Origin: Leucobacter salsicius M1-8 | GTDB lineage: Bacteria; Actinomycetota; Actinomycetes; Actinomycetales; Microbacteriaceae | Length of the DNA: 64,000 nucleotides | Assembly: GCF_000350525.1 (NCBI RefSeq) | Contig: NZ_AOCN01000026.1 | Coordinates: forward strand, 1 to 64,000 | Direction of reading: 5' to 3' | Shown: in pieces, positions 1 to 64,000 of the stretch | Layout: every line of letters starts with the position of its first letter | How positions within the stretch are numbered: position 1 is the first letter of the stretch | Translations under genes and position numbers: made by a program | Notes under the pieces: model-generated | The model's database searches: none | Told to the model about the DNA's origin: nothing | What the model saw: only the letters and a program-made list of their open reading frames with translations

Positions 1-875
1 CGCTCGGCATTCACTCACTGTCGAAATCGCAGGTCTCTCGCATGGCCACTGATCTCGACGAACACGTCACCGAGTTCCGCACCCGACCGCTCAGCGATGC
101 CGGCCCGTTCACGTTCGTCGCGTGTGACGCCCTCACCATGAAAGTACGTGAGGGCGGGCGAGTGATCAACACGGTCGTGCTCGTCGCGACCGGCGTCAAC
201 GCCGATGGGCATCGTGAAGTGCTCGGCATGCAGGTCGCGACGAGCGAGACCGGGGCGGCGTGGAACATGTTCTTCGCGGACCTCGTCGCGAGAGGACTGA
301 CCGGAGTGCAGCTCATCACGTCAGACGCACACGCTGGCCTGGTCGAGGCCATGCGGGCCAACTTTCCCGGCACCAGTTGGCAGCGTTGCCGCACCCACTA
401 CGCCGCGAACCTCATGTCGGCCTGCCCGAAGCAGATGTGGCCTGCCGTGAAAGCAATGCTGCATTCCGTCTATGACCAGCCCGACGTTGCAGCTGTCGAG
501 GCACAGTTCGACCGGCTCCTGGACTACGTCGGCGAGAAACTGCCTGGCGTGCACGATCATCTCGATGCTGCCCGCGCCGATATCCTCGCATTCACGGCGT
601 TCCCGAAAGATGTGTGGCAGCAGATCTGGTCGAACAATCCCAACGAACGTCTCAACAAAGAAATCAGACGTCGCACTGACGTTGTCGGTATTTTCCCGAA
701 TCGAGACGCGATCACCCGGCTCGTTGGAGCGGTCCTGGCAGAGCAATCTGACGAGTGGGCGGAGGGCCGCCGATACCTCGGACTCGAGGTGTTGGCTCGT
801 TGCAGGGTTCGCCTCATCACGGACAACGTTGCTGAGGAGGTGGCTGTGGAACTACCCCTCACGTTGACTGCGTAG
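1..875 (+). CDS. IS256-family transposase, 5' part outside window
   Basis: DDE transposase that would cut and rejoin the ends of its own insertion sequence. The reading frame is open from the first bases of the window, so the N-terminal third is missing; a full family member has about 400 residues and about 290 are seen. The catalytic triad is recognisable: the first Asp in VACDAL (base 126), the second in ITSDAH (base 324) and the Glu in NPNERLNKE (about base 646). The C-terminal region around NERLNKEIRRR is typical of the family. No frameshift is seen in the visible part. It lies left of the first repeat of the island, in the same A/T-richer DNA, so it is part of the accessory region. Confidence 0.9.
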   Translation, partial: LGIHSLSKSQVSRMATDLDEHVTEFRTRPLSDAGPFTFVACDALTMKVREGGRVINTVVLVATGVNADGHREVLGMQVATSETGAAWNMFFADLVARGLTGVQLITSDAHAGLVEAMRANFPGTSWQRCRTHYAANLMSACPKQMWPAVKAMLHSVYDQPDVAAVEAQFDRLLDYVGEKLPGVHDHLDAARADILAFTAFPKDVWQQIWSNNPNERLNKEIRRRTDVVGIFPNRDAITRLVGAVLAEQSDEWAEGRRYLGLEVLARCRVRLITDNVAEEVAVELPLTLTA

Positions 876-900
876 CCAAGCTCATTCTCGAAGAATGTTC

Positions 901-926
901 GTTACACCACTCCACGGGACTTGACC
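901..926 (+). repeat. Probable right terminal inverted repeat of the IS256 element
   Basis: Begins gttacaccactcc and lies 25 bp after the transposase stop. Read on the other strand it starts ggtcaagtcccg and ends gtgtaac, which fits IS256-family ends. The matching left end lies outside the window, so the assignment rests on position and style. Confidence 0.5.
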
Positions 927-1107
927 TCACGAAATTCCGAGCCTCACTGCGCTTATGCAGTGATCGCGCCAAGGATCTAGTTCAGGGCGCGGTGATTTTT
1001 CTGCCTACTGAAGCGTTCACATTTGGTTTCCGACTAGGGAAAGAGATAGGTAGGTGCAAACTGGCCTGAGGTTCTTAACCGCCAATAGCAGCAATGCAGG
1101 TTGTCGT

Positions 1108-1173
1108 CGCACCCCAAACTTTGGCTCTACGTAAGTAATCGGCGCTGTCATCTCCCACGCGATCAGTCTCTGG
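1108..1173 (+). repeat. Array repeat copy 1 (left half only)
   Basis: Matches the left 66 bp of the consensus from cgcaccccaaacttt to the core gatcagtctctgg. After the core the sequence becomes cacaaatttcg instead of the usual tgcgaattcgg. The missing right half is found at 4228, on the far side of the helicase-nuclease gene. Confidence 0.9.
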
Positions 1174-1458
1174 CACAAATTTCGCAACACGCAGGTGGGT
1201 CTCGAAATTCTATTTGCCTTGGCATTTGCGCGCTCCGGCCGGCCGTTCTATAACGTGATCAGCTCAGATCATCCACGATGCCTCGAGCGCATCAAAGAAA
1301 TCCCAAAGTATGAGTTGCTGGTGCCAGCATTCGGACAAGGTCCACAGTCCGCAGGGGGTCGGAGCCTTGATCTAGTGAGTTTGGGTCCCACGTTTATCGC
1401 TGAATGCAGTGCAAAGGCGCGCGCGTTTCCGAGCTTGAGGTGTTACAACGGGCAGAAT

Positions 1459-3951
1459 ATGAGCATGGTCGATTTTAACGCGATGCTTGCCAATGCCGGA
1501 CAGCCGGAACCAATTGAGCCGCGGGAACTGCATGCTCTCCTGAATAAGAAGCAGGGCTACGGGAAGCTTTGGGACGTCCAAGGCCAGGTGCTTGAACGCT
1601 GGCATGAGCGCCGATCTGAACGAGACCTTGTTATCAAGGTCAATACGGGTGGCGGCAAGACTGTTGACGGGCTCGTAATACTGCAAAGCTACGTCAACGA
1701 GGGCAAGGGGCCTGGCCTTTATGTAGCCCCAAACAACCACCTAGTCCGCCAGGTTCTTGCAGAGGCAGCCAACCTAGGCATACCTGTCACCACTGATGTT
1801 GACGGCACACAATATCTAGCGGGCGAAGCTATCGGCGTCATCAATGCGCATGAACTCGTCAACGGTCGTAGCAAGTTTTCGAACCGTCGTCCGACGCGAC
1901 CACGTTCGCCTATTGGTGCTGTCGTGATCGATGATGCGCACGCCGCGATCGCCACGACACGCACGCAGCTTGCATTGTCGCTCCAGCACTCTAGTTCCGG
2001 CTATGAGCAGCTCTTGGACCTCTTCGCATCAGATTTGAGGGACCAATCTCTGAACGGATATTTGGATGTTGTAGAGAAGCGCAGGGGTGTTGCCATGAGG
2101 GTGCCATTCTGGGCATGGCGAGAGAAGCTAGAGCGAGTTGTGCCGATTCTGCGCGCTGAAGCGCAAGAAGATATGCCGCTCTACTGGTCCTGGCAGGGCG
2201 TTAGTGAGCACCTAGCTCTCTGCCGCGCGGTGTTCTCAGATCGGGAGCTCACGATCACGCCGCATTGCCCGCCAATAGAACATGTGACGTCATTTGTGGA
2301 GGCCAATCATCGAATCTTCCTCACAGCAACTCTTGCCGATGACAGCGTGCTTGTGACCGATTTTGGGGCGGATTCCGCGAGCATCGCCCGGCCGATCACG
2401 CCTACAACGGCGGGCGACATAGGGGAACGAATGATCCTTGCGCCGCAGGAGATTAATCCGAGCCTCAAAGTAGAAAAGGTCCGCGATCACATCGCGAAGC
2501 TCAGCGAGGAACACAACACGGTTGTAATCGTCCCCAGCGAGAAGGGTGCGCAGCCCTGGAAAGAGTACGCAGCGGAGGTCGCTGTGGGCGATGACGTCGA
2601 GACGGTTGTCGATCGACTTCGAAGCGGCTCCCATGTCGGGCTTGTTGTCCTGATTAACAGGTATGACGGTATCGACCTGCCGAATAACGCCTGCCGAGTT
2701 CTCGTGATCGATGGACTGCCGGAAGCCTTCAGCCCAGAAGAACGTATTCGTTCTTTGATGATGAGCGCTGGTTCTGGAGTCGACGATCGCCAAGTCCAAA
2801 GAATCGAACAAGGTATGGGACGTGGAGTGCGCAGCAACGAAGACCATTGTGTGGTCTTCCTGCTCGGCCCTAGGCTCGCCCAGCTCACAGTGGATTCGCG
2901 GACGGTCACACGCTTTAGCCCGGCAACACAGGCCCAGCTCAAGCTTTCGCGACGGCTCGCGTCCCAAATTGACAATGTACCGGTCGAGCAAATTATCAGC
3001 ACTGCCAGGCAAGCCCTCAGCCGTGAACCGGGGTGGGTCAAGCTCGCGTTACAGGCTCTGCGCAACATTGCGCCGCTCCCCGGTCACGTTTCGTCTGCCG
3101 CGATTGCGGAGAGGCAGGCATTTGAGCTTGCACAAAACAGGGCGTTCGCAGAGGCAGTTGCCGTAGTTTCCGAAGCCGCAAATTTAGAAGAAATTTCCGA
3201 TGCGACGGCAGGGATCCTTTTGGAACTGCAGGCCACTTACGTCGATATGACGGACCCGGTGCTTGGGCAGCACGTGCTCGCGCAGGCGCGTGCGAAGAAT
3301 ACAAGTGTCGTCAAGCCTCGGGCCGGCGTCACCTATGTACCGTTGCATGCGCATTCCGCTCAAGCCAAGTCTTGCGCTGAGATGCTTGCAGCAAAATTCT
3401 CAACTCCGGCGGCACTCTGCCTCGAGGCGGAGAAAATCATCGAGGACCTTGTGTTCGACGAGATGCGCATAGATCAGTTCGAAGAGGCGTTCCGCGAGGC
3501 AGGACTATTCATCGGCCTGGGATCTCAACGGCCTGAGCACGACACCGGGTCTGGCCCGGACAATCTTTGGGCGCTCGGCGGGAACAGTTTCTGGGTGATC
3601 GAAGCGAAGACTGGCGCGAAGAGCGCTGCGATCGGAAAGCGTGATATTGGACAGCTGTCAACATCCATGCTGTGGTTCGGAGACAGGTACGACCCGGACG
3701 CGAGTTCGATCCCGGTAATGGTGCATCGTGCGGTTCAAATCTATTCAGATGCCTCTCCCCTTCCCGGAATGCGCGTGATCACTGAGAAGACGCTAAGCGA
3801 GTTCGCCGGCGCGCTTCGACAGTTCGCCCAAGCGTTGAGTGCGAATGATTGGACCGATCCCGACGTCGTCGGCCGGCTTCTTGAAGGGCACGGGCTTAGC
3901 GCGGGTTCACTTCAGCGATACACAGTCCTTCAACGCGGGGTCAAGAACTAA
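1459..3951 (+). CDS. SF2 (DEAD-like) helicase fused to a C-terminal PD-(D/E)XK nuclease
   Basis: Probable anti-phage or restriction-type enzyme combining ATP-driven translocation with DNA cleavage. From Met-1459 the protein has 830 residues. Motif I is NTGGGKT (62-68), motif II is DDAH (158-161), and the motif VI region is QGMGRGVR (451-458). A nuclease-like domain near residues 690-730 shows DNLW followed by IEAKTG (E715, K717), the Asp...Glu-x-Lys pattern. The frame is open upstream to a GTG at 1195, but that start falls just after repeat copy 1 and the first 88 codons look unlike the rest; the segment starting MSMVDFNAML resembles the usual N terminus of such helicases. The gene is alone in its cassette and ends before a strong terminator. 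Function as defence is inference; no partner methylase is nearby. Confidence 0.8.
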   Translation: MSMVDFNAMLANAGQPEPIEPRELHALLNKKQGYGKLWDVQGQVLERWHERRSERDLVIKVNTGGGKTVDGLVILQSYVNEGKGPGLYVAPNNHLVRQVLAEAANLGIPVTTDVDGTQYLAGEAIGVINAHELVNGRSKFSNRRPTRPRSPIGAVVIDDAHAAIATTRTQLALSLQHSSSGYEQLLDLFASDLRDQSLNGYLDVVEKRRGVAMRVPFWAWREKLERVVPILRAEAQEDMPLYWSWQGVSEHLALCRAVFSDRELTITPHCPPIEHVTSFVEANHRIFLTATLADDSVLVTDFGADSASIARPITPTTAGDIGERMILAPQEINPSLKVEKVRDHIAKLSEEHNTVVIVPSEKGAQPWKEYAAEVAVGDDVETVVDRLRSGSHVGLVVLINRYDGIDLPNNACRVLVIDGLPEAFSPEERIRSLMMSAGSGVDDRQVQRIEQGMGRGVRSNEDHCVVFLLGPRLAQLTVDSRTVTRFSPATQAQLKLSRRLASQIDNVPVEQIISTARQALSREPGWVKLALQALRNIAPLPGHVSSAAIAERQAFELAQNRAFAEAVAVVSEAANLEEISDATAGILLELQATYVDMTDPVLGQHVLAQARAKNTSVVKPRAGVTYVPLHAHSAQAKSCAEMLAAKFSTPAALCLEAEKIIEDLVFDEMRIDQFEEAFREAGLFIGLGSQRPEHDTGSGPDNLWALGGNSFWVIEAKTGAKSAAIGKRDIGQLSTSMLWFGDRYDPDASSIPVMVHRAVQIYSDASPLPGMRVITEKTLSEFAGALRQFAQALSANDWTDPDVVGRLLEGHGLSAGSLQRYTVLQRGVKN

Positions 3952-3982
3952 GAGGCGTGTAGATCCTTCGCGAAGCCGCGGC

Positions 3983-4040
3983 GGATCTGATGCCCGTGTG
4001 GGTAACCATCCAGATTGTTACCCACACGGGCATCAGATCC
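3983..4040 (+). terminator. Perfect 24-bp inverted repeat, terminator of the helicase gene
   Basis: Arms at 3983-4006 and 4017-4040 are exact reverse complements (ggatctgatgcccg... and ...cgggcatcagatcc) around a 10-base loop, followed by gttttt. It begins 31 bp after the stop codon. The stem is unusually long and perfect for an ordinary terminator. Confidence 0.75.
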
Positions 4041-4522
4041 GTTTTTCGCTCCCTCTACGGAGCGATATGTGCCTTGGGTTTTGTCGTAAGCGACGTACCC
4101 AATATAGAACCGCTCCACGATTGCGACGACCGTGGCACCCTCTGTGCCTTTGTAGGCTTTTGCATACCGTCGCTATCCGACACCGCTTCGATGGCCAACT
4201 AGCACCCACCTCCTAAATCGTCTGTATCTGGTGCGAATTCGGTCTAATGCGGGGTTTGGCGAAATTACATTTGCCTTGAAAGTGGTGCACTTCTGCAGCG
4301 TCCCGAACAAACCCAGGATTTATCAACCGCAACGCACTCACCCAGGAAGGCTTGTGTAAGAAGTTCACCTTTAATCTGTAACGGTAGAGATTTCGGTCCT
4401 GCTCAGCCTTTGCGTCACAAGGGATATGGGATTGCGAGAAACACCCGTGGTGGGCACCCCAAAACCTAGTAGCTACGCGATATGAGCGCGAGCAGACGTT
4501 CCGTTCACTCTATGGTTGGACT
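4041..4522. other. Gene-free stretch containing repeat half copy 2
   Basis: No convincing gene is seen. The minus strand is open for about 80 codons (about 4164 down to 3950) and includes VVAIVERFYIGYVAYDK, which reads like real protein, but the frame runs through the 24-bp palindrome and has no good start; it may be a remnant. Bases 4228-4270 are the right half of the array repeat. The last 150 bp presumably carry the promoter of the next gene. Confidence 0.4.
4228..4270 (+). repeat. Array repeat copy 2 (right half only)
   Basis: From ctggtgcgaattcgg through gcgaaattac it matches the right half of the consensus. To its left the sequence reads gtctgtatctgg rather than gatcagtctctgg, so the left half is foreign. 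Together with copy 1 it makes one whole repeat split by the helicase-nuclease segment. Confidence 0.85.
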
Positions 4523-5368
4523 ATGAAAGATGTTTGGTTGAGCTTCAAGGAATGGGTTGCAGGTCTCACGCTGTACATGGCTATCGCACCATGGGTGCTT
4601 CCTGTCGTCGGTGGTATTCTCATCAGTTCGAATCTCAAGGGCGCGTGGTGGTTTGGGGGGCCTTTCATTGTCGGGGTAGTGCTGATCGCCTTGGGATCAA
4701 TTCCGCTAGGCATCAGGGATTCATGGATCGATGGCGAGCAAAAGGAAGCTGATGCTCGCAAGGCCAAGGAGCTGCAAACTCGTTCCTTGCTTTCGGATGA
4801 GCTTGAATCGATCGTGCTACCTGCCGAACTGCAGAATGATCAGGTCGAGGAGCATGTGAGAGCGATCTTGCAGCGAGTGCTTGACGCGTTAGTGTCTGAG
4901 GCCTACTCAGACGTTACAGATGTTCGTGCCGTGTTCTTTAGGCCTGGAATGTTGGACAGCATGCCTTGCGTATTCCCAGCCATTTCTACCGGTAAACCTA
5001 CAGGTCGACCTGCGCGCATTCATCTCACCCTGTCACCACGGTACGAGGGGATCTCGAAGCTCTTCGAAGACGAAAGCGAAACTCATTTCGAAAACGGAAT
5101 CTTGGGTCGAAGCTACACTGGGTTCGCTTCTGCTGCCGTTTCTTACGAGAGCACTGCGCTGGGCGTCTTGACGCTTGACGCTCCAGGGGGCTACGTGTTC
5201 GACCAGCAAGATGCGCAGAACCTGCTGGCGATCGCGCGTTTTTTCACCGCCATGCTCAACGCCGAGAGCCAGAATCTAGGCACGCCTTTGGGGTCAGGTT
5301 CAACCGCATTTGAGCAATATGTTGATAGCCTTGATGTAGACAAGGGAGGACAAGATGGCGGAAACTAA
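4523..5368 (+). CDS. Membrane protein: two TM helices, linker, GAF-like domain
   Basis: A 281-residue protein of unknown function. Two hydrophobic segments (about residues 13-34 and 43-62) are separated by a short loop, which suggests a helical hairpin with both termini inside. A charged helical stretch (about 68-125, rich in E, K, L and R) follows, and residues about 130-265 have the alternating pattern of a GAF-type sensor domain, including LGVLTLDAPGGYVF near 220, typical of the last GAF strands. The combination suggests a sensor tied to a membrane hairpin. It overlaps the following small gene by 14 bp, so the two are translated together. The lone cassette position and lack of a kinase or cyclase make an abortive-infection type effector a possibility; this is inference. 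Confidence 0.7.
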   Translation: MKDVWLSFKEWVAGLTLYMAIAPWVLPVVGGILISSNLKGAWWFGGPFIVGVVLIALGSIPLGIRDSWIDGEQKEADARKAKELQTRSLLSDELESIVLPAELQNDQVEEHVRAILQRVLDALVSEAYSDVTDVRAVFFRPGMLDSMPCVFPAISTGKPTGRPARIHLTLSPRYEGISKLFEDESETHFENGILGRSYTGFASAAVSYESTALGVLTLDAPGGYVFDQQDAQNLLAIARFFTAMLNAESQNLGTPLGSGSTAFEQYVDSLDVDKGGQDGGN

Positions 5369-5525
5369 GCTACGTAAGATTGAACTTCGTAAAGTGCAAC
5401 TTTCACCTGAAGTCATCGAAGCCAGGAAGGCTGCCGCCCAAAAGCGTCGGGAAATGACTTCGGCACAGCTCGCAAAGCAGCTGCGTGCTGAGCGCATTCA
5501 TCGGAGTCTTAGACGCGCCTCTTAG
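5355..5525 (+). CDS. Small basic helical protein, coupled to the membrane GAF gene
   Basis: A 56-residue protein beginning MAETKLRKIELRK and ending SLRRAS. It has a very good ribosome binding site, gggagga, 4 bp before the ATG, and starts 14 bp before the stop of the upstream membrane protein, so translational coupling is likely. Nearly every third residue is Arg or Lys and the middle (about 20-50) should be one long helix. It might be a regulator, antitoxin or membrane-targeted partner of its neighbour. No family is recognised. Confidence 0.6.
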   Translation: MAETKLRKIELRKVQLSPEVIEARKAAAQKRREMTSAQLAKQLRAERIHRSLRRAS

Positions 5526-5543
5526 CAGAGATTTTTACGGCTA

Positions 5544-5618
5544 GGGGAAGCCTTGCATAACGCGAACGGGGCTCGAGTTCTTCTGGAATTCAAGCCCCGT
5601 ACGCGTTATGCCTTCCCC
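5544..5618. terminator. Large imperfect inverted repeat after the small basic gene
   Basis: Arms at 5544-5573 (ggggaagccttgcataacgc...) and 5593-5618 (...gcgttatgccttcccc) pair with a small bulge around a 19-base loop. It lies between a plus-strand gene ending at 5525 and a minus-strand frame ending at 5606, so it can stop transcription from both sides. There is no clear T run after the stem on the plus strand. Confidence 0.5.
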
Positions 5619-5803
5619 ATCTGTTGCAGGTTCTGGAGCTGCGCGATGTCGTCGGGGTTCGTGGAAGCGAGGCGGAAGAAGCTGTCCGGGATCTTCACCA
5701 CGACCGGTGCGAGATAGCCGTCCAGGTTTGAGCGGAAACCCACCGCCGGGTGGATGAATTTGCTCTTCCCAGCGTCGAGGTACTGATGTGTCCTGGCTTT
5801 CAT
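5606..5803 (-). CDS. Short hypothetical protein, possibly a remnant
   Basis: A 65-residue frame starting MKARTHQYLDAGKS and ending LQQMGKA, with a protein-like composition and a hydrophobic centre (DGYLAPVVVKIPDSFFRL). Its stop lies within the large inverted repeat. No upstream ribosome binding site stands out and no family is recognised. Because an IS3 fragment begins only 54 bp from its start on the opposite strand, it may be a leftover of a larger gene. Confidence 0.35.
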   Translation of the reverse strand: MKARTHQYLDAGKSKFIHPAVGFRSNLDGYLAPVVVKIPDSFFRLASTNPDDIAQLQNLQQMGKA

Positions 5804-5856
5804 GGAGTCGGACTATCGGAATCTTGGTAGCAGCGCAACCAATTAAGAGGCTGGCC

Positions 5857-6099
5857 ATGACTCGTTATCTTGAACCATTCCGGCGCAAAGTACTAGAACT
5901 CATCGCTGAGGGCAAACACGTGAAGCATGTTGCTGAAGATCTGGGGCTCAGCCAGCAAACCATCTACAACTGGCGTGCACAAAAGCTCATCAATATGGTT
6001 GAAGGGTCTGATAAATCTTCGGTCGACTCTTGCCCGCCAGTTATAAGGGCCGAGCCTGATGCACGAATAAGTGACATTCGGGGCTTCTGTATGAAGTAA
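5857..6099 (+). pseudogene. IS3-family transposase OrfA fragment
   Basis: Starts with ATG after an aagagg motif and encodes MTRYLEPFRRKVLELIAEG followed by a helix-turn-helix with the typical SQQTIYNWRAQ segment. Similarity ends after about 45-50 residues; the last 15 codons lie in DNA that is repeated at 7929 and belong to the array repeat extension, not to a transposase. No OrfB follows, so this is a dead 5' fragment cut off by the repeat. Confidence 0.75.
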
Positions 6100-6169
6100 T
6101 GAGCTAGCAGGGCGAAGTGGTTGGCACATCTGATGTCCTGATGCTGCTTGAATAAGCTTCACGGAGTCA
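6055..6169 (+). repeat. Left extension of array repeat copy 3
   Basis: From ctgatgcacga to the start of copy 3 this segment is homologous to 7929-8044 before copy 4, sharing cttctgtatga, gggcgaagt and cggagtcac with scattered differences. The two extended units of about 220 bp therefore flank the 506-aa nuclease gene as direct repeats. Confidence 0.8.
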
Positions 6170-6274
6170 CCCCACGCCAAAAATTTGGCTCTACGTAAGT
6201 AATCGGCGCTGTCATCTCCCACGTGATAAGTCTCTGGTGCGAAATCTGTCTAATGAGAGGGTTCGCGAAATTAC
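6170..6274 (+). repeat. Array repeat copy 3 (full)
   Basis: Full copy with the usual middle (taagtaatcggcgctgtca), a variant core (cgtgataagtctctggtgcg) and the end gcgaaattac. The left edge is diverged (cacgccaaaaattt instead of cgcaccccaaacttt). Confidence 0.9.
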
Positions 6275-6365
6275 ATTTGCCCTGGCATTGATGCGCTTGG
6301 TCAGGCGGAGACATCGTCAGATTTGAGTCTCCTGCAATCCCAGGACGCATCAAAAGGTCCCGGAT

Positions 6366-7886
6366 ATGATCTCAGTCATGACGGATGAGATTGCTGGGCT
6401 CTCTTTGACTCAAACTCCTGAAGGCATAACTCCCGGCGAACTGGAGAGTTTGCGATCGAAATACATGCATCACGGTTTGACGAACTTTGCAGCAATGGCA
6501 AGGGATGTCGCACGGTCTCATGGGCCCTTAGCCAGCTATAAAGTTGCAAATCAAGGGATCTATTCTTTTGTGAAGCTTTGTCGGGCTGGCAGTCCTGCTG
6601 GATTCGATGTAAGCAGTCTTTTCGCGCAGAAATACGGAATGATTGCAGCAGCCTTAGGTGATGTTGCAGGGCTGCGTCAGATGAGCATTGCTGCACGGCT
6701 TTACGACGACTCCATTGGGCTGTCCAACGGTGAATCTCACAAGAAAGTTCATGGCTACAGTCTTGCCATGCAAGAGATGAAATCAATACTTGCGGCGCTG
6801 AAGAGTTCAGTGGATCCCGAAGCCGACGAGTTTGTACGACAGCTCAGAGGACAGGGAATCGTGCGCGCGAAGTTGAACATTCAATGGTTGATAAAGTGCA
6901 GCCGAGTTATCCAACTAAATGGAACACTGTCGATTCCTACGCGCGATCAACTTCACAGTGAACGATCCGTGTCAACTCAAAGCAAGTCGAAGCGATTCCA
7001 AAAGAGCAAGATGCAGCAGACTGAGCTCTATTATTCTGCAGATGTCGTAGAGCATATTTGGCATTTGGAACATCGAGGTTATTCACCCCGAATCTTCAAT
7101 TCAACAGCCATGCTCTGGCTGGGCTCTTCAAACCGGGTCAGTTCACTAGGCGATGAGCTCCACGATGAAGTAGATCGCGCGTTTTTGACGCTTGTGGAGA
7201 AGTTTCATGACGATACAGGAATGAGCGTGCTCGGTGGGCTATGGAAAACGTTGCTTCACGACGGGATCCCGGAAGAAGGAAGTCAAGCGTGTTTGAGGCT
7301 TTTCGGCGTCGATCGTCTCCCTGGGTGTATTAAGACAGCCGCACCAGACGCTTCAGCGTATGTAGACAGGAGAATTAGCTTAACTACTTACAAAGGGACT
7401 GGTCACACTTCTAATCAGCTTAAAGCTAAGCTCCCTAAGTTTAACTCCTTGGATTTCTTGACCGTTCTCAGTGCGCGTTTGAGATGTATCTACATTGAGG
7501 CTGAGAACAGCGTACGAGGACGTCATGGGCTTCCCCTCCGGGGGGAAGGCTGGGTCGGCGAGCTTGAACTCTTCAAAATGCTCGAAACAAGATTTGAAAG
7601 AAACAAAGTGGTTTTCCAAGGAAGGCCAGCTTGGCTAGGACGCCAATCATTTGACATTTATTTTCCAAACGAACGCGTTGCCGTCGAGTACCAAGGAGCT
7701 CAGCACTCTAGACCAGTTGCGCTGTTCGGGGGCGAACAAGGGTTCTTAAGGACGCAAGAGAGGGATGCAAGAAAGCGGGCGCTTTCAGAGCAACACGGCT
7801 GTGTGTTGATTGAGGTATTCCCGGGATACGATCCAGAGGCTGTTGCGGCGAAGGTGAGTGCCGCTCTAAGCAGGGCAGATCGCTAG
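6366..7886 (+). CDS. Protein with C-terminal Vsr-like PD-(D/E)XK endonuclease domain
   Basis: A 506-residue protein. The last 110 residues look like the very-short-patch-repair type of nuclease fold: a conserved acidic start near WVGELELF (about 394), D430 in FDIYF, and E441 with Q443 in VAVEYQGAQH, then a basic helix (TQERDARKRAL) and a final strand LIEVFPGYDP. The first 380 residues are unrecognised, probably helical, and contain a basic Ser/Gln/Lys-rich linker near 200-215. The ATG at 6366 follows caaaaggtcccgg; a second ATG at 6378 is possible. The gene fills a cassette alone between repeat copies 3 and 4, with codon use clearly A/T-richer than the core genome. A stand-alone restriction or anti-phage nuclease is the most likely role, by inference. 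Confidence 0.7.
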   Translation: MISVMTDEIAGLSLTQTPEGITPGELESLRSKYMHHGLTNFAAMARDVARSHGPLASYKVANQGIYSFVKLCRAGSPAGFDVSSLFAQKYGMIAAALGDVAGLRQMSIAARLYDDSIGLSNGESHKKVHGYSLAMQEMKSILAALKSSVDPEADEFVRQLRGQGIVRAKLNIQWLIKCSRVIQLNGTLSIPTRDQLHSERSVSTQSKSKRFQKSKMQQTELYYSADVVEHIWHLEHRGYSPRIFNSTAMLWLGSSNRVSSLGDELHDEVDRAFLTLVEKFHDDTGMSVLGGLWKTLLHDGIPEEGSQACLRLFGVDRLPGCIKTAAPDASAYVDRRISLTTYKGTGHTSNQLKAKLPKFNSLDFLTVLSARLRCIYIEAENSVRGRHGLPLRGEGWVGELELFKMLETRFERNKVVFQGRPAWLGRQSFDIYFPNERVAVEYQGAQHSRPVALFGGEQGFLRTQERDARKRALSEQHGCVLIEVFPGYDPEAVAAKVSAALSRADR

Positions 7887-7928
7887 ACAATGTAGCTAAT
7901 AGGCGGCCCTCGATTAATTCTGAGGGGT

Positions 7929-8044
7929 CTGATGCACGAGGATGTGACGTTCGGTGCTTCTGTATGAGGGAATGAGTTGGCGGGCGAAGTAGTTGGCAAA
8001 CTTGATATCCAGATGCAGCTTAAACTAGCTTCGCGGAGTCACTC
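7929..8044 (+). repeat. Left extension of array repeat copy 4
   Basis: Homologous to 6055-6169, as described there. It begins 43 bp after the nuclease stop codon. Confidence 0.8.
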
Positions 8045-8147
8045 CGCACCCTAAACTTCGGCTCTACATAAGTAATCGGCGGTGTCATCTCCCACGCGAT
8101 CAGTCTCTGGCGCGAATTCGGTCTAATGCGGGGTTTAGCGAAATTAC
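8045..8147 (+). repeat. Array repeat copy 4 (full)
   Basis: Runs from cgcaccctaaactt to gcgaaattac with an intact core gatcagtctctgg. The IS110 element lies about 20 bp beyond its right end, after a G/C-rich stretch (cgcccgcccggggg). Confidence 0.95.
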
Positions 8148-8184
8148 ATTTGACGCCCGCCCGGGGGTGCCCCTATTACTTTTG

Positions 8185-9384
8185 TCAAGCCGCAAGCGCA
8201 TGATCAGCTTGATATAGCGACCCGTCTCGGAGCATCGCGAAGAGGACATCACAGCGTCGTCTGGCCAGGGCGATGAGAGCCTGGTTGTGCCGTTTGCCCT
8301 GCGCGATCTTCCGGTCGTAATAGGCGCGTGAGACGGGATCTCTGAGCGCGGCGAAGGCCGAGAGGAACAGGGCTCGTTTCAACACCCGGTTTCCGCGCCT
8401 AGACGAATGTTCGCCGCGGATCGATGACCCGGATCTTCGGGTCACGGGAGCTAGACCGGCGTAGGAAGCCAAGTGGCCAGCGGACTCGAAGTGTTTGCCC
8501 GCCACTTCGGTGAGGAGCCTGGCGGCCGTCCTAACGCCGACTCCCGGCATGCTCATCAGGACGATCGAAAGAGGGTGCGCCTCAACGATCTCTTCAACCA
8601 GGACCGCTATCTCAGCCCGTTGCCGCCGCAGCGCTGCGAGTTGTTCCGCGAGGCGCGGAAGGACGACAGCTGCGGCATTCGTGCCAACCACCACGACCGT
8701 TTGAGCAGCCAGCGCGTCCATGATCTCGGACGCAAGACGATGTCCCATACGCGGAGCAAGCCTTCTGAGGCGTGTAGCTAACCGTTGAGGGCCGGCCTGC
8801 TGCATCACTGCGGGCGATGGGTAGCGCTGCAATAGATCAAGGACCGCAGGATGGTCCAGGTGTGGGCCGATCACGCGTTCGAGTGCGGGATGGATCTGAG
8901 TGAGGAGCCCCCGTACCCGGTTACTCGTCGCAGTGATCTGCCCGAGGACGTCATCATCAAACCCGCACAGCATCGAGAGCTCAGCAACGGATTCGTCAGC
9001 GACCTGGATGGATCGCAGCGCGTGGGGCAGAGTTCTGGCGGCTTGCGCAATGATTGCGGCGTCTCGGGCATCGGTTTTTGCTTCGCCGGGGTGGAGGTCT
9101 GCGATGCGACGCATCGCTAATCCCGGCAGGTAGCCGACGAGCACCCCTTCGGCTTGAGCGACCGCGATCGGGAGTGCTCCGATGGTGGCTGGCTGGTCCA
9201 CGACGACGAGCACGTTGCCATGGTGTTTGAGGTGCTGCAGGACGTCACGCATTTTGGCTTCATCGTTAGGGAGCGGTTTGTCGTAGAGACTTTTACCGGC
9301 TCGGTTGAGGGCGACGGCGTGGTGTTCGCCTTTGCCGACGTCGATGCCGACGAACACGTCGACGTTGTCGTAGTTCTCGATCAT
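8185..9384 (-). CDS. IS110-family transposase (DEDD/RuvC-like recombinase)
   Basis: Recombinase that inserts and excises its element under guidance of a bridge RNA. From Met-9384 it has 399 residues. The N-terminal RuvC-like domain has GIDVGKGEHH, a VVVDQPATIG segment (Asp where many relatives have Glu) and the paired acids in AKTDARDAA. The C-terminal Transposase_20 domain shows MSMPGVGVRTAARLL, then SYAGLAPVTRRSG and a Ser-rich SSIRGEHSSRRGN stretch where the catalytic Ser is expected. The frame is open to 9444, but ATG-9384 has ggag 6 bp upstream and begins where family proteins usually do. No disruption is seen, so it may be active. Confidence 0.9.
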   Translation of the reverse strand: MIENYDNVDVFVGIDVGKGEHHAVALNRAGKSLYDKPLPNDEAKMRDVLQHLKHHGNVLVVVDQPATIGALPIAVAQAEGVLVGYLPGLAMRRIADLHPGEAKTDARDAAIIAQAARTLPHALRSIQVADESVAELSMLCGFDDDVLGQITATSNRVRGLLTQIHPALERVIGPHLDHPAVLDLLQRYPSPAVMQQAGPQRLATRLRRLAPRMGHRLASEIMDALAAQTVVVVGTNAAAVVLPRLAEQLAALRRQRAEIAVLVEEIVEAHPLSIVLMSMPGVGVRTAARLLTEVAGKHFESAGHLASYAGLAPVTRRSGSSIRGEHSSRRGNRVLKRALFLSAFAALRDPVSRAYYDRKIAQGKRHNQALIALARRRCDVLFAMLRDGSLYQADHALAA

Positions 9385-9420
9385 GACTGCTCCGTCCGTT
9401 GAGATTTCGGCGGTCAGCTC

Positions 9421-9608
9421 CTGGTATTGAGTCCCGGCATCCACGTTACGGACGGCCCTGGAACGAGTTCCTGGCCGAGCCCCTATTAGCGATCACTCAA
9501 TACCGGTCAGACCCGGTGGCAACACCCCCCGGATCATGGATGACTGGGGGCAATAACCATGCCGGGTCTGACTGGCCGCCGCCCTTCCAGTGTGATGCTG
9601 GAAAGGGC
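9421..9608 (-). ncRNA. Candidate bridge RNA of the IS110 element
   Basis: The 5' leader of the transposase folds into three consecutive stem-loops in transposase sense: 9608-9598 with 9590-9581 (10 bp, one bulge, 7-nt loop); 9573-9562 with 9516-9505, holding an inner CCCCC/GGGGG stem; and 9504-9495 with 9432-9423, holding an inner hairpin of cggcc and ggaac stems. This is the order known for IS110 bridge RNAs: 5' stem-loop, target-binding loop, donor-binding loop. The left side of the third loop holds 10 nt identical in sense to the element's right end (taataggggc), as a left donor guide would be. Target-loop matches to the flanks are only partial. Confidence 0.65.
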
Positions 9609-9610
9609 TA

Positions 9611-9934
9611 CGAACAAGGTAACGGGGGAGAAACCGTGATCAGGTTAGAAGACTCCAACGGCGCCGAAGTTCGTCGTGGTGAAGGCAAGTTCAGCCTGTG
9701 CACGGTAATGAACGTGTGGTCAAGCAGAAGTGTCGGCCAGTCTTGCGACGAGCCTGCGACATCCGTACCTGCAGTTACAGCGCGAAACAACTCGGTGCCG
9801 AGGCTCAGTGATGTGCGCGTCGCAGGTCTACCGTTAGCGGCCTTGGCTCCCCATGAGGTAGGTGAAGGCCTGTTGTAGTCGTTGCCCAACTGACATGTCA
9901 CCAAAACGTGTACCAGGCCCGGTCGACCTGTGCC
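9611..9934. other. No gene seen between IS110 leader and IS3 remnant
   Basis: Open frames exist on both strands but none has a plausible start, composition or family. The left end of the IS110 element should fall in here. Confidence 0.4.
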
Positions 9935-10072
9935 CGGTATCGCAGGCTGTCCCGGCTGGGATGTTTGATGCCCCTTGAATACGAGGCCGTTATGCGCAGG
10001 CTGGTCGTTCTCGATTCCAAACGGACCCTGGCCCGTCAGCATGCGTCAGACCCCAGTCTGAGGTGCGAGTAG
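9935..10072 (+). pseudogene. IS3-family transposase OrfB C-terminal remnant
   Basis: The frame encodes RYRRLSRLGCLMPLEYEA and then about 25 more residues to a stop. The pattern R-R-L-S-x-L-G-x-x-x-P-L-E-Y-E is the familiar end of OrfB in IS3-type elements. Nothing recognisable of the catalytic domain remains upstream. Confidence 0.5.
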
Positions 10073-10202
10073 TTACACCTTCCGGACATTACAGTAGACG
10101 TCTCAGCTCGGTCGACGTAGGGCCCTGAAAGGTGCTGCTGAAGGCTTTGTTGAATCGATGATCACACCACGTTGATGTTGTGTTGGAAGGATAAACGTCA
10201 GG

Positions 10203-10250
10203 GCACGTTTTTACAGTGATGAGTTCAAGCGCGTCGCTACCGACGATTCG
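10203..10250 (+). pseudogene. IS3-family OrfA N-terminal remnant
   Basis: Encodes ARFYSDEFKR, a typical OrfA beginning, but the expected start codon reads agg and similarity ends after about 12 codons. It lies 130 bp after the OrfB remnant on the same strand, so this stretch is a graveyard of at least two IS3 insertions. Confidence 0.4.
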
Positions 10251-10361
10251 TTCGGTGAGGTTGAAGCTGGAAAGAAGTCCCGCGAAGAGGGTTGCTATTT
10301 CTCATTCAAGCTATTCGCTCGTATTGCTAATGAAGTTCTCAGGTGCCCCAAGAGTTTTACT

Positions 10362-10841
10362 TCACTCAGCCAGCAGCGCCGACGCTATTGTCGCAACTCC
10401 AGCGACACCAAGCAGAATATAGCCTGAGGAAGCCGCAATTTTTAGCTTTTTGAGCGACAATGCCCCAATCCAACTACTTGCAGCGGTGAAACAAAAAACT
10501 CCAACTGAAATGGGCAGAAGAAGAATTACCATCGCACTACCTGTTGTGATGGCAAAAAGTAGTGTTGTTGCTACCGGAAGAAATCCAACCCCAAGCGTAA
10601 ACAACAATGAGGCCCAGAAGTGCTCGGCCAGGTGCCCAATGTAGACCGACAACGTAATCCAACAGATAGCGACTACTAACCAAAAATATCCAAACCCAAA
10701 GTTCGTGCCCCCGGCAAGACTTCCTTCAGCCACACAGGACAAACCGAGCCCGACGTTCACTAGGAACGCCGGGCCGACTGCGCAAGCGCCCCAAATCAGG
10801 ACCAACTTAGCTCTAGTGGGGTCAACGGTTTTGAGATGCAA
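10362..10841 (-). CDS. Four-TM membrane protein, unknown function
   Basis: A 159-residue hydrophobic protein with about four membrane spans: near 13-33, 49-70, 77-117 (possibly two) and 133-157. It begins with a TTG codon (LHLKTVDPTRAK), without a clear ribosome binding site, and a stop codon upstream limits alternatives. A second small minus-strand frame ends 17 bp upstream, so the pair may be one transcript. No family is recognised. Confidence 0.5.
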   Translation of the reverse strand: MHLKTVDPTRAKLVLIWGACAVGPAFLVNVGLGLSCVAEGSLAGGTNFGFGYFWLVVAICWITLSVYIGHLAEHFWASLLFTLGVGFLPVATTLLFAITTGSAMVILLLPISVGVFCFTAASSWIGALSLKKLKIAASSGYILLGVAGVATIASALLAE

Positions 10842-10857
10842 GAGCAGTTCTGTTCTT

Positions 10858-11064
10858 CTAGTTGGAAACGGACTTACTGATTAGCTGGTCCGCACGGATT
10901 CCTCTGATGAGGCAATGGAACCCAGAATTGGTGGCTTTGTACAACGCGTAATACTGCTTCTGCACGACGTTACCCAATGGAGCGCTGTCAAGTCCAGCAT
11001 CAAACTCATGACTGGGGACCGGGGGACGATTGATTTGGGCTTGGCTAAAGTTCCGTTTGTTCAC
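10858..11064 (-). CDS. Small hypothetical protein upstream of the membrane gene
   Basis: A 68-residue frame starting MNKRNFSQAQINRPP, soluble, with no recognised family. It precedes the four-TM gene on the same strand and ends 17 bp before it. Support is only position and an ATG start. Confidence 0.3.
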   Translation of the reverse strand: MNKRNFSQAQINRPPVPSHEFDAGLDSAPLGNVVQKQYYALYKATNSGFHCLIRGIRADQLISKSVSN

Positions 11065-11211
11065 TCAGGGCCGCAGTGTTTTGCGTGATTGAGGTACGAT
11101 TTTCGCTCAGAATTGGCCGTAGGTATCGATTCCTAACGAATCGGTCACCGAAAATTGTTGTGCGTCGGGTATCGACGTTTGCTTGACTCAGTGAATGTTT
11201 GAAAGTTGCTC

Positions 11212-11313
11212 CGCACCCTTAACTTTGGCTCTATGTAAGTAATCGGCGCTGTCATCTCCCACGCGATCAGTCTCTGGTGCGAATTCGGTCTAATGCGGGG
11301 GTTCGCGAAATTA
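11212..11313 (+). repeat. Array repeat copy 5 (full)
   Basis: Runs from cgcacccttaacttt to gcgaaatta; the core gatcagtctctggtgcg is intact. It marks the start of the longest cassette (5.3 kb). Confidence 0.95.
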
Positions 11314-11332
11314 GGGTTGACTTAGTTGTCAT

Positions 11333-11426
11333 GCGCCAGCCTGCAGAAAGCTTGATTTGCCAACCCAGGGTCAATCCACGCCTTCAGCATTGACACTGCA
11401 CAGACAACCAAGCCGGAACTTTAGTC
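11333..11426 (+). repeat. Segment shared downstream of copies 5 and 8
   Basis: Homologous to 20054-20147: shared blocks include gcctgcag, cgccttcagc and acagacaa/acggacaa. It holds a stem gtcaat/attgac (11370-11375 with 11389-11394) whose two variable pairs differ in a compensating way from the copy at 20 kb. No protein frame crosses it. Confidence 0.7.
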
Positions 11427-11575
11427 AACCCGAACCTGTGTGAGCCTTTCATGAAGGCCATCGACTAGCTGCCCCGACTGGAAACCAAACTGTGGGTCAG
11501 GTCAGCGGCCTGCCCGCGAACTGGGCTGCGACGCTCTACCACTAGGCTGACTCCACCCGAAGGGTCACTCGAAGC
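11427..11575 (-). other. Gene-free stretch with a tRNA-like fragment
   Basis: On the minus strand bases 11558 to about 11500 read like the acceptor and D-arm of a tRNA (ggtggagtcagcctagtgg, then tagagcg), but no matching anticodon stem, loop or 3' acceptor strand follows, so it is not a tRNA gene. Nothing else is seen here. Confidence 0.4.
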
Positions 11576-11620
11576 CAGAGACCCCTGCACTCAGAGTTGA
11601 ACGAGCGCAGAGGGTCTCTG
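11576..11620 (-). terminator. Hairpin after the 11.6-kb lipoprotein gene
   Basis: Arms 11576-11588 (cagagacccctgc) and 11607-11620 (gcagagggtctctg) pair with one bulge. It starts 15 bp beyond the stop of the minus-strand lipoprotein gene. No clear T run follows on the minus strand. Confidence 0.5.
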
Positions 11621-11634
11621 CAGATCCAGCGTAC

Positions 11635-12255
11635 TTACTCCCAGTCGAGCTCCGCGTAGGCGATGACGACATTCATGCAAGACTGAAAATCCGTTGCGAT
11701 ACCGTCTCTGGCCTGCATTCCCTGGCTGCGGGTGAGGCCAATCTCCTGCAGGCGTGAGGTTTCGCCACGTTCGGCATCCACGCCCAGGGACTGTGGGTCA
11801 GCCTGCAAGCCTTCTAGACCCCAGGTCCACGTTGCGCCGAGGGTGGCCTGGATGTCGTCCCCTGACTTCACGTTGAAATCACCGCCAGAAAAGCCTGCAT
11901 CAGCGCAGGAGTCGGCGGTTCTGTCCCAGTAGGTGCCGTAGATGCCGAGCCACGTGTATGGAGTTTCCAGGTCCGTGACCGTGATCTCTGCCGAGTATGC
12001 CTCCCCGAAATCTCCTTCGCCGTATTTCTTCAGCTGAACCTCGACACGCCCCGTGGTTAAGCCATCCTGCGACTTGAACTCCCCAGTTGCCCTCGGCCCC
12101 TCACTCATCGCCAGGGACGGAGCGGCAGCAACATCCGAAGCACTGTCCTCAGGCACAATACTGACCTCATTGCCGGCATTGGGAGCCGATGAACAGCCGG
12201 TCAAAGCCATCACGCTAGCGCCCATCATGAGCGCGGCTGTGGCTGTTCGTCTCAT
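11635..12255 (-). CDS. Secreted lipoprotein, unknown function
   Basis: A 206-residue protein. The N terminus has the charged start MRRTATAAL, a hydrophobic segment and a lipobox LTGC with Cys at about 21, so it should be lipid-anchored outside the membrane. A low-complexity linker (about 22-55) leads to a beta-rich domain with Trp-containing segments (ETPYTWLGIYGTYWDRT, LGATWTWGL) and two further Cys residues (about 114 and 194) that could form a disulphide. No family is recognised. It is the only leftward gene of its cassette. Confidence 0.7.
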   Translation of the reverse strand: MRRTATAALMMGASVMALTGCSSAPNAGNEVSIVPEDSASDVAAAPSLAMSEGPRATGEFKSQDGLTTGRVEVQLKKYGEGDFGEAYSAEITVTDLETPYTWLGIYGTYWDRTADSCADAGFSGGDFNVKSGDDIQATLGATWTWGLEGLQADPQSLGVDAERGETSRLQEIGLTRSQGMQARDGIATDFQSCMNVVIAYAELDWE

Positions 12256-12567
12256 GGCTATGTCCTCTCGAGGAAGGCTGAATTCTCATTGGTCGCGAAT
12301 CTAGCAGGGACCCACGTCAGGATTGTGGGCACATTCAGATGTCAGGATTTCTGCACACTATGCGCAGGCGATGAAGAGTTCCCGATTACTCACAACGCAT
12401 TCGAGCGGTAGCTCCATATTGAAAACCCACCGCCCCGTTGAGGCAGTTCCGTGAGCCACCTCAACGGATGTCAGGTTATGCGTTCTGAGCAAACTACACA
12501 GATGAGAGTATCTATCGGTCCTCTCAACAACTCAAAGCAGCTTCCACGAACAGAGAGCGAGCACGCT
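12256..12567. other. Divergent intergenic region
   Basis: No gene is seen. It separates the minus-strand lipoprotein from the plus-strand membrane genes and presumably holds both promoters. Confidence 0.5.
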
Positions 12568-12776
12568 ATGGCTGATCCCCGGGTCCCGACAATTCAGAAC
12601 TGGCTCGACACCACCCCGTGCTGTTGAGACAGGCAACGCCAGGCGATCTGATCAGGGTCTACACCTCCTACGATGGGAGCAACACTGAGCCCAGCAACTA
12701 TGCGATGAAGTACGGCAGATCAAAGAACCAGCTCCACTACCTGATTCGGCAATGCCACGAGACCTACCGAGTATGA
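12568..12776 (+). pseudogene. Small soluble protein gene with a frameshift
   Basis: ATG-12568 gives MADPRVPTIQNWLDTTPCC and stops, while the next frame from GTG-12618 continues VLLRQATPGDLIRVYTSYD and on to HETYRV. One extra C in the run at 12612-12617 would join the two into a 69-residue protein. The second part ends with ATGA overlap into the next membrane gene. Either a real 1-bp loss, or translation starts at GTG-12618 (52 residues), or a base is wrong in the sequence. Confidence 0.5.
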
Positions 12777-13138
12777 AATCCCACCCAGTTACAGCAACCG
12801 TGATGCTGCTGCTCAGTGCAGCAGCATCGGTTCTCGCTTGGCTCGCGATCAGCAGCCTCAAAGGCGCGTACTACGCTGATGGGCTTCTGGTGCGAAGCCT
12901 CGGCCCAGATGTAGAACCCGGGGTGCTGTTCGTGCATCAAGTGTTTTTCTGGGCCTGCGTCGTCTTCGCCGGGCTGTTCTATCTAGGGGCAGCACTTCTC
13001 GTGGATCAGATGGAAGTGCGGCGGTGGTGGTACGCATTCCCAACAGCGATGGTCGTGCTGGGGGCTGTGCTCGGATTCATGACCCTTGCGGCGCAGGATT
13101 GCGGCCAATACGAGGACGTGACTCAATGCATTCTGTAA
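12773..13138 (+). CDS. Three-TM membrane protein
   Basis: A 121-residue protein starting MKSHPVTATVMLLL. Membrane segments are near 8-28, 52-73 and 85-107; the C terminus DCGQYEDVTQCIL has two Cys. An upstream in-frame ATG at 12752 exists, but ATG-12773 overlaps the stop of the preceding small frame (ATGA), the usual sign of coupling. No family is recognised. A similar three-TM protein follows at 13202. Confidence 0.6.
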   Translation: MKSHPVTATVMLLLSAAASVLAWLAISSLKGAYYADGLLVRSLGPDVEPGVLFVHQVFFWACVVFAGLFYLGAALLVDQMEVRRWWYAFPTAMVVLGAVLGFMTLAAQDCGQYEDVTQCIL

Positions 13139-13201
13139 CACTCCCGCAGGTAGGCACACCATCATTCTCGAGTTTGCGACTACAGGCAGGAGGCTCGTAA
13201 G

Positions 13202-13597
13202 TTGAGCAAGGTTTTCGAGCCGGAAGATGGCGCACGCACCCTCTTTTGGGTGCTCGCGGGGATCGGAATGGTCGTGCTGCCCGTTTCCTGGGTTTGGTAT
13301 GGGCTCACGCTGCTCGAGGAGGAGTCCGAACAGGGCAAGGCACTCACTGCCGGGGCCACCATGGAGGGCACCGCAGCGCTGTTCGGGCTTTTCCCTCTGG
13401 TCGTCGCCCACCTCATTGGGCTGGGCCTCCTGCTTTTCCACGGCTGGCGCGGGTGGGGGCCGAGTGGTCTTGGGTTCGGCATCATCGCCGTGGTGGTCGC
13501 AAGTGTTGCGGGCTTGATCTTTGCTCAGATGCTCTACGACGGAGAGCTTTTCAACATGGGAATCCAGCGCTACAACAAAGGCCTCTCCATGCCGTAG
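13202..13597 (+). CDS. Three-TM membrane protein
   Basis: A 131-residue protein with spans near 13-36, 57-80 and 89-110. It starts at TTG because aggagg lies 10 bp before it and no ATG is near. The C terminus NMGIQRYNKGLSMP is polar. It follows another small membrane gene by 63 bp and may share its transcript. Function unknown. Confidence 0.6.
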   Translation: MSKVFEPEDGARTLFWVLAGIGMVVLPVSWVWYGLTLLEEESEQGKALTAGATMEGTAALFGLFPLVVAHLIGLGLLLFHGWRGWGPSGLGFGIIAVVVASVAGLIFAQMLYDGELFNMGIQRYNKGLSMP

Positions 13598-13808
13598 CCC
13601 TCCCGGCCGCAAGCGTGCCTGGGACGTCGGCCTGGAACGGTGACAGAGACCAGCCTCTGCATCTGCGTGGCGAGCCCTGGCACTGAGTCGCGCCCCATCG
13701 CGCGTTGCGGGAGCATTTCAAAAGTTTTGTCAGGATTCGCTTGTTCGCCAAACTGACTTAGTAGTGGTGTTGGGCTGGCTGAGGCCACGGAGGGTGCAGG
13801 GGAGTGAC

Positions 13809-14345
13809 TTGGAGCATTCAGATGCGGTGTTCGAGGAACTCTTCCGCGAGAGGTACAGGACTATTCTCCGGTACATCTACCAGCGGGTGAGTGACCGCGA
13901 GCTTGCTGAGGATCTCACCAGTGAAGTCTTCTATCGCGCCTACGAAAAGCATCAAGCAGGTGTGAAGATTGGGATCCCGTGGCTGATCACCACCTCGCGG
14001 AATCTGGTCGGAAATGTTTACCAAAAACGCGTGACCGAGAAGGCTCATATCCAGCGTGTTCTTCACGAGGAGCTCGTGAACGCTGGCGCTTGGGAAAGCG
14101 ATCTCGAAGACTTCGAGTTGAGGATGGTGCTCACCACGCTCAAGCAGAAGGACGCGCTCGCGCTGCAGCTCACGTATTGGGACGGTCTCAGTGCGCCGGA
14201 AGCGGCAAGGGTCATGGAGTGTACGGTGCCAGCGTTTTGGGCCCGCCTTTCCCGCGCCAGGAGAGCACTCCGCGCAGCTTTGAAAGATCAAGAATCACAG
14301 ACATCGCAACCTCAAATCGCGAAGGGAGGACATATTCATGGATGA
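13809..14345 (+). CDS. ECF-type RNA polymerase sigma factor
   Basis: Directs RNA polymerase to a small set of promoters. About 178 residues. Region 2 is seen as FEELFRERYRTILRYIYQR then LAEDLTSEVFYRAYEKH (core binding and -10 recognition). Region 4 is LALQLTYWDGLSAPEAA then ARLSRARRALRAAL (-35 recognition helix). The frame is open to GTG-13764; TTG-13809 is preferred because caggggag lies just before it and family proteins begin near SDAVFEELF. The next gene starts 8 bp before this one stops and encodes a single-TM protein, the usual place for the gene that controls or is controlled by such a sigma factor. Confidence 0.8.
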   Translation: MEHSDAVFEELFRERYRTILRYIYQRVSDRELAEDLTSEVFYRAYEKHQAGVKIGIPWLITTSRNLVGNVYQKRVTEKAHIQRVLHEELVNAGAWESDLEDFELRMVLTTLKQKDALALQLTYWDGLSAPEAARVMECTVPAFWARLSRARRALRAALKDQESQTSQPQIAKGGHIHG

Positions 14346-15342
14346 CGTTACGCGCAGATTCCGTGATGCGAACCCGTACCGAGATGGTCGTCTTCCAGCC
14401 TCCGCAGAACCCTCACTCGCGAGCATCCTCGACCGCGAACGCCCGCCGGCTCCTCAGTCGCTGGGTCCGCCCAGCAAGTCTCGGCGACGACTCCCTGTGC
14501 TCCTTTCTGGCGCTGCAGCGCTGGCGGTGCTGCTGATCGCGTCAATGATGGCCGTACTTCAGCCGTCACCCAAGGCCATGGCGGTTGCTCCTCAGCCGCT
14601 TCCCACGCGGCCAGCCACCCAAACAATCAGTGACCTGCGCGCGGAGGTGGGCATGTTCGAAGCAGCATCGGGGGAGCCGTCACGGCTGGGCTCCTCGCTG
14701 GAGGGTTGGTTCTTCATCTTCGATGTCGATAACCCCAGCAGCGGTTTTGTTCAGCCCCAAGAACGAGAGGTGATCGCGAACGCGGATGGATCGGGTGTCA
14801 GCCGGCTGTTCGCGGGGACGCCCGTGGACGCTTTCGGCACAGCACTTGAGCCGCTCCCTGAGGGGGCTTCGCAGCCAGGCTCGATGCTTGAAGAACTTGA
14901 TTGGGGTGCGGGGGAGCTGTTCGGAGGGTTTCCTGATGCGCCCCCGGAGAGCCCTGAACTCATGAGGGACTACCTCAACAAGTACCTGCACCTCAGCGGG
15001 CTCCCAACAGACGTTTCCTACGGGGCAGCAGAGTACGCGCAGGCAGCAGTGTCGCTGCTGCAAACATGGACTCTGAGCCCGGCCGCCGAGCGAGCGCTCA
15101 TCGCGACCGTCCTGAGCGGCGAGGGAGCCGAGGTGAGCGGCTCGACCACCGATCGCGCCGGGCGGCCCGGCCTGCTTATCGAGCTGGGCAGAGGAATTCA
15201 TCAAGCTGAAGGCGTGTCGGAGCAGCTGGTGATCGACACGAAATCTTGGAAGATCCTTGCCGCAGAAACCATCATGACCGGCGAAAATCTGGAGGCAATG
15301 TTGCCTCCAGGTTCAGTCATTTCATACACGCTTTGGAGGTAA
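14338..15342 (+). CDS. Single-TM protein coupled to the sigma factor (CU044_5270-like)
   Basis: A 334-residue protein. Residues 1-50 are cytoplasmic and polar, one membrane helix lies at about 52-72 (LPVLLSGAAALAVLLIASMM), and the large C-terminal part is extracellular. Proteins of this layout are frequently encoded right after ECF sigma genes in actinobacteria (CU044_5270 family) and are thought to act as membrane partners or anti-sigma factors. The start overlaps the sigma gene by 8 bp with gaaggagg upstream, so expression is coupled. No zinc-binding anti-sigma motif (HxxxCxxC) is present, so the anti-sigma role is unproven. Confidence 0.65.
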   Translation: MDDVTRRFRDANPYRDGRLPASAEPSLASILDRERPPAPQSLGPPSKSRRRLPVLLSGAAALAVLLIASMMAVLQPSPKAMAVAPQPLPTRPATQTISDLRAEVGMFEAASGEPSRLGSSLEGWFFIFDVDNPSSGFVQPQEREVIANADGSGVSRLFAGTPVDAFGTALEPLPEGASQPGSMLEELDWGAGELFGGFPDAPPESPELMRDYLNKYLHLSGLPTDVSYGAAEYAQAAVSLLQTWTLSPAAERALIATVLSGEGAEVSGSTTDRAGRPGLLIELGRGIHQAEGVSEQLVIDTKSWKILAAETIMTGENLEAMLPPGSVISYTLWR

Positions 15343-15345
15343 TCC

Positions 15346-15528
15346 ATGACCAATATCCGTGCAGGACAGGAGCTCGGCGAGCACCGCACTGGTGACAGTC
15401 GATGCTGGCTCCTCGAACGGCCATACGCCAATCGGAGTCACAAAGGTCACCTGTCACCTGCATCCGCAGCGTGGCGGCGACCGTGCAACACACTACGTGC
15501 ACGGTGGACTATTTGGAATGAATACTAA
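15346..15528 (+). CDS. Short frame after the sigma operon, doubtful
   Basis: ATG-15346 has an excellent ggaggt 6 bp upstream and gives 60 residues of unnatural composition (many Arg, Trp, His). In the next frame, bases 15359-15535 encode a more protein-like stretch (ASTALVTVDAGSSNGHTPIG). A 1-bp shift near the start would join the good ribosome site to the better frame, so a frameshifted small gene is as likely as either frame alone. Confidence 0.3.
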   Translation: MTNIRAGQELGEHRTGDSRCWLLERPYANRSHKGHLSPASAAWRRPCNTLRARWTIWNEY

Positions 15529-15539
15529 TCAGTAAACAG

Positions 15540-15583
15540 GCCAGGGTTGCCGTCTTGCCCCACATGGCGGTGGCAACCCTGGC
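15540..15583 (+). terminator. Perfect 12-bp hairpin
   Basis: Arms 15540-15551 (gccagggttgcc) and 15572-15583 (ggcaaccctggc) are exact complements around a 20-base loop. It closes the sigma operon and precedes a lipoprotein gene. No T run follows. Confidence 0.55.
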
Positions 15584-15604
15584 TCCGATAGAGAATGACA
15601 GCAC

Positions 15605-16018
15605 ATGAGAAAAGCAAATCTACCTCTGATCGCAATCCTGGGGGCCGCAGCACTCGTCTCCTGCTCAACGCCAAGCGAAGATACTCGCGAGGCTGCGAAG
15701 AGTTACAGTACCGAGGAGTCCTGTGCCGCAGCGGGGACTTTGCTCGGCTCGTTCTTGGACACGATGGTGGAGTACCGTTCAGGCGAAGTCTCAGAAGACG
15801 AGCTGCATGAGTTTGAGGCGGACCTTTCCGAGAAGTGGACCGGCCTAGGTGAGCAAAGCCCTGAAGGGTTGCGACCTCTCCTGCTCGCTGCCGGGGATAC
15901 TTCGCGAGAACCGGGTCTTGAGACTAACCGTGACTATGACCAAGCACTGGGGGAAGTCCTGGCCAAATGTGAGTCCTCGGGATTCCCCGTGCACGCCAAG
16001 GTAACTCACGGTGGTTGA
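15605..16018 (+). CDS. Small lipoprotein, unknown function
   Basis: A 137-residue protein with a signal peptide (MRKANLPLIAILGAAAL) and lipobox LVSC (Cys at about 20), so it is expected outside the membrane. The mature part is acidic and helical with two more Cys (about 40 and 124). No family is recognised. It lies between the sigma operon and another secreted protein gene and could belong to the regulon of the neighbouring sigma factor, which is inference from position. Confidence 0.6.
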   Translation: MRKANLPLIAILGAAALVSCSTPSEDTREAAKSYSTEESCAAAGTLLGSFLDTMVEYRSGEVSEDELHEFEADLSEKWTGLGEQSPEGLRPLLLAAGDTSREPGLETNRDYDQALGEVLAKCESSGFPVHAKVTHGG

Positions 16019-16102
16019 GCATGCTTTCCCATCATTTTTGATCCACAGCTCGCACTCGCAGTTCCCTCAACACGCAAGACAATCAGAGAGGTATTGATAA
16101 AG

Positions 16103-16429
16103 ATGAAGAAACCCAAGTCAGTATTACTGGCCACTATTGCAGCTGCAGCGCTCATCGTGGGTGGCACCGCAAGCTCGCCCGCGTTTGCGTCGGGGGGCTT
16201 GATTGAGAATCCATCCGATCCCACCGCTCAGGTCGCCCCCAGCCCTCTACTCGCTGAGCTAGAAGTGCTGACTGAAACGCAGGCCGAGGCTGATGTCCAA
16301 GCGCTGTTTGATTCTGGTGTCCCGGCAGAATTCCTCGTGGACACGAGCGGAGATGAGTGGGAGCTCGTAGCAGGCATCGCCAGGGGCAACCCAGTCCAGA
16401 CGTACGCGCTGTCTCAGCTGGGTGGATAG
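16103..16429 (+). CDS. Small secreted protein
   Basis: A 108-residue protein with a clear signal peptide: MKKPKSVLLATIAAAALIVG and a probable cleavage after AFA. The mature part has an acidic helix (ELEVLTETQAEADVQALF) and no Cys. ATG-16103 is preferred over TTG-16094 because the gagagg site is too close to the TTG. Function unknown. Confidence 0.55.
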   Translation: MKKPKSVLLATIAAAALIVGGTASSPAFASGGLIENPSDPTAQVAPSPLLAELEVLTETQAEADVQALFDSGVPAEFLVDTSGDEWELVAGIARGNPVQTYALSQLGG

Positions 16430-16592
16430 CAATCATGGCCAGGTGTTCGGGAGAGCATTAAGTTGATTCAGCGCAATGAATTTGCGATTGGCTACCGGAA
16501 TCGCAGTAGCGGAGCATCTGGGGCATTGACGACATTTTGAGTCGTAGATAATATGCCTCGAGCCCGGCCTGATGCGCGGTGGAGGTTCTCGT

Positions 16593-16693
16593 CGCACCCC
16601 GAACTTTGGCTCTACATAAGTAATCGGCGCTGTCATCTCCCTCGCGACCAGTCTCTTGTGCAAATCATGCTTAATGAGAGGGTTCCCGAAATT
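16593..16693 (+). repeat. Array repeat copy 6 (full, diverged)
   Basis: Starts cgcaccccgaacttt, has core cgaccagtctcttgtgc and ends cccgaaatt. It is the most diverged full copy, with changes in the core. Its left flank (gatgcgcggtggagg) resembles that of copy 9. Confidence 0.85.
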
Positions 16694-16865
16694 GTAGATG
16701 CCCCAGTGTCCCCAGCTGCGCACCTGGGGGCATGAGCGTCTCCACCAGGACCAGACCGCATCAGATTTGGTCTGTGCGCGTCGACGCACCGGTCTGCGCC
16801 GCTGGTGCCAAGATGAGAGGACCACTCCAACGAAGGGGCGGGAATTCTAAGAGAGGTGAACCAGA

Positions 16866-18488
16866 TTGGCTCAGCCAAAGGCATCTGCGCAAGCTACAAC
16901 TCTGTATCGTTTGAGGCACACAAGCAATCTCGAAGACGCGGTCAAGAAAAAGTACCGTAATGACTCAGCGATCACCACGGACAAATGCAAGGTTGGATCC
17001 AAAGATGCCGTCCTGATTCATGGGTCGATCGGATCGGGTGGAACGGTTAAATGGGCTGGTCGAGTTCACCAATTGACCGGTGTGAAGGTTACTACTGAGA
17101 ACACTACTGCCGGTGGTGTCCTCCTGCTGAGACTGAACAACGACGAAGCGGCGGCTACCTGGGCTCTGTGTTGGGGTATGGGCTGGTTGCTTCTGGACCA
17201 GGGTCTGGTTGAGAGTGGTTTTGGGCAAAGACTTGCACTTAGATCGGCTGATCCTGATCTTCTAAGCTCTCTGACCCGAACCGTCTTAGATGAACGAGCT
17301 AAGGTCGACCGCTCATCCATTCCTACGGGCTCAGGTCTGTCTGGATTCGGAATCGGTGGGTTTGGCGAACTGGTGACCCGTGTCGTCGGTAAGGCAGAGA
17401 TCAAGGGCCTCACAATTGATAAGTCCTTCCGTGTGCGAGGAGCCGATGCTGTTTCGGTGCCGCTTGGTTTGACTGCGGAGACGCTGATTTCTGATCTAGA
17501 AGTGATCGACGAACTGCTTGCGCAAGACCCTCTACCGGAGTTGGAGGTGCTGGAGCAACTTGTGCCTGTCAAGAAGAAGACTGCTCTCCACGACAAGCTG
17601 GACGCTCATCTCGAAGCGGAATTACTAAAAGCTCCGGGATTGTCGACGATCGCCGTTACTTGGCCGCACGAGCATCTGAATGAAAATCTACCCCCTGAGT
17701 CCTTCAAGGTCAGACGTGGCGGAAGCCCCTCCGTTCGCGCAGATTTGCCGACTGCAGTGCTGATTCTGGAACTTATGAAGGGTAGAAACATTGAGTCTCT
17801 GGACGTCATTAAGATTCAATTGTTCTCTGATGCAGAGGGGACTAACCCAGTGAGTACGGATATCCCTCTACGTAAATGGGTGGCTTATGAGAAGGAGGAA
17901 AGTGGTCAGCGCTACTTCCTGTACAACGGGCAGTGGTTCGCGATGGATCTTGATTATGCGAAGCAACTTGATGAACGTGTCAAGCAGATCTTTGCGATGG
18001 GAGCAGATATTACGATGCCCGTGTGGCATGCCCCGGATGATGAGGAGGCTTACAACAAGAAGGCCTCGACATCTCTAGGCGCTGTTTTAATGGATCGGAA
18101 ACTCGTTCAGACGACCCAGAATAAGCGGGGATTTGAACCAAGCGACCTTATAACGGAGAAAGACATCTACGTTCACGTGAAGTCGGCTTCTTCGTCCGCG
18201 CCACTGAGCCACCTTTTCTCGCAGGGTGGAAACTCCGCGCATGCTTTGCAATACGACGAGGAAGCTCGCACGAAGCTGAGAAAACGAGTAACGGAACGCG
18301 GCGGTAACGGTGACCTAATCGGCGCCAGGCCACGAAGAGTTGTTTACGCAATACGACCGAAAAAGCAGGGAGGAACTGTCACGGCGGACACCCTATTCAG
18401 CTTCAGTAAAGTGTCGCTCGTTCGCGTTTTTGATGAGTTAGAGAGCCGTGGCATAGAAGTGCGAGTAGTCAGCGTCGACTACGTTTAG
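16866..18488 (+). CDS. TIGR04141/DUF6119 family protein
   Basis: A 540-residue protein of the family named 'sporadically distributed protein, TIGR04141', known from its patchy occurrence and frequent presence in defence islands. The recognisable part is the C-terminal half: a segment around GAVLMDRKLVQTT (about 402), then YVHVKSASSSAPLSHLF (about 440) with its conserved lysine and SHLF. The biochemical role is not established. It starts at TTG because gagaggtg lies 7 bp before and no suitable ATG is near. It fills the cassette between copies 6 and 7 alone. Codon use is A/T-richer than the core genome, consistent with acquisition. Confidence 0.75.
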   Translation: MAQPKASAQATTLYRLRHTSNLEDAVKKKYRNDSAITTDKCKVGSKDAVLIHGSIGSGGTVKWAGRVHQLTGVKVTTENTTAGGVLLLRLNNDEAAATWALCWGMGWLLLDQGLVESGFGQRLALRSADPDLLSSLTRTVLDERAKVDRSSIPTGSGLSGFGIGGFGELVTRVVGKAEIKGLTIDKSFRVRGADAVSVPLGLTAETLISDLEVIDELLAQDPLPELEVLEQLVPVKKKTALHDKLDAHLEAELLKAPGLSTIAVTWPHEHLNENLPPESFKVRRGGSPSVRADLPTAVLILELMKGRNIESLDVIKIQLFSDAEGTNPVSTDIPLRKWVAYEKEESGQRYFLYNGQWFAMDLDYAKQLDERVKQIFAMGADITMPVWHAPDDEEAYNKKASTSLGAVLMDRKLVQTTQNKRGFEPSDLITEKDIYVHVKSASSSAPLSHLFSQGGNSAHALQYDEEARTKLRKRVTERGGNGDLIGARPRRVVYAIRPKKQGGTVTADTLFSFSKVSLVRVFDELESRGIEVRVVSVDYV

Positions 18489-18615
18489 TACGAAAGTAGT
18501 GGTGTAAGCCCCGTGTTTTGGCATTAGCTTCTGAACTCAGGATGAGAGTTGTCAATGATTCCGGTGTGGGAGTCATAGACAACTTCCTCGATTCGGTAGG
18601 TGCGTAGGCCTACTC

Positions 18616-18718
18616 TGCACCCTAAACTTTGGCTCTACATAAGTAAACGGCGCTGTCATCTCCCACGCGATCAGTCTCTGGTGCGAATTCCGCCTAATGC
18701 GGGGTTTCGCGAAATTAC
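18616..18718 (+). repeat. Array repeat copy 7 (full)
   Basis: Runs from tgcaccctaaacttt to gcgaaattac with intact core gatcagtctctggtgcg. A 7-bp stem, gaccggg/cccggtc, lies about 20 bp to its right (18739-18763). Confidence 0.95.
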
Positions 18719-18838
18719 ATTTGGCTTGGCTGTTACACGACCGGGGCAGAAGCCTCGACCCGGTCCAAGAGTCCAAGAAATCCAGATCGCATCACTTTGC
18801 TCTCGGAGCGGAGCACTAGATCATCGTTGACGAGTTAG

Positions 18839-19009
18839 CCCAGGGAACCAACGACCGTCGAGTCACGTGTAGCGTGGTTCGACGAACGTGAGACGCTTCT
18901 AATGGCCCATCGAGCGCTCTCTCACACAGATCTATTCTTTCCCTGGCCTGACGATGAAGGCAAACAGTATGAGCTGAAGTTGCGTCTGCCTGTTCGGCCG
19001 CTGATCTAG
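18839..19009 (+). pseudogene. Short protein-like remnant
   Basis: The frame from 18839 to the TAG at 19009 encodes ESRVAWFDERETLLMAHRA and then SHTDLFFPWPDDEGKQYELK, which reads like the end of a real protein. The only ATG (18902) would give 36 residues. No family is recognised; the remaining DNA between copy 7 and 19074 shows no other gene. Confidence 0.3.
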
Positions 19010-19073
19010 TACTGACCGGGAAGCCCTCAGTAGTTCATAGTGGGATTCGCAGCTTCACCACTATCTTTGAAAG

Positions 19074-19643
19074 ATGGTTGATTTACAGCAGGTGGAACCA
19101 GGGCTTCCCGATGGGCACCCTTGGAAAACTTACTCCCGCTGGAGCATGGCCTGGCGCACCTTCCTCGGCTTATCGCTCGTGGGGATGATCGGAACGTTGT
19201 TCTTTGCGCTGGTGACCCTAGGGAACGGATCTCTCAACCTGATGGAGAGTTTCTTGCCTTATATTTTCAGTTTCTACTTTCCTTTGATTTGTGCGGCCAC
19301 CGCGGCAGTAGTCGGGCCGTGGCTCACCCGCTATTTCCCGTTTTCGCAGTCACTGTTGTTTGGTGGGATCACAGTTGTGGTGGTGACTTTGGTGTTTGCG
19401 GTCATTTCTGTTTGGGAGTCGATCGTAAGTGGTCCATGCGATCCAGGCACCCTGTGTAGTGCCCCGCTCGATGGGATGTTCTGGTTGATTTTCGTATTCG
19501 GGTTTCCGATGTTTCTCAACGCATCTATTGGGTACGGCGTATCTGTGTGGTCCCCAACGCGGCGTGGGCGTAAAGTTTTTTGGCCTCTGCTGATCGGGGT
19601 CGTTGTCGTCTTCGCCGCATCGCTTGTGATCGCTAACATCTGA
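19074..19643 (+). CDS. Multi-pass membrane protein
   Basis: A 189-residue protein with about five membrane spans: near 29-50, 56-82, 98-116, 133-155 and 167-188. Spans are joined by short loops, one with two Cys (GPCDPGTLC, about 121-129). No enzyme motif is seen and no family is recognised. It is the main gene of the smallest cassette, between copies 7 and 8. The ATG follows gaaagatgg; no strong ribosome site is visible. Confidence 0.6.
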   Translation: MVDLQQVEPGLPDGHPWKTYSRWSMAWRTFLGLSLVGMIGTLFFALVTLGNGSLNLMESFLPYIFSFYFPLICAATAAVVGPWLTRYFPFSQSLLFGGITVVVVTLVFAVISVWESIVSGPCDPGTLCSAPLDGMFWLIFVFGFPMFLNASIGYGVSVWSPTRRGRKVFWPLLIGVVVVFAASLVIANI

Positions 19644-19668
19644 AGCAGGGGAGCCACTGGGGTTCCAA

Positions 19669-19887
19669 GTGAAGCGGGCTCGTACGAGGAGTCCTGAGGC
19701 TGCAAGGGTTGCAACTCAATCGCGAAGAGCTAGGCTTTCGATACGAATCGCGCATTGGCTAACCGGAGTCTTATTGGACGTTGGTGAAACGCTGAGTGGT
19801 CTGGTGCAACGCTTGGTGTCCTCGCCGCCGATGAAGACAGCACATCTAATTTCCAGGTACTGGAATGAGCTGGATTGGTGCAGATAG
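19669..19887 (+). CDS. Small basic protein, doubtful
   Basis: A 72-residue frame from GTG-19669, rich in Arg in its first 25 residues, then a possible amphipathic helix (IAHWLTGVLLDVGETLSGL). It follows the membrane gene by 25 bp with ccaagtg before the start, a weak site. It could be a coupled partner or chance. Confidence 0.3.
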   Translation: MKRARTRSPEAARVATQSRRARLSIRIAHWLTGVLLDVGETLSGLVQRLVSSPPMKTAHLISRYWNELDWCR

Positions 19888-19932
19888 GCCTGGCGTTCTA
19901 ATCAACCACAAAACAGCTACGCAGATTTCCAT

Positions 19933-20035
19933 CGCACCCCAAACTTTGGCTCTACGTAAGTAATCGGCGCTGTCATCTCCCACGCGATCAGTCTCTGGTG
20001 CAAATTCGGTCTAATGCGGGGGTTCGCGAAATTAC
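19933..20035 (+). repeat. Array repeat copy 8 (full)
   Basis: Runs from cgcaccccaaacttt to gcgaaattac with intact core gatcagtctctggtgc. It is among the closest to the consensus. Confidence 0.95.
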
Positions 20036-20053
20036 AGCCGCCCTGTCTATCGT

Positions 20054-20147
20054 GCTCCGGCCTGCAGGAAGTTGTGATTCACAAACTCGAGAATAGTCAG
20101 CGCCTTCAGCGCTGACATTGTACGGACAAGCAAACGAGACCTCAGTG
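20054..20147 (+). repeat. Segment shared downstream of copies 8 and 5
   Basis: Homologous to 11333-11426. It contains a perfect 8-bp stem gtcagcgc/gcgctgac (20096-20103 with 20109-20116) and a 5-base loop. Confidence 0.7.
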
Positions 20148-20333
20148 CTCGGGCTGAGTAACCGTTAGCCGTCGCAGATCCTCGCTTGTATTGATGTTCA
20201 TGAAACGCCGAGTACTTGCAAATCAGCCCGAACGCGGGAGACGACGATCTGCAATGGACACACATTCGGAAGGATAATCTGGCAATCGGAGTAAAACAGA
20301 AATACTGCGAGTCGCCCCTGCCATGCTTAAGGT

Positions 20334-21125
20334 ATGTCTGATTTTCTAATCGATGACCTCACTACAGACGAGGATGCGTCATTTGACGTAGATAAGAACA
20401 CACCGGCCTGGCGCCAGTTTGAAAAAGACGTTGTGCTCACACTTCGTAGTCTTGACCCGGCTGCTGAGGTGGTGCATGATCAGAAAATTCCGGGTAGCTC
20501 AGGCGAGGAGCGCCAACTGGACGCTGTTGCGCGGAAAGCAATTGCAGGGGCTCATGTTGATGTGGTTATTGAATGCAAGCTCTACAACCGCAAACTTGGA
20601 ATTGGGAAAATTGACGAGTTCGTTGGAAAGCTTCTTGACGTCGGTGCCGGTCTCGGAATCCTTTACGCGGCAAAGGGAGTGACGGAACCCGCTAGAAAGA
20701 GGGCTGAGACGGCTCTTAATCCGAGAATCGTACTGAGGGATATCAGTAACGTAGTGGAAGGACTTGAATCGCAGGCTGTTGACCTTTCCGAACTCATCGA
20801 GGATGAGGTTCTGGGCACCTGCCAGGTAGATGCCTGTCTGTTTGGTGATGTGCAGCTTTTCGAGGTTGACGAGATAGAAGTGGGGCACTGCGGCTCATGT
20901 GGGACGCTCCATCTTCAGTGCGGTTGCTGCGGCGAATTATCAGATGTTGAATGGGACCGAGCGGTTTGTTACGTCTGCAACGCCGAATACAGCATCCTCA
21001 GTTACCAGGGTGACTTAGATGGGATCGAACTTGTGACCCACGGGCCAGATTGTGAGCACATCTCGTCTGCGACTCGGACGGAATCCTTCACCCTGATACT
21101 GCCTCGAGATACACCGAAAGCTTAA
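20334..21125 (+). CDS. Mrr-like restriction endonuclease with C-terminal zinc ribbon
   Basis: A 263-residue protein. Residues 25-140 form an Mrr-type PD-(D/E)XK domain: WRQFEKDVVLTLR, then D63 in RQLDAVA, E80-C-K82 in VVIECKLYNRK, and a following helix with GKIDEFVGKL. The C-terminal part has several Cys pairs (C186-x-x-C189, a GCCGE turn near 200, CYVC near 213) that should bind zinc. Such proteins cut foreign or modified DNA. The ATG follows ttaaggt closely, so the ribosome site is poor. No methylase lies nearby, so recognition of modified DNA is more likely than a classical restriction pair; this is inference. Confidence 0.75.
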   Translation: MSDFLIDDLTTDEDASFDVDKNTPAWRQFEKDVVLTLRSLDPAAEVVHDQKIPGSSGEERQLDAVARKAIAGAHVDVVIECKLYNRKLGIGKIDEFVGKLLDVGAGLGILYAAKGVTEPARKRAETALNPRIVLRDISNVVEGLESQAVDLSELIEDEVLGTCQVDACLFGDVQLFEVDEIEVGHCGSCGTLHLQCGCCGELSDVEWDRAVCYVCNAEYSILSYQGDLDGIELVTHGPDCEHISSATRTESFTLILPRDTPKA

Positions 21126-21310
21126 AACTGATTAGAGTGTCGCTCGGCAGCATCCTCGAGCATGACTAGTTTCTAACGTGAATATAGGGGCATTGTGTTC
21201 CAAGAGAGCATGAGTTTCAAGGTATGTTCGTGCAGGCCGCTACGCAAATTTAGGTGAAGTTTTCCGACTCCTCCTGCGGTGCCAGTAGTTGATCTAGCTA
21301 ATCTGAGCCC

Positions 21311-22264
21311 ATGACACATGAACAAGGAAACACCCCCGAATTTCAGCAGTTGGAAGCGCTAGCCACCCTGTTCCAGCACTGCCAAAGCGCGTTCCTGCAA
21401 ATTTCAGAAGAGTGCCGCTGGGAGCCAGCAGCTGGTTCACCGGCAGAGACAGACGCGACCGCTCTACTTCCACCGAATTCGCCGGGTGAGGATACCAGCG
21501 GTGATAGCGGCCATCGTCTCCTCGCTAATGCAGTCCATTCCTTCCTACTCAATGCCTCTGGCCATCTTGGAGGATTGGCGGCGCTCTACCGCAACGGTGA
21601 GGTGCTCTACTCTCCGGCACTGTTGATTCGTTCCGTCGCAGAGCACTGCGCTCACGCGCTGTGGGTTCTCGGAGATCCTTCTCTTACGCACGAAGATCTG
21701 CTTGCACGTGCCTACCTGGAAGAGTTGAAAAGCGCCGAAGAAGCTAAAAAGAACGATGGATACATGTTTGGCAAGGAGAGCAATCGCTATCAGATAGCTG
21801 CAAAGCACTATAAAGAGCTAAAGAAGCTGATAACCCATAAGTTCCCCGAGGCCACCAACGCTTCGTTAGGGGAAGCAAGATTGAACGGCCAAAAACTCCC
21901 CAAACCTGAAGAAGCAGTGAAGCTCATGTATGCGCGTGTGGAGGAGTTCGGGGGGAAGGTGACGCAAGTACAGTCAGCAGGCGTCTATGGGGCCCTGTCG
22001 AACCTTACCCACCCGACCCTTTATACCGGCCGATCACGTCAATCCAAACATTATGACCCGGTGACAGGGAACACCATCACAATTCAGGCAATCACTTACG
22101 AGGAGGTTGAGAAAGAAGCACGAATCGCTTTATTCGCGTTCCACAGTGCGCTCAGCATCACGGTCTCATACTTTGGGTGGCCGGAAGTCGACTTACATGC
22201 CCTTGAGGGCAGGATTATCGAAACCATTCCGGATTTCTTCGGCCCGGATGCTTCAACACATTGA
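21311..22264 (+). CDS. Helical protein of unknown function
   Basis: A 317-residue soluble protein, predicted mostly helical. Visible features are a polar first third, a hydrophobic helix SPALLIRSVAEHCAHALWVL (about 98-117), a Lys-rich region (about 136-180) and NLTHPTLYTG near 236, a motif-like turn with His. The pattern of paired long helices and conserved-looking R, E and H recalls DUF5677- or HEPN-like proteins, but no diagnostic motif is certain. It follows the Mrr-like nuclease by 185 bp in the same cassette and could be its partner or an independent toxin. Confidence 0.5.
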   Translation: MTHEQGNTPEFQQLEALATLFQHCQSAFLQISEECRWEPAAGSPAETDATALLPPNSPGEDTSGDSGHRLLANAVHSFLLNASGHLGGLAALYRNGEVLYSPALLIRSVAEHCAHALWVLGDPSLTHEDLLARAYLEELKSAEEAKKNDGYMFGKESNRYQIAAKHYKELKKLITHKFPEATNASLGEARLNGQKLPKPEEAVKLMYARVEEFGGKVTQVQSAGVYGALSNLTHPTLYTGRSRQSKHYDPVTGNTITIQAITYEEVEKEARIALFAFHSALSITVSYFGWPEVDLHALEGRIIETIPDFFGPDASTH

Positions 22265-22411
22265 AGTACCTAAGCATCTGAAGGATCTTGGATTGGGTCA
22301 GATAGGCTTCTGAAGTCATCGCGGAACGGCGCGTGGGTCAACGACGTCTACTGCTCCTAGTCGTCGACAATAGACAACGAACTCGAACGGATGAGCGGTG
22401 GAGAGCCTCAT

Positions 22412-22477
22412 CGCACCCCGAACTTTGGCTCTACGTAAGTAATCGGCGCTGTCATCTCCCACGCGATCAGTCTCTGG
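22412..22477 (+). repeat. Array repeat copy 9 (left half), fused to comEC
   Basis: Matches the left half from cgcaccccgaacttt to gatcagtctctgg. Then the sequence continues ggccaactgcgcc, which is comEC, instead of tgcgaattcgg. The shared bases gtctctgg also encode V-S-G of comEC, so this copy is a hybrid junction like an attR site. Confidence 0.9.
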
Positions 22478-24167
22478 GGCCAACTGCGCCCTGGTGACGA
22501 GTGCTGCGATCTGGGCGCTGTCGTGGCTCGGGTGCGGGCGACGCCTTCGTGTGGTTGCCGCAGCGTTGGCGCTCCTGCTGTTCGTGCTAGTTGTGGGGCC
22601 GGATGCGAGCGTGCAACGGGCGGCCATCATGGGCGCGGTGCTGCTTGCGTCGTCCTACGGGGGTAAGCGCTCCGTCGCTCTGCCCGCGCTCGGACTCGCG
22701 ATCGCCGTGCTGCTCATTATCGACCCCTGGCAGGCGTGGCACCCGGGGTTTGCGCTGTCGGTCGCCGCGACGGGCGGCATCATCTTGTGCACTCCCGCGC
22801 TCAGCGAGGCCCTGCGCCGGTTAGGCGGCATTCCCCGATGGATTGCGCTGCCGATCGCGGTCGCCGCGGCGGCCCAGCTCGCCTGTGGCCCGCTGCTGCT
22901 CCTGCTGCAAGACGGACTGCCTGCCGCAGGGGTGCTCGCAAACGTGCTCGCAGGGCCGGCCGCGCCAGCGGGAACCGCGCTCGGGCTGGCGGCCCTGGTG
23001 GCCGGGCCGGTGTCGTACCCTTTGGCGCACGCACTGGTCGCCGCGGCGAGCCTACCGGCGCGGTGGGTGGAGGCGACCGCCCGCGTTGCCTCCGAACTGC
23101 CGGGCGCGCGGTGGGATTGGCTGCCGGGCGTTCCGGGCGCGCTGCTGCTGCTCGCGACGCAGACGCTCGCAGTGGCGGCCTGGATGCTCGCGACGGGCCG
23201 GATCACCCGATCCGGCACCCGCGTGCGCACACCGTGGCGGCCCGACACGCTCGGGCCCCGCGGCCTGCGCGTCGGGGTGGCGGTGCTTGCGGGCTGTGCC
23301 GCCGGTGTCTTTGTGGGCCCCACGCTCGTGGCTCCCACGGTGCAGCGTGCGGGGGTGCCGGCGGACTGGCGCGTTATCGCCTGCGATGTGGGGCAGGGCG
23401 ATGCAATCCTGCTGCGCGGGCCGACGGCAGGTGCAGGCGAGGCCATGCTGATCGACACGGGGGACGATGAGACGTTGCTGCGCGCGTGCCTGCGCACCTT
23501 TGGCGTCACGCGCATCACGCTGCTCGTGCTGACGCATGACGATCGGGATCACGTCGGTGCGCTCGCGGCGGCGGCGCCGCTCGCCGATGCAGCCCTGGTC
23601 GCGCCCGCGACGATTGAGGATGCCGGGCCCGGCCGTGACGTGACGAGGCAGCTCGAGCGCGCAGAGGTGCCCTGGCAGGAAGGCGGTTCCGGCGATGTCG
23701 GGGCGACCGCGGGCGTGGATTGGGTGCTGCTAGCTCCGGATCGGCGGGTCGCTCCCGCGACTAGCAACGGCGCAAGCCTCGTGATGCACGCGAATGCCGG
23801 TGACGTGACGGCGCTGATGCTGGCGGATACGGGGGAGCCCGAGCAGGCGCAGCTCGCCTCGGTTGTTTCAGTGCAGCAGCTCGCCGCCGATGTTGTGAAG
23901 GTGGCCCACCATGGCTCGCGGGACCAGCAGCTGGGCTTCTACGATCACGTCAGGGCGGAGCTCGGGCTCGTGTCTGTCGGGGCCGAGAATGGGTATGGGC
24001 ACCCGGCCCGCGACACGCTCCAGGCGTTAATGATCGCGGGAACCACCACGCTTCGCACCGATCAAGCCGGATCCATCGCGGTGCTGGGTCGGGATGGTGG
24101 GGAGAACGGTGGTGGTGCCCTGCGAGTCTGGGCGCAGCGCGGCCGCGCTGTCGGCGGCGACCAGTAG
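22470..24167 (+). pseudogene. comEC: comEC 3' part, cut off by the repeat array
   Basis: ComEC is the membrane channel for DNA uptake in natural transformation. Only the region from VSGANCALVT onward is present; the N-terminal and first competence-domain part is replaced by the array. What remains has about eight membrane spans, then a metallo-beta-lactamase-like domain (CDVGQGDAILL, LTHDDRDHVGAL, VKVAHHGSRDQ) ending at residue about 557 counted from GTG-22494. The remaining frame is intact, with no stop or frameshift, so the break is recent or the piece is still translated. The missing 5' part probably lies left of the window. Confidence 0.85.
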
Positions 24168-24176
24168 GCTTGACAC

Positions 24177-25178
24177 GTGGCAGCACGAGGCGCAAATACC
24201 AAGACACCGGCAATTTCGTGGCACGAGGCGCACCCCGCGCCGGTCGTGCTCATCAGTGGCCCCGAAAACTTTCTCGCCGATCGCGCAGCGCAGCGCATCA
24301 GAGCGATGTTGCTCGCCGAGCGCAACGACCTCGAACAGCATCACCTCGACGCCGCGAGCTACACGGCGGGGGAGCTCTTCACGATCGCGAGCCCCTCGCT
24401 GTTCGCCGAACCCCGACTGATTCGGGTATCGAACGTGGAGCGCTGCTCAGACGCGTTCTTGGCAGATGCGAGGCGATACCTGACCGATCCGGCTGACGAC
24501 GCGACCCTCGTGCTATGGCACGCCGGTGGCCAGCGCGGCAAGGCGCTGCTCGACTTGGTGCGCGGTGGTGCGGGGATCGAGGTCTCCTGCCCCGAAATGA
24601 AGAAGGATCAGGAGCGCGCCGCTTTCGCGCAGGCGGAGCTACGCAGCCTCGGCGCCCAGATCACCCCCGGCGGGGTGCGCCAATTGATCGCTGCATATAC
24701 GGGCGATTTGGGCGAGCTCGCGGGCGCTTGTGCGCAGTTAGTGGAGGTCAGCGGTAAGCAGCTCAACGAGGACCATGTGACGCGCGCCACCGAGGGACGC
24801 GTCGAGACGAATGGCTTTAAGGTTGCGGATGCCGCGACAGCGGGGCGCCCGGCCGAGGCGCTCGTGCTGCTGCGTCAGGCGTTTGCCGGGGGGATTGACC
24901 CGATCCCGCTGCTCGCTGCACTCAACATGAAGGTGCGAGGAATGGCGCGCGTGTTTGGTGCGCGTGGCTCCGCGGGTCAGCTGGCCAAGGAACTGAGTAT
25001 GGCCCCGTGGCAGGTGGAGCGCGCGATCAAGGACACCCGCGGTTGGCGCGAGGAGGACCTGGCGCGAGCCATCGACCTCGCCGCCGAAACCGAGTGGCTG
25101 CTCAAGGGAGGCAGCCGCGATACGCAGTACGCGCTTGAGAAGTACGTGCTGTTCGTCGCGCGGCGCGGCCGTTCCTAG
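24177..25178 (+). CDS. holA: DNA polymerase III delta subunit
   Basis: Opens the sliding clamp as part of the clamp loader. 333 residues. The N-terminal AAA-like domain has VVLISGPENFLADRAA (about 25-40) with the degenerate P-loop usual for delta, then a central region (EVSCPEMKKDQ) and a C-terminal collar domain ending with LLKGGSRDTQYALEKYVLF. It begins at GTG 9 bp after comEC, the common actinobacterial order comEA-comEC-holA. Confidence 0.93.
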   Translation: MAARGANTKTPAISWHEAHPAPVVLISGPENFLADRAAQRIRAMLLAERNDLEQHHLDAASYTAGELFTIASPSLFAEPRLIRVSNVERCSDAFLADARRYLTDPADDATLVLWHAGGQRGKALLDLVRGGAGIEVSCPEMKKDQERAAFAQAELRSLGAQITPGGVRQLIAAYTGDLGELAGACAQLVEVSGKQLNEDHVTRATEGRVETNGFKVADAATAGRPAEALVLLRQAFAGGIDPIPLLAALNMKVRGMARVFGARGSAGQLAKELSMAPWQVERAIKDTRGWREEDLARAIDLAAETEWLLKGGSRDTQYALEKYVLFVARRGRS

Positions 25179-25283
25179 CCGATGTGTTGGCCCTGAGAGT
25201 TTCCGCGCCTGATCGCCTCTTGCGCCATCGAGGAAGCTGTGCTACCAACGAGGTGTACAACAGGGCGTCCCTCCAACCAAAAC

Positions 25284-25311
25284 AAAAAGCCCCGCCGAAG
25301 CGGGGCTTTTT
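25284..25311. terminator. Bidirectional terminator between holA and rpsT
   Basis: Stem aaaaagccccg/cggggcttttt around ccgaag, with A run before and T run after, so it works on both strands. It ends transcription from holA and from rpsT, which converge. Confidence 0.95.
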
Positions 25312-25344
25312 GGAAGCTACGAGGGCTTCTATAGCTACAAGAGC

Positions 25345-25605
25345 TTAGAGCGCTGCAACCTTGGCGGCGAGAGCCGACTTGCGGTTAGCTGCCTGGTTCT
25401 TGTGGATGACACCCTTCGACACAGCCTTGTCGAGCTTGCGGGTTGCAGCCTGCAGCTTTGCCTGTGCTTCGGTCTTGTCGCCAGCCGCAATAGCCTCGCG
25501 GGTTGCGCGGATAGCAGTGCGCAGGCCGCTCTTGTAAGCGCGGTTGCGCTCGGTAGCCTTGAGGTTGGTCTTGATGCGCTTGATCTGCGACTTGATGTTT
25601 GCCAC
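25345..25605 (-). CDS. rpsT: 30S ribosomal protein S20
   Basis: Binds 16S rRNA early in small-subunit assembly. 86 residues starting (V)[13 protein letters not shown] and containing [10 protein letters not shown] and the conserved C-terminal [14 protein letters not shown]. The frame extends further upstream to 25668, but GTG-25605 matches the family start and the usual length. It is expressed alone, leftward, into a bidirectional terminator. Confidence 0.97.
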
Positions 25606-25746
25606 GTTAAGTAGTGTCCTTAAAAACGTAAAAAATTGACGGATAGTCCGGTCGGCGAGAGAGGGCACCTTCCGGGGTGTGTGGTTTTAGCCACACGCAA
25701 GTCAAGAACCAACACTAGCAGACTGAGCGGCGAAACGCGTGCTTGC

Positions 25747-26589
25747 TCACTGATCTATCGTGACCCGATCTCCGATCCGGATCACACCACCGGCAAAGCC
25801 GGTGTCGATTGTGCCGGGCCGCACACCCGCGCCATCGACACCCACGGGCAACAGGAGGCGCCCGAGGCAGGGTTCGGCCATGCCGAGCGCACCCGTCAGC
25901 GTCTTCAATACGGGAGCATCGCGCTCGCCGGTGTCGGGGTTCGCGTGCGTCGCAAGACACCGCACGATCGGGCCCCGCGTATTGAAGAACACCTCGCCGA
26001 TGCGCACGGTGCCTTCCCACTCGAGCTCAGCGTTGGGTTCGAGCCCCTCGATGACGACATTGGAACGAAAGCGTCGGTCGTCGATCTGCATACCGAGCGC
26101 CTCGCCCAACGCCGTGACGCTCGAACTCGCGTGCACCGACACATAGCCGCGCGCACGATCCTGGAAGCGAGCTTGTGATCCGTCTCCCGCCAACACGAGG
26201 GGGAGTCGCCCGTCGCGCGCGAGCTTGCGGCCCTCGCTCGAGGCCAGCACAAACTCGGTGATGACCTGGCGTAACTTGTCGCGGCCTTCCTCATTAAGGG
26301 TCACGTCCACGAGCGTGCTATCGCCGTCTGTGACCGTTACACGCTGAGCCTGCTCGTTGAAGCGCAGCTGCAGGGGAGCGAGAGAGGGGAAATCCTGCAG
26401 CGAGAGTCCTTTGGCCTTGGGCCAGTAGTCGAGGCCGCCTTGATCCTCGGGGCTCGCCGCATCGCCAAAGCGAAACGCGAGCACGCGGTCACCTGCGACC
26501 CGGCCATCAGGCTGAATTGAGAGCGATTCAACGGGCTCTGGGGTGAACCCCTTGACCGGATAACGAAACAACGCAGAAACGTGAGCCAT
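25747..26589 (-). CDS. MOSC-domain protein
   Basis: A 280-residue protein with an N-terminal MOSC beta-barrel part (VSALFRYPVKGFTPEPVESL) and a MOSC domain at about 120-275, ending VIRIGDRVTIDQ. The likely molybdenum-cofactor ligand Cys is in IVRCLATHANPDTGERD (about 206). Relatives are molybdenum-cofactor-dependent reductases of N-hydroxylated compounds (YcbX/mARC type). No cofactor gene is nearby. It starts with ATG, divergent from lepA. Confidence 0.85.
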   Translation of the reverse strand: MAHVSALFRYPVKGFTPEPVESLSIQPDGRVAGDRVLAFRFGDAASPEDQGGLDYWPKAKGLSLQDFPSLAPLQLRFNEQAQRVTVTDGDSTLVDVTLNEEGRDKLRQVITEFVLASSEGRKLARDGRLPLVLAGDGSQARFQDRARGYVSVHASSSVTALGEALGMQIDDRRFRSNVVIEGLEPNAELEWEGTVRIGEVFFNTRGPIVRCLATHANPDTGERDAPVLKTLTGALGMAEPCLGRLLLPVGVDGAGVRPGTIDTGFAGGVIRIGDRVTIDQ

Positions 26590-26690
26590 GCACCTATGTT
26601 TACAGCAAGCCGCAGCATTGCCTGTAGTGCGACACCCTGGGGTGCGATACTCACCAATATCGGGGTGTGATCGTGCGATAATGGCCGGTA

Positions 26691-28544
26691 ATGTCTCCTC
26701 GCAGTGTGAACCCCCCAGTCCCGGCCTCGACCGAGCCCGCGATGATCCGCAATTTCTGCATCATCGCGCACATCGATCATGGCAAGTCAACGCTTGCTGA
26801 CCGCATGCTGCAGGTAACGGGCACCGTCCCGGACCGAGAGATGCGCGCTCAGTACCTCGATCGCATGGATATCGAGCGCGAGCGTGGCATCACGATCAAG
26901 TCGCAGGCAGTGCGTATGCACTGGGACTCCGACGGCGGATCGTATGCCCTCAACATGATCGATACGCCCGGTCACGTCGACTTCAGCTATGAAGTTTCGC
27001 GCTCGCTCGCCGCGTGCGAGGGTGCGATCCTGCTCGTCGACGCCGCTCAGGGCATCGAAGCTCAGACCCTCGCGAACCTCTATCTCGCCATGGAGAATGA
27101 CCTCGAGATCATTCCCGTGCTCAACAAGATCGACCTGCCCGCGGCAGACCCCGAGCGGGTCGCCCGCGAGATCACCGACCTCATTGGTGGCAACCCCGAA
27201 GACATCCTCAAGGTGTCGGGCAAGACCGGCGCCGGCGTCGAAGAGCTGCTCGACCTCGTTGTCAAGCGTATTCCCGCTCCCGTGGGTGACCCCAACGGGC
27301 CCGCGCGCGCCATGATCTTCGACTCTGTCTACGACGCCTACCGTGGCGTGGTCACCTATGTCCGAATGATCGACGGCAAGCTCAAGCCGCGCGAGAAGAT
27401 CATGATGATGTCGACCGGATCCGATCACGAGGCGCTCGAAATTGGCGTGTCCTCACCCGGCCCGGTCCCCACGAAGGGTCTCGCTGTTGGCGAGGTCGGC
27501 TACCTCATTACTGGCGTGAAGGACGTGCGCCAGTCGAAGGTGGGCGACACCATCACGACGAAGATTCACCCCGCCGAGGAGGCGCTCCCCGGCTACACGG
27601 ACCCCAAGCCCATGGTGTTCTCGGGTCTCTACCCCCTCGACGGCAGCGACTTCCCGGTGCTGCGCGAGGCGCTTGACAAGCTCAAGCTTGAGGACGCGGC
27701 ACTGCAGTACGAGCCCGAGACCTCGGTGGCGCTGGGCTTCGGCTTCCGTTGTGGATTCCTGGGTCTGCTGCACCTTGAGATCATCTCGGAGCGTCTGCGC
27801 CGCGAGTTTGACCTCGACCTCATTGCCACCGCGCCCAGCGTGGTCTACGAGGTTGTCACCGACGACGGCGGAGAAGTGACGGTCACGAACCCGTCCGAGT
27901 ACCCCGACGGCAAGATCAAGACCGTGAGCGAGCCCGTCGTGCGCGTCGCGATCCTCACTCCCAAGGACTACGTCGGTGCCATCATGGAGCTGTGCCAGTC
28001 GCGTCGCGGCAGCCTGCTCGGCATGGAGTACCTCGGTGAGCGTGTCGAGCTGCGATACAGCATGCCGCTCGGCGAGATCGTGTTCGACTTCTTCGACCAC
28101 CTCAAGAGCCGCACTCAAGGCTACGCGAGCCTCGACTACGAGCCCATGGGCCAGCAGGAAGCTGATCTCGTGAAGGTCGATATTCTGCTGCAGGGCGAGC
28201 AGGTCGACGCATTCAGTGCGATCGTGCACCGCGACAGTGCATACGCCTACGGCACGATGATGACCGAGCGCCTGCGCAAGCTGATCCCGCGCCAGCAGTT
28301 CGAGGTGCCGATTCAGGCTGCGATCGGCTCGCGCATTATTGCTCGAGAGAACATTCGCGCGATCCGCAAGGACGTGCTTGCCAAGTGCTACGGTGGCGAT
28401 ATTAGCCGTAAGCGCAAGCTGCTTGAAAAGCAGAAGGAAGGCAAGAAGCGCATGAAGATGGTCGGTCGCGTCGAGGTGCCTCAGGAAGCGTTCATCGCGG
28501 CGCTTTCGGGCGACGTCGAGGGCAAGGAAAGCGGCAAGAAGTGA
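26691..28544 (+). CDS. lepA: Elongation factor 4 (back-translocating GTPase)
   Basis: Membrane-associated translational GTPase acting on stalled ribosomes. 617 residues. G1 is AHIDHGKST (about 23-31), G2 RGITIKS, G3 DTPGHVDF, G4 NKIDLPAA; the EF4-specific C-terminal domain ends [16 protein letters not shown]. Usual length and no anomalies. The stop overlaps the next start by 4 bp (GTGA). Confidence 0.97.
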
Positions 28545-29254
28545 GTCAGGAAACCCCAGCCCGCCGCGGGAGTCACGTGCAGATGCCTGTGACCTATGCG
28601 GCGGTGGGTGCGTCCAAGCTGCCCGACATCGTGCGGTTTCCTCCGAACGGGTCGACCCCGTACGAGGAGAGCCTGCGGCTTGGTAGCGGGCAACCGCGCT
28701 TTCTGACAGCGTCGAGCTTGCTGATGACCTGGGCCGCCCAACGCGGCGCAGAGATCACCGTCGAGGAGCTCGACAGTGCAAAGCTTGATGGGTACGCCGG
28801 CCCGGACTTTGCGGCCGACGGTACACCCGTCGCGCCGGCGGATCTTGAGGAGCAGTTTGCTCCTGACGGCACTCCCTTCATCGCCCCAGGCACCCGCGCG
28901 CGCGTGGCGCTTCCCGGTGCCATCGCCCGCGAGGTGCTTGTGATCTATACGATCAGCGATGCGCGGCAGGTCGGGTTTGCGTGGGGCACCGCAGATCACG
29001 CTGGCCCCGTCGGCGAGCAGCTCTTTCTTGTGGAGCACCGCGAGGATGACTCCGTGTGGGCCATTGGCCGAGGCTTCCTCGAAGCCCCCAAAGAGGGTTT
29101 GTTTGGGCGCAAGGGGAAGCAGGCACTACAGTCCACTCTCGACGCCATCACGGCCCAGCTGAAGGCGCTCCTTCCCGGGGCGACCCCGGAGAATGGCGCT
29201 GGCCAGGACGCTGCAGAAAGCAGTGAGCCCGGTTCGACGCCCGAGGCCAGCTAG
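28541..29254 (+). CDS. DUF1990 family protein
   Basis: A 237-residue protein; the DUF1990 domain covers about 14-200, with [17 protein letters not shown] near the start and the segment [20 protein letters not shown] (about 146-165). The biochemical role is not known. Residues after 205 are a low-complexity Ala/Glu/Ser tail. It starts with GTG inside the lepA stop, between lepA and hemW, so it shares their transcript. Confidence 0.85.
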
Positions 29255-30478
29255 GTGGCCGCCGAACTTCCTGAGGGGGATCCGGCGCCCGAAGACGGTC
29301 TGTTGCCCGCGAGCGCTGCCCTCGGCAGCGCCGAACGCAACTTCGGCGTCTATGTGCACGTGCCGTACTGTCGTGTGCGCTGCGGGTACTGCGATTTCAA
29401 CACCTACACTGCCCAGGAGCTCACTGGTACCCGCCAGGACACCTATGCCGAAGAGGCCGCCTGGGAACTGAGCTTTGGCGCAGATGTGCTGCGCCGCTCA
29501 GGCGTGGCTGAGCGCAAAGCATCCACAGTCTTCTTCGGTGGCGGCACGCCCACGCTGCTGCCCGCGAGTGACCTCGCGTTCATGCTGCGCCGGATCAAGG
29601 ACGAGTGGGGTCTCGCCGAGGGCGCCGAAGTGACGACCGAGGCGAACCCCGACTCCGTTGATGCCGAATATTTGCAGACGCTAGCGAACGCGGGCTTCAC
29701 CCGCGCCAGCTTTGGAATGCAGTCCGCGGTTCCCAGCGTGCTCAAGACGCTGGATCGTACGCACTCACCCGAGCGGGTGCCCGTCGTGACGAAGCAGGCG
29801 CGCGATGCGGGCCTGCAGGTGAGCGTCGACCTGATCTACGGCACGCCGGGGGAGACCCTGTCTGATTGGGAGCGCTCGATCGATGCAGCGCTCGCAACAG
29901 ATCCGGATCATATTTCGGCGTATGCGCTGATCGTCGAGCGCGGCACGAAGCTTGCCGCTCAGATCCGGCGGGGCGAGGTTCCCGAGCCCGATGAGGACCT
30001 GCACGCAGAAATGTACGAGCTCGCTGACACGCGTTTTCGCGAGGCTGGGCTGTCTTGGTATGAGATCAGCAATTGGTCTCGCACGCCCGAGACGAAGTCG
30101 CGCCACAATCTCGCCTATTGGACAGGCGAGGACTGGTGGGCGGCCGGTCCCGGGGCCCACAGCCACGTCGGTGGCGTGCGATGGTGGAACGTGAAACATC
30201 CTGCGGCCTACGCTCAGCGTGTTGCCGCGGGAATTTCGCCCGCGCACTCGCGTGAGCTGCTCACCGAGGAAGCCCGGTATGACGAGCGGGTACTCCTGGA
30301 AACCCGCGTCGTTGAGGGGCTGCCAGTAGATGTGCTGCGACCCGAGGGGCGAAAGGCGATTGCTGGCTTGATCGCGGAGGGCCTGATCGATGGGCGCGAG
30401 GCCATCAAGGGGCGGGTGATTCCCACGCTTCGGGGACGACTGCTCGCCGACACCGTCGTGCATCGCCTGCTTCCGTAA
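29255..30478 (+). CDS. hemW: Heme chaperone HemW, radical-SAM family
   Basis: Delivers heme to target proteins; formerly taken for a coproporphyrinogen oxidase. 407 residues. The radical-SAM cluster is YCRVRCGYCDFNTYT (CxxxCxxC, about 38-45), followed by FFGGGTPTLLP and the HemW C-terminal domain. It starts at GTG next to the DUF1990 stop and precedes hrcA, the usual order. Confidence 0.95.
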   Translation: MAAELPEGDPAPEDGLLPASAALGSAERNFGVYVHVPYCRVRCGYCDFNTYTAQELTGTRQDTYAEEAAWELSFGADVLRRSGVAERKASTVFFGGGTPTLLPASDLAFMLRRIKDEWGLAEGAEVTTEANPDSVDAEYLQTLANAGFTRASFGMQSAVPSVLKTLDRTHSPERVPVVTKQARDAGLQVSVDLIYGTPGETLSDWERSIDAALATDPDHISAYALIVERGTKLAAQIRRGEVPEPDEDLHAEMYELADTRFREAGLSWYEISNWSRTPETKSRHNLAYWTGEDWWAAGPGAHSHVGGVRWWNVKHPAAYAQRVAAGISPAHSRELLTEEARYDERVLLETRVVEGLPVDVLRPEGRKAIAGLIAEGLIDGREAIKGRVIPTLRGRLLADTVVHRLLP

Positions 30479-30606
30479 CGGGTGGCTTGAACGGTGTGGC
30501 AACCAACGCTACGACCGTAATTGCTCCGGGGGCCAGTCCGGTTTTGCTGTGGGCGTGACACAGTGTTCCCGCCCCAATGGCTTCGATCAGTCGCACTGCG
30601 ATAGAC

Positions 30607-30633
30607 TTGGCACTCGGAAACGAAGAGTGCCAG
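30607..30633 (+). promoter_or_regulatory. CIRCE operator of hrcA
   Basis: TTGGCACTC, nine bases (30616-30624), then GAGTGCCAG, matching the CIRCE inverted repeat bound by HrcA. It lies 12 bp before the hrcA start, so HrcA should repress its own operon, including dnaJ, until heat shock. Confidence 0.93.
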
Positions 30634-30644
30634 GAGGAGGGGAC

Positions 30645-31682
30645 ATGGTATCGGAACGAAGCCTCGCAGTGCTGCACGCGATCGTGGGCGATTACGTCTC
30701 CTCGAACGAGCCCGTCGGCTCCAAAGCCATCGTTGAGCGCCATCACTTCGGCGTATCTGCCGCAACGATTCGCAACGACATGGCGCTGCTCGAGGAAGAC
30801 GAGCTGATCGCACAGCCTCACACGTCTTCCGGTCGCGTGCCCACTGACAAGGGTTATCGCCTCTATGTCGACACGCTCGCCAAGATTCGCCCACTCTCGG
30901 GGTCCCAGCGTTCCGCGATCGAGCGGTTTCTGGGTGATTCGAACGACCTCGATGACGTCATGGCTCGCACTGTTCGCATGCTGGCCCAGCTGACCAATCA
31001 GGTCGCAGTGGTGCAGTATCCGTCGCTCGGCGGCACAACCGTGCGGCACATTGACCTCGTGGCAATCGCTGAGGACCGCGTGTTGTGCGTGCTGATTATG
31101 GGATCCGGCGTGGTGGAGCAGCAGCTCGCCTGGCTTCCTGCCGCACGCGTCACCGAGGCTTGGGTGCATGGCCTCCGGGGTCGCATCGCCGAGTCAGTTG
31201 TTGGTGTCGACGTCGACACGGCTTCCGCGGCTATCTCGGCGCTGTCTGACACGGTGGCGGAGTGGGCTGAGCCGACCGAGACGGCTGTCGTCGAACGGGT
31301 ACTTGAGGTCGTACGCAGTCAGTTGCAGGCCAACCGCAGCGAGCGGATCGCCTTCGCGGGGGCGGCGAACCTGAGCCGAGCAGATGCCTTCGCTGGTTCC
31401 CTGCCGGGCGTGCTCGATGCGATCGAAGAGCAGGTGACTCTGCTGCGCCTCTTCGGAGAACTCGCGCACGAGGGCCGCGCGGTGGCAGCCTCCATCGGTC
31501 GCGAGAACGCGCCGTACGGGCTGTCTACCGCGTCAGTGATCGCCTCCCCGTATGAAGACGGCGGGGTACCCTCCAAATTGGGGGTGCTCGGCCCCACACG
31601 CATGGACTACGCGGGCAACATCGCTGCCGTGCGCGCCGTAGCCAGATACTTGAATCAAATCTTGGGGGAGGAGTCGGCATGA
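30645..31682 (+). CDS. hrcA: Heat-shock repressor HrcA
   Basis: Represses chaperone operons by binding CIRCE. 345 residues from ATG-30645, which follows aggaggagg; the frame extends to 30549 but that part crosses the operator. The winged helix is at 1-70 with VGSKAIVERHHFGVSAATIRND as the recognition region, split here by a conserved loop; the C-terminal GAF-like domain includes LGPTRMDYAG. It is followed by dnaJ after 44 bp. Confidence 0.95.
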   Translation: MVSERSLAVLHAIVGDYVSSNEPVGSKAIVERHHFGVSAATIRNDMALLEEDELIAQPHTSSGRVPTDKGYRLYVDTLAKIRPLSGSQRSAIERFLGDSNDLDDVMARTVRMLAQLTNQVAVVQYPSLGGTTVRHIDLVAIAEDRVLCVLIMGSGVVEQQLAWLPAARVTEAWVHGLRGRIAESVVGVDVDTASAAISALSDTVAEWAEPTETAVVERVLEVVRSQLQANRSERIAFAGAANLSRADAFAGSLPGVLDAIEEQVTLLRLFGELAHEGRAVAASIGRENAPYGLSTASVIASPYEDGGVPSKLGVLGPTRMDYAGNIAAVRAVARYLNQILGEESA

Positions 31683-31726
31683 CTCCCTCCGCCCATCACC
31701 GTCACAACCACTGAGGAGCCAGGCCT

Positions 31727-32827
31727 GTGGCCGACCACTACGAAACTCTCGGAGTCTCGCGCGAAGCGACCCCAGAAGAAATCAAGAAGGCGTATCGCAA
31801 GCTGGCGCGTCAGCTGCACCCCGACGTTAATCCGAGTGAGGAAGCGTCTGAGCGATTCAAGGGCGTCACCCACGCCTATGACGTGCTCAGCGATCCCGAG
31901 CAGCGCCAGAACTATGACATGGGCGGCGGCCAGAACGGCGGCGGCTTTGGCGATATCTTCGAGACCTTCTTTGGCTCCGGTGGTTTCGGGGGCGCGGGCC
32001 AGCGCGGCCCCCGCCCGCGTTCGGAGCGCGGCGAAGATGCGATGATTCGCGTCGACGTGACCCTCGAGGACGTCATGTTCGGTGTGCAGCGCGACGTCAC
32101 CGTGAACACAGCCGTGCTCTGCGGCGTCTGCCAGGGAAGCTGCTGCCAGCCCGGCACGCACCCGGTGACCTGCGACGTCTGCCATGGCCAGGGTCAGGTG
32201 CAGCGCCAGGTCCGGTCGTTGTTCGGCAACGTCGTCACGATGCACCCCTGCGGCAGCTGCCAGGGCTACGGCACCATTATTGAGAACCCCTGCGTCGAGT
32301 GCGGTGGCAAGGGTCGCGTGCGCGAGCGCCGTACGATCCCGATCGACATCCCCTCCGGCATCGACACCGGCACTCGCCTACAACTGCGCGGCGGCGGCGA
32401 GGTTGGCCCGGGCGGCGGCCCCAACGGCGACCTCTTCATCGAGTTCCGTGTGCAGCACCACGACGTTTTCAGCCGCGACGGCAACGATCTGCTCTGCACC
32501 ATGCGCGTCTCCATGACCGATGCGATTCTCGGTGTTGACGCCAAGCTCGAGGGCATTGACGGTGTTATCGAAGCCGAGGTGCCAGCGGGAAGCCAGTCGG
32601 GCGACGTCATCACGGTGCGCGGCCGCGGCATTCAGGGCCTGAGGTCAACGACCCGCGGCGACGTGAAGATCGCCGTCCAGGTGACGACGCCCACGAAGCT
32701 CTCGGGACGCGAGAAGGATCTGGTGCGTCAGCTCGCCACTTTGCGCGGTGAGGAGAAGCCACACCTGGGCGAGTTCCAGCAGGGCTTCTTCGGCAAGGTT
32801 CGCGACCGGTTCTTCCGGGGCAACTAA
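31727..32827 (+). CDS. dnaJ: Chaperone DnaJ
   Basis: Co-chaperone that presents substrates to DnaK. 366 residues. J domain at 1-65 with the HPD motif (RQLHPDVNP), a Gly-rich linker at 66-100, the zinc-binding domain at about 128-200 and C-terminal beta domains. The first zinc motif reads CGVCQGSC instead of the usual CxxCxGxG; the other three ([24 protein letters not shown]) are normal. It begins with GTG after gaggagcc and is co-transcribed with hrcA. Confidence 0.95.
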
Positions 32828-32831
32828 CTCC

Positions 32832-33641
32832 GTGGCGAATCTCTACTACGCCGAGGAGCTCACCGACGCGGACTTTGCCGTTGGTGAGCTCATCGAGGTC
32901 ACGGGCGACGAAGCGCACCACGCCGTACGGGTGAGCCGACTGCGCGTCGGCGAACACATTCTGATCGGCAATGGTCAGGGCTGCATCGGCGAGGGCGCGG
33001 TCGAGGTCGCCGAGCGCGACCGATTTGTGGTGCGCCTTCAGGCTGTGCACGTGCAGCCGGAAAGCACGCCGGGCACGTCAGCTGGGGCGAACTCGCCCGA
33101 GCTCGTGCTGGTGCAGGCGCTCGCAAAGGGCGACCGTGACGACCGCGCGGTCGAGCAGTCCACTGAATTCGGCGTGGACGCGATCGTGCCCTGGCAGGCC
33201 GAGCGCTCGGTTTCCCGGTGGAGCGGCAGTGGCGAGAAAGCCGAAAAGGGCCGCGAAAAGTGGCAGCGCATCGCCCGCGAGGCGGCCAAGCAATCCCTGC
33301 GGCCCCGGATCCCTGGGGTGCGGCCGCTGACGACCCTTGCGGGCCTGTGCGAGCTCGCCGCGCGCGAAGACGTCGCCGTTGTGGCGCTCCATCCGCGCGG
33401 CAACAACCCGTTGAGCGCGTGGGTGGGATCGCTGACCGCCGAGGGCAGTGGCGCCGCCACCAACCCGATCCGGCACGTGTATCTCGTGGTGGGCCCCGAG
33501 GGAGGGTTCTCGGATGCCGAGCTCGATCGACTCGAGGCGGCCGGTGCCCAGGTGGCAGTGCTCGGGGAAACCGTTCTGCGTGCCTCGTCGGCTGGCCCCG
33601 CCGCCCTTGCCGTGCTGAACCTCGCGTTCGGTCGCTGGTAG
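32832..33641 (+). CDS. rsmE: 16S rRNA m3U1498 methyltransferase
   Basis: Methylates U1498 in the decoding region of 16S rRNA. 269 residues from GTG-32832, which lies 4 bp after dnaJ; a longer frame from 32748 would overlap dnaJ. The N-terminal PUA-like domain (about 1-75) is followed by a SPOUT domain with VQALAKGDRDDRAVEQSTE, the GPEGGFS motif near 225 and LGETVLRASSAG at the C-terminal knot. The dnaJ-rsmE-HIT-phoH order is typical. Confidence 0.95.
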   Translation: MANLYYAEELTDADFAVGELIEVTGDEAHHAVRVSRLRVGEHILIGNGQGCIGEGAVEVAERDRFVVRLQAVHVQPESTPGTSAGANSPELVLVQALAKGDRDDRAVEQSTEFGVDAIVPWQAERSVSRWSGSGEKAEKGREKWQRIAREAAKQSLRPRIPGVRPLTTLAGLCELAAREDVAVVALHPRGNNPLSAWVGSLTAEGSGAATNPIRHVYLVVGPEGGFSDAELDRLEAAGAQVAVLGETVLRASSAGPAALAVLNLAFGRW

Positions 33642-33675
33642 CCCGGCCCAGACGCGCTGCCCTAAACTAGGGAGC

Positions 33676-34026
33676 ATGGCTGAAGAAACGGTGTTTGGAA
33701 AGATCGTGTCCGGTGAGATCCCCGTTAAGATCCTCGCTGAGACGGATCGCGTTCTCGCGTTCCCCGACATCGCACCGCAGGCTCCCGTGCACATCATCGT
33801 GATCCCCAAGACCACGGCGTACGCAAACGTGACCGAGCTGGCAGCAGCCGAGCCCGAGACGCTTGCCGAGATGATTACGGTCGCCCAGCAGCTCGCAACC
33901 GAGCACGCCTCGGGTGAGTACCGACTGATCTTCAACACGGGTGCTGGCGCAGGGCAGACCGTCTTCCACGTGCACGCCCACGTGCTCGCCGGAAACCTTG
34001 AGGAGCGTACGCTCGTTGGAGCCTGA
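33676..34026 (+). CDS. HIT-family nucleotide-binding hydrolase
   Basis: Histidine-triad protein of about 116 residues, probably hydrolysing AMP-linked substrates. Ends with the triad [11 protein letters not shown] (about 97-107). Start ATG is near an aggag site. It lies 1 bp before phoH, as in many actinobacteria. Confidence 0.93.
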
Positions 34027-34027
34027 C

Positions 34028-35065
34028 ATGCAGGCCAGCTCACCTGATGCGCCGCAATCGCAGCGCACCGTGCTGCTCGAGGGTGTCGATTTGGGCTCCC
34101 TCCTGGGGCACCGGGACCGCCTCGTTGGTGACCTCGAGCGCACGCATCCCGGCGTCAGCTTTCACGTGCGCGATCAGGTGCTCACGATGCGCGGACCGGT
34201 CGCTCTCGTGCGCGCGGCCGAACAGGCTGTCGGCGAGATCCTGAAGTTGGCTCGCGGAAGCGGTGCCGTGTCGGCGAACGATGTCGGCGAGATCGCCCGC
34301 ATGGTGCGCGAGGGAAACGGTCCCACGGCCGCCCAAACGCTCAGCGCCCCCATTGTGACGGTTCGCGGGCACGCGGTGCGGCCGCAGACCCGTGGCCAGC
34401 GCGCATATGTCAACGCGATCGACGAGAACACCATCGTGTTTGGGCTGGGCCCCGCTGGTACCGGCAAGACCTACCTTGCGATGGCAAAGGCAGTGCAGGC
34501 GCTGCAGCGGCGTGAGGTCGCCAAGATCATTCTGACGCGACCTGCGGTTGAGGCGGGGGAGCGGCTCGGGTACCTCCCTGGCACACTCGAGGACAAGATC
34601 GACCCCTATCTGCGCCCGTTGTTCGATGCGATCGGCTCGCTCATGGACATTGAGGTCGTGCCCAAGCTGCTCGCCAGTGGCACCATCGAGGTGGCCCCGC
34701 TCGCCTACATGCGCGGGCGCACACTCAACGAGGCGTTTGTCGTGCTCGATGAGGCCCAGAACACGACTCCCGAGCAGATGAAGATGTTCTTGACGCGCCT
34801 CGGGTACGGTTCAAAAATGGTAGTCACTGGTGACCTCACCCAGGTCGACCTGCCCGCCGCATCGAGTGGCCTGCGCGTCGTCAGCCAGATTCTCGAAGGT
34901 GTTGAAGACGTACACTTCGAGCACCTCGGCGTCGACGACATCGTGCGGCACAGCCTGGTGGGGCGCATCGTTGACGCCTACACCGCCTATGACGAACGTC
35001 GCGCCACCGCGCGCGCGTCTCAACAATCAGACAAGCAATCCAATACTCAGGGAGAGTCACGATGA
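34028..35065 (+). CDS. phoH: PhoH-like ATPase
   Basis: Cytoplasmic ATPase of the PhoH family, probably linked to RNA metabolism with the neighbouring YbeY. 345 residues from ATG-34028; the longer frame from 33941 would overlap the HIT gene. The N-terminal KH-like region is at 1-115. Walker A is [10 protein letters not shown] (about 139-148), Walker B is [13 protein letters not shown] (about 237-249). The stop overlaps ybeY by 4 bp. Confidence 0.93.
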
Positions 35066-35523
35066 CCGTCGAAATCAACAACGAGTCGAGCATCGAGGTT
35101 GAAGAGGCACGGCTGATGCGGCTCGCGGCCTTCGTACTCGAGTCGATGCACGTGCATCCCGAGACCGAGCTCGGCGTCATGCTGGTGACCGAGGACGCCA
35201 TCTCGCAACTGCACGTGCAGTGGATGAACGAGCCAGGCGCCACCGATGTGCTGAGCTTCCCCATGGACGAGCTGCGCCCGGGTCGCGTGGATGCGTTGAC
35301 CCCCGCCGGTCTCCTCGGCGATGTGGTGATCTGCCCGCAGATGGCTCAGATGCAGGCCGAGGCCGCGGGGCACGATCTGGCCCAGGAGATCGCCGTGCTG
35401 TTGACCCACGGCATGCTGCACCTGTTGGGTTACGACCACGCGACCCCTGACGAAGAGACCGAGATGTTCGGGTTGCAGCGCGACCTGCTGCTGTCGTTCG
35501 CGATGCGCGAGCGGTCGCGATGA
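35062..35523 (+). CDS. ybeY: Endoribonuclease YbeY
   Basis: Metal-dependent RNase required for 16S rRNA 3' maturation. 153 residues. The zinc site is [11 protein letters not shown] (about 115-125); [10 protein letters not shown] (about 61-70) is also conserved. It overlaps phoH upstream and the CBS protein gene downstream by 4 bp each. Confidence 0.95.
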
Positions 35524-36812
35524 GTCTTGCCCTCATGGTGCTGCTGCTCGGCGCCGCCGTGCTGCTGCTCAGCCTGGGTGGCCTGCTGGCGGCGGCCGAC
35601 GCAGCCCTGGGGGTGCGATCCCGTGCCGAGCTGATTGCCCTTGCCGAGGACTCGCCCCGCACCGGTCGCGCGATTCGCGCGATTGCGGAGGACGAGGGGA
35701 GCCACCTCGACGCGCTCGGTTTTGCGCGCGTGCTCGCAGAGACGGTTTCGGCGGTGCTGATCACGCTGGTGATCGCGTACTCGCTGCAGGAGTTGTGGCT
35801 CGAACTCGTGCTCGCGACACTCGTGATGACGGCTACGACCTTCGTGCTCGTCGGCTCAAGTCCCCGCACCGTCGGCACACATCACTCCGATGGGGTTATT
35901 CGTTTCGCGGCACCTTTCGTGCGTGCGGTCCGAGTGCTGCTCGGGCCCATCGCCACAGGGCTCATGCGGTTTGGTGACCGGGTGACTCCGGGGCGCGCCC
36001 TTGGGCGGGCCCGGATCCGGGACGAGAAGCAGCTGCTGTCGATGGTGGATCAGGCAGCCGAACAGGCGCTGCTCGAGGACGATGATCGGGAGTACATTCA
36101 CTCGCTCGTCGAGTTCGGCGGGACCCTCGTGCGCGAGGTTATGGTGCCGCGCATCGACATGGTGACGCTGTCGAGCGAGACCTCGGTGCGCGAATCGCTC
36201 GAACAAATGCTGGCGTCGCGTCATTCGCGCGTGCCGGTGGTTGCGGGAGACGTCGACGACATCGTCGGCATCGTCTACCTGCGCGACGCCAGCGGCTTCG
36301 TGCTGCGACGGCCAGAGGAGGCCGAGTCGTCCGCGGTGACCCGGATCGCGAAGCCGGCAATCTTTGTGCCCGAGTTGCAGCGGGCCGACAGTCTGCTGCG
36401 CCAAATGCAGCGTGAGGCCAACCATCTCGCAATCGTGGTCGATGAGTACGGTGGCATCTCGGGGCTGGTGACGCTCGAGGACCTGATCGAAGAGCTGCTG
36501 GGCGAGATTAACGATGAGCACGACCGGGAGCTGGCAGAAGTCATCACCCAGGTCGATGGATCGTATCTGGTGAGTGCTCGCATGAGCGTTGATCGGCTCG
36601 GCGAACTGTTCGACATCGACCTTGATGATGACGAGGTCGATACCGTCGGCGGTCTCGTTGCGAAGGGACTGGGCCGGTTGCCAGACGAGGGCGACTCCGT
36701 GCTGGTGTCGGGCATTGAATTAGTAGCGGTAAGCGTGTTGCGCAAGCTGCAGCGTCTCACAACTGTGCAGGCGCGTTGGGTTGGAGAACCCGAGGAAAGG
36801 GATGAACGATGA
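35520..36812 (+). CDS. CNNM/CorC-type membrane protein with CBS pair
   Basis: Probable Mg2+/Co2+ transport or homeostasis protein of the 'hemolysin' family. 430 residues. A CNNM-type membrane domain (about 1-170, helices near 1-25, 68-105 and 120-150), two CBS domains (about 200-330, with PRIDMVTLSSE and VVDEYGGISGLVTLEDL) and a CorC_HlyC domain (about 345-425). It sits in the operon between ybeY and era, overlapping both by 4 bp. Confidence 0.92.
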   Translation: MSLALMVLLLGAAVLLLSLGGLLAAADAALGVRSRAELIALAEDSPRTGRAIRAIAEDEGSHLDALGFARVLAETVSAVLITLVIAYSLQELWLELVLATLVMTATTFVLVGSSPRTVGTHHSDGVIRFAAPFVRAVRVLLGPIATGLMRFGDRVTPGRALGRARIRDEKQLLSMVDQAAEQALLEDDDREYIHSLVEFGGTLVREVMVPRIDMVTLSSETSVRESLEQMLASRHSRVPVVAGDVDDIVGIVYLRDASGFVLRRPEEAESSAVTRIAKPAIFVPELQRADSLLRQMQREANHLAIVVDEYGGISGLVTLEDLIEELLGEINDEHDRELAEVITQVDGSYLVSARMSVDRLGELFDIDLDDDEVDTVGGLVAKGLGRLPDEGDSVLVSGIELVAVSVLRKLQRLTTVQARWVGEPEERDER

Positions 36813-37705
36813 CTGAGGAATCGAAGACGCGAGCGGGGTTTGTCTCTTTCGTGGGGCGACCCAACGTGGGCAAATCAACGCTGACCAACGCGCTGGTGGG
36901 CGAGAAGATCGCGATCACGAGCCCGAAGCCGCAGACGACGCGGCGTGTGATCCGCGGCATTGCTCACCGTGAAAACGGTCAGCTCATCATCGTCGACACC
37001 CCGGGCATTCACCGCCCGCGGACGCTGCTGGGCGAGCGCCTGAATGCGCTCGTGGAGGAGACCCTCGGCGACGTCGACGTGATCGGGTTCTGCGTGCCGG
37101 CAAACGAGAAGCTCGGCCCCGGCGACCGTTTCATCAACGACCGCCTAGACGATTTTCCCCGCGCCAAGAAGGTCGCGATCCTGACCAAGGTTGACCGCGC
37201 GTCGAAGACCGAGATCATCGATCAGCTAACGAGGCTCGGTGAGCTGCGCGAGTGGGATGCCGTGGTGCCGATTTCCTCGATCACCGAGGAGCAGCTCGAT
37301 GTGCTTTCAAACGTGCTGCTCGAGCTGATGCCCGAGTCGCCGCTCCTCTACGAGGATGACCACACGACTGACGAAAGCGAAGACGACCGCATTTCGGAGC
37401 TGATTCGTGAGGCCACCCTCGAGGGCGCGCGCGAAGAACTGCCCCACTCGCTTGCGGCGAGCGTGGACGACCGCGAGGAGCGCGAGGACGGCCTGCTCGA
37501 GATCTACGCATCGATCTACGTCGAGCGTGACAGCCAGAAGGGTATCGTTATCGGCAAGGGCGGCTCCCAGCTGCGTTCCTCGGGCGAGCGGGCACGCAAG
37601 GAGATCGAGAAGCTGCTCGGTCGCCGGGTCTACCTCTCGCTGCGCGTCAAGGTTTTGAAGGAATGGCAGCGGGATCCGAAGGCCTTGGGTAAGCTCGGTT
37701 TCTAG
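36809..37705 (+). CDS. era: GTPase Era
   Basis: Ribosome-assembly GTPase that binds the 3' end of 16S rRNA. 298 residues. G1 GRPNVGKST (about 12-20), G3 DTPGIH (about 59-64), G4 TKVD (about 121-124); the C-terminal KH domain has IVIGKGGSQLRSSGERARK. It is the last gene of the run starting with dnaJ or phoH; genes often found next (recO, uppS) are not here. Confidence 0.96.
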   Translation: MTEESKTRAGFVSFVGRPNVGKSTLTNALVGEKIAITSPKPQTTRRVIRGIAHRENGQLIIVDTPGIHRPRTLLGERLNALVEETLGDVDVIGFCVPANEKLGPGDRFINDRLDDFPRAKKVAILTKVDRASKTEIIDQLTRLGELREWDAVVPISSITEEQLDVLSNVLLELMPESPLLYEDDHTTDESEDDRISELIREATLEGAREELPHSLAASVDDREEREDGLLEIYASIYVERDSQKGIVIGKGGSQLRSSGERARKEIEKLLGRRVYLSLRVKVLKEWQRDPKALGKLGF

Positions 37706-37744
37706 CACGGCAGTTTCATACGCAGTCCAAAGGGGGACGTCAAC

Positions 37745-38131
37745 ATGTTTACGTTAGAGAGCATCACGGATCAGGCCGCAATTACAGCGTTTAGCGGCGC
37801 CAATACGGTGATCCTTGTCATTTGGTACGTCGTCGTCGCGATTGCCCTCTGGAAGGTGTTCACGAAGGCGGGCTACGCCGGTATCCTCGCGATCATTCCG
37901 ATCGTCAACATCTTCATCCTCGTGAAGATTGCCGGCTATTCGGCATGGATGGGGCTGCTGTACCTGATTCCGATCGTGAATATCGTGTTCGCGATCTTCG
38001 TGGCCCTGCGCACGGGTGAACGCTTTGGCAAGGGCGCGGCCTTCTCGATCTTCCTGCTGTGGCTGTTCTCGGTGGTCGGGTACCTGATTTTGGGCTTCGG
38101 CAGTGCGAAGTACACACCGCGCGACCGGTAG
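37745..38131 (+). CDS. DUF5684 small membrane protein
   Basis: A 128-residue protein with four membrane spans and a repeated Ile-Pro-Ile-Val-Asn motif (LAIIPIVNIFILVKIAG and YLIPIVNIVFAIF), the hallmark of this family. Role unknown. It ends before a terminator that it shares with the convergent DUF2207 gene. The ATG follows aagggggacg. Confidence 0.85.
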   Translation: MFTLESITDQAAITAFSGANTVILVIWYVVVAIALWKVFTKAGYAGILAIIPIVNIFILVKIAGYSAWMGLLYLIPIVNIVFAIFVALRTGERFGKGAAFSIFLLWLFSVVGYLILGFGSAKYTPRDR

Positions 38132-38184
38132 CTGACCAGCTACCCGGCAGGCTCAATCGGGCCGAGGCAAGTTCGAGCAGCGTA

Positions 38185-38215
38185 AGCGGGCGTCCACCAT
38201 CGGTGGGCGCCCGCT
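38185..38215. terminator. Terminator between convergent genes
   Basis: Arms agcgggcgtccacc (38185-38198) and ggtgggcgcccgct (38202-38215) pair with one mismatch around a 3-base loop, followed by ttt. It stands between the DUF5684 gene and the end of the DUF2207 gene. Confidence 0.85.
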
Positions 38216-38220
38216 TTGCG

Positions 38221-40014
38221 TTAGCGGCCGCCCGAGAACCCGCCACCGCCGCCGCCACCAGCGAACCCGCCTCCGGTTGACCCTCCCGAGCTGCTCGAGG
38301 AGTAGCTCACGGAAGACATCGTGGACGACGTGAACTGCGAGATCGTGCTGCCCAGGTCGCTCAGATGCATGACGCCGATGCCGGCGCCAACGAACCACAT
38401 CGGCGCGTAGTCGAATGAGTCCTCGTAACGGACCTCGAGCACCTTTGTCCACTGCTTCTGCAGGCCAAAGATCATTGCATACGGCAGCAGCCGCTCGTAG
38501 ATCTGCACGGCCTCTACTCCGTCGATCTGGTGACGCTCGGCCCCCGCATACGACTGCAGCACCTCGAGCCGGTCGGCCTCCGCAACGCGAATGAACTCGC
38601 GCACCCCCATGAGGTACTCGCGGGTCTCGGCCCCGAGCGGCGTGTGCACGCGCCTGGGCACGGTTCCCAGCACGCTGAATGCCAGTGCGCCCCCGCCCGC
38701 AATAATTGCGAGCAAAGGGAGGGGTGACTCGCGCACGACGAGTGCTACGGCACCGAATGCTATCGCGGTCGCAGCACACGCGATTCCGAGAATCCCAATC
38801 ACGCGCCCAACGGGGGAGTGCGCCCGCTCAAAGTAGCCGCGCTCATTGGCCTCGGTGACGCCCCGCTCGTGCAACTTGGTCATGCGGTGCGCGAACTTCT
38901 CGCTGCCCTTAGGGATCTTGAAGCTACTGCCCGGCGTGAGATCACCAAACAGGCTCTTCAGCGTGCGCTGATCGAGCGGATCGATCGCGCGCGAGGGGTC
39001 CACCAGATGCAACGTCGGTCGCGGCGTGCTGGCTTCGATCCGGATCGCGCCGCCCACGGCGAGGTGCACGATCTCTGCGGGCACGGGATGCGGGCTCGCC
39101 CCGACAATTGCGGCGGCGAGCAGGGGAGGCAGTGAAGCCGGCACGTCATACTGCGCGACGATGGTGCCGCGGGCAATGCGGCGGTTGCGGCGGAGGCGCA
39201 CCGCAAATGCAAACGAGGTTGCGCCGACGGGGAGTGCGATTCCCGCAACAATGAGGGGCAGCACGTCGTACGTGAAGCTGGGGAGTCTCGTCGACGGCTG
39301 CACGACCGAGCCGGGATTGAGGCCGATCGCCACGGTGACGCCCTCGAAGGGCGCCAGCGGCCCAACATCCAGGTGCCAACTCGCAATACCCTCTCGCGCA
39401 ATGGTGCACTCGGTGACCGATTCGGCCGCGCCAACATAGCAGGACGCCCGGTCGGTCAGCTGCGTTCCCAATTTCTCGTCGAACCGTACCGTTGCCGAGA
39501 ACTTTGCCACCGGCTGTTCGTGCTCGAAGTCCATGAGGTCCCAGTAGAACTCATCAGCGGTGCCGTCGTCGCGTGCGAGAACGACATCACTGAGGGTGTA
39601 GCTGATGACATAGGTGTTGGCGCCGTGTACATATGAGTTGTCGCCCGTGAGGACGGCAGTGAAACCCTCATCGGATTCGAGTTCGAACGGCACGGGCGCG
39701 CCCTGCTCATCGGTCACCGTGAAGTCGCGTGGATCGATGCTGGCGCCCTCATAGCGATCGGGGATGCCGCGCACGATGCCGCGGTTCTGGTCGTGTTCCG
39801 GGAACACTGCGGTGAGCGTTTCTGTCACCCGAGCCGTCGCATGGCCGGCATCGTCGAGGCCGACCTGGTAGTCAACGGACCAGCTGTCATAGCTGAAATC
39901 CTGGGTGCCAGCGTGGGCCTTTGGGCCAAGGAACACAACAGCCCCGAGCGCGAGCGCGAGGCCAATGGCGGCCTTGGCGGCTCGATGGATATTGCTGGGG
40001 GAGTGTGCGCGCAT
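38221..40014 (-). CDS. DUF2207 membrane protein with Gly-rich tail
   Basis: A 597-residue protein. Signal-like hydrophobic N terminus (about 12-34), a beta-rich extracellular DUF2207 domain (about 38-250), a membrane helix near 257-280, a cytoplasmic helical domain, two further helices near 415-460, and a C-terminal tail of Gly and Ser repeats ending GGGGGGFSGGR. The frame runs open to 40410, but that part crosses the leu leader; ATG-40014 begins MRAHSPSNIHRAAK with a proper signal peptide. Function unknown. Divergent from leuA. Confidence 0.85.
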   Translation of the reverse strand: MRAHSPSNIHRAAKAAIGLALALGAVVFLGPKAHAGTQDFSYDSWSVDYQVGLDDAGHATARVTETLTAVFPEHDQNRGIVRGIPDRYEGASIDPRDFTVTDEQGAPVPFELESDEGFTAVLTGDNSYVHGANTYVISYTLSDVVLARDDGTADEFYWDLMDFEHEQPVAKFSATVRFDEKLGTQLTDRASCYVGAAESVTECTIAREGIASWHLDVGPLAPFEGVTVAIGLNPGSVVQPSTRLPSFTYDVLPLIVAGIALPVGATSFAFAVRLRRNRRIARGTIVAQYDVPASLPPLLAAAIVGASPHPVPAEIVHLAVGGAIRIEASTPRPTLHLVDPSRAIDPLDQRTLKSLFGDLTPGSSFKIPKGSEKFAHRMTKLHERGVTEANERGYFERAHSPVGRVIGILGIACAATAIAFGAVALVVRESPLPLLAIIAGGGALAFSVLGTVPRRVHTPLGAETREYLMGVREFIRVAEADRLEVLQSYAGAERHQIDGVEAVQIYERLLPYAMIFGLQKQWTKVLEVRYEDSFDYAPMWFVGAGIGVMHLSDLGSTISQFTSSTMSSVSYSSSSSGGSTGGGFAGGGGGGGFSGGR

Positions 40015-40098
40015 GTTCCTCAGAGTATCGAGGCGCCCGGATCCCCATCGAAATGACGCGCGTGCGTGCCGGGGTTTGAGCTGTGATAGATTTGCCCC

Positions 40099-40143
40099 AT
40101 GCTGTTCGGCTCGCTCCTTCTTAGCTGCCGCGACGAGGCCTAG
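40099..40143 (+). CDS. leuA leader peptide
   Basis: A 14-residue frame, MLFGSLLLSCRDEA, with four Leu codons in its first eight positions. It lies 70 bp before leuA and its end overlaps the first arm of an attenuator hairpin. When leucyl-tRNA is scarce the ribosome should stall on the Leu codons and prevent the hairpin, allowing leuA transcription. No strong ribosome site is visible, so it may be translated from near the transcript end. Confidence 0.7.
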   Translation: MLFGSLLLSCRDEA

Positions 40144-40166
40144 TTCATCGGCCTTCCTCGTCGCGG
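40128..40166 (+). promoter_or_regulatory. Attenuator hairpin of leuA
   Basis: Exact 11-bp stem ccgcgacgagg (40128-40138) and cctcgtcgcgg (40156-40166), followed by tgttcgtgttt. The first arm lies in the last codons of the leader peptide, which is the geometry of ribosome-mediated attenuation. Confidence 0.75.
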
Positions 40167-40183
40167 TGTTCGTGTTTGGCTGA

Positions 40184-41989
<1,806 letters not shown>

Positions 41990-42010
41990 CCACAGTTTCT
42001 TCCTTCCACC

Positions 42011-42060
42011 GACGCCGCGACGCGCATTCGTAGTTTTGTTCGAATGCGCGGCGCGGCGTC
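42011..42060 (+). terminator. leuA terminator
   Basis: Arms gacgccgcgacgcgcattcg (42011-42030) and cgaatgcgcggcgcggcgtc (42041-42060) pair over 20 positions with few mismatches around tagttttgtt. It separates leuA from ruvA. Confidence 0.85.
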
Positions 42061-42096
42061 GGTGTATTTACGGGGGCACCGTTCTAGAGTGGGCGT

Positions 42097-42708
42097 GTGA
42101 TTGCTTCATTGTCGGGCCCAGTGCTCTCGTCGGGGGCCGGTTGGGCCGTAATTGGTGTCGGGGGCCTCGGCATGCGCGTTGAGCTGCCGAGCGGCCGGGT
42201 CTCGCAGGCTGCCGTGGGGGAGCACCTGATGGTGCACACCTCGCTCATCGTGCGCGAAGACTCCCTCACGCTCTTCGGCTTTGGCAGCGAGGACGAACTT
42301 GAGGTATTCGGTCACCTCATCGGTGTCAACGGCGTGGGGCCGCGTAGCGCGCTTGGCGTGCTCTCGGCCCTCACCCCCGCGGAGATTGCCAGTGCGGTCG
42401 TCGCGGAAGACGAGAAGGTGTTCCGCAAGGTCTCGGGCATCGGTCCCAAGACGTCCAAGCTGATCGTGATCTCGCTCGCGGGCAAGTTGCAGGCCATTGC
42501 GCACACGCAATCGGCCGACACCCCGCGCGACGACGCGAGCGCGCACGCCACTGCGGTGCGTGACGGACTCATGGGTCTCGGCTACCACGAGCAGGCCGCC
42601 GCGGGGGCCGTCGAGGATGCCCTCGCGGCCGGTGCGCCGACCGACCACGCGGGCCTGCTGCGCGCGGCACTCGCGCTGCTGCAGGCCGCCCGGGGCGGTT
42701 CGCGATGA
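42097..42708 (+). CDS. ruvA: Holliday junction helicase subunit RuvA
   Basis: Binds four-way junctions and loads RuvB. 203 residues from GTG. N-terminal OB domain ([19 protein letters not shown]), helix-hairpin-helix region with [12 protein letters not shown] and [13 protein letters not shown], and a C-terminal domain (about 150-203) that contacts RuvB. It overlaps ruvB by 4 bp. ruvC, often just upstream, is absent here. Confidence 0.96.
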
Positions 42709-43694
42709 GCGGCGAGCTTTCCGCCCAGGCCACCCCGTCCGATCAGGGATACGAGGGGGCGCTGCGGCCCGCCACGCTCTCGGAGTTCGTTGGCCAGGCG
42801 AAGGTGCGGCAGCAGCTCGGGCTGCTACTCAACGCCGCCTCTATGCGCAACCACACTCCGGATCACATTCTGCTCGCGGGCCCTCCCGGGCTCGGCAAGA
42901 CGACGCTGTCAATGATCGTCGCCGCCGAGGTCGACAAACCGCTGCACCAAACCTCTGGCCCCGCCATCCAGCACGCGGGCGACCTTGCCGCAGTGCTCTC
43001 GGCACTCACGCCCGGCGAGGTGCTGTTCATTGACGAGATCCATCGGATGGCGCGCAGCGCCGAGGAAATGCTGTACCTCGCGATGGAGGACTTCAAAGTC
43101 GACATCATGGTGGGCAAGGGCGCCGGCGCCACCTCGGTTCCGCTCGAGCTCGCCCCGTTTACCCTCGTCGGCGCCACGACACGCGCGGGCCTGCTCCCGA
43201 ATCCGCTGCGCGACCGATTCGGCTTCACCGCGCACCTCGAGTTCTACTCCGACGACGAACTCACGAGCGTCGTGACCCGGGCCTCCGGGCTGCTCGGCTT
43301 CGAGGTGTCGGAAATTGGGCTCGAGGAAATCGCGCGGCGATCGCGGGGCACTCCGAGAATTGCGAACCGGCTGCTGCGCCGCGTGCGCGACTACAGCCTC
43401 GTACACGGCATCCCCGGTGACACCGCCGCGGTGCAGGCGGCACTCGCACTGTATGACGTCGATGCCCACGGGCTCGACCGGCTCGACCGTGAGGTGCTGC
43501 GAGCCGTCGTCGAGCGATTTGATGGGGGACCGGTCGGGCTCTCCACCCTTGCGGTGTCGGTGGGCGAGGAAGCCGAGACTATTGAGGCCGTCGTGGAGCC
43601 CTTCCTCGTGCGGGCGGGGCTGCTCACGCGCACCCCCCGCGGGCGAGTTGCCACGCGCCAGGGGCACGCGCACATCACCAACCCGGGGTCCTGA
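42705..43694 (+). CDS. ruvB: Holliday junction helicase subunit RuvB
   Basis: AAA+ motor for branch migration. 329 residues. Walker [12 protein letters not shown] (about 57-67), Walker [10 protein letters not shown] (about 107-115), sensor region [18 protein letters not shown], and a C-terminal winged helix ([15 protein letters not shown]). Precedes yajC by about 90 bp. Confidence 0.97.
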
Positions 43695-43787
43695 ACAACT
43701 TCCCACGGGGTGATCTGTCAGTGAAATCACGATAAGCTGGCCGAATCTGTGCCCCGCGTGCGTGCACGCTCACTGGAAGGATCTCCC

Positions 43788-44225
43788 TTGGACCCGATTA
43801 CCCTCATGATGTTTGCCCTCATCGCAGTGATGATCTTCTTCATGTTCCGCAACAGCAAGAAGCGTCAGCGCACTCAGCAGGAGATGCAGAACAACATGCG
43901 CCCGGGAGCCGAGGTGATGCTTCAGTCGGGCATTTACGGCACGCTCGAGGAGATCGACGAGGAGACGAACCGCGCCACGATTCGCAGCGGCTCGACCACG
44001 CTCATCGTGCACCGCAACGCCATCTCGCAGGTTGTTACGCCCGTTGAGGGCGCTGCTGAGGAAGCCGAGACCGGCACCGTCGCACCCGACGACGACCCGT
44101 CGTTCGGCGAGCACCTTGCAAACGGTGACGTCACTCCCGAAGCACAGTCGAACGATGCTTCGACCGACGAGACTGGCACGAAGCCCGACTCAGAGCCCGG
44201 CGAAGAGCAGACCCCTAAGGCGTAA
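43788..44225 (+). CDS. yajC: Sec translocase accessory protein YajC
   Basis: Small membrane protein associated with SecDF. 145 residues. One N-terminal membrane helix (LMMFALIAVMIFFMF), then a basic patch (RNSKKRQR) and the YajC domain with VMLQSGIYGTLEEID; the tail after 95 is acidic. TTG-43788 fits because ggaagg lies 7 bp before it; the longer frame from 43749 adds a polar stretch before the helix. Confidence 0.93.
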   Translation: MDPITLMMFALIAVMIFFMFRNSKKRQRTQQEMQNNMRPGAEVMLQSGIYGTLEEIDEETNRATIRSGSTTLIVHRNAISQVVTPVEGAAEEAETGTVAPDDDPSFGEHLANGDVTPEAQSNDASTDETGTKPDSEPGEEQTPKA

Positions 44226-44229
44226 GCAG

Positions 44230-44247
44230 CGGCGCCTTCGGGCGCCG
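44230..44247 (+). terminator. Small hairpin between yajC and secD
   Basis: Stem cggcgcc/ggcgccg with a ttcg loop and then tctcat. It may reduce read-through or stabilise an mRNA end inside the operon. Confidence 0.5.
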
Positions 44248-44274
44248 TCTCATCCCTCATAGAAAGCAGTCACC

Positions 44275-45990
44275 GTGGCGTCGTCTCCCGCTGTGCGCAG
44301 GGCCCGTAAGTCCCTGATTTTCCTCCTAGCAATAATCGTTGGCCTCACGGGCCTGATCGCGTACGGAGTTTTCCGCAGCGACGCCACGTGGACCCCGAAG
44401 CTCGCGCTCGATCTGCAGGGTGGCACGCAGATCCTGCTGGCGGCTGAGCAGACCGACGGCCAGGCCGTCGCCGGTGAACAGCTGCAGCAGGCAGTGTCGA
44501 TTATTCGACAGCGCGTGGACGCGGCCGGTGTATCCGAAGCCGAGATCACCACTCAGGGCAACCAGCACATCTCGGTAGCCATCCCGGGCAAGGCCGATGA
44601 GGCCACGCTGCAGCGCATTGAGGCGTCTGCCAAGCTCGATTTCCGTCCCGTCCTCGCGACCGGCATCGGCATCGATCTGACGGCAGCCGACCCCAATGCG
44701 GATCCTGAGGCCGCCAAGGCCGAGGCCGAGGCGAAGGCCGCTCAGGCGGAAGCCGCTGCAGGCCCGGTTGATCCGGATCCGCTGCCCAAGGACGCCGGTG
44801 ACCTCGCGTGGGTCACTCCCGCGCTGCAGGCAAAGTTTGAATCGTTCACCTGTGCTTCGGAAGAAGCGCTTGATGCCCGCGACTCGAAGGCCGATCGCCC
44901 GCTCATCACCTGTGATGACAGCGGCACCGCCAAGTACCTGCTCGGCCCCGTCGAGCTGGGCGGCGACGTGATCACCGACGCCACCGCGCAGATGGGCACC
45001 ACCCAGACCGGTGCGACCACCGGCGAGTGGGTCGTGCAGATCACTATGGACAAGACCGGTACTGAGAAGTTCGGCAAGATCAGCACGCGCCTGTACGGGG
45101 CTCCCGAGCCTCAGAACCAGTTCGCGTTCGTGCTCGATGGCAGCGTGCTGTCGGCCCCCACGATGCAGGGCCAGATCCTCGACGGTCGCCCCTCGATTAG
45201 CGGTGCGTTCACGCAGGAGTCGGCACAGGCGCTCGCCGACCAGCTCAAGTTCGGCGCGCTTCCCATCGACTTCACCGTGCAGAGCCAGGAAGAGATCTCG
45301 GCCACGCTCGGCACGAACCAGCTCGTCGCCGGCCTGCTCGCCGGCCTCATTGGGCTCGGCCTCGTCGTCGTGTACTCGGTATTCCAATACCGTGCGCTGG
45401 GGTCGCTCACGATCGCATCACTCGTGGTCGCCGGTGTGCTCACCTACCTGCTGCTCACGTTCTTCTCGTGGCGCCAGGGCTACCGACTCTCGATGGCCGG
45501 TGTCGCCGGTATCATCGTTGCGGTTGGCTTCACGGCGGACTCGTTCATCGTCTACTTCGAGCGCATCCGAGACGCGCTGCGTGACGGATTCTCGATCGAG
45601 AGCGCAGTGCAGAACGGCTGGAAGAAGGCATTCCGTACCGTCCTCGCATCTGACGGCGTGAACTTCCTCGCCGCCGCCATCCTCTTCGTTCTGGCAGTGG
45701 GTAGCGTCAAGGGCTTCGCCTTTACGCTCGGCCTCACCACCCTGGTCGATATCGTCGTCGTCGCACTCTTCACGCATCCCATGATGACGCTGCTCGCACG
45801 CACGAAGTTCTACCAGACCGGTCACAAGTTCTCGGGTCTCGACCCGAAGGGCCTCGGGGCCGTGTACCGCGGCCGCGCCGTGTTCCAGGAGCCCTCGAAG
45901 TCTCGCGGCAAGAACGCCAAGAGCGCTCGCGAGGCAGAACGTCGTCAGACCATCGCGGAGCGCAAGGCCGCCGCCGGAAAGGAGAGCTAA
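44275..45990 (+). CDS. secD: Protein translocase subunit SecD
   Basis: Uses proton motive force to help secretion. 571 residues from GTG. First TM near 14-32, the periplasmic P1 region starting LDLQGGTQILL, an Ala/Glu-rich insert (about 140-160), and six-helix membrane part with AGLIGLGLVVVYSVFQYR and ATILASDGVN-type end; here VLASDGVNFLAAAILF. The C-terminal tail is basic. secF follows after 2 bp. Confidence 0.95.
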   Translation: MASSPAVRRARKSLIFLLAIIVGLTGLIAYGVFRSDATWTPKLALDLQGGTQILLAAEQTDGQAVAGEQLQQAVSIIRQRVDAAGVSEAEITTQGNQHISVAIPGKADEATLQRIEASAKLDFRPVLATGIGIDLTAADPNADPEAAKAEAEAKAAQAEAAAGPVDPDPLPKDAGDLAWVTPALQAKFESFTCASEEALDARDSKADRPLITCDDSGTAKYLLGPVELGGDVITDATAQMGTTQTGATTGEWVVQITMDKTGTEKFGKISTRLYGAPEPQNQFAFVLDGSVLSAPTMQGQILDGRPSISGAFTQESAQALADQLKFGALPIDFTVQSQEEISATLGTNQLVAGLLAGLIGLGLVVVYSVFQYRALGSLTIASLVVAGVLTYLLLTFFSWRQGYRLSMAGVAGIIVAVGFTADSFIVYFERIRDALRDGFSIESAVQNGWKKAFRTVLASDGVNFLAAAILFVLAVGSVKGFAFTLGLTTLVDIVVVALFTHPMMTLLARTKFYQTGHKFSGLDPKGLGAVYRGRAVFQEPSKSRGKNAKSAREAERRQTIAERKAAAGKES

Positions 45991-45992
45991 TC

Positions 45993-47015
45993 ATGGCTCG
46001 TTCATTCTCACAATTTGGCAACGCGCTCTACACCGGCGAAAAGTCGATCAACTTCATCGGCAAGCGCCGCGTGTGGTACGTCCTTTCTGCCGTGCTCATC
46101 GTGCTCTCGATCATCGGGGTCACGGCGCGTGGCGGTTTCGCGTTCGGTATTGAGTTCACGGGTGGCAGCCAGTTCCAGGTGCACCTGAGCGAGGGGCAGG
46201 ATCGCGATCCTGCGATCGCGCAGAAGGCCGTCGAGCAAGTGTTGCCCCAGAGCGCGCCCCGCGTGACGCAGGTGGGGCCCACCGACCTGCGCGTGCAGAC
46301 CGAGGCGCTGAGCGACGCGGACAACCGCGCCGTGACCGACGCGCTCGCGAAGCAGTACAACATCAAGGCCGACGAAGTGACGTACTCGTTCATTGGCCCC
46401 GCGTGGGGTCAGGACATCACCAAGCAGGCGATCATCGCGCTGATCGTGTTCTTGATCTTCGCGACGCTCGTGATGGCCCTGTACTTCAGGACCTGGAAGA
46501 TGTCGCTTGCCGCGATGATCGCGCTGTTGCACGACCTCGTGCTGACCGCGGGCATCTATGGCGCATCTGGCTTTGAGATCACGCCGGCGGCAATGATCGG
46601 CTTCCTGACGATCCTTGGCTACTCGCTCTACGACACCGTGGTGGTATTCGACAAGATTCGCGAGAACACGACCGGCGAGGAGCTGAGCGAACGCCAGACC
46701 TTCGGTGAAGCCGTGAACCTCGGCGTCAACCAGACGCTCGTGCGTTCGATCAACACCTCGATCGTGGCGCTGCTTCCCGTCGGTTCGATTCTCTTCATCG
46801 GTGCCTTCGTGCTCGGTGCCGGTACGCTGCGTGACATCTCGCTCGCGCTGTTCATCGGTATCCTCGTGGGCGCCTACTCGACGATCTTCATCGCTTCGCC
46901 CGTCTACGCGCACCTGCGCGAGGGCGAGCCGGCGATCAAGCGTCACGATGCGAAGGCTCTGGCCCTTCGCGGTGGGGCGCAGAAGGCCGAGGAATCGGCC
47001 GTCAGCGCGTCGTAG
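45993..47015 (+). CDS. secF: Protein translocase subunit SecF
   Basis: Partner of SecD. 340 residues. First TM near 27-48, the FGIEFTGGSQFQVHL motif, and membrane block with TILGYSLYDTVVVFDKIREN (about 207-226) and NTSIVALLPVGSILF. Standard length and order yajC-secD-secF. Confidence 0.96.
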   Translation: MARSFSQFGNALYTGEKSINFIGKRRVWYVLSAVLIVLSIIGVTARGGFAFGIEFTGGSQFQVHLSEGQDRDPAIAQKAVEQVLPQSAPRVTQVGPTDLRVQTEALSDADNRAVTDALAKQYNIKADEVTYSFIGPAWGQDITKQAIIALIVFLIFATLVMALYFRTWKMSLAAMIALLHDLVLTAGIYGASGFEITPAAMIGFLTILGYSLYDTVVVFDKIRENTTGEELSERQTFGEAVNLGVNQTLVRSINTSIVALLPVGSILFIGAFVLGAGTLRDISLALFIGILVGAYSTIFIASPVYAHLREGEPAIKRHDAKALALRGGAQKAEESAVSAS

Positions 47016-47077
47016 TTCCTGGTTCGTCGGAATTGCCGGGCGTGGTGTAGCGTTCAATCATCCGAGGGAGGTCTGAA

Positions 47078-49327
47078 GTGGTATCAAGTGATGTTTCACA
47101 AGGTGGCACGGCCGCACTGCGTCGCTTAGTGCCTCGGATCTTCTCGCGTGGTACCGCGCCCGGCGCCGTCGACCAGCTCGTACGAACCGTACGAGCAAAC
47201 TATCCCCGCTCCGACCTGAGCGTCATCGAGCGGGCATACACGGTTGCCGAGCGCGCCCACCGCGGCCAGAAGCGCCGCAGTGGTGAACCCTACATCACGC
47301 ATCCGATCGCCGTCGCTCAGATTCTTGCTGAGCTCGGCGTTGCCCCGGTCGCCATCGCGGCCGCACTCTTGCACGACACGGTGGAAGACACCGAGTACAC
47401 GCTGACTCAGCTCACCGATGAGTTCGGCGAAGAAATCGCCATGCTGGTTGATGGCGTCACCAAGCTCGACAAGGTGAAGTACGGCGACTCCGCTCAGGCC
47501 GAGACCGTACGCAAAATGGTCGTCGCGATGTCCAAGGACATTCGCGTGCTCGTCATCAAGCTTTCCGATCGACTGCACAACGCGCGCACCTGGGGGTTCG
47601 TGCCGAGCGACTCCGCCAAGCGCAAGGCGCAAGAGACGATCGAGATCTACGCTCCGCTCGCGCACCGTCTCGGCATCCAGTCAATTAAGTCCGAGCTCGA
47701 AGACCTCTCATTCGCGGTACTGAAGCCCAAGCTCTACGCCGAGATCGAAAACCTTGTGTCGCAGCGCAATCCCGAGCGCGAGAAGATCGTGGGCGAGGTT
47801 ACCGCCTCGATCGAGGCGGATCTGCGTGAGGCGAAGATCCGGGGCGAAGTCACCGGGCGCCCCAAGGAGTTGTACTCGATTTATCAGAAGATGATCGTGC
47901 GGGGCCGCGACTTCGACGACATCTATGACCTCGTGGGCATTCGCGTGCTCGTCAACTCGATTCGCGATTGCTACGCGGTGCTGGGCGCTGTACACGCCAG
48001 GTGGACTCCGATCCCCGGGCGGTTCAAGGACTACATCGCCACCCCCAAATTTAATCTCTATCAGTCGCTTCACACCACGGTGATCGGCCCCGACGGTCGC
48101 GCCGTCGAAATCCAGATTCGCACCGTTGAGATGCACCAGCGCGCCGAGTACGGTGTCGCGGCGCACTGGAAGTATAAGCAGCGGCAGCAGGGCGACTCCG
48201 GGCCCAGCTCGAACGACATGGCCTGGCTTGCCCACATCTCGGACTGGCAGGCGGAGACCGAGGATCCGAGCGAGTTCCTCGACGCCCTGCGCTACGAGAT
48301 TGGCGCGAAGGAAGTCTACGTCTTCACGCCCAAGGGGCGCGTGATTGGTTTGCCGGCGGGTGGCACCACGGTCGATTTCGCGTACGCCGTACACACCGAG
48401 GTGGGACACCGCACAATGGGCGCCCGGGTCAACGGGCGACTCGTGCCGCTCGAAACCCCGCTGCAGAACGGTGACGTCGTTGAGGTGTTCACCTCAAAGG
48501 ATCCCAACGGTGGCCCGAACCAGGCTTGGCTGACGTTCGTGAAGAGCAAACGCGCTCAAAACAAGATCCGGCAGTGGTTTACGAAGGAACGTCGCGAGGA
48601 AGCCGCAGAGGCCGGCAAGATGGACATCGCGAAGGCGCTGCGCAAGCAGGGCCTTCCGCTGCACCGCGTGATGAACTCGGAGTCGCTGCAGCAGGTTGCA
48701 CTCCAGTTGCGGTACGCCGACGTGGCCGCGCTCTATGCGGCTGTGGGCGAGGGCCATGTCTCGGCCCAGTCCGTGGTCGAGAAGGTGACGGCGCTCGTAT
48801 TCGACGAGCAGACGTCCTCAGAGCCCGCTCTCGCGAACATGCCCATCATCGAGGCGCCGCGTGTCTCCAAGTCCGCCGGATCGAGCGGTGTCGTGGTTAA
48901 GGGTGCAAGCGATGTGCTCGCGAAGCTCGCCAAGTGCTGCACGCCGGTTCCCGGCGACGAGATCCAGGGCTTCGTGACGAAGGGGCAGGGCGTATCGGTG
49001 CATCGTACCGACTGCCAAAACTTGATGAACCTGCAGTCCCAGCCCGACCGCATCGTCGATGTTGAGTGGGCGCCGACTGCCAAGAGCGTGTTCCTGGTGC
49101 AGATTCAGGTGGAGGCCCTCGACCGCTCGGGGCTGCTCTCCGACGTCACCCGGACGCTATCCGAGCACCACGTCAACATTCTGTCGGCCTCCGTGAACAC
49201 CTCGACGTCGCGGTTGGCGATCAGCAAGTTTGTGTTCGAAATGGCCAATGCGACGCACTTGGATCACGTGCTGAATGCGGTGCGCCGCATCGAGGGTGTC
49301 TACGACGTGTACCGCATCACGAGCTGA
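47078..49327 (+). CDS. rel: Bifunctional (p)ppGpp synthetase/hydrolase
   Basis: Stringent-response enzyme. 749 residues from GTG. HD hydrolase domain (about 65-170) with [16 protein letters not shown] and SDRLHN, so hydrolase is intact; synthetase domain (about 235-360) with [13 protein letters not shown] and [18 protein letters not shown] domain near 420-480 ([14 protein letters not shown]); C-terminal zinc-finger ([10 protein letters not shown]) and ACT domain. The terminator sits just beyond the stop. Confidence 0.96.
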
Positions 49328-49850
49328 GCTCTTCGAGGCGCTGAAGCGCGCGGACCCGGCTTCGTCCGGGTCCGCGCATCAGCTCGTGTCGCCATTCCTC
49401 GCGCGACAGCCCTGCACGCAGCAGGAGCAGCCGGATCGTGATTACCGTCGTGGCGCTCAGCTCCGCCGACAGGCGTACCAGATCGCACGCGGTTCGGGCG
49501 GGTGAGGGGAGCGTGACCTCTCCGCAGGCCTCCAGGTCGCTGCCTGCGTATCGGTACTCATGCACGTGGAGCTCGGGGGAGTACTGAAGTTTGGGGCGCG
49601 CGCGGCCGCGTGTCGAACAGAGGAACGGCAACCCGGGGTCTCGCGCGCAGCCCCAGACCCAGGCGGCCGCCATCATGACGGGCATGAGTTGATCTCCGAT
49701 CGCCTGTGTGGCCGCGTAGGCCCGCGCCTCCGCCGTCTCGGGCCAGGACACGAGGCGCACGCCGGGCCCACACGCCACGAGGGTGCCGCGTGCAAGCTCG
49801 GCAGAGCGCACCGCGACGGGCCACCCGCCCACATCGATGTTGTGCCACAT
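49317..49850 (-). CDS. AbiEi-antitoxin-like C-terminal domain protein
   Basis: A 177-residue protein. The middle and end ([19 protein letters not shown] then [16 protein letters not shown] and [10 protein letters not shown]) resemble the C-terminal part of actinobacterial type IV AbiEi-like antitoxins. The N-terminal winged helix seen in typical AbiEi proteins is not evident, and no AbiEii toxin gene lies next to it. It overlaps the end of rel by 11 bp on the opposite strand. It could be a solitary regulator or a decayed toxin-antitoxin part. Confidence 0.55.
49348..49377. terminator. Perfect 12-bp hairpin ending rel, inside the opposing gene
   Basis: Arms gcgcggacccgg (49348-49359) and ccgggtccgcgc (49366-49377) with loop cttcgt. 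It lies 21 bp after the rel stop and within the last codons of the minus-strand AbiEi-like gene. No T run follows. Confidence 0.7.
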
Positions 49851-49948
49851 ACCAGCATCATGCGTGATTCACGCGTCGAATGCCAGTGGCGATCGCCACG
49901 CTGTGGATAACTCCGCACTCGGCGCGGCAACTGCACCGCACACAGCAC

Positions 49949-49984
49949 AGCGCCCCGGGTCGGACGAATCCGACCCGGGGCGCT
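49949..49984 (-). terminator. Perfect 16-bp hairpin after the DUF349 gene
   Basis: Arms agcgccccgggtcgga and tccgaccccggggcgct-type complement (49949-49964 with 49969-49984) around cgaa. It starts 16 bp beyond the DUF349 stop on the minus strand. It may also limit transcription from the other side. Confidence 0.85.
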
Positions 49985-50000
49985 GACGCGTGTTACGAGA

Positions 50001-51248
50001 TTAGCCGTCGATGGCGGCAAGCCACGACTGCTGCGTCGCGAGCGCCTGCTCGGCCGCGGCCTTCGCCTTTGCATCGCCCGCGGCTGCAGCTGCCTCGATC
50101 TCCACGGTCAGCTCGGCGATCGACGCCTCGAGCTGGCCGCGCAGGCCTTCGCTGCGAGCCTGCGTCTCGGGGTTGGTCTTGCGCCAGTGCTCTTCCTCGA
50201 GACCCTTAACGTGGTCCTCGATCTTGCGCAGGCGACCCTCGGTCTCGCGCAGCGCCTCGCGCGGCACGCGGCCCACTTCGTCCCAGCGCAGCTGGATCGC
50301 GGTGATCTGCTTGCGTGCCGCGGCGTAGTCGGTGACCTCGAGGATCGGGGCGGCGTCGCTCAGAATTGCTTCCTTGGCGAGGAGGTTGGCCTCGTACTCC
50401 TCGTTGGTGACGGCGGTCTCAGCGGCCTTGGCGGCGTAGAGTACGTCGCCAGCAGCCTTGAAGCGAGCCCAGAGCTGATCGTCGAGCTTGCGGCTCGCGC
50501 GGCCAGCCGTCTTCCAGTCGTCGAGCAGCGAGCGGTATGCGGGGATGCCATCGATACCGCGGGGCGCGAGCGCCTCGGCAGCGGTAATGATGCGCTCCTT
50601 GCGCAGCTTGACGTCCTTGTTGTTGGCGTCGAGCTGCGCGAAGTGTGCGCGGCGAGCGGCATCGAACGAGTGGCGCGCGGCACGGAATCGCTTCCACATC
50701 GCGTCGGCCTGCGACTTCGGGATCTGCGGGCCGCTGCGCTGAGCGGTCTGCCAGTCGGTGAAGAGCTGCTCGAATGCCTGGCTCGTGTCCTTCCAACGGA
50801 TCGACGCCTCGGGCTGGGCGGCAAGGGCCTCTGCCTCTGCCACGATCGCCTCACGCTTTGCAGCGGCAGCCTGCTTTGCAGCCTCGCGCTCGGCGTGTTG
50901 CGCCTCGGTCAGCGCTGCCGTCTTCTCCACAAGGGCGGCGACACGGGTGCGCAGCGCGGCGATATCGCCCACGGCTGCGGGCTCAGCAAGGCTCTCCTGG
51001 AGCTTCGCAACCGTCTCTGCGGCCGATGCATCAGCGACACCGCGAGCGATGCGTGCCTCGAGCAGGGTTACCTGGCCCGCCAGATCTGCGTACTTACGTT
51101 CGAAGTACGCGAGGGCCTCTTCTGCGGTGCCATCGGGGAAAGATCCGACGGCACGCTCGCCTTCGGCCTCGCGCACGTAGACCGTGCGGTCCTCATCGAC
51201 TCGTCCCCAGGGCTTCTGGCCTGTCGCTTCAGTCACGGTTTTGCTCAC
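50001..51248 (-). CDS. DUF349 coiled-coil protein
   Basis: A 415-residue protein made of repeated DUF349 units (about 75 residues each, from about 110 to 350), each with a W-K or W-x-x-A pattern (ASIRWKDTSQAFEQLFTDW, DADAMWKRFRAAR-like). It is expected to form long helices. Related proteins are loosely linked to nucleic-acid metabolism; role uncertain. It starts with ATG at 51248 and runs to a strong terminator. Confidence 0.85.
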   Translation of the reverse strand: MSKTVTEATGQKPWGRVDEDRTVYVREAEGERAVGSFPDGTAEEALAYFERKYADLAGQVTLLEARIARGVADASAAETVAKLQESLAEPAAVGDIAALRTRVAALVEKTAALTEAQHAEREAAKQAAAAKREAIVAEAEALAAQPEASIRWKDTSQAFEQLFTDWQTAQRSGPQIPKSQADAMWKRFRAARHSFDAARRAHFAQLDANNKDVKLRKERIITAAEALAPRGIDGIPAYRSLLDDWKTAGRASRKLDDQLWARFKAAGDVLYAAKAAETAVTNEEYEANLLAKEAILSDAAPILEVTDYAAARKQITAIQLRWDEVGRVPREALRETEGRLRKIEDHVKGLEEEHWRKTNPETQARSEGLRGQLEASIAELTVEIEAAAAAGDAKAKAAAEQALATQQSWLAAIDG

Positions 51249-51337
51249 CTGTCATGTGGAAGGGCGGTCGGGAGAACCGACCGTACGGATAGACCACTCC
51301 ACTATGCCACAGCTTGCTCCTTAAGTAGCATGGCAGA

Positions 51338-52663
51338 GTGACAACCCAGACCCCTCCCGTGCACACAGCACCGCTCGCCGTGCGCATGCGGCCCCGCTCG
51401 CTCGACGAAGTCGTGGGACAAAAACACCTGCTTTCGCCGGGCTCTCCGCTGCGCACGCTCGCTTCAGACGGCGGCAACGGCGTGGTCTCGGTAATCCTGT
51501 GGGGCCCGCCAGGAACCGGCAAGACGACGCTGGCGCAGGCCATCGCCCACACGAGTGGTCGACGGTTCGTGGAGCTCTCGGCCATTACCGCGGGTATCAA
51601 GGATGTGCGGGCCGTCATGGAGCGGGCGCTCAACGACCGCGACCTCTACGACATCCCGACCGTACTGTTTCTCGACGAGATTCACAGGTTCACGAAGGCG
51701 CAGCAGGACGCGCTGCTCCCCGGGGTCGAGAACGGGTGGGTCACACTGATCGCGGCGACCACCGAGAACCCCTCATTCTCGGTCATTAGCCCGTTGCTGT
51801 CGCGCTCGCTGCTGCTCACGCTCGAACCGCTCGCCGACAGCGACCTTTCTGCGCTGCTACTGCGGGCTGTCGAGGACCCGCGGGGGTTCGGCGGCAAGAT
51901 CGACGTGGAGCAGGAGGCCTACGACACGCTGGTGCAGCTCGCCTCAGGCGATGCTCGTCGAGCACTCACGGGTCTCGAGGCCGCGGCGGCCTCCGCCTTC
52001 GCGCTGGAGCGCGAGGCTGACGAGCGGCCCCGGATCACGGCCGAGCTTGTATCGCTCGCGGTTAACCAGGCCCTGCTGCGCTACGACAAGAAGGGTGACC
52101 AGCACTACGACGTCACGAGTGCGTTCATCAAGTCGATGCGTGGTTCTGATCCGGATGCCGCGGTGCATTACCTCTCGCGCATGATCGAGGCGGGGGAGGA
52201 TCCGCGCTTCATCGCCCGCCGGCTCATGGTGCACGCCGCCGAGGACGTGGGCATCGCAGATCCGCAAGCACTTGTCATTGCCGTCGCCGCGGCGGAGGCG
52301 ACGCAGCTCATTGGGCTGCCCGAGGCGCGCATCCCGCTCGCCCAGGCCACGATCTACATTGCCACGGCTCCCAAATCCGGGGCCGTAATTTCGGCCATCG
52401 ATGCCGCGATTGCAGATGTCAAGGCGGGCCGGATCGGGTTGGTGCCGAAGCACCTGCGCGATGCCCACTACCCGGGGGCCAAGGGGATGGGGCACGGCAA
52501 GGGGTACGTGTATCCGCACGCCGATCCGCGCGGGGTGTCCACCCAGCAGTACCTACCCGACGAGCTGGTGGGGCGGGAGTACTATCGGCCCACGCAGCAC
52601 GGCCATGAGCGCGAGGTGTCCGATCGGCTCGAAAAGATCCGGCGCATCACACGGGGCCAGTAG
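51338..52663 (+). CDS. rarA: Replication-associated recombination factor RarA
   Basis: AAA+ ATPase acting at stalled forks, also called MgsA. 441 residues from GTG. Walker [13 protein letters not shown] (about 56-67), Walker [10 protein letters not shown] (about 108-116), sensor 1 TTENPSFSV (about 137-145), then the MgsA C-terminal oligomerisation domain with [13 protein letters not shown] and [16 protein letters not shown]. Divergent from the DUF349 gene. Confidence 0.95.
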
Positions 52664-52971
52664 GCTGGATCCTGTTCCCTCGCGGTGCTGCGCGACTCCC
52701 GTGCTGCGCGGGCGCTCCAGCCGTGGTAAGGTTGTCGTTGGCCAACATCGCGATCGTGCACGGCTGCGCACGACACGAGATGGCAGGTACCCCGTAGCCG
52801 GGTTTCTGCGCTGGTCGTTCCCTCACCGAAAACGGTTCGCTACGTCGCGTGCATTAGTGCGGCGGTTCAGATCTTCTGATCTGAATCAGCCCAGTTGATG
52901 CGGGCGCAGCACAGCCGAGAGAACGCGTGGCTCACTTCTGAGTCACGATATTGAAACCTGAAAGGACACAC
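52664..52971 (+). promoter_or_regulatory. Structured leader region of rpsD
   Basis: No gene is seen. Two hairpins precede rpsD: ttcagatc/gatctgaa with a ttct loop (52866-52885) and gtggctca/tgagtcac with a cttc loop (52927-52946, one G-U pair). Such paired stems near an S4 gene suggest autoregulation by S4, but no known leader class is recognised. Confidence 0.4.
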
Positions 52972-53601
52972 GTGTCGACTACGTCGCGTACGCGTTCACA
53001 GACGCGCCTCTCCCGCTCGCTCGGGATTGCACTGACCCCCAAGGCCGCTCGTTACCTCGAGAAGCGCCCCTACGGCCCCGGCCAGCACGGCCGCACCAAG
53101 CGTAAGAGCGACAGCGACTACGCCGTTCGCCTGCGCGAGAAGCAGCGTCTGCGCGCCCAGTACGGCATCCGCGAGAAGCAGCTCACCATTGCGTTCAAGG
53201 AAGCCCGTCGCCAGGACGGCCTGACCGGTGAGAACCTGGTCGAGATCCTCGAGATGCGCCTTGACGCCCTCGTGCTGCGTGCAGGCTTCGCCCGCACCAC
53301 CGCACAGGCTCGCCAGATGGTTGTGCACCGCCACATCCTCGTCGACGGCAAGATCGTTGACCGCCCCTCGTTCCGCGTAAAGCCCGGACAGCTGATCCAC
53401 GTGAAGGCACGCTCGGAAGCAACCGAGCCCTTCCAGGTTGCTGCTGCAGGTGGCCACGCTGAGGTTCTTCCCAACGTTCCCGGTTACCTCGAGGTCGAGC
53501 TCGACAAGCTGCAGGCACGCCTGCTGCGTCGTCCGAAGCGCGCCGAGGTCCCCGTGACCTGTGAAGTTCAGCTCGTCGTCGAGTACTACTCGGGCCGCTA
53601 A
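52972..53601 (+). CDS. rpsD: 30S ribosomal protein S4
   Basis: Primary 16S rRNA-binding protein. 209 residues from GTG-52972, which follows gaaagga by 5 bp; the longer frame from 52951 covers the ribosome site. Starts (V)STTSRTRSQTRLSR and has GPGQHGRTKRKSD and the S4 domain (LEMRLDALVLRAGFA then ARQMVVHRHILVDG). Lies between rarA and alaS, common in actinobacteria. Confidence 0.97.
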   Translation: MSTTSRTRSQTRLSRSLGIALTPKAARYLEKRPYGPGQHGRTKRKSDSDYAVRLREKQRLRAQYGIREKQLTIAFKEARRQDGLTGENLVEILEMRLDALVLRAGFARTTAQARQMVVHRHILVDGKIVDRPSFRVKPGQLIHVKARSEATEPFQVAAAGGHAEVLPNVPGYLEVELDKLQARLLRRPKRAEVPVTCEVQLVVEYYSGR

Positions 53602-53616
53602 GCTTTTCCCATCTTT

Positions 53617-53647
53617 CGAGGGGTGCCGGTTTATCCGGCACCCCTCG
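53617..53647 (+). terminator. rpsD terminator
   Basis: Stem cgaggggtgccgg/ccggcacccctcg around tttat, followed by tttgtgttttc. It lies 16 bp after the rpsD stop. Confidence 0.93.
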
Positions 53648-53779
53648 TTTGTGTTTTCACGCAGTATTCGCTGACATTCCCCATGGTGTTCCCGTTGCGG
53701 GCGGGGCCCGCCCGCTAAGCTGGGGTGATGCTTTTACGCGCGGCGCCGCCGCGCACCAACGTTGCTGGAAGGGAGAGCC

Positions 53780-53992
53780 ATGCGCAAGTTGCTCTGGCTG
53801 CTCAATGGAGTCGTGCTGGGATTCATCGCCGCACACTTCGTCAATCAAACCCCCGAGGGGCGTAGGTTCTTTGACCGCGTCGGCCGAGGAGTCGAAGAGT
53901 TCGGGCGGGCGTTCTCGAACGGCTACCACGATGCCGAACAGGACGACGCCGATTTCGAGGCCGCCCTGCGCGACCTCACCTCCAAGCACTAG
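53780..53992 (+). CDS. Small single-TM protein
   Basis: A 70-residue protein: MRKLLWLLNGVVLGFIAAHF is one membrane helix at the start, followed by a charged helix with many acidic residues. It starts at ATG-53780, with gggagag before it. It lies between rpsD and alaS, where related genera often carry a small protein of this kind; function unknown. Confidence 0.7.
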   Translation: MRKLLWLLNGVVLGFIAAHFVNQTPEGRRFFDRVGRGVEEFGRAFSNGYHDAEQDDADFEAALRDLTSKH

Positions 53993-54030
53993 CGCACACG
54001 CGCAGCCGCAGTTTCACACCCAGAAAGAAC

Positions 54031-56709
54031 ATGACACGGATGCAGACCGCCGAAATTCACCGCCGCTGGCTCGACTTCTTTGAAAAGCGGGGGCACACGG
54101 TCGTGCCATCCGCGTCGCTCGTCAGCGACGACCCCAGCCTCATGTTCACCGTCGCGGGAATGGTGCCATTTGTGCCGTACCTGTCAGGGATGGTTCCCGC
54201 GCCCTACCCGCGGGCGACGAGCGTGCAGAAGTGCATCCGCACGAACGATATCGAAGAAGTGGGCAAGACCCCGCGTCACGGCACCTTCTTCCAGATGGCC
54301 GGCAACTTCTCCTTTGGCGATTACTTCAAGGAAGGCGCCATCAAGTTCGCCTGGGAGCTGCTGACGACAAGCGAGGCTGACGGCGGCCTCGGTTTCGACG
54401 CGAAGGACCTCTGGGTCACCGTGTACGAAGAGGACGAGGAAGCAATCGCGCTGTGGCGCGAACACTCGACGCTGCCCGATGAGCGCATTCAGCGCCTCGG
54501 CAAGGACACCAACTACTGGTCGACCGGCCAGCCGGGCCCCGCGGGCCCCTGCTCCGAAATCTTCTTCGATCTGGGCCCCGAGCATGGCATCGATGGCGGT
54601 CCCGTCACCGACGACGACCGTTACGTCGAGATCTGGAACCTCGTGTTCATGCAGTACCAGGTCGCCGATGTCGTCTCCAAGACCGACTTCACGATTCTGG
54701 GCGAGCTGCCCAAGAAAAACATTGACACCGGCCTGGGGCTTGAGCGCGTCGCGTTCATCAAGCAGGGTGTCAACAACATGTACGAGATCGATCAGGTGCG
54801 CCCGGTGCTCGACCGTGCCGCCGAGATCGCGGGCAAGACGTACGGTGCCGACCACGGCGACGACGTGCGCCTGCGCATTATCGCTGACCACGTGCGGAGC
54901 GGCCTGATGCTGATTGCCGACGGGGTCACGCCGTCGAATGAGGGCCGCGGCTACATTCTGCGTCGCCTGCTGCGCCGTGTCGTGCTGCAGATGCGCCTGC
55001 TGGGCGTCATGGGCGCAAGCTTCGCTGAGCTGTTCCCCGCCTCGCGCGACGCAATGAAGGGCGCGTACCCTGCCGTCGGCAACGATTTCGATTTCATCTC
55101 GCGTATTGCCTACGCCGAGGAGAAGACGTTCCTGCGCACGCTCGCCTCAGGCATCCAGATTCTCGACTCCGCCGTCGCAGACGCAGCGGCACAAAAGGCA
55201 GCCGTCGCGGGCGACACCGCGTTTCTGCTGCACGACACCCACGGCTTCCCGATCGAGCTGACGCTCGAGCTCGCGGGCGAGGCGGGTGTCAGTGTGGACG
55301 AGCAGGTGTTCGTTTCGCTCATGCAGGAGCAGCGCGACCGCGCGAAGGCCGACGCAAAGGCCAAGAAAGGTCAGCGCGCTGACCTGTCGGTGTACAAGGA
55401 GCTGCGCGGCCTCGGCGAGACCGTGTTCACGGGCTACACCGAACTCAACCACGAGAGCCGTGTGCTCGGCATTGTCGTTGACGGCGTGCCTGCGCGAGAG
55501 GCGCACGAGGGCCAGATCGCCGAGATCGTGCTCGCGGAAACCTCGCTGTGGGCCGAGGCTGGCGGCCAGGATTCTGACCAGGGCCTCATCGTGGGCGACG
55601 GATTCGAAGCTGAGGTGCTCGACGTGCAGAAGGCCGTCCCCGGCCTCGTCGTGCACACCGTCAAGGTCACCGTCGGCACGGTAGCTGTCGATGCGCGCGC
55701 AGAGACCCGCGTCGACGCCGACTACCGTCGCGGCGCTACGCAGGCGCACTCCGCCACGCACCTCGTTCACGCCGCGCTGCGTGAGGTGCTCGGCGAGACC
55801 GCTCACCAGGCGGGCTCCTACAACAAGGCCGGCTACATGCGACTCGACTTCTCGCACACCGACGCGCTGTCGACCGAGACCAAGAGCGAGATCGAAGAGG
55901 TGTCAAACCTTGCGATCCGTGCCAACTACGAAGTCGTGACGCGCGAGATGCCGATCGACGAAGCGAAGGCGATGGGCGCGATGGCACTGTTCGGCGAGAA
56001 GTACGGTGACACCGTGCGCGTCGTCGACATCGGTGGCCCCTGGTCGCGCGAGCTCTGCGCTGGCACGCACGTTGCTTCGTCGTCAGAGATCGGGCTCATC
56101 AGCCTCGTCTCCGAGTCAAGCGTCGGCTCCACGAACCGCCGCATCGAGTCGCTCGTCGGTATGGATGCATTCCGCAATTTCGCCGCTGAGCGTGCCATTG
56201 TGCAGCAGCTCACGAGTGGCCTCAAGGTGCCGCGTGCGGAACTCATCTCTAAGGTGCAGGATCTGGGCGCCCAGTTGCGCGCGACCGAAAAGAAGGTTGC
56301 GGCACTGGAGGCAGAGAAGCTCGCGACCCGCGTGCCTGAGCTGCTCGCGCAGACCGAGGTGCTGGGCGGCAACCGCACCGTGCTCGCTGACCTGGGCACC
56401 GTGGGTTCGGCCGACGACCTGCGCGGCCTGGCCTTGCAGCTGCGCGATCGTGTGTCGGGCGAAGCTGGCGTGATCGTGCTCGCTGGTGCGATCAGCGGGG
56501 GAGACGGTCCCGCAAAGCCCGTCGTGATTGCCGCGACGACGCCGCTCGCTCGCGAGAACGGCGTCAAAGCCGGCGATCTTGCGAAGCTCGGCTCCAAGGT
56601 GCTCGGCGGTGGCGGTGGCGGCAAGCCCGACCTCGCCCAGGGCGGTGGCACCGATGCAAACAAGATCGGTGAAGCGCTCGCCGAGATTCGCCGGAGCCTG
56701 ACGGCCTAG
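54031..56709 (+). CDS. alaS: Alanyl-tRNA synthetase
   Basis: Charges tRNA-Ala and clears mischarged Ser/Gly. 892 residues. Class II catalytic core at about 1-250 (FTVAGMVPFVPYLSG, RHGTFFQMAGNFSFGDYFK), tRNA recognition part, editing domain with HSATHLVHAAL (about 571-581) and CAGTHVAS (about 675-682), DHHA1 C-terminal domain ending GGGGGGKPDLAQGGG. Standard length. Overlaps ruvX by 1 bp. Confidence 0.97.
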   Translation: MTRMQTAEIHRRWLDFFEKRGHTVVPSASLVSDDPSLMFTVAGMVPFVPYLSGMVPAPYPRATSVQKCIRTNDIEEVGKTPRHGTFFQMAGNFSFGDYFKEGAIKFAWELLTTSEADGGLGFDAKDLWVTVYEEDEEAIALWREHSTLPDERIQRLGKDTNYWSTGQPGPAGPCSEIFFDLGPEHGIDGGPVTDDDRYVEIWNLVFMQYQVADVVSKTDFTILGELPKKNIDTGLGLERVAFIKQGVNNMYEIDQVRPVLDRAAEIAGKTYGADHGDDVRLRIIADHVRSGLMLIADGVTPSNEGRGYILRRLLRRVVLQMRLLGVMGASFAELFPASRDAMKGAYPAVGNDFDFISRIAYAEEKTFLRTLASGIQILDSAVADAAAQKAAVAGDTAFLLHDTHGFPIELTLELAGEAGVSVDEQVFVSLMQEQRDRAKADAKAKKGQRADLSVYKELRGLGETVFTGYTELNHESRVLGIVVDGVPAREAHEGQIAEIVLAETSLWAEAGGQDSDQGLIVGDGFEAEVLDVQKAVPGLVVHTVKVTVGTVAVDARAETRVDADYRRGATQAHSATHLVHAALREVLGETAHQAGSYNKAGYMRLDFSHTDALSTETKSEIEEVSNLAIRANYEVVTREMPIDEAKAMGAMALFGEKYGDTVRVVDIGGPWSRELCAGTHVASSSEIGLISLVSESSVGSTNRRIESLVGMDAFRNFAAERAIVQQLTSGLKVPRAELISKVQDLGAQLRATEKKVAALEAEKLATRVPELLAQTEVLGGNRTVLADLGTVGSADDLRGLALQLRDRVSGEAGVIVLAGAISGGDGPAKPVVIAATTPLARENGVKAGDLAKLGSKVLGGGGGGKPDLAQGGGTDANKIGEALAEIRRSLTA

Positions 56710-57188
56710 TGCGCGCTGGAGTACGCCTCGGCATTGATGTCGGCAAGGCCCGTGTGGGGGTCGCGCGCTGCGACCCCCATGCCATGCTCGCGACCCCGGT
56801 CGAGACTGTTACGCGAGATCTCGAGGGTGATTCCGACCTGATCCGGATCGTGGAGATCGCGACCGAACTGGGCGCGATGGAAACGATCGTCGGGCTGCCC
56901 ATCAACATGCGTGGCGAGCGCACACTGTCGACCGAGGACGCCGTGCAGTTCGCCGAGCGACTGGCGGAGAAGCTCGCGGCCTCGGGCGTCTCGGTGCGCC
57001 TGGTGGACGAGCGCCTGTCGACGGTGTCGGCCCAGGGTCAATTGCGACAGGCTGGCAAGAAGACTAAGCAGAGCCGCAGCATTATCGATCAGGCCGCGGC
57101 CGTCGTGATTCTGCAGCACGCGCTCGACACGGAGCGATCACGGGGCACGGCGCCCGGTGAAGCGGTCGGGCAGAACGAGGGGAACTAA
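56709..57188 (+). CDS. ruvX: RuvX/YqgF RNase H-like nuclease
   Basis: Putative Holliday junction resolvase, also linked to pre-16S rRNA processing. 159 residues from GTG. RNase H-like fold with GIDVGKARVGVARCDP (about 8-23), VGLPINMRGE and RLVDERLST, the conserved acids. The start is inside the alaS stop and mltG follows. Confidence 0.93.
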   Translation: MRAGVRLGIDVGKARVGVARCDPHAMLATPVETVTRDLEGDSDLIRIVEIATELGAMETIVGLPINMRGERTLSTEDAVQFAERLAEKLAASGVSVRLVDERLSTVSAQGQLRQAGKKTKQSRSIIDQAAAVVILQHALDTERSRGTAPGEAVGQNEGN

Positions 57189-57192
57189 GCAA

Positions 57193-58305
57193 GTGAACGC
57201 ACGGTCGAAGAGCGCGGGGAAGCGCTCGACCCGCCGCCAGGTGGGCAAGCGCATTCTGATCTCGCTGCTCGTGACGGTGATCTTGCTGGGGGGCCTCGCT
57301 GCAGCGGGCGCATACCTGTGGTCGCAGTACGGCAGCCAGATTTCGCTCGCGATGGGTTGGACGACGAACGACTATGAGGGCCAGGGCGAAGGCGAGACCG
57401 TCGTGGTCATCACCGAGGGGGAGATCGGCGAGGACATCGCACACGCGCTCGCCGAGGCCGACGTTGTCAAGACCAGCGAGGCCTTCTACGACCTGCTGCT
57501 CGCGCAGGATCCCGCCGCCGAGTTCATGCCGGGTTCGTACAAGGTGAAGTTGCAGATGAGCTCGCAGGCCGCGCTCGATGCGCTGCTTGACCCCGCGAAC
57601 CGCATGGCCTTCACCGCCATGATTCCCGAGGGGAAGACCGTCAGTCAGACTCTCGAGATCGTTTCGGCGGGCGCCGGGATTCCGCTCGAGGAACTGGAGG
57701 CCGCGGCGGAGGATCCCGCCGCCTTTGGCCTGCCGGCTGGCGTCGACTCGCTTGAGGGCTGGCTGTTCCCCGCCACCTACGAGTTTGAGGAGAGCACGAC
57801 GGGCGCCGAGGCGATTCAGCGCATGGTCGACCGCCAGCGCGAGGTGCTCGACGAATTTGGCGTCGCCGAGGCGGATCGCGAACGCGTTCTGACGATCGCG
57901 GCGATGGTGCAGCGCGAGGGCGGCCGCATTGAGGACTTCGCCAAGGTGTCGCGCGTGATCGAAAACCGGCTCGCGCAAGACATGTTGCTGCAGATGGACT
58001 CCACCGCACAGTACGGCATGGGCCAGCACGACGATGGCAGCGTGTGGTCGACCGACGAGGCGCTGAGCGACGACAACCCCTGGAACACCTACGTGCACAC
58101 GGGGCTCCCCAAGGGGCCCATCGCCAACCCGGGGGCCGACGCGATCGAGGCGACGCTCAACCCGGCGCCGGGTGACTGGCTCTACTTCGTTGCAGTGAAC
58201 CTCGACACCCGCGAGTCGCTGTTCAGCGCGACGCTTGAGGAGCACAATGCTGCCGTGGGCGTGCTGAACGAGTGGTGCGCGGCGAATCCCGGTAAGGGCT
58301 GCTAA
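57193..58305 (+). CDS. mltG: Endolytic murein transglycosylase MltG
   Basis: Cuts nascent glycan strands in cell-wall synthesis. 370 residues from GTG-57193; the longer frame from 57157 overlaps ruvX. A basic N terminus, one membrane helix (LISLLVTVILLGGLAAAGAYL, about 19-39, one residue trimmed here) and the YceG domain with AAMVQREGG (catalytic Glu about 241) and YNTYVHTGLPKGPIANPG-type end, here WNTYVHTGLPKGPI. Usual order ruvX-mltG-aroE. Confidence 0.94.
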   Translation: MNARSKSAGKRSTRRQVGKRILISLLVTVILLGGLAAAGAYLWSQYGSQISLAMGWTTNDYEGQGEGETVVVITEGEIGEDIAHALAEADVVKTSEAFYDLLLAQDPAAEFMPGSYKVKLQMSSQAALDALLDPANRMAFTAMIPEGKTVSQTLEIVSAGAGIPLEELEAAAEDPAAFGLPAGVDSLEGWLFPATYEFEESTTGAEAIQRMVDRQREVLDEFGVAEADRERVLTIAAMVQREGGRIEDFAKVSRVIENRLAQDMLLQMDSTAQYGMGQHDDGSVWSTDEALSDDNPWNTYVHTGLPKGPIANPGADAIEATLNPAPGDWLYFVAVNLDTRESLFSATLEEHNAAVGVLNEWCAANPGKGC

Positions 58306-58307
58306 CA

Positions 58308-59162
58308 GTGTCGCACCAGCAACTCGCTGTGATGGGGGACCCCATCGCACACTCAAAATCGCCTCTGATTCACCGAGCCGCGTACCGCGAGCTCGGGCTG
58401 GATTGGCGGTATCGCGCGATCCGGTGCGGGGAGGCGCCCCTCGCGGCGTTCCTCGCGGGCCGCGGGCGCGAGTGGCGGGGGCTGTCGCTCACGATGCCGC
58501 TGAAGGACGAGGCCTACCGCCTCGCCCACACGCTTGACGGGACCGCCCGCGAGAGTGGCGTGGTCAACACGCTGCTGCGGCTTGAGGGATCCGACGCGCC
58601 GCGGTGGGCTGGATTCAACACCGACGTGGCCGGGCTCGCCCGCGCCATCGCGCGCGCAGGGCTCGACGCGACCCGCACGATCGTGCTGGGCGCGGGCGCG
58701 ACCGCCGGCTCGGCGATCCTCGCCGCACGACACCTCGGGGCGACTCAGGTCACGGTGATGGCGCGCCGGATCGAGGCCGCGCAGGCTTTGGCCGAGCGTT
58801 TCGACGGCACGCAGGGGCCCGCGGGCACCGTATCGGTGCGGGCGGCGGCACTCGCTTCGACACCGGGATCAGTAGCACTTGATTCGACCCTCGTGATTTC
58901 GACCCTGCCCGGCCACGGCGTCGACTGGGACGCGCTCGCGGTGCCCGCCGGCAGTGCGCCACTGTTTGACGTCGCTTACAACCCCTGGCCCTCGGCAGCC
59001 GCACGCGTGTGGAGCTCGGCCGGAGGCGCCGCACACAGCGGCATCGACATGCTGGTGGAACAGGCCCTGATACAGGTGCGGATCTTCACGCAGGGCGATC
59101 CGGAGACCCCGCTTCCTGACGAGGCGCGCGTACTCGCAGCCATGCGAGCCTCCGCGGCCTGA
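58308..59162 (+). CDS. aroE: Shikimate dehydrogenase
   Basis: Reduces 3-dehydroshikimate to shikimate with NADPH. 284 residues from GTG. Substrate site [17 protein letters not shown] (about 8-24) and [11 protein letters not shown] with the catalytic Lys; nucleotide fold with [15 protein letters not shown] (about 127-141); ends near [12 protein letters not shown]. Follows mltG by 2 bp. Confidence 0.94.
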
Positions 59163-59217
59163 CCTTCGCGCCGCGCGAGGTACATCGGGGCCCTCCAAAT
59201 ATGGGAGGATGGTGGGT

Positions 59218-60414
59218 ATGCTGCGTTGGCTCACTGCCGGAGAATCTCACGGCCCAGAATTGATCGCTGTCCTCGAGGGACTGCCCGCGGGCGTGCCCGT
59301 TTCGCTTGATGAGATCCGTGCTGATCTCGTCAGGCGCAAGCTTGGCTATGGCCGCGGCTCACGTATGAAGTTCGAACAGGACGAATTGAACCTGTCGGGC
59401 GGCGTCGTGCAGGGTGTCTCGATTGGAGGCCCCGTCGCCATTCGTATCGGTAACACCGAGTGGCCCAAGTGGACCGAGGTGATGAGCCCCGAGAAGACCG
59501 AGCTCTCTGAGAAGAGCCGCGGTCGCGGTGCCCCACTGACGCGTCCCCGCCCCGGTCACGCCGACCTGGTGGGTATGCAGAAGTATGGCTTTGACGAGGC
59601 ACGCCCCGTGCTCGAGCGTGCAAGCGCCCGTGAGACTGCGGCACGCGTCGCGCTGGGCGCCGTCGCCCGCGCATTCCTCGCCGAGCTGGGCATCACCCTC
59701 GTGAGTCACACCGTGTCGCTCGGTGACGTAGTCGTGCCTGCAGGATCGCCGCTGCCTCGTGCCAGCGACGTCGACGCACTCGACGCCGACCCGATGCGCT
59801 GCTTCGATGCGGCCACCAGTGCGCGCATGGTGACCGAGATTGACGACACCAAGAAGTCGGGTGACACCATCGGCGGCATCGTCGAGGTGCTCGCTTACGG
59901 CCTGCCGCCCGGGTTGGGCTCGTACGTACATTGGGACCGTCGTCTCGATTCGAGACTCGCTGGTGCCCTCATGGGGATCCAGGCGATTAAGGCGGTCGAG
60001 GTCGGCGATGGTTTCGAAACCACCCGTCGACGCGGTTCGGTGGCTCACGACGAGCTGCACATTGAGAACGGCCAGATCGCCCGCGAGACGGGCCGCGCAG
60101 GCGGCATCGAGGGCGGTATGACGACCGGTCAGGTGCTGCGCGTGCGCGCGGGCATGAAGCCGATCGCTACGGTGCCCCACGCACTGCCCACCATCGACAC
60201 TGAAACGGGCGAAGAGGCGAAGGCACACCACCAGCGCAGCGACGTTTCGGCGGTGCCCGCGGCCGGTGTCGTGGCCGAGGCAATGGTGGCCCTCATTCTT
60301 GCCGACGCGGTTTCCGAGAAGTTCGGCGGCGATAGCGTAACCGAGACTCGACGCAACCTTGAGTCGTACGTTGCGGCAATCCCCGAGCGGCTTGCGACCG
60401 TCATCGAATCGTGA
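59218..60414 (+). CDS. aroC: Chorismate synthase
   Basis: Makes chorismate from EPSP with reduced FMN. 398 residues from ATG-59218 ([21 protein letters not shown] trimmed), with ggagg 9 bp upstream; ATG-59209 would add three residues. Family signatures [22 protein letters not shown] (about 110-125) and the C-terminal [15 protein letters not shown]. Overlaps aroK by 4 bp. Confidence 0.96.
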
Positions 60415-61160
60415 ACGCGTCACGGCGAGCCTCGCGCACCGCGGGCCCGCCCACTCACAAGCCAAAGCCCGCGCCGCCGCGCGCGGCTGAGGCTAGTGAG
60501 CCCTCTGCGGTGACCCCGCTCCCTGCTGCTGATCAGCCGCAGCAGGGAGCCGGCGTGCCCGCTGTGCCCACCGAGGGCACTGAGGCCTCCGCATCCCGCG
60601 TGGGTCGCCCGCGGCGGAGACGCCGCAAGCGCGCCGCTCCCCGGGTTGCAGAGCGCGTGATCGTGTTTGTCGGCCCCATGGCCGCGGGCAAGACCAGCCT
60701 CGGTAAGCGCGTCGCACGCGAACTGGGCGTGCCCTTTGTTGATAGCGACGCGGTGTTCGTGCGCTCGCACGGGCCGATTACCGAGTTCTTCGCCAACTAC
60801 GGAGAGCCCGAGTTTCGGCGCATTGAGGCCGAGGTGATCGCGCGCGAGCTGTCGACCGGGAGCGGGAAGGTCCTTGCCCTGGGCGGGGGGGCCGTGCTCA
60901 CCGAGTCGACCCGGGAGCTTCTCGCCGCGCATCCGGTCGTGCTGCTCATGACCACGCAGGAGGCGGTGCTGCGCACCGCCAACCTGTCCCGTCGGCCGCT
61001 CCTGCGCGACGACCCCAACGCTTGGGGTCGCATTCTCAAGGAACGCAAGCCGCTCTACGACGAGGTCTCAGATGTGACTTTTCGCACCGATCGTGCCACC
61101 AAGGAGCAGCTCGCCAGGCGCGTCGCCAACTGGGCGCGCACCTATCGTGGTCGGCGCTAA
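60411..61160 (+). CDS. aroK: Shikimate kinase with long basic N-terminal extension
   Basis: Phosphorylates shikimate. 249 residues from GTG overlapping the aroC stop. The kinase core begins near 80: Walker [12 protein letters not shown] (about 87-97), substrate Asp in [15 protein letters not shown], and GGGAVLT. The first 78 residues are Pro/Ala/Ser-rich and end in RRRRRKRAA, an extension not needed for the normal 170-residue enzyme. A start nearer the core cannot be excluded. Confidence 0.92.
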
Positions 61161-61229
61161 CGGGCTTTTCGAGCGGCACTTGTTTTCCCATCTTTCCCTT
61201 CCTCTTACTGCACAGAACGGGGTTCCCCT

Positions 61230-62312
61230 ATGAACCAGGACATCACCGAGATTCAGGTCACCGGCGAGACGAGTTACACCGTCACGGTGGGCCGCGGTGT
61301 GCTCGAACGTGTGCCCGAGGCACTCGGCGATCGCGTTTCGAAGATCCTTATTGTGCACACGCCCACCGTGGGTCGCGTGGCGTCAGAGCTGCGCGATGCG
61401 CTCGGCGCCCGCTATGACCAGGTGCTGCTTGCCGAGGTGCCCGACGCCGAGTCGGCGAAGCGCATCGAGGTCGCCGCATTCTGCTGGCAGATCATGGGCC
61501 AGGCCGACTTCACCCGCACCGACGCCGTCATCGGCCTTGGTGGCGGTGCGGTGACCGACCTCGCTGGCTTTGTGGCGGCCACTTGGCTGCGCGGCGTGCG
61601 CCTCATCAACATTCCGACGAGTGTGCTCGGGATGGTCGACGCGGCGGTGGGCGGCAAGACCGGCCTCAACACCGCCGAGGGCAAGAACCTCGTAGGTGCC
61701 TTCTACGCACCCGCTGCGGTGATCTGCGATCTTGACCTGCTCGCGACGCTGCCGCGCAACGAGCTGCTCGCGGGCTTCGCCGAGGTCGCAAAGTGCGGTT
61801 TCATCGCCGAGCCCGAGATCCTCGATCTGATCGAGGCCAACGTCGCCGTCGCTACTGACCCGTCGACCCCCGAGTTCAAGCGCCTCATCGAGCTGGCCAT
61901 CGGGGTCAAGGTGCGCGTGGTCTCCGAGGACTTCAAGGAGGGCGGCCTGCGCGAGATCCTGAATTACGGCCACACCCTGGGCCACGCGATCGAGCACGCC
62001 GAGCGCTACCAGTGGCGCCACGGCGTCGCGATCTCCATCGGCATGATGTACGCGGCTGAGTTGGGTCGCCTAGCCGGTGCGCTCTCAGACGAGGCTGTGG
62101 ACCGTCACCGCCGCGTGCTGACACTGCTGACGCTGCCGCTCAACTACCCCGGAGGTCGCTGGCAGAGCCTGCTCGCAGCGATGCAGCGAGACAAGAAAGC
62201 TCGGGCAGGCATGCTGCGCTTCATCGTGCTCGACGAGATCGGCAAGCCCCGCGTGCTTGCGGGCGTCGACGAGTCGATGCTGCAGTTCGCCTACCAGGAG
62301 ATCGCGAACTAG
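61230..62312 (+). CDS. aroB: 3-dehydroquinate synthase
   Basis: Second step of the shikimate pathway. 360 residues. NAD site GLGGGAVTDLAGFVAAT (about 103-119), metal-binding region with EVAKCGFIAE, NYGHTLGHAIEH (about 243-254) and the Lys-rich GGKTGLN. ATG-61230 follows a spacer after aroK. Standard length. Confidence 0.96.
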   Translation: MNQDITEIQVTGETSYTVTVGRGVLERVPEALGDRVSKILIVHTPTVGRVASELRDALGARYDQVLLAEVPDAESAKRIEVAAFCWQIMGQADFTRTDAVIGLGGGAVTDLAGFVAATWLRGVRLINIPTSVLGMVDAAVGGKTGLNTAEGKNLVGAFYAPAAVICDLDLLATLPRNELLAGFAEVAKCGFIAEPEILDLIEANVAVATDPSTPEFKRLIELAIGVKVRVVSEDFKEGGLREILNYGHTLGHAIEHAERYQWRHGVAISIGMMYAAELGRLAGALSDEAVDRHRRVLTLLTLPLNYPGGRWQSLLAAMQRDKKARAGMLRFIVLDEIGKPRVLAGVDESMLQFAYQEIAN

Positions 62313-62321
62313 CATCAGCTC

Positions 62322-62813
62322 ATGACTGACGCAACACACGGCAGCCCAGCGGCGACAGAACTGACTCTCGTGAGTTCCTGCCTCGCGGGGCTGCCGTGTC
62401 GCTACGACGGCCGGGCTAAGCCCGATGCCGAGATCGTGCGTGCGGTGCGTGAGGGGCGGGCGGGGCCCGCCTGCGCCGAACAGCTCGGCGGGTTACCGAC
62501 GCCCCGCCCCGCTGCCGAAATCGTGGGCGGTGACGGGCACGATGTGCTCGCTGGCCGGGCCCGCGTGCTTGGCTTGGACGGTGAGGATTTCACGTCGGAG
62601 TTTGTGGCGGGCGCCCGCAAGGTGGCCGAGATCGTCGCCGAGCGCGGGATCACGAGCGCGACGTTGCAGGCGCGGAGCCCTTCCTGCGGGGCCGCGCAGG
62701 TCTACGACGGCACGCACACGGGGCAGCTCATCCAGGGTGATGGCGTACTCGCCGCGCTGCTCCGGGCTCAGGGCCTCGAGATCGAGACGATCCGGGGCGC
62801 ATCAGGGGTCTAG
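62322..62813 (+). CDS. DUF523 family protein
   Basis: A 163-residue protein with conserved Cys residues: VSSCLAGLPCRYDG near the start (about 15-28), PACAEQLGGLPTPRP (about 49-63) and SPSCGAAQVYDG (about 125-136). The Cys pattern suggests metal or cluster binding; function unknown. It starts 9 bp after aroB. Confidence 0.85.
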   Translation: MTDATHGSPAATELTLVSSCLAGLPCRYDGRAKPDAEIVRAVREGRAGPACAEQLGGLPTPRPAAEIVGGDGHDVLAGRARVLGLDGEDFTSEFVAGARKVAEIVAERGITSATLQARSPSCGAAQVYDGTHTGQLIQGDGVLAALLRAQGLEIETIRGASGV

Positions 62814-62822
62814 CCGCCGACC

Positions 62823-63591
62823 CTACCGCCCGCGGCGCCGGTACAGCAGCGTCGCGACCGCAAACGCCGCTACGAGGATGCCCGCGCACCAGGCGAGCGC
62901 GACCCAGATTTCATCGTCCACCGTGCCGGAGGTCAGGAGCCCCCGCACGCTGTTGACGATGGGCGTGACCGGCTGGTTTTCGGCGAACCAGCGCACGGGC
63001 CCCGGCATCGTATCCGTGGGCACGAACGCCGAGCTGATGAACGGGAGAAAAATCAGCGGGTAGGCGAATGCGCTGGCGCCGTCGATGGTCTTCGCGGTGA
63101 GGCCGGGGATCACCGCGAGCCACGTGAGCGCGATGGTGAAGAGCCCGAGGATGCCCGCGACGGCAAGCCACTCAAGCAGGGAAAGCGCTCGACCGGAATC
63201 CCATGATCAACGCGACTCCCACGACCACCGTGAGCGCGATCGCGTTGGCGACGAGCGATGTGAGCACGTGCGCCCACAGCACAGCGGAGCGGGCCACGGG
63301 CATTGACTGGAATCGCTCGAGAATACCCGACTGCAGGTCGGTGAAGAGTCGAAACGCCGTGTACGAGATGCCCGAGGCGATGGTGATGAGCAGGATGCCG
63401 GGTAGCAGGTAGCTGACGTAGGAGCCCTGGTAGCTGCCGGTGTTAATCGCACCTCCCAGCACGTAGACGAACAGCAGTAGCATCGCGACCGGCGTAATCG
63501 CGGTCGTGATGATGGTGTCGGGGCTACGGAACACGTGTTTGAGTGAGCGGCCCGTGAGCGTCGCGGTGTCACCCAGAATGTGGTTCGTCAT
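62823..63591 (-). pseudogene. ABC-2 type exporter permease, frameshifted
   Basis: Permease of a drug or antibiotic exporter (DrrB-like, ABC-2 family). The frame from ATG-63591 ([17 protein letters not shown]) runs for about 139 residues with membrane helices (AITPVAMLLLFVYVLGGAI, SYLLPGILLITIASGISY) and stops at 63172. The next frame resumes at once with LLEWLAVAGILGLFTIALT and continues to PDT-type end, here FAVATLLYRRRGR at 62823. One base too many near 63178-63186 explains it. Either a sequencing error or a recent inactivation. It overlaps the ATPase gene by 4 bp. Confidence 0.85.
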
Positions 63592-64000
63592 GATGCGTCC
63601 TCCTCGTGAGACGTGTCGGTGTGAGGGCTCTTCGTGACCGCCAGGTAGATGTCCTCGAGGGAGGGCTGCTGCTCGACGTACCGCTTCTGGGCCGGGGGCA
63701 GCAACCGCTTCAGCTCGGGCAAGGTGCCAGAGGTGATGATGCGGCCGGTGTGCAGGATCGCAATGCGATCGGCCAGGTGTTCCGCCTCGTCGAGGTACTG
63801 CGTCGTGAGGAGGACGGTCGTGCCGCGGGCCGACAGCGCCTTGATCGTAGCCCACACGGAGCGCCGGGCCTCGGGGTCGAGGCCCGTAGTGGGCTCGTCA
63901 AGGAAGATCACTGGTGGGTCACCAACGAGGCCGAGGGCGATGTCGAGACGGCGCCGCATGCCTCCCGAATAGGTAGCGACCTTGCGGTGGGCGGCCTCGG
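63588..64000 (-). CDS. ABC transporter ATPase (DrrA-like), 5' part outside window
   Basis: ATP-binding subunit of the ABC-2 exporter, C-terminal 137 residues visible. Signature [12 protein letters not shown], Walker [14 protein letters not shown], switch-region [15 protein letters not shown] and a DrrA-type end [12 protein letters not shown]. Frame is open to the window edge. Partner of the frameshifted permease; substrate unknown. Confidence 0.93.

Follow-up and report, generated by a model that had tools for sequence, protein, structure and literature searches.

A putative array of small gene cassettes stacked by a large serine integrase inside comEC of Leucobacter salsicius

Described systems and the comEC locus

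Integrons are the textbook cassette-stacking system, in which a tyrosine integrase acts on folded single-stranded attC sites. The SCC composite islands of staphylococci are targeted to rlmH by Ccr recombinases and are described as several elements with direct repeats between them, a serine recombinase and one target gene. The ssrA islands of Dehalococcoides (DsiB, CcrB-like; PMC3146451) are likewise tandem elements with direct repeats, one target gene and a large serine recombinase; their repeat duplicates 20 bp of the ssrA 3' end, a six-gene integration module is retained in 16 of 31 cases, and some islands are without an integration module. In CIME and ICE/IME accretion, non-autonomous att-bounded segments adjoin an integrase-bearing element (PMC5704250). 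It has also been reported that the phage phi1207.3 uses pneumococcal comEC as its integration target and thereby impairs transformation, and a proposed benefit to mobile elements of disrupting competence genes is protection against their own removal by transformation (both PMC10383233).

Here we analysed 64,000 nucleotides of Leucobacter salsicius M1-8 (contig NZ_AOCN01000026.1, hereafter C26; "the window" denotes this whole stretch). Together with the neighbouring contig C25, the window probably contains an array of small gene cassettes stacked by the large serine integrase of a host element inside comEC, a reading to which we give a probability of roughly 0.8 on the basis of sequence comparison. 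Among described systems the array comes closest to CIME accretion, SCC composite islands and the Dehalococcoides ssrA islands, and the best reading is that it works in the manner of an integron without being one. As in integrons, an integrase stands beside its own primary site and is followed by cassettes, a layout found in L. salsicius (G000), L. chromiireducens (G028) and G049, and the array consists of short cassettes with mostly co-directional main genes; the integrase class, the site structure and the terminal attR in comEC differ. In contrast to the Dehalococcoides islands, the Leucobacter repeat is ~105 bp long and attP-like, no such module was detected in the cassettes, which measure 1-5 kb, and integration is into the middle of comEC. 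Like CIMEs, the segments are att-bounded, with no integrase or transfer genes of their own found, and have an integrase-bearing neighbour; unlike CIMEs, the segments are very small, ten of them follow one another, and decayed integration or transfer genes were not found. The SCC class does not fit, in that the target is comEC and the integrase scores 30.6 and 25.8 bits against the CcrA and CcrB models, far below their cut-offs of 700 and 900. Phage phi1207.3 is a prophage in another phylum and not a cassette array. Our literature search, which covered subscription papers only in small part, gave no account of this comEC/serine-integrase cassette array among the matches listed.

Layout of the array, its sites and its cargo

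The array comprises 11 att sites and ten cassettes in the order integrase (C25), sites and cassettes (C25 into C26), attR and the 3' part of comEC (C26). The continuation of C25 into C26 is supported by the single unbroken cassette of L. chromiireducens, whose left part matches C25:74578-76711 and whose right end matches window positions 927-1186. The features are as follows.

1..926, + strand: 3' part of an IS256-family element that has inserted into cassette 2 (b); the contig begins within it
927..1173, + strand: right end of cassette 2 (b); remainder at C25:74631-76711
1108..1218, + strand: third of the 11 att sites; GG core ending at 1173; full left arm, diverged right arm
1174..4231, + strand: cassette c; the product of ORF 1195-3951 is helicase-like and a candidate defence protein (PDC-S28)
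4202..4273, + strand: att site 4; core GG ends at 4231; usual right arm, different left arm
4232..6237, + strand: cassette d; ORF 4523-5368, whose product has two segments that are hydrophobic by hydropathy
6172..6284, + strand: att site 5; core GG ends at 6237
6238..8110, + strand: cassette e; ORF 6366-7886, C-terminus endonuclease-like
8045..8152, + strand: att site 6; core GG ends at 8110
8111..11277, unstranded: cassette f; IS110-family copy at ~8163-9628 adjoining the att site; ORF 10362-10841 (-)
11212..11317, + strand: att site 7; core GG ends at 11277
11278..16658, unstranded: cassette g, at 5.4 kb the largest; several ORFs, among them a sigma factor (13764-14345)
16593..16698, + strand: att site 8; core TG instead of GG, ending at 16658
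16659..18681, + strand: cassette h; ORF 16866-18488, DUF6119 (Pfam 9.5e-107)
18616..18721, + strand: att site 9; core GG ends at 18681
18682..19998, + strand: cassette i; ORF 19074-19643, whose small product shows about five hydrophobic segments by hydropathy
19933..20038, + strand: att site 10; core GG ends at 19998
19999..22477, + strand: cassette j; Mrr-type restriction nuclease (ORF 20334-21125) and DUF5677-like product (ORF 21311-22264)
22412..22477, + strand: att site 11, attR; P arm fused at GG to comEC
22478..24167, + strand: comEC 3' part, Competence and metallo-beta-lactamase domains (Pfam)
G000:C24:61272-62114, on the separate contig C24: comEC 5' part (genome searches)

The integrase, a 509-aa large serine integrase with Resolvase and Recombinase domains (PF00239, PF07508), is encoded on C25 beside the first array site. 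An R-V-S motif near its N-terminus, the serine of which we take to be catalytic, is invariant in all seven aligned homologues. The absence of an integrase reported in the initial annotation thus holds for the part of the array in the window and not for the locus. The array is part of a larger integrated element, one protein of which we interpret as an intein-interrupted translocase ATPase, with a sub-threshold FtsK_SpoIIIE match at its end (15.8 bits, cut-off 24). No relaxase or T4SS families were detected among the 17 element proteins scanned in G000, G028 and G015.

The two parts of comEC, when joined at one GG, restore an open frame in all seven Leucobacter genomes with related integrases; these carry the L. 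salsicius integrase itself or one 48-89% identical, and their comEC is broken at the identical GG, which falls at the conserved SGANCALV codons (SGANC). Among 35 integrase loci in named genomes, the 3' part of comEC lies upstream of the integrase in 14, at <100 bp in eight of them, as counted within the fetched DNA and with L101 and L120 duplicating G028 and G026. Since the remaining 21 lack this arrangement, comEC need not be the target of every integrase relative.

All nine direct repeats of the initial annotation (1108, 4228, 6170, 8045, 11212, 16593, 18616, 19933 and 22412) were recovered in a single orientation. The three copies that it called half are better resolved one by one: those at 4228 and 1108 have deviant arms, and that at 22412 is attR. 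The fuller copies are 81-93% identical pairwise over aligned stretches of ~90-127 bp. At E <= 0.001 the genome contains ten matches to the repeat, nine on C26 and one on C25 with zero elsewhere. When the fetched part of C25 was searched with a profile, the number of copies on that contig rose to two, their cores ending at C25:73677 and C25:74630.

From their anatomy, the repeats are attachment sites with GG as the predicted crossover dinucleotide, each ~105-bp unit being attP-like with a left arm P and a right arm resembling P'. The P arm forms an inverted repeat about the core with the element's own P' (26/45 matches, equalled by 1 of 5000 shuffles), and the right arm of the repeat has a modest likeness to the element's P' (20/45, attained by 19 of 5000 shuffles, in one out of nine comparisons made). 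For the 20 right-arm bases beside the core, the matches are 8/20 to P' and 9/20 to the comEC half-site, each reached by ~10% of shuffles. We rejected the attR x attR model, in which the right arm would derive from the right half-site of comEC and for which only 15/45 bases match, a value reached by 38% of shuffles; the rejection rests on the whole arm, and over the first 20 bases the P' and comEC readings tie. All array sites resemble one another over the final 60 bp of the left arm (the attR of L. chromiireducens is 98% identical to 1108 and 97% to 22412), so the left arm by itself cannot identify a cassette. The TG core is also present at the first site of the array on C25, which together with 16593 suggests that some sites may be dead.

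The layout bears a superficial likeness to a true integron, a CRISPR array or a MITE family, each of which is very improbable. The integrase is a serine and not an IntI-type tyrosine enzyme, GTTRRRY / RYYYAAC motifs occur in none of the nine window sites, and five of these nine showed no unusual fold stability (z -0.4 to 2.1 versus mononucleotide shuffles). The kilobase spacing between repeats speaks against CRISPR, so that both exclusions made in the initial annotation stand, and all repeat matches in the genome lie in the array on C25 and C26, with none dispersed in the manner of a MITE.

The cargo was initially called defence-like, which is only partly supported. It fits the candidate defence helicase of cassette c (PADLOC 1.6e-289; Pfam Helicase_C_2/ResIII), the Mrr-type nuclease of cassette j (Pfam Mrr_cat 1.9e-8) and the endonuclease-like protein of cassette e (PHROG HNH and homing endonuclease families, 4.7e-14 and 3.1e-12); the cargo also comprises DNA repair, regulators, the sigma factor (Pfam Sigma70_r4_2 1.3e-9) and unknown proteins with hydrophobic segments. 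Cassette 2 carries MarR, glyoxalase-superfamily and AlkA-like genes, and the DUF5677 match in cassette j (1.2e-4) is under the family cut-off. The cassette f product has several hydrophobic segments by hydropathy; that of cassette d had no match in Pfam, PADLOC or PHROG, and that of cassette i none in family searches including Pfam and PHROG. Further near-identical IS110 copies occur elsewhere in the genome. An IS256-family element (Pfam Transposase_mut 1.5e-89; NCBIfam IS256) is located at the C25/C26 break, and its sequence is also found at the ends of contigs C11, C15 and C27.

Tandem accretion of decayed elements would give a similar picture, the segments being CIME remnants of complete elements that were once inserted in comEC and lost their integrase and transfer genes. 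We regard this as the less likely explanation, and the evidence falls on both sides. CIME accretion next to ICEs and IMEs has been described (PMC5704250). The last 30 nt of the site 4 left arm match G015 and other relatives at 17-23/30, with some at up to 22-23/30, compared with 15-18/30 for the other array arms, which fits the former presence of an element of another lineage. Against decay, no integrase relative was found within the array by tblastn with a working positive control, the single weak match being outside it (E 0.012, window 43302-43439), and Pfam revealed no transfer gene among 20 cassette ORFs (four of them on C25), an absence that would also be compatible with complete loss. 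The small size of the segments argues against decay as well.

Array states in relatives and the shared cassette

Comparison of comEC loci among relatives, as suggested in the initial annotation, showed that the number of cassettes varies between genomes. G003, G015, G018 and G026 have zero cassettes, with integrase and comEC 33-66 bp apart; L. chromiireducens has one 2.3-kb cassette, and G049 one 13-kb insert between two P arms differing in 2 of 25 bases. The repeat was found in 2 of 54 Leucobacter genomes, and no whole counterpart of window 2420-22400 was found in the other 53 among the best five candidates per genome at most, some of them IS110 copies.

The L. chromiireducens cassette is cassette 2 of the L. 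salsicius array, at a different array position, with 94.7% identity over 2135 bp (90.4% over 260 bp for the right end in the window), while eleven aligned pieces of the element backbone are only 68.8-77.9% identical (pieces >150 bp, C25:27601-73713 versus G028:C6:312001-352000). From this difference, cassette 2, the one cassette seen in two genomes, probably moved on its own. It has the same boundaries in the two backbones and therefore behaves as a 2.3-kb unit, which is a further point against decay. The left end in L. chromiireducens matches that of cassette 2 in L. salsicius at 44/58 positions (76%) left of GG and 52/59 (88%) right of GG, compared with 39/54 (72%) for the right side of the L. 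salsicius first site. The right end matches that of cassette 2 at 169/179 positions (94%) up to GG, compared with 126/158 (80%) for the other comEC-side end in L. salsicius.

A block built once and then inherited, with differences arising by homologous recombination between repeats and by deletion, is clearly unlikely. The ~105-bp repeats could be long enough for homologous exchange, and some cassettes have a common end sequence outside the site (6056-6176 with 7929-8049, and 11318-11411 with 20039-20133). However, an inherited block accords poorly with a 94.7% identical cassette in backbones of 69-78% identity, and the first-site left arm of L. chromiireducens is of the element's own type, 88% identical to G003 and to the L. 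salsicius first site versus 76% to the L. salsicius site preceding cassette 2.

Among the 35 loci in named genomes, six have 2.4-5.1 kb between integrase and comEC. A second P arm was found only in L. chromiireducens among the 14 loci examined (<=9/30 mismatches allowed). At the other five of the six, L110 and L112-L115, the intervening DNA looks like cargo that belongs to the element itself; such loci, where cargo separates integrase from comEC and a second P arm is missing, lend some weight to tandem accretion of decayed elements. The cassette numbers in relatives, the shared cassette and the one-dinucleotide junctions support the earlier proposal of small non-autonomous elements added stepwise at one att-type site.

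Proposed mechanism and occurrence beyond Leucobacter

In the mechanism that we propose, the integrase of the large integrated element would target the SGANCALV codons of comEC, with crossover at GG. Each cassette would be without a recombinase of the integrase's family and would carry a cognate attP-like site with a left arm P and a P'-like right arm. Acting in trans, the integrase would insert cassette circles in one orientation, either at its neighbouring P arm or at the attR beside comEC. The exchange would be of the attP x attR type, or of the attP x attP type, and would yield integrase - site - cassette - site - cassette - ... - attR - comEC 3' part. The cassette shared by divergent backbones lends such mobilisation in trans indirect support. 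The attP x attR reaction is non-standard for serine integrases. The stacked cargo probably travels on the element, with a turnover faster than that of the element.

Tentatively, the locus may be a serine-integrase functional analogue of the integron, continuously capturing, stacking and exchanging 1-5 kb cassettes, some defence-like, through attP-type sites, the first beside the integrase and the last fused to comEC, with host DNA uptake switched off. If a serine integrase builds the ten-cassette array, it would be an independent solution to the integron's task, and its sites, being simple and double-stranded, could be assayed directly in a laboratory host; cargo capture would be linked to the splitting of comEC. 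Because every segment between sites would be one unit, the array would also be a delimited reservoir for finding new defence genes.

Beyond Leucobacter, cassette 2 DNA had partial 65-69% matches in 4 of 398 family genomes besides its own, in a sample that excluded L. chromiireducens. The family-wide searches may overlook matches, since only the best 2-3 candidates per genome were scored (the best five in the cassette search). A 31-bp repeat match in G329 was rejected as chance-like; it lies in coding sequence, and the surrounding 18 kb contain no integrase or comEC. A strict repeat pattern had zero matches in genome_contigs and a shorter one zero in viral_contigs, both weak negatives in that the patterns also miss the known sites of L. 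chromiireducens. The right-arm pattern and integrase relatives were likewise absent from viral_contigs. In plasmids, the full att site was unmatched, and three records carry integrase relatives of 27-30% identity.

Att-type repeats, their comEC target and the integrase

All nine direct repeats described in the initial annotation were found in the window, in one orientation (starts at 1108, 4228, 6170, 8045, 11212, 16593, 18616, 19933 and 22412, all + strand). In the common unit, a left arm of ~65 bp, with TCTCTGG at its end, is followed by a right arm of ~40 bp. In a whole-genome search (E ≤ 0.001), it was confined to the window's contig, C26, and to C25, taken as the contig preceding it. When the fetched stretch of C25 was searched with a profile, two further copies emerged, with core ends at C25:73677 and C25:74630. 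The reading of three window copies as half copies stood only in part, as these sites depart from the unit in different ways:

Site 22412, + strand: attR, left arm joined to comEC
Site 1108, + strand: right arm diverged
Site 4228, + strand: right arm usual, left arm (CACCCACCTCC...TATCTGG) different

The last 30 bases of the left arm of site 4228 matched another Leucobacter genome, G015, at 23/30, fourteen other comEC-integrase loci at 17-22/30 and the other array sites at 15-18/30; the better match to G015 than to the other array sites suggests that this arm was derived from another integrase lineage.

The right-hand repeat is joined to comEC within the codons for SGANCALV. The Competence family had one match in this genome, the comEC 3' part in the window, and the 5' part lies on a separate contig (C24:61272-62114); both parts are on one contig in five other Leucobacter genomes (G003, G015, G018, G028 and G049). 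When the comEC halves were joined once at GG, the join was in-frame around HL-AVSG(A/S)NC in 7/7 genomes, namely these five, G026 and the window's own (G000). The flanks of GG differ among the genomes on both sides; the common crossover dinucleotide is therefore GG, which is consistent with a large serine integrase. The core is GG at 9/11 sites and TG at the integrase-proximal site and at 16593 (G000:C25:73615-73718 and window 16593-16698). Both TG sites may be dead; alternatively, they might recombine with each other only.

The earlier statement that there is no integrase holds for the array, in which no relative of the enzyme is encoded, but not for the locus, since next to the first C25 repeat begins the reading frame of a 509-aa protein in which Resolvase and Recombinase domains were identified. 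Among solved structures, a sequence search (E ≤ 0.001) gave as relatives of this protein only the SPbeta recombinase YokA and a YokA-YotN entry (1e-11). The integrase or a relative 48-89% identical to it occurs in 7/54 Leucobacter genomes, its own included, and two more (G044 and G050) have matches of 31-32%. Around the core, the left arm makes an inverted repeat with the right arm that belongs to the element itself (P', at attL); 26/45 positions match, a score that 1/5000 shuffles attain. Among 17 element proteins from three genomes, no relaxase was found. At G000:C25 ~63300-67300 (L027:16515-19199 with L009:3-1277), a translocase-like protein is split directly after GPTGSGK (Walker A) by an apparent intein carrying a LAGLIDADG domain, and we read the protein as a putative translocase ATPase bearing this insert; the FtsK match at its end is sub-threshold.

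Array states in relatives and a cassette common to two genomes

The comEC loci of relatives differ in cassette number. Four genomes (G003, G015, G018 and G026, the last L. ruminantium A2) have no cassette, with an integrase-comEC gap of 33-66 bp. L. chromiireducens subsp. solipictus TAN 31504 (G028) has a single cassette of 2323 bp, flanked by the element's own left arm on one side and attR on the other. G049 has 13 kb, bearing pilin, sortase and regulator genes, between two left (P) arms that differ at 2/25 bases, and the window's genome has ten cassettes, a and b on C25 and c to j in the window.

The only cassette of G028 matches cassette b, at 94.7% over 2135 bp on C25 and then at 90.4% over 260 bp in the window (927-1186). 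The genes, with families assigned from the C25 copy, encode a MarR-type regulator, a glyoxalase-superfamily protein and an AlkA-like glycosylase. Because this match runs from C25 into the window, it points to C25 and C26 being adjacent, separated by an IS256; window position 1 is the start of C26, and bases 1-926 are part of an IS256-family element that recurs at the termini of C11, C15 and C27.

The elements carrying this cassette are divergent. Between C25:27601-76711 and G028:C6:312001-352000, the backbones aligned in eleven pieces (>150 bp) with 68.8-77.9% identity, the last of which holds the integrase and runs into the first site, and the proteins encoded by the comEC 3' parts share 57% identity. 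At the left boundary of the cassette, G028 and cassette b agree at 44/58 positions (76%) before GG and at 52/59 (88%) after it, compared with 39/54 (72%) for the right side of the first site in the window's genome. At the right end, the agreement is 169/179 (94%) up to GG, while the comEC-side end in the window gives 126/158 (80%) instead; the last 60 bp alone are non-discriminating (98% vs 97%). Past GG, comEC follows in G028 and cassette c in the window. The integrase-proximal left arm of G028 is 88% identical to that of cassette-free G003 and to the first site of the window's genome. From these end-by-end identities, it appears that a unit of 2.3 kb with GG at either end was inserted between comEC and the P arm of the element.

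Cassette cargo

Cassettes of the array (size, location, content)
a: 0.95 kb, C25; no match in family searches, one hydrophobic segment
b: ~2.3 kb without IS256, C25; regulator, glyoxalase-like protein, DNA repair glycosylase-like protein
c: 3.1 kb, window; helicase, candidate defence family PDC-S28 (1.6e-289)
d: 2.0 kb, window; no match in family searches, two hydrophobic segments
e: 1.9 kb, window; C-terminal region endonuclease-like
f: 3.2 kb, window; IS110-family copy, ORF with hydrophobic segments
g: 5.4 kb, window; sigma factor, other ORFs
h: 2.0 kb, window; DUF6119, no PADLOC match
i: 1.3 kb, window; no match in family searches, ~five hydrophobic segments
j: 2.5 kb, window; Mrr-type nuclease, DUF5677 match below its cut-off

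With this mixed cargo, the proposed defence content fits only some of the cassettes. The GC content of cassettes c to j is 50-59%, vs 65% for the chromosome to their right. Besides IS110, nothing matching window 2420-22400 as a whole came up in the other 53 Leucobacter genomes among the candidates scored, five at most per genome; the listed matches comprised the repeat (in G028), a dispersed segment of 66 bp, and further short or weak ones, some of them homologues of cassette g genes in G033.

The latter (L166, G033:C3 ~48400-51600) cover the sigma factor and neighbours at 36-67% identity near an intact comEC, and may be a coincidence or a cargo source. The dispersed segment (window 11435-11505, ~66-70 bp, 89-95% identity) also occurs in several other genomes of the genus, with two copies in G028, and had no tRNA or Rfam match. 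Directly 3' of the helicase gene of cassette c lies a near-perfect 60-bp inverted repeat (3982-4041), probably a terminator hairpin. Some cassettes share sequence for 50-120 bp past the att site at one end but not their genes, a pattern resembling cargo exchange within conserved ends (window 6056-6176/7929-8049, 1038-1108/19862-19933, 16540-16593/22359-22412 and 11318-11411/20039-20133). The IS110-family copy (8163-9628) begins ~10 bp past the end of att site 8045, and C15, C22 and the beginning of C25 carry copies almost identical to it. IS110 targeting of integron attC is known, and by analogy this placement could mark att-targeting.

Proposed mechanism and related systems

In the simplest model, each cassette circle would carry P and a P'-like arm, and the element's integrase would insert it at an existing P-containing site. 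The right arm of the repeat matches P' modestly (20/45; 19/5000 shuffles, one among nine comparisons) and, over its whole length, the comEC half-site at chance level (15/45; 38% of shuffles), while next to the core the two match it equally well. An attP x attR exchange is unusual for large serine integrases, and that step is inferred.

The repeat array reported initially is thus real and its reading largely right. The integrase, the exact crossover, the differing array states and the cassette common to divergent elements are added here, and together they make the claim testable. The exclusion of an integron was borne out by serine-type integrase domains and negative attC tests on sites in the window. 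Although the array lacks these defining features, its layout is alike, and a credible case can be made for an integron analogue. Among described kinds, the tandem ssrA islands of Dehalococcoides come closest; they have numerous direct repeats and a serine recombinase resembling CcrB (PMC3146451). CIME accretion (PMC5704250) ranks second and SCC composite islands third. The present array stands apart through its very small cassettes, which have no integration module, and its att-type repeat. A pneumococcal prophage integrates in comEC (PMC10383233); among the literature matches listed, none described a serine-integrase cassette array there.

Among 35 named integrase loci, no array was found outside Leucobacter. 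The comEC 3' part lies upstream of the integrase in 14 of them (<100 bp away in 8) and was not seen in the fetched DNA of the remaining 21, some of which may use other targets or arrangements. At L116, L117 and L121 (Arthrobacter / Pseudarthrobacter), a related integrase adjoins a site followed by a common start (CCATGTGAGGTGAC) and then by DNA, which in L117 is different. Provided that L116 lies on G450:C1, the distance to the comEC 3' part there is ~69 kb, and other arrays or elements may therefore exist. In Pseudarthrobacter sp. HLT1-5 (L105), the DNA before the integrase resembles, by eye, the comEC 5' part and not the 3' part, and elements of this family may also occupy comEC the other way round. 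In two Microbacterium loci (L112 and L113), the element carries as cargo a gene for a 915-aa protein, located between integrase and comEC; the L112 copy has a C-terminal AAA_21 match.
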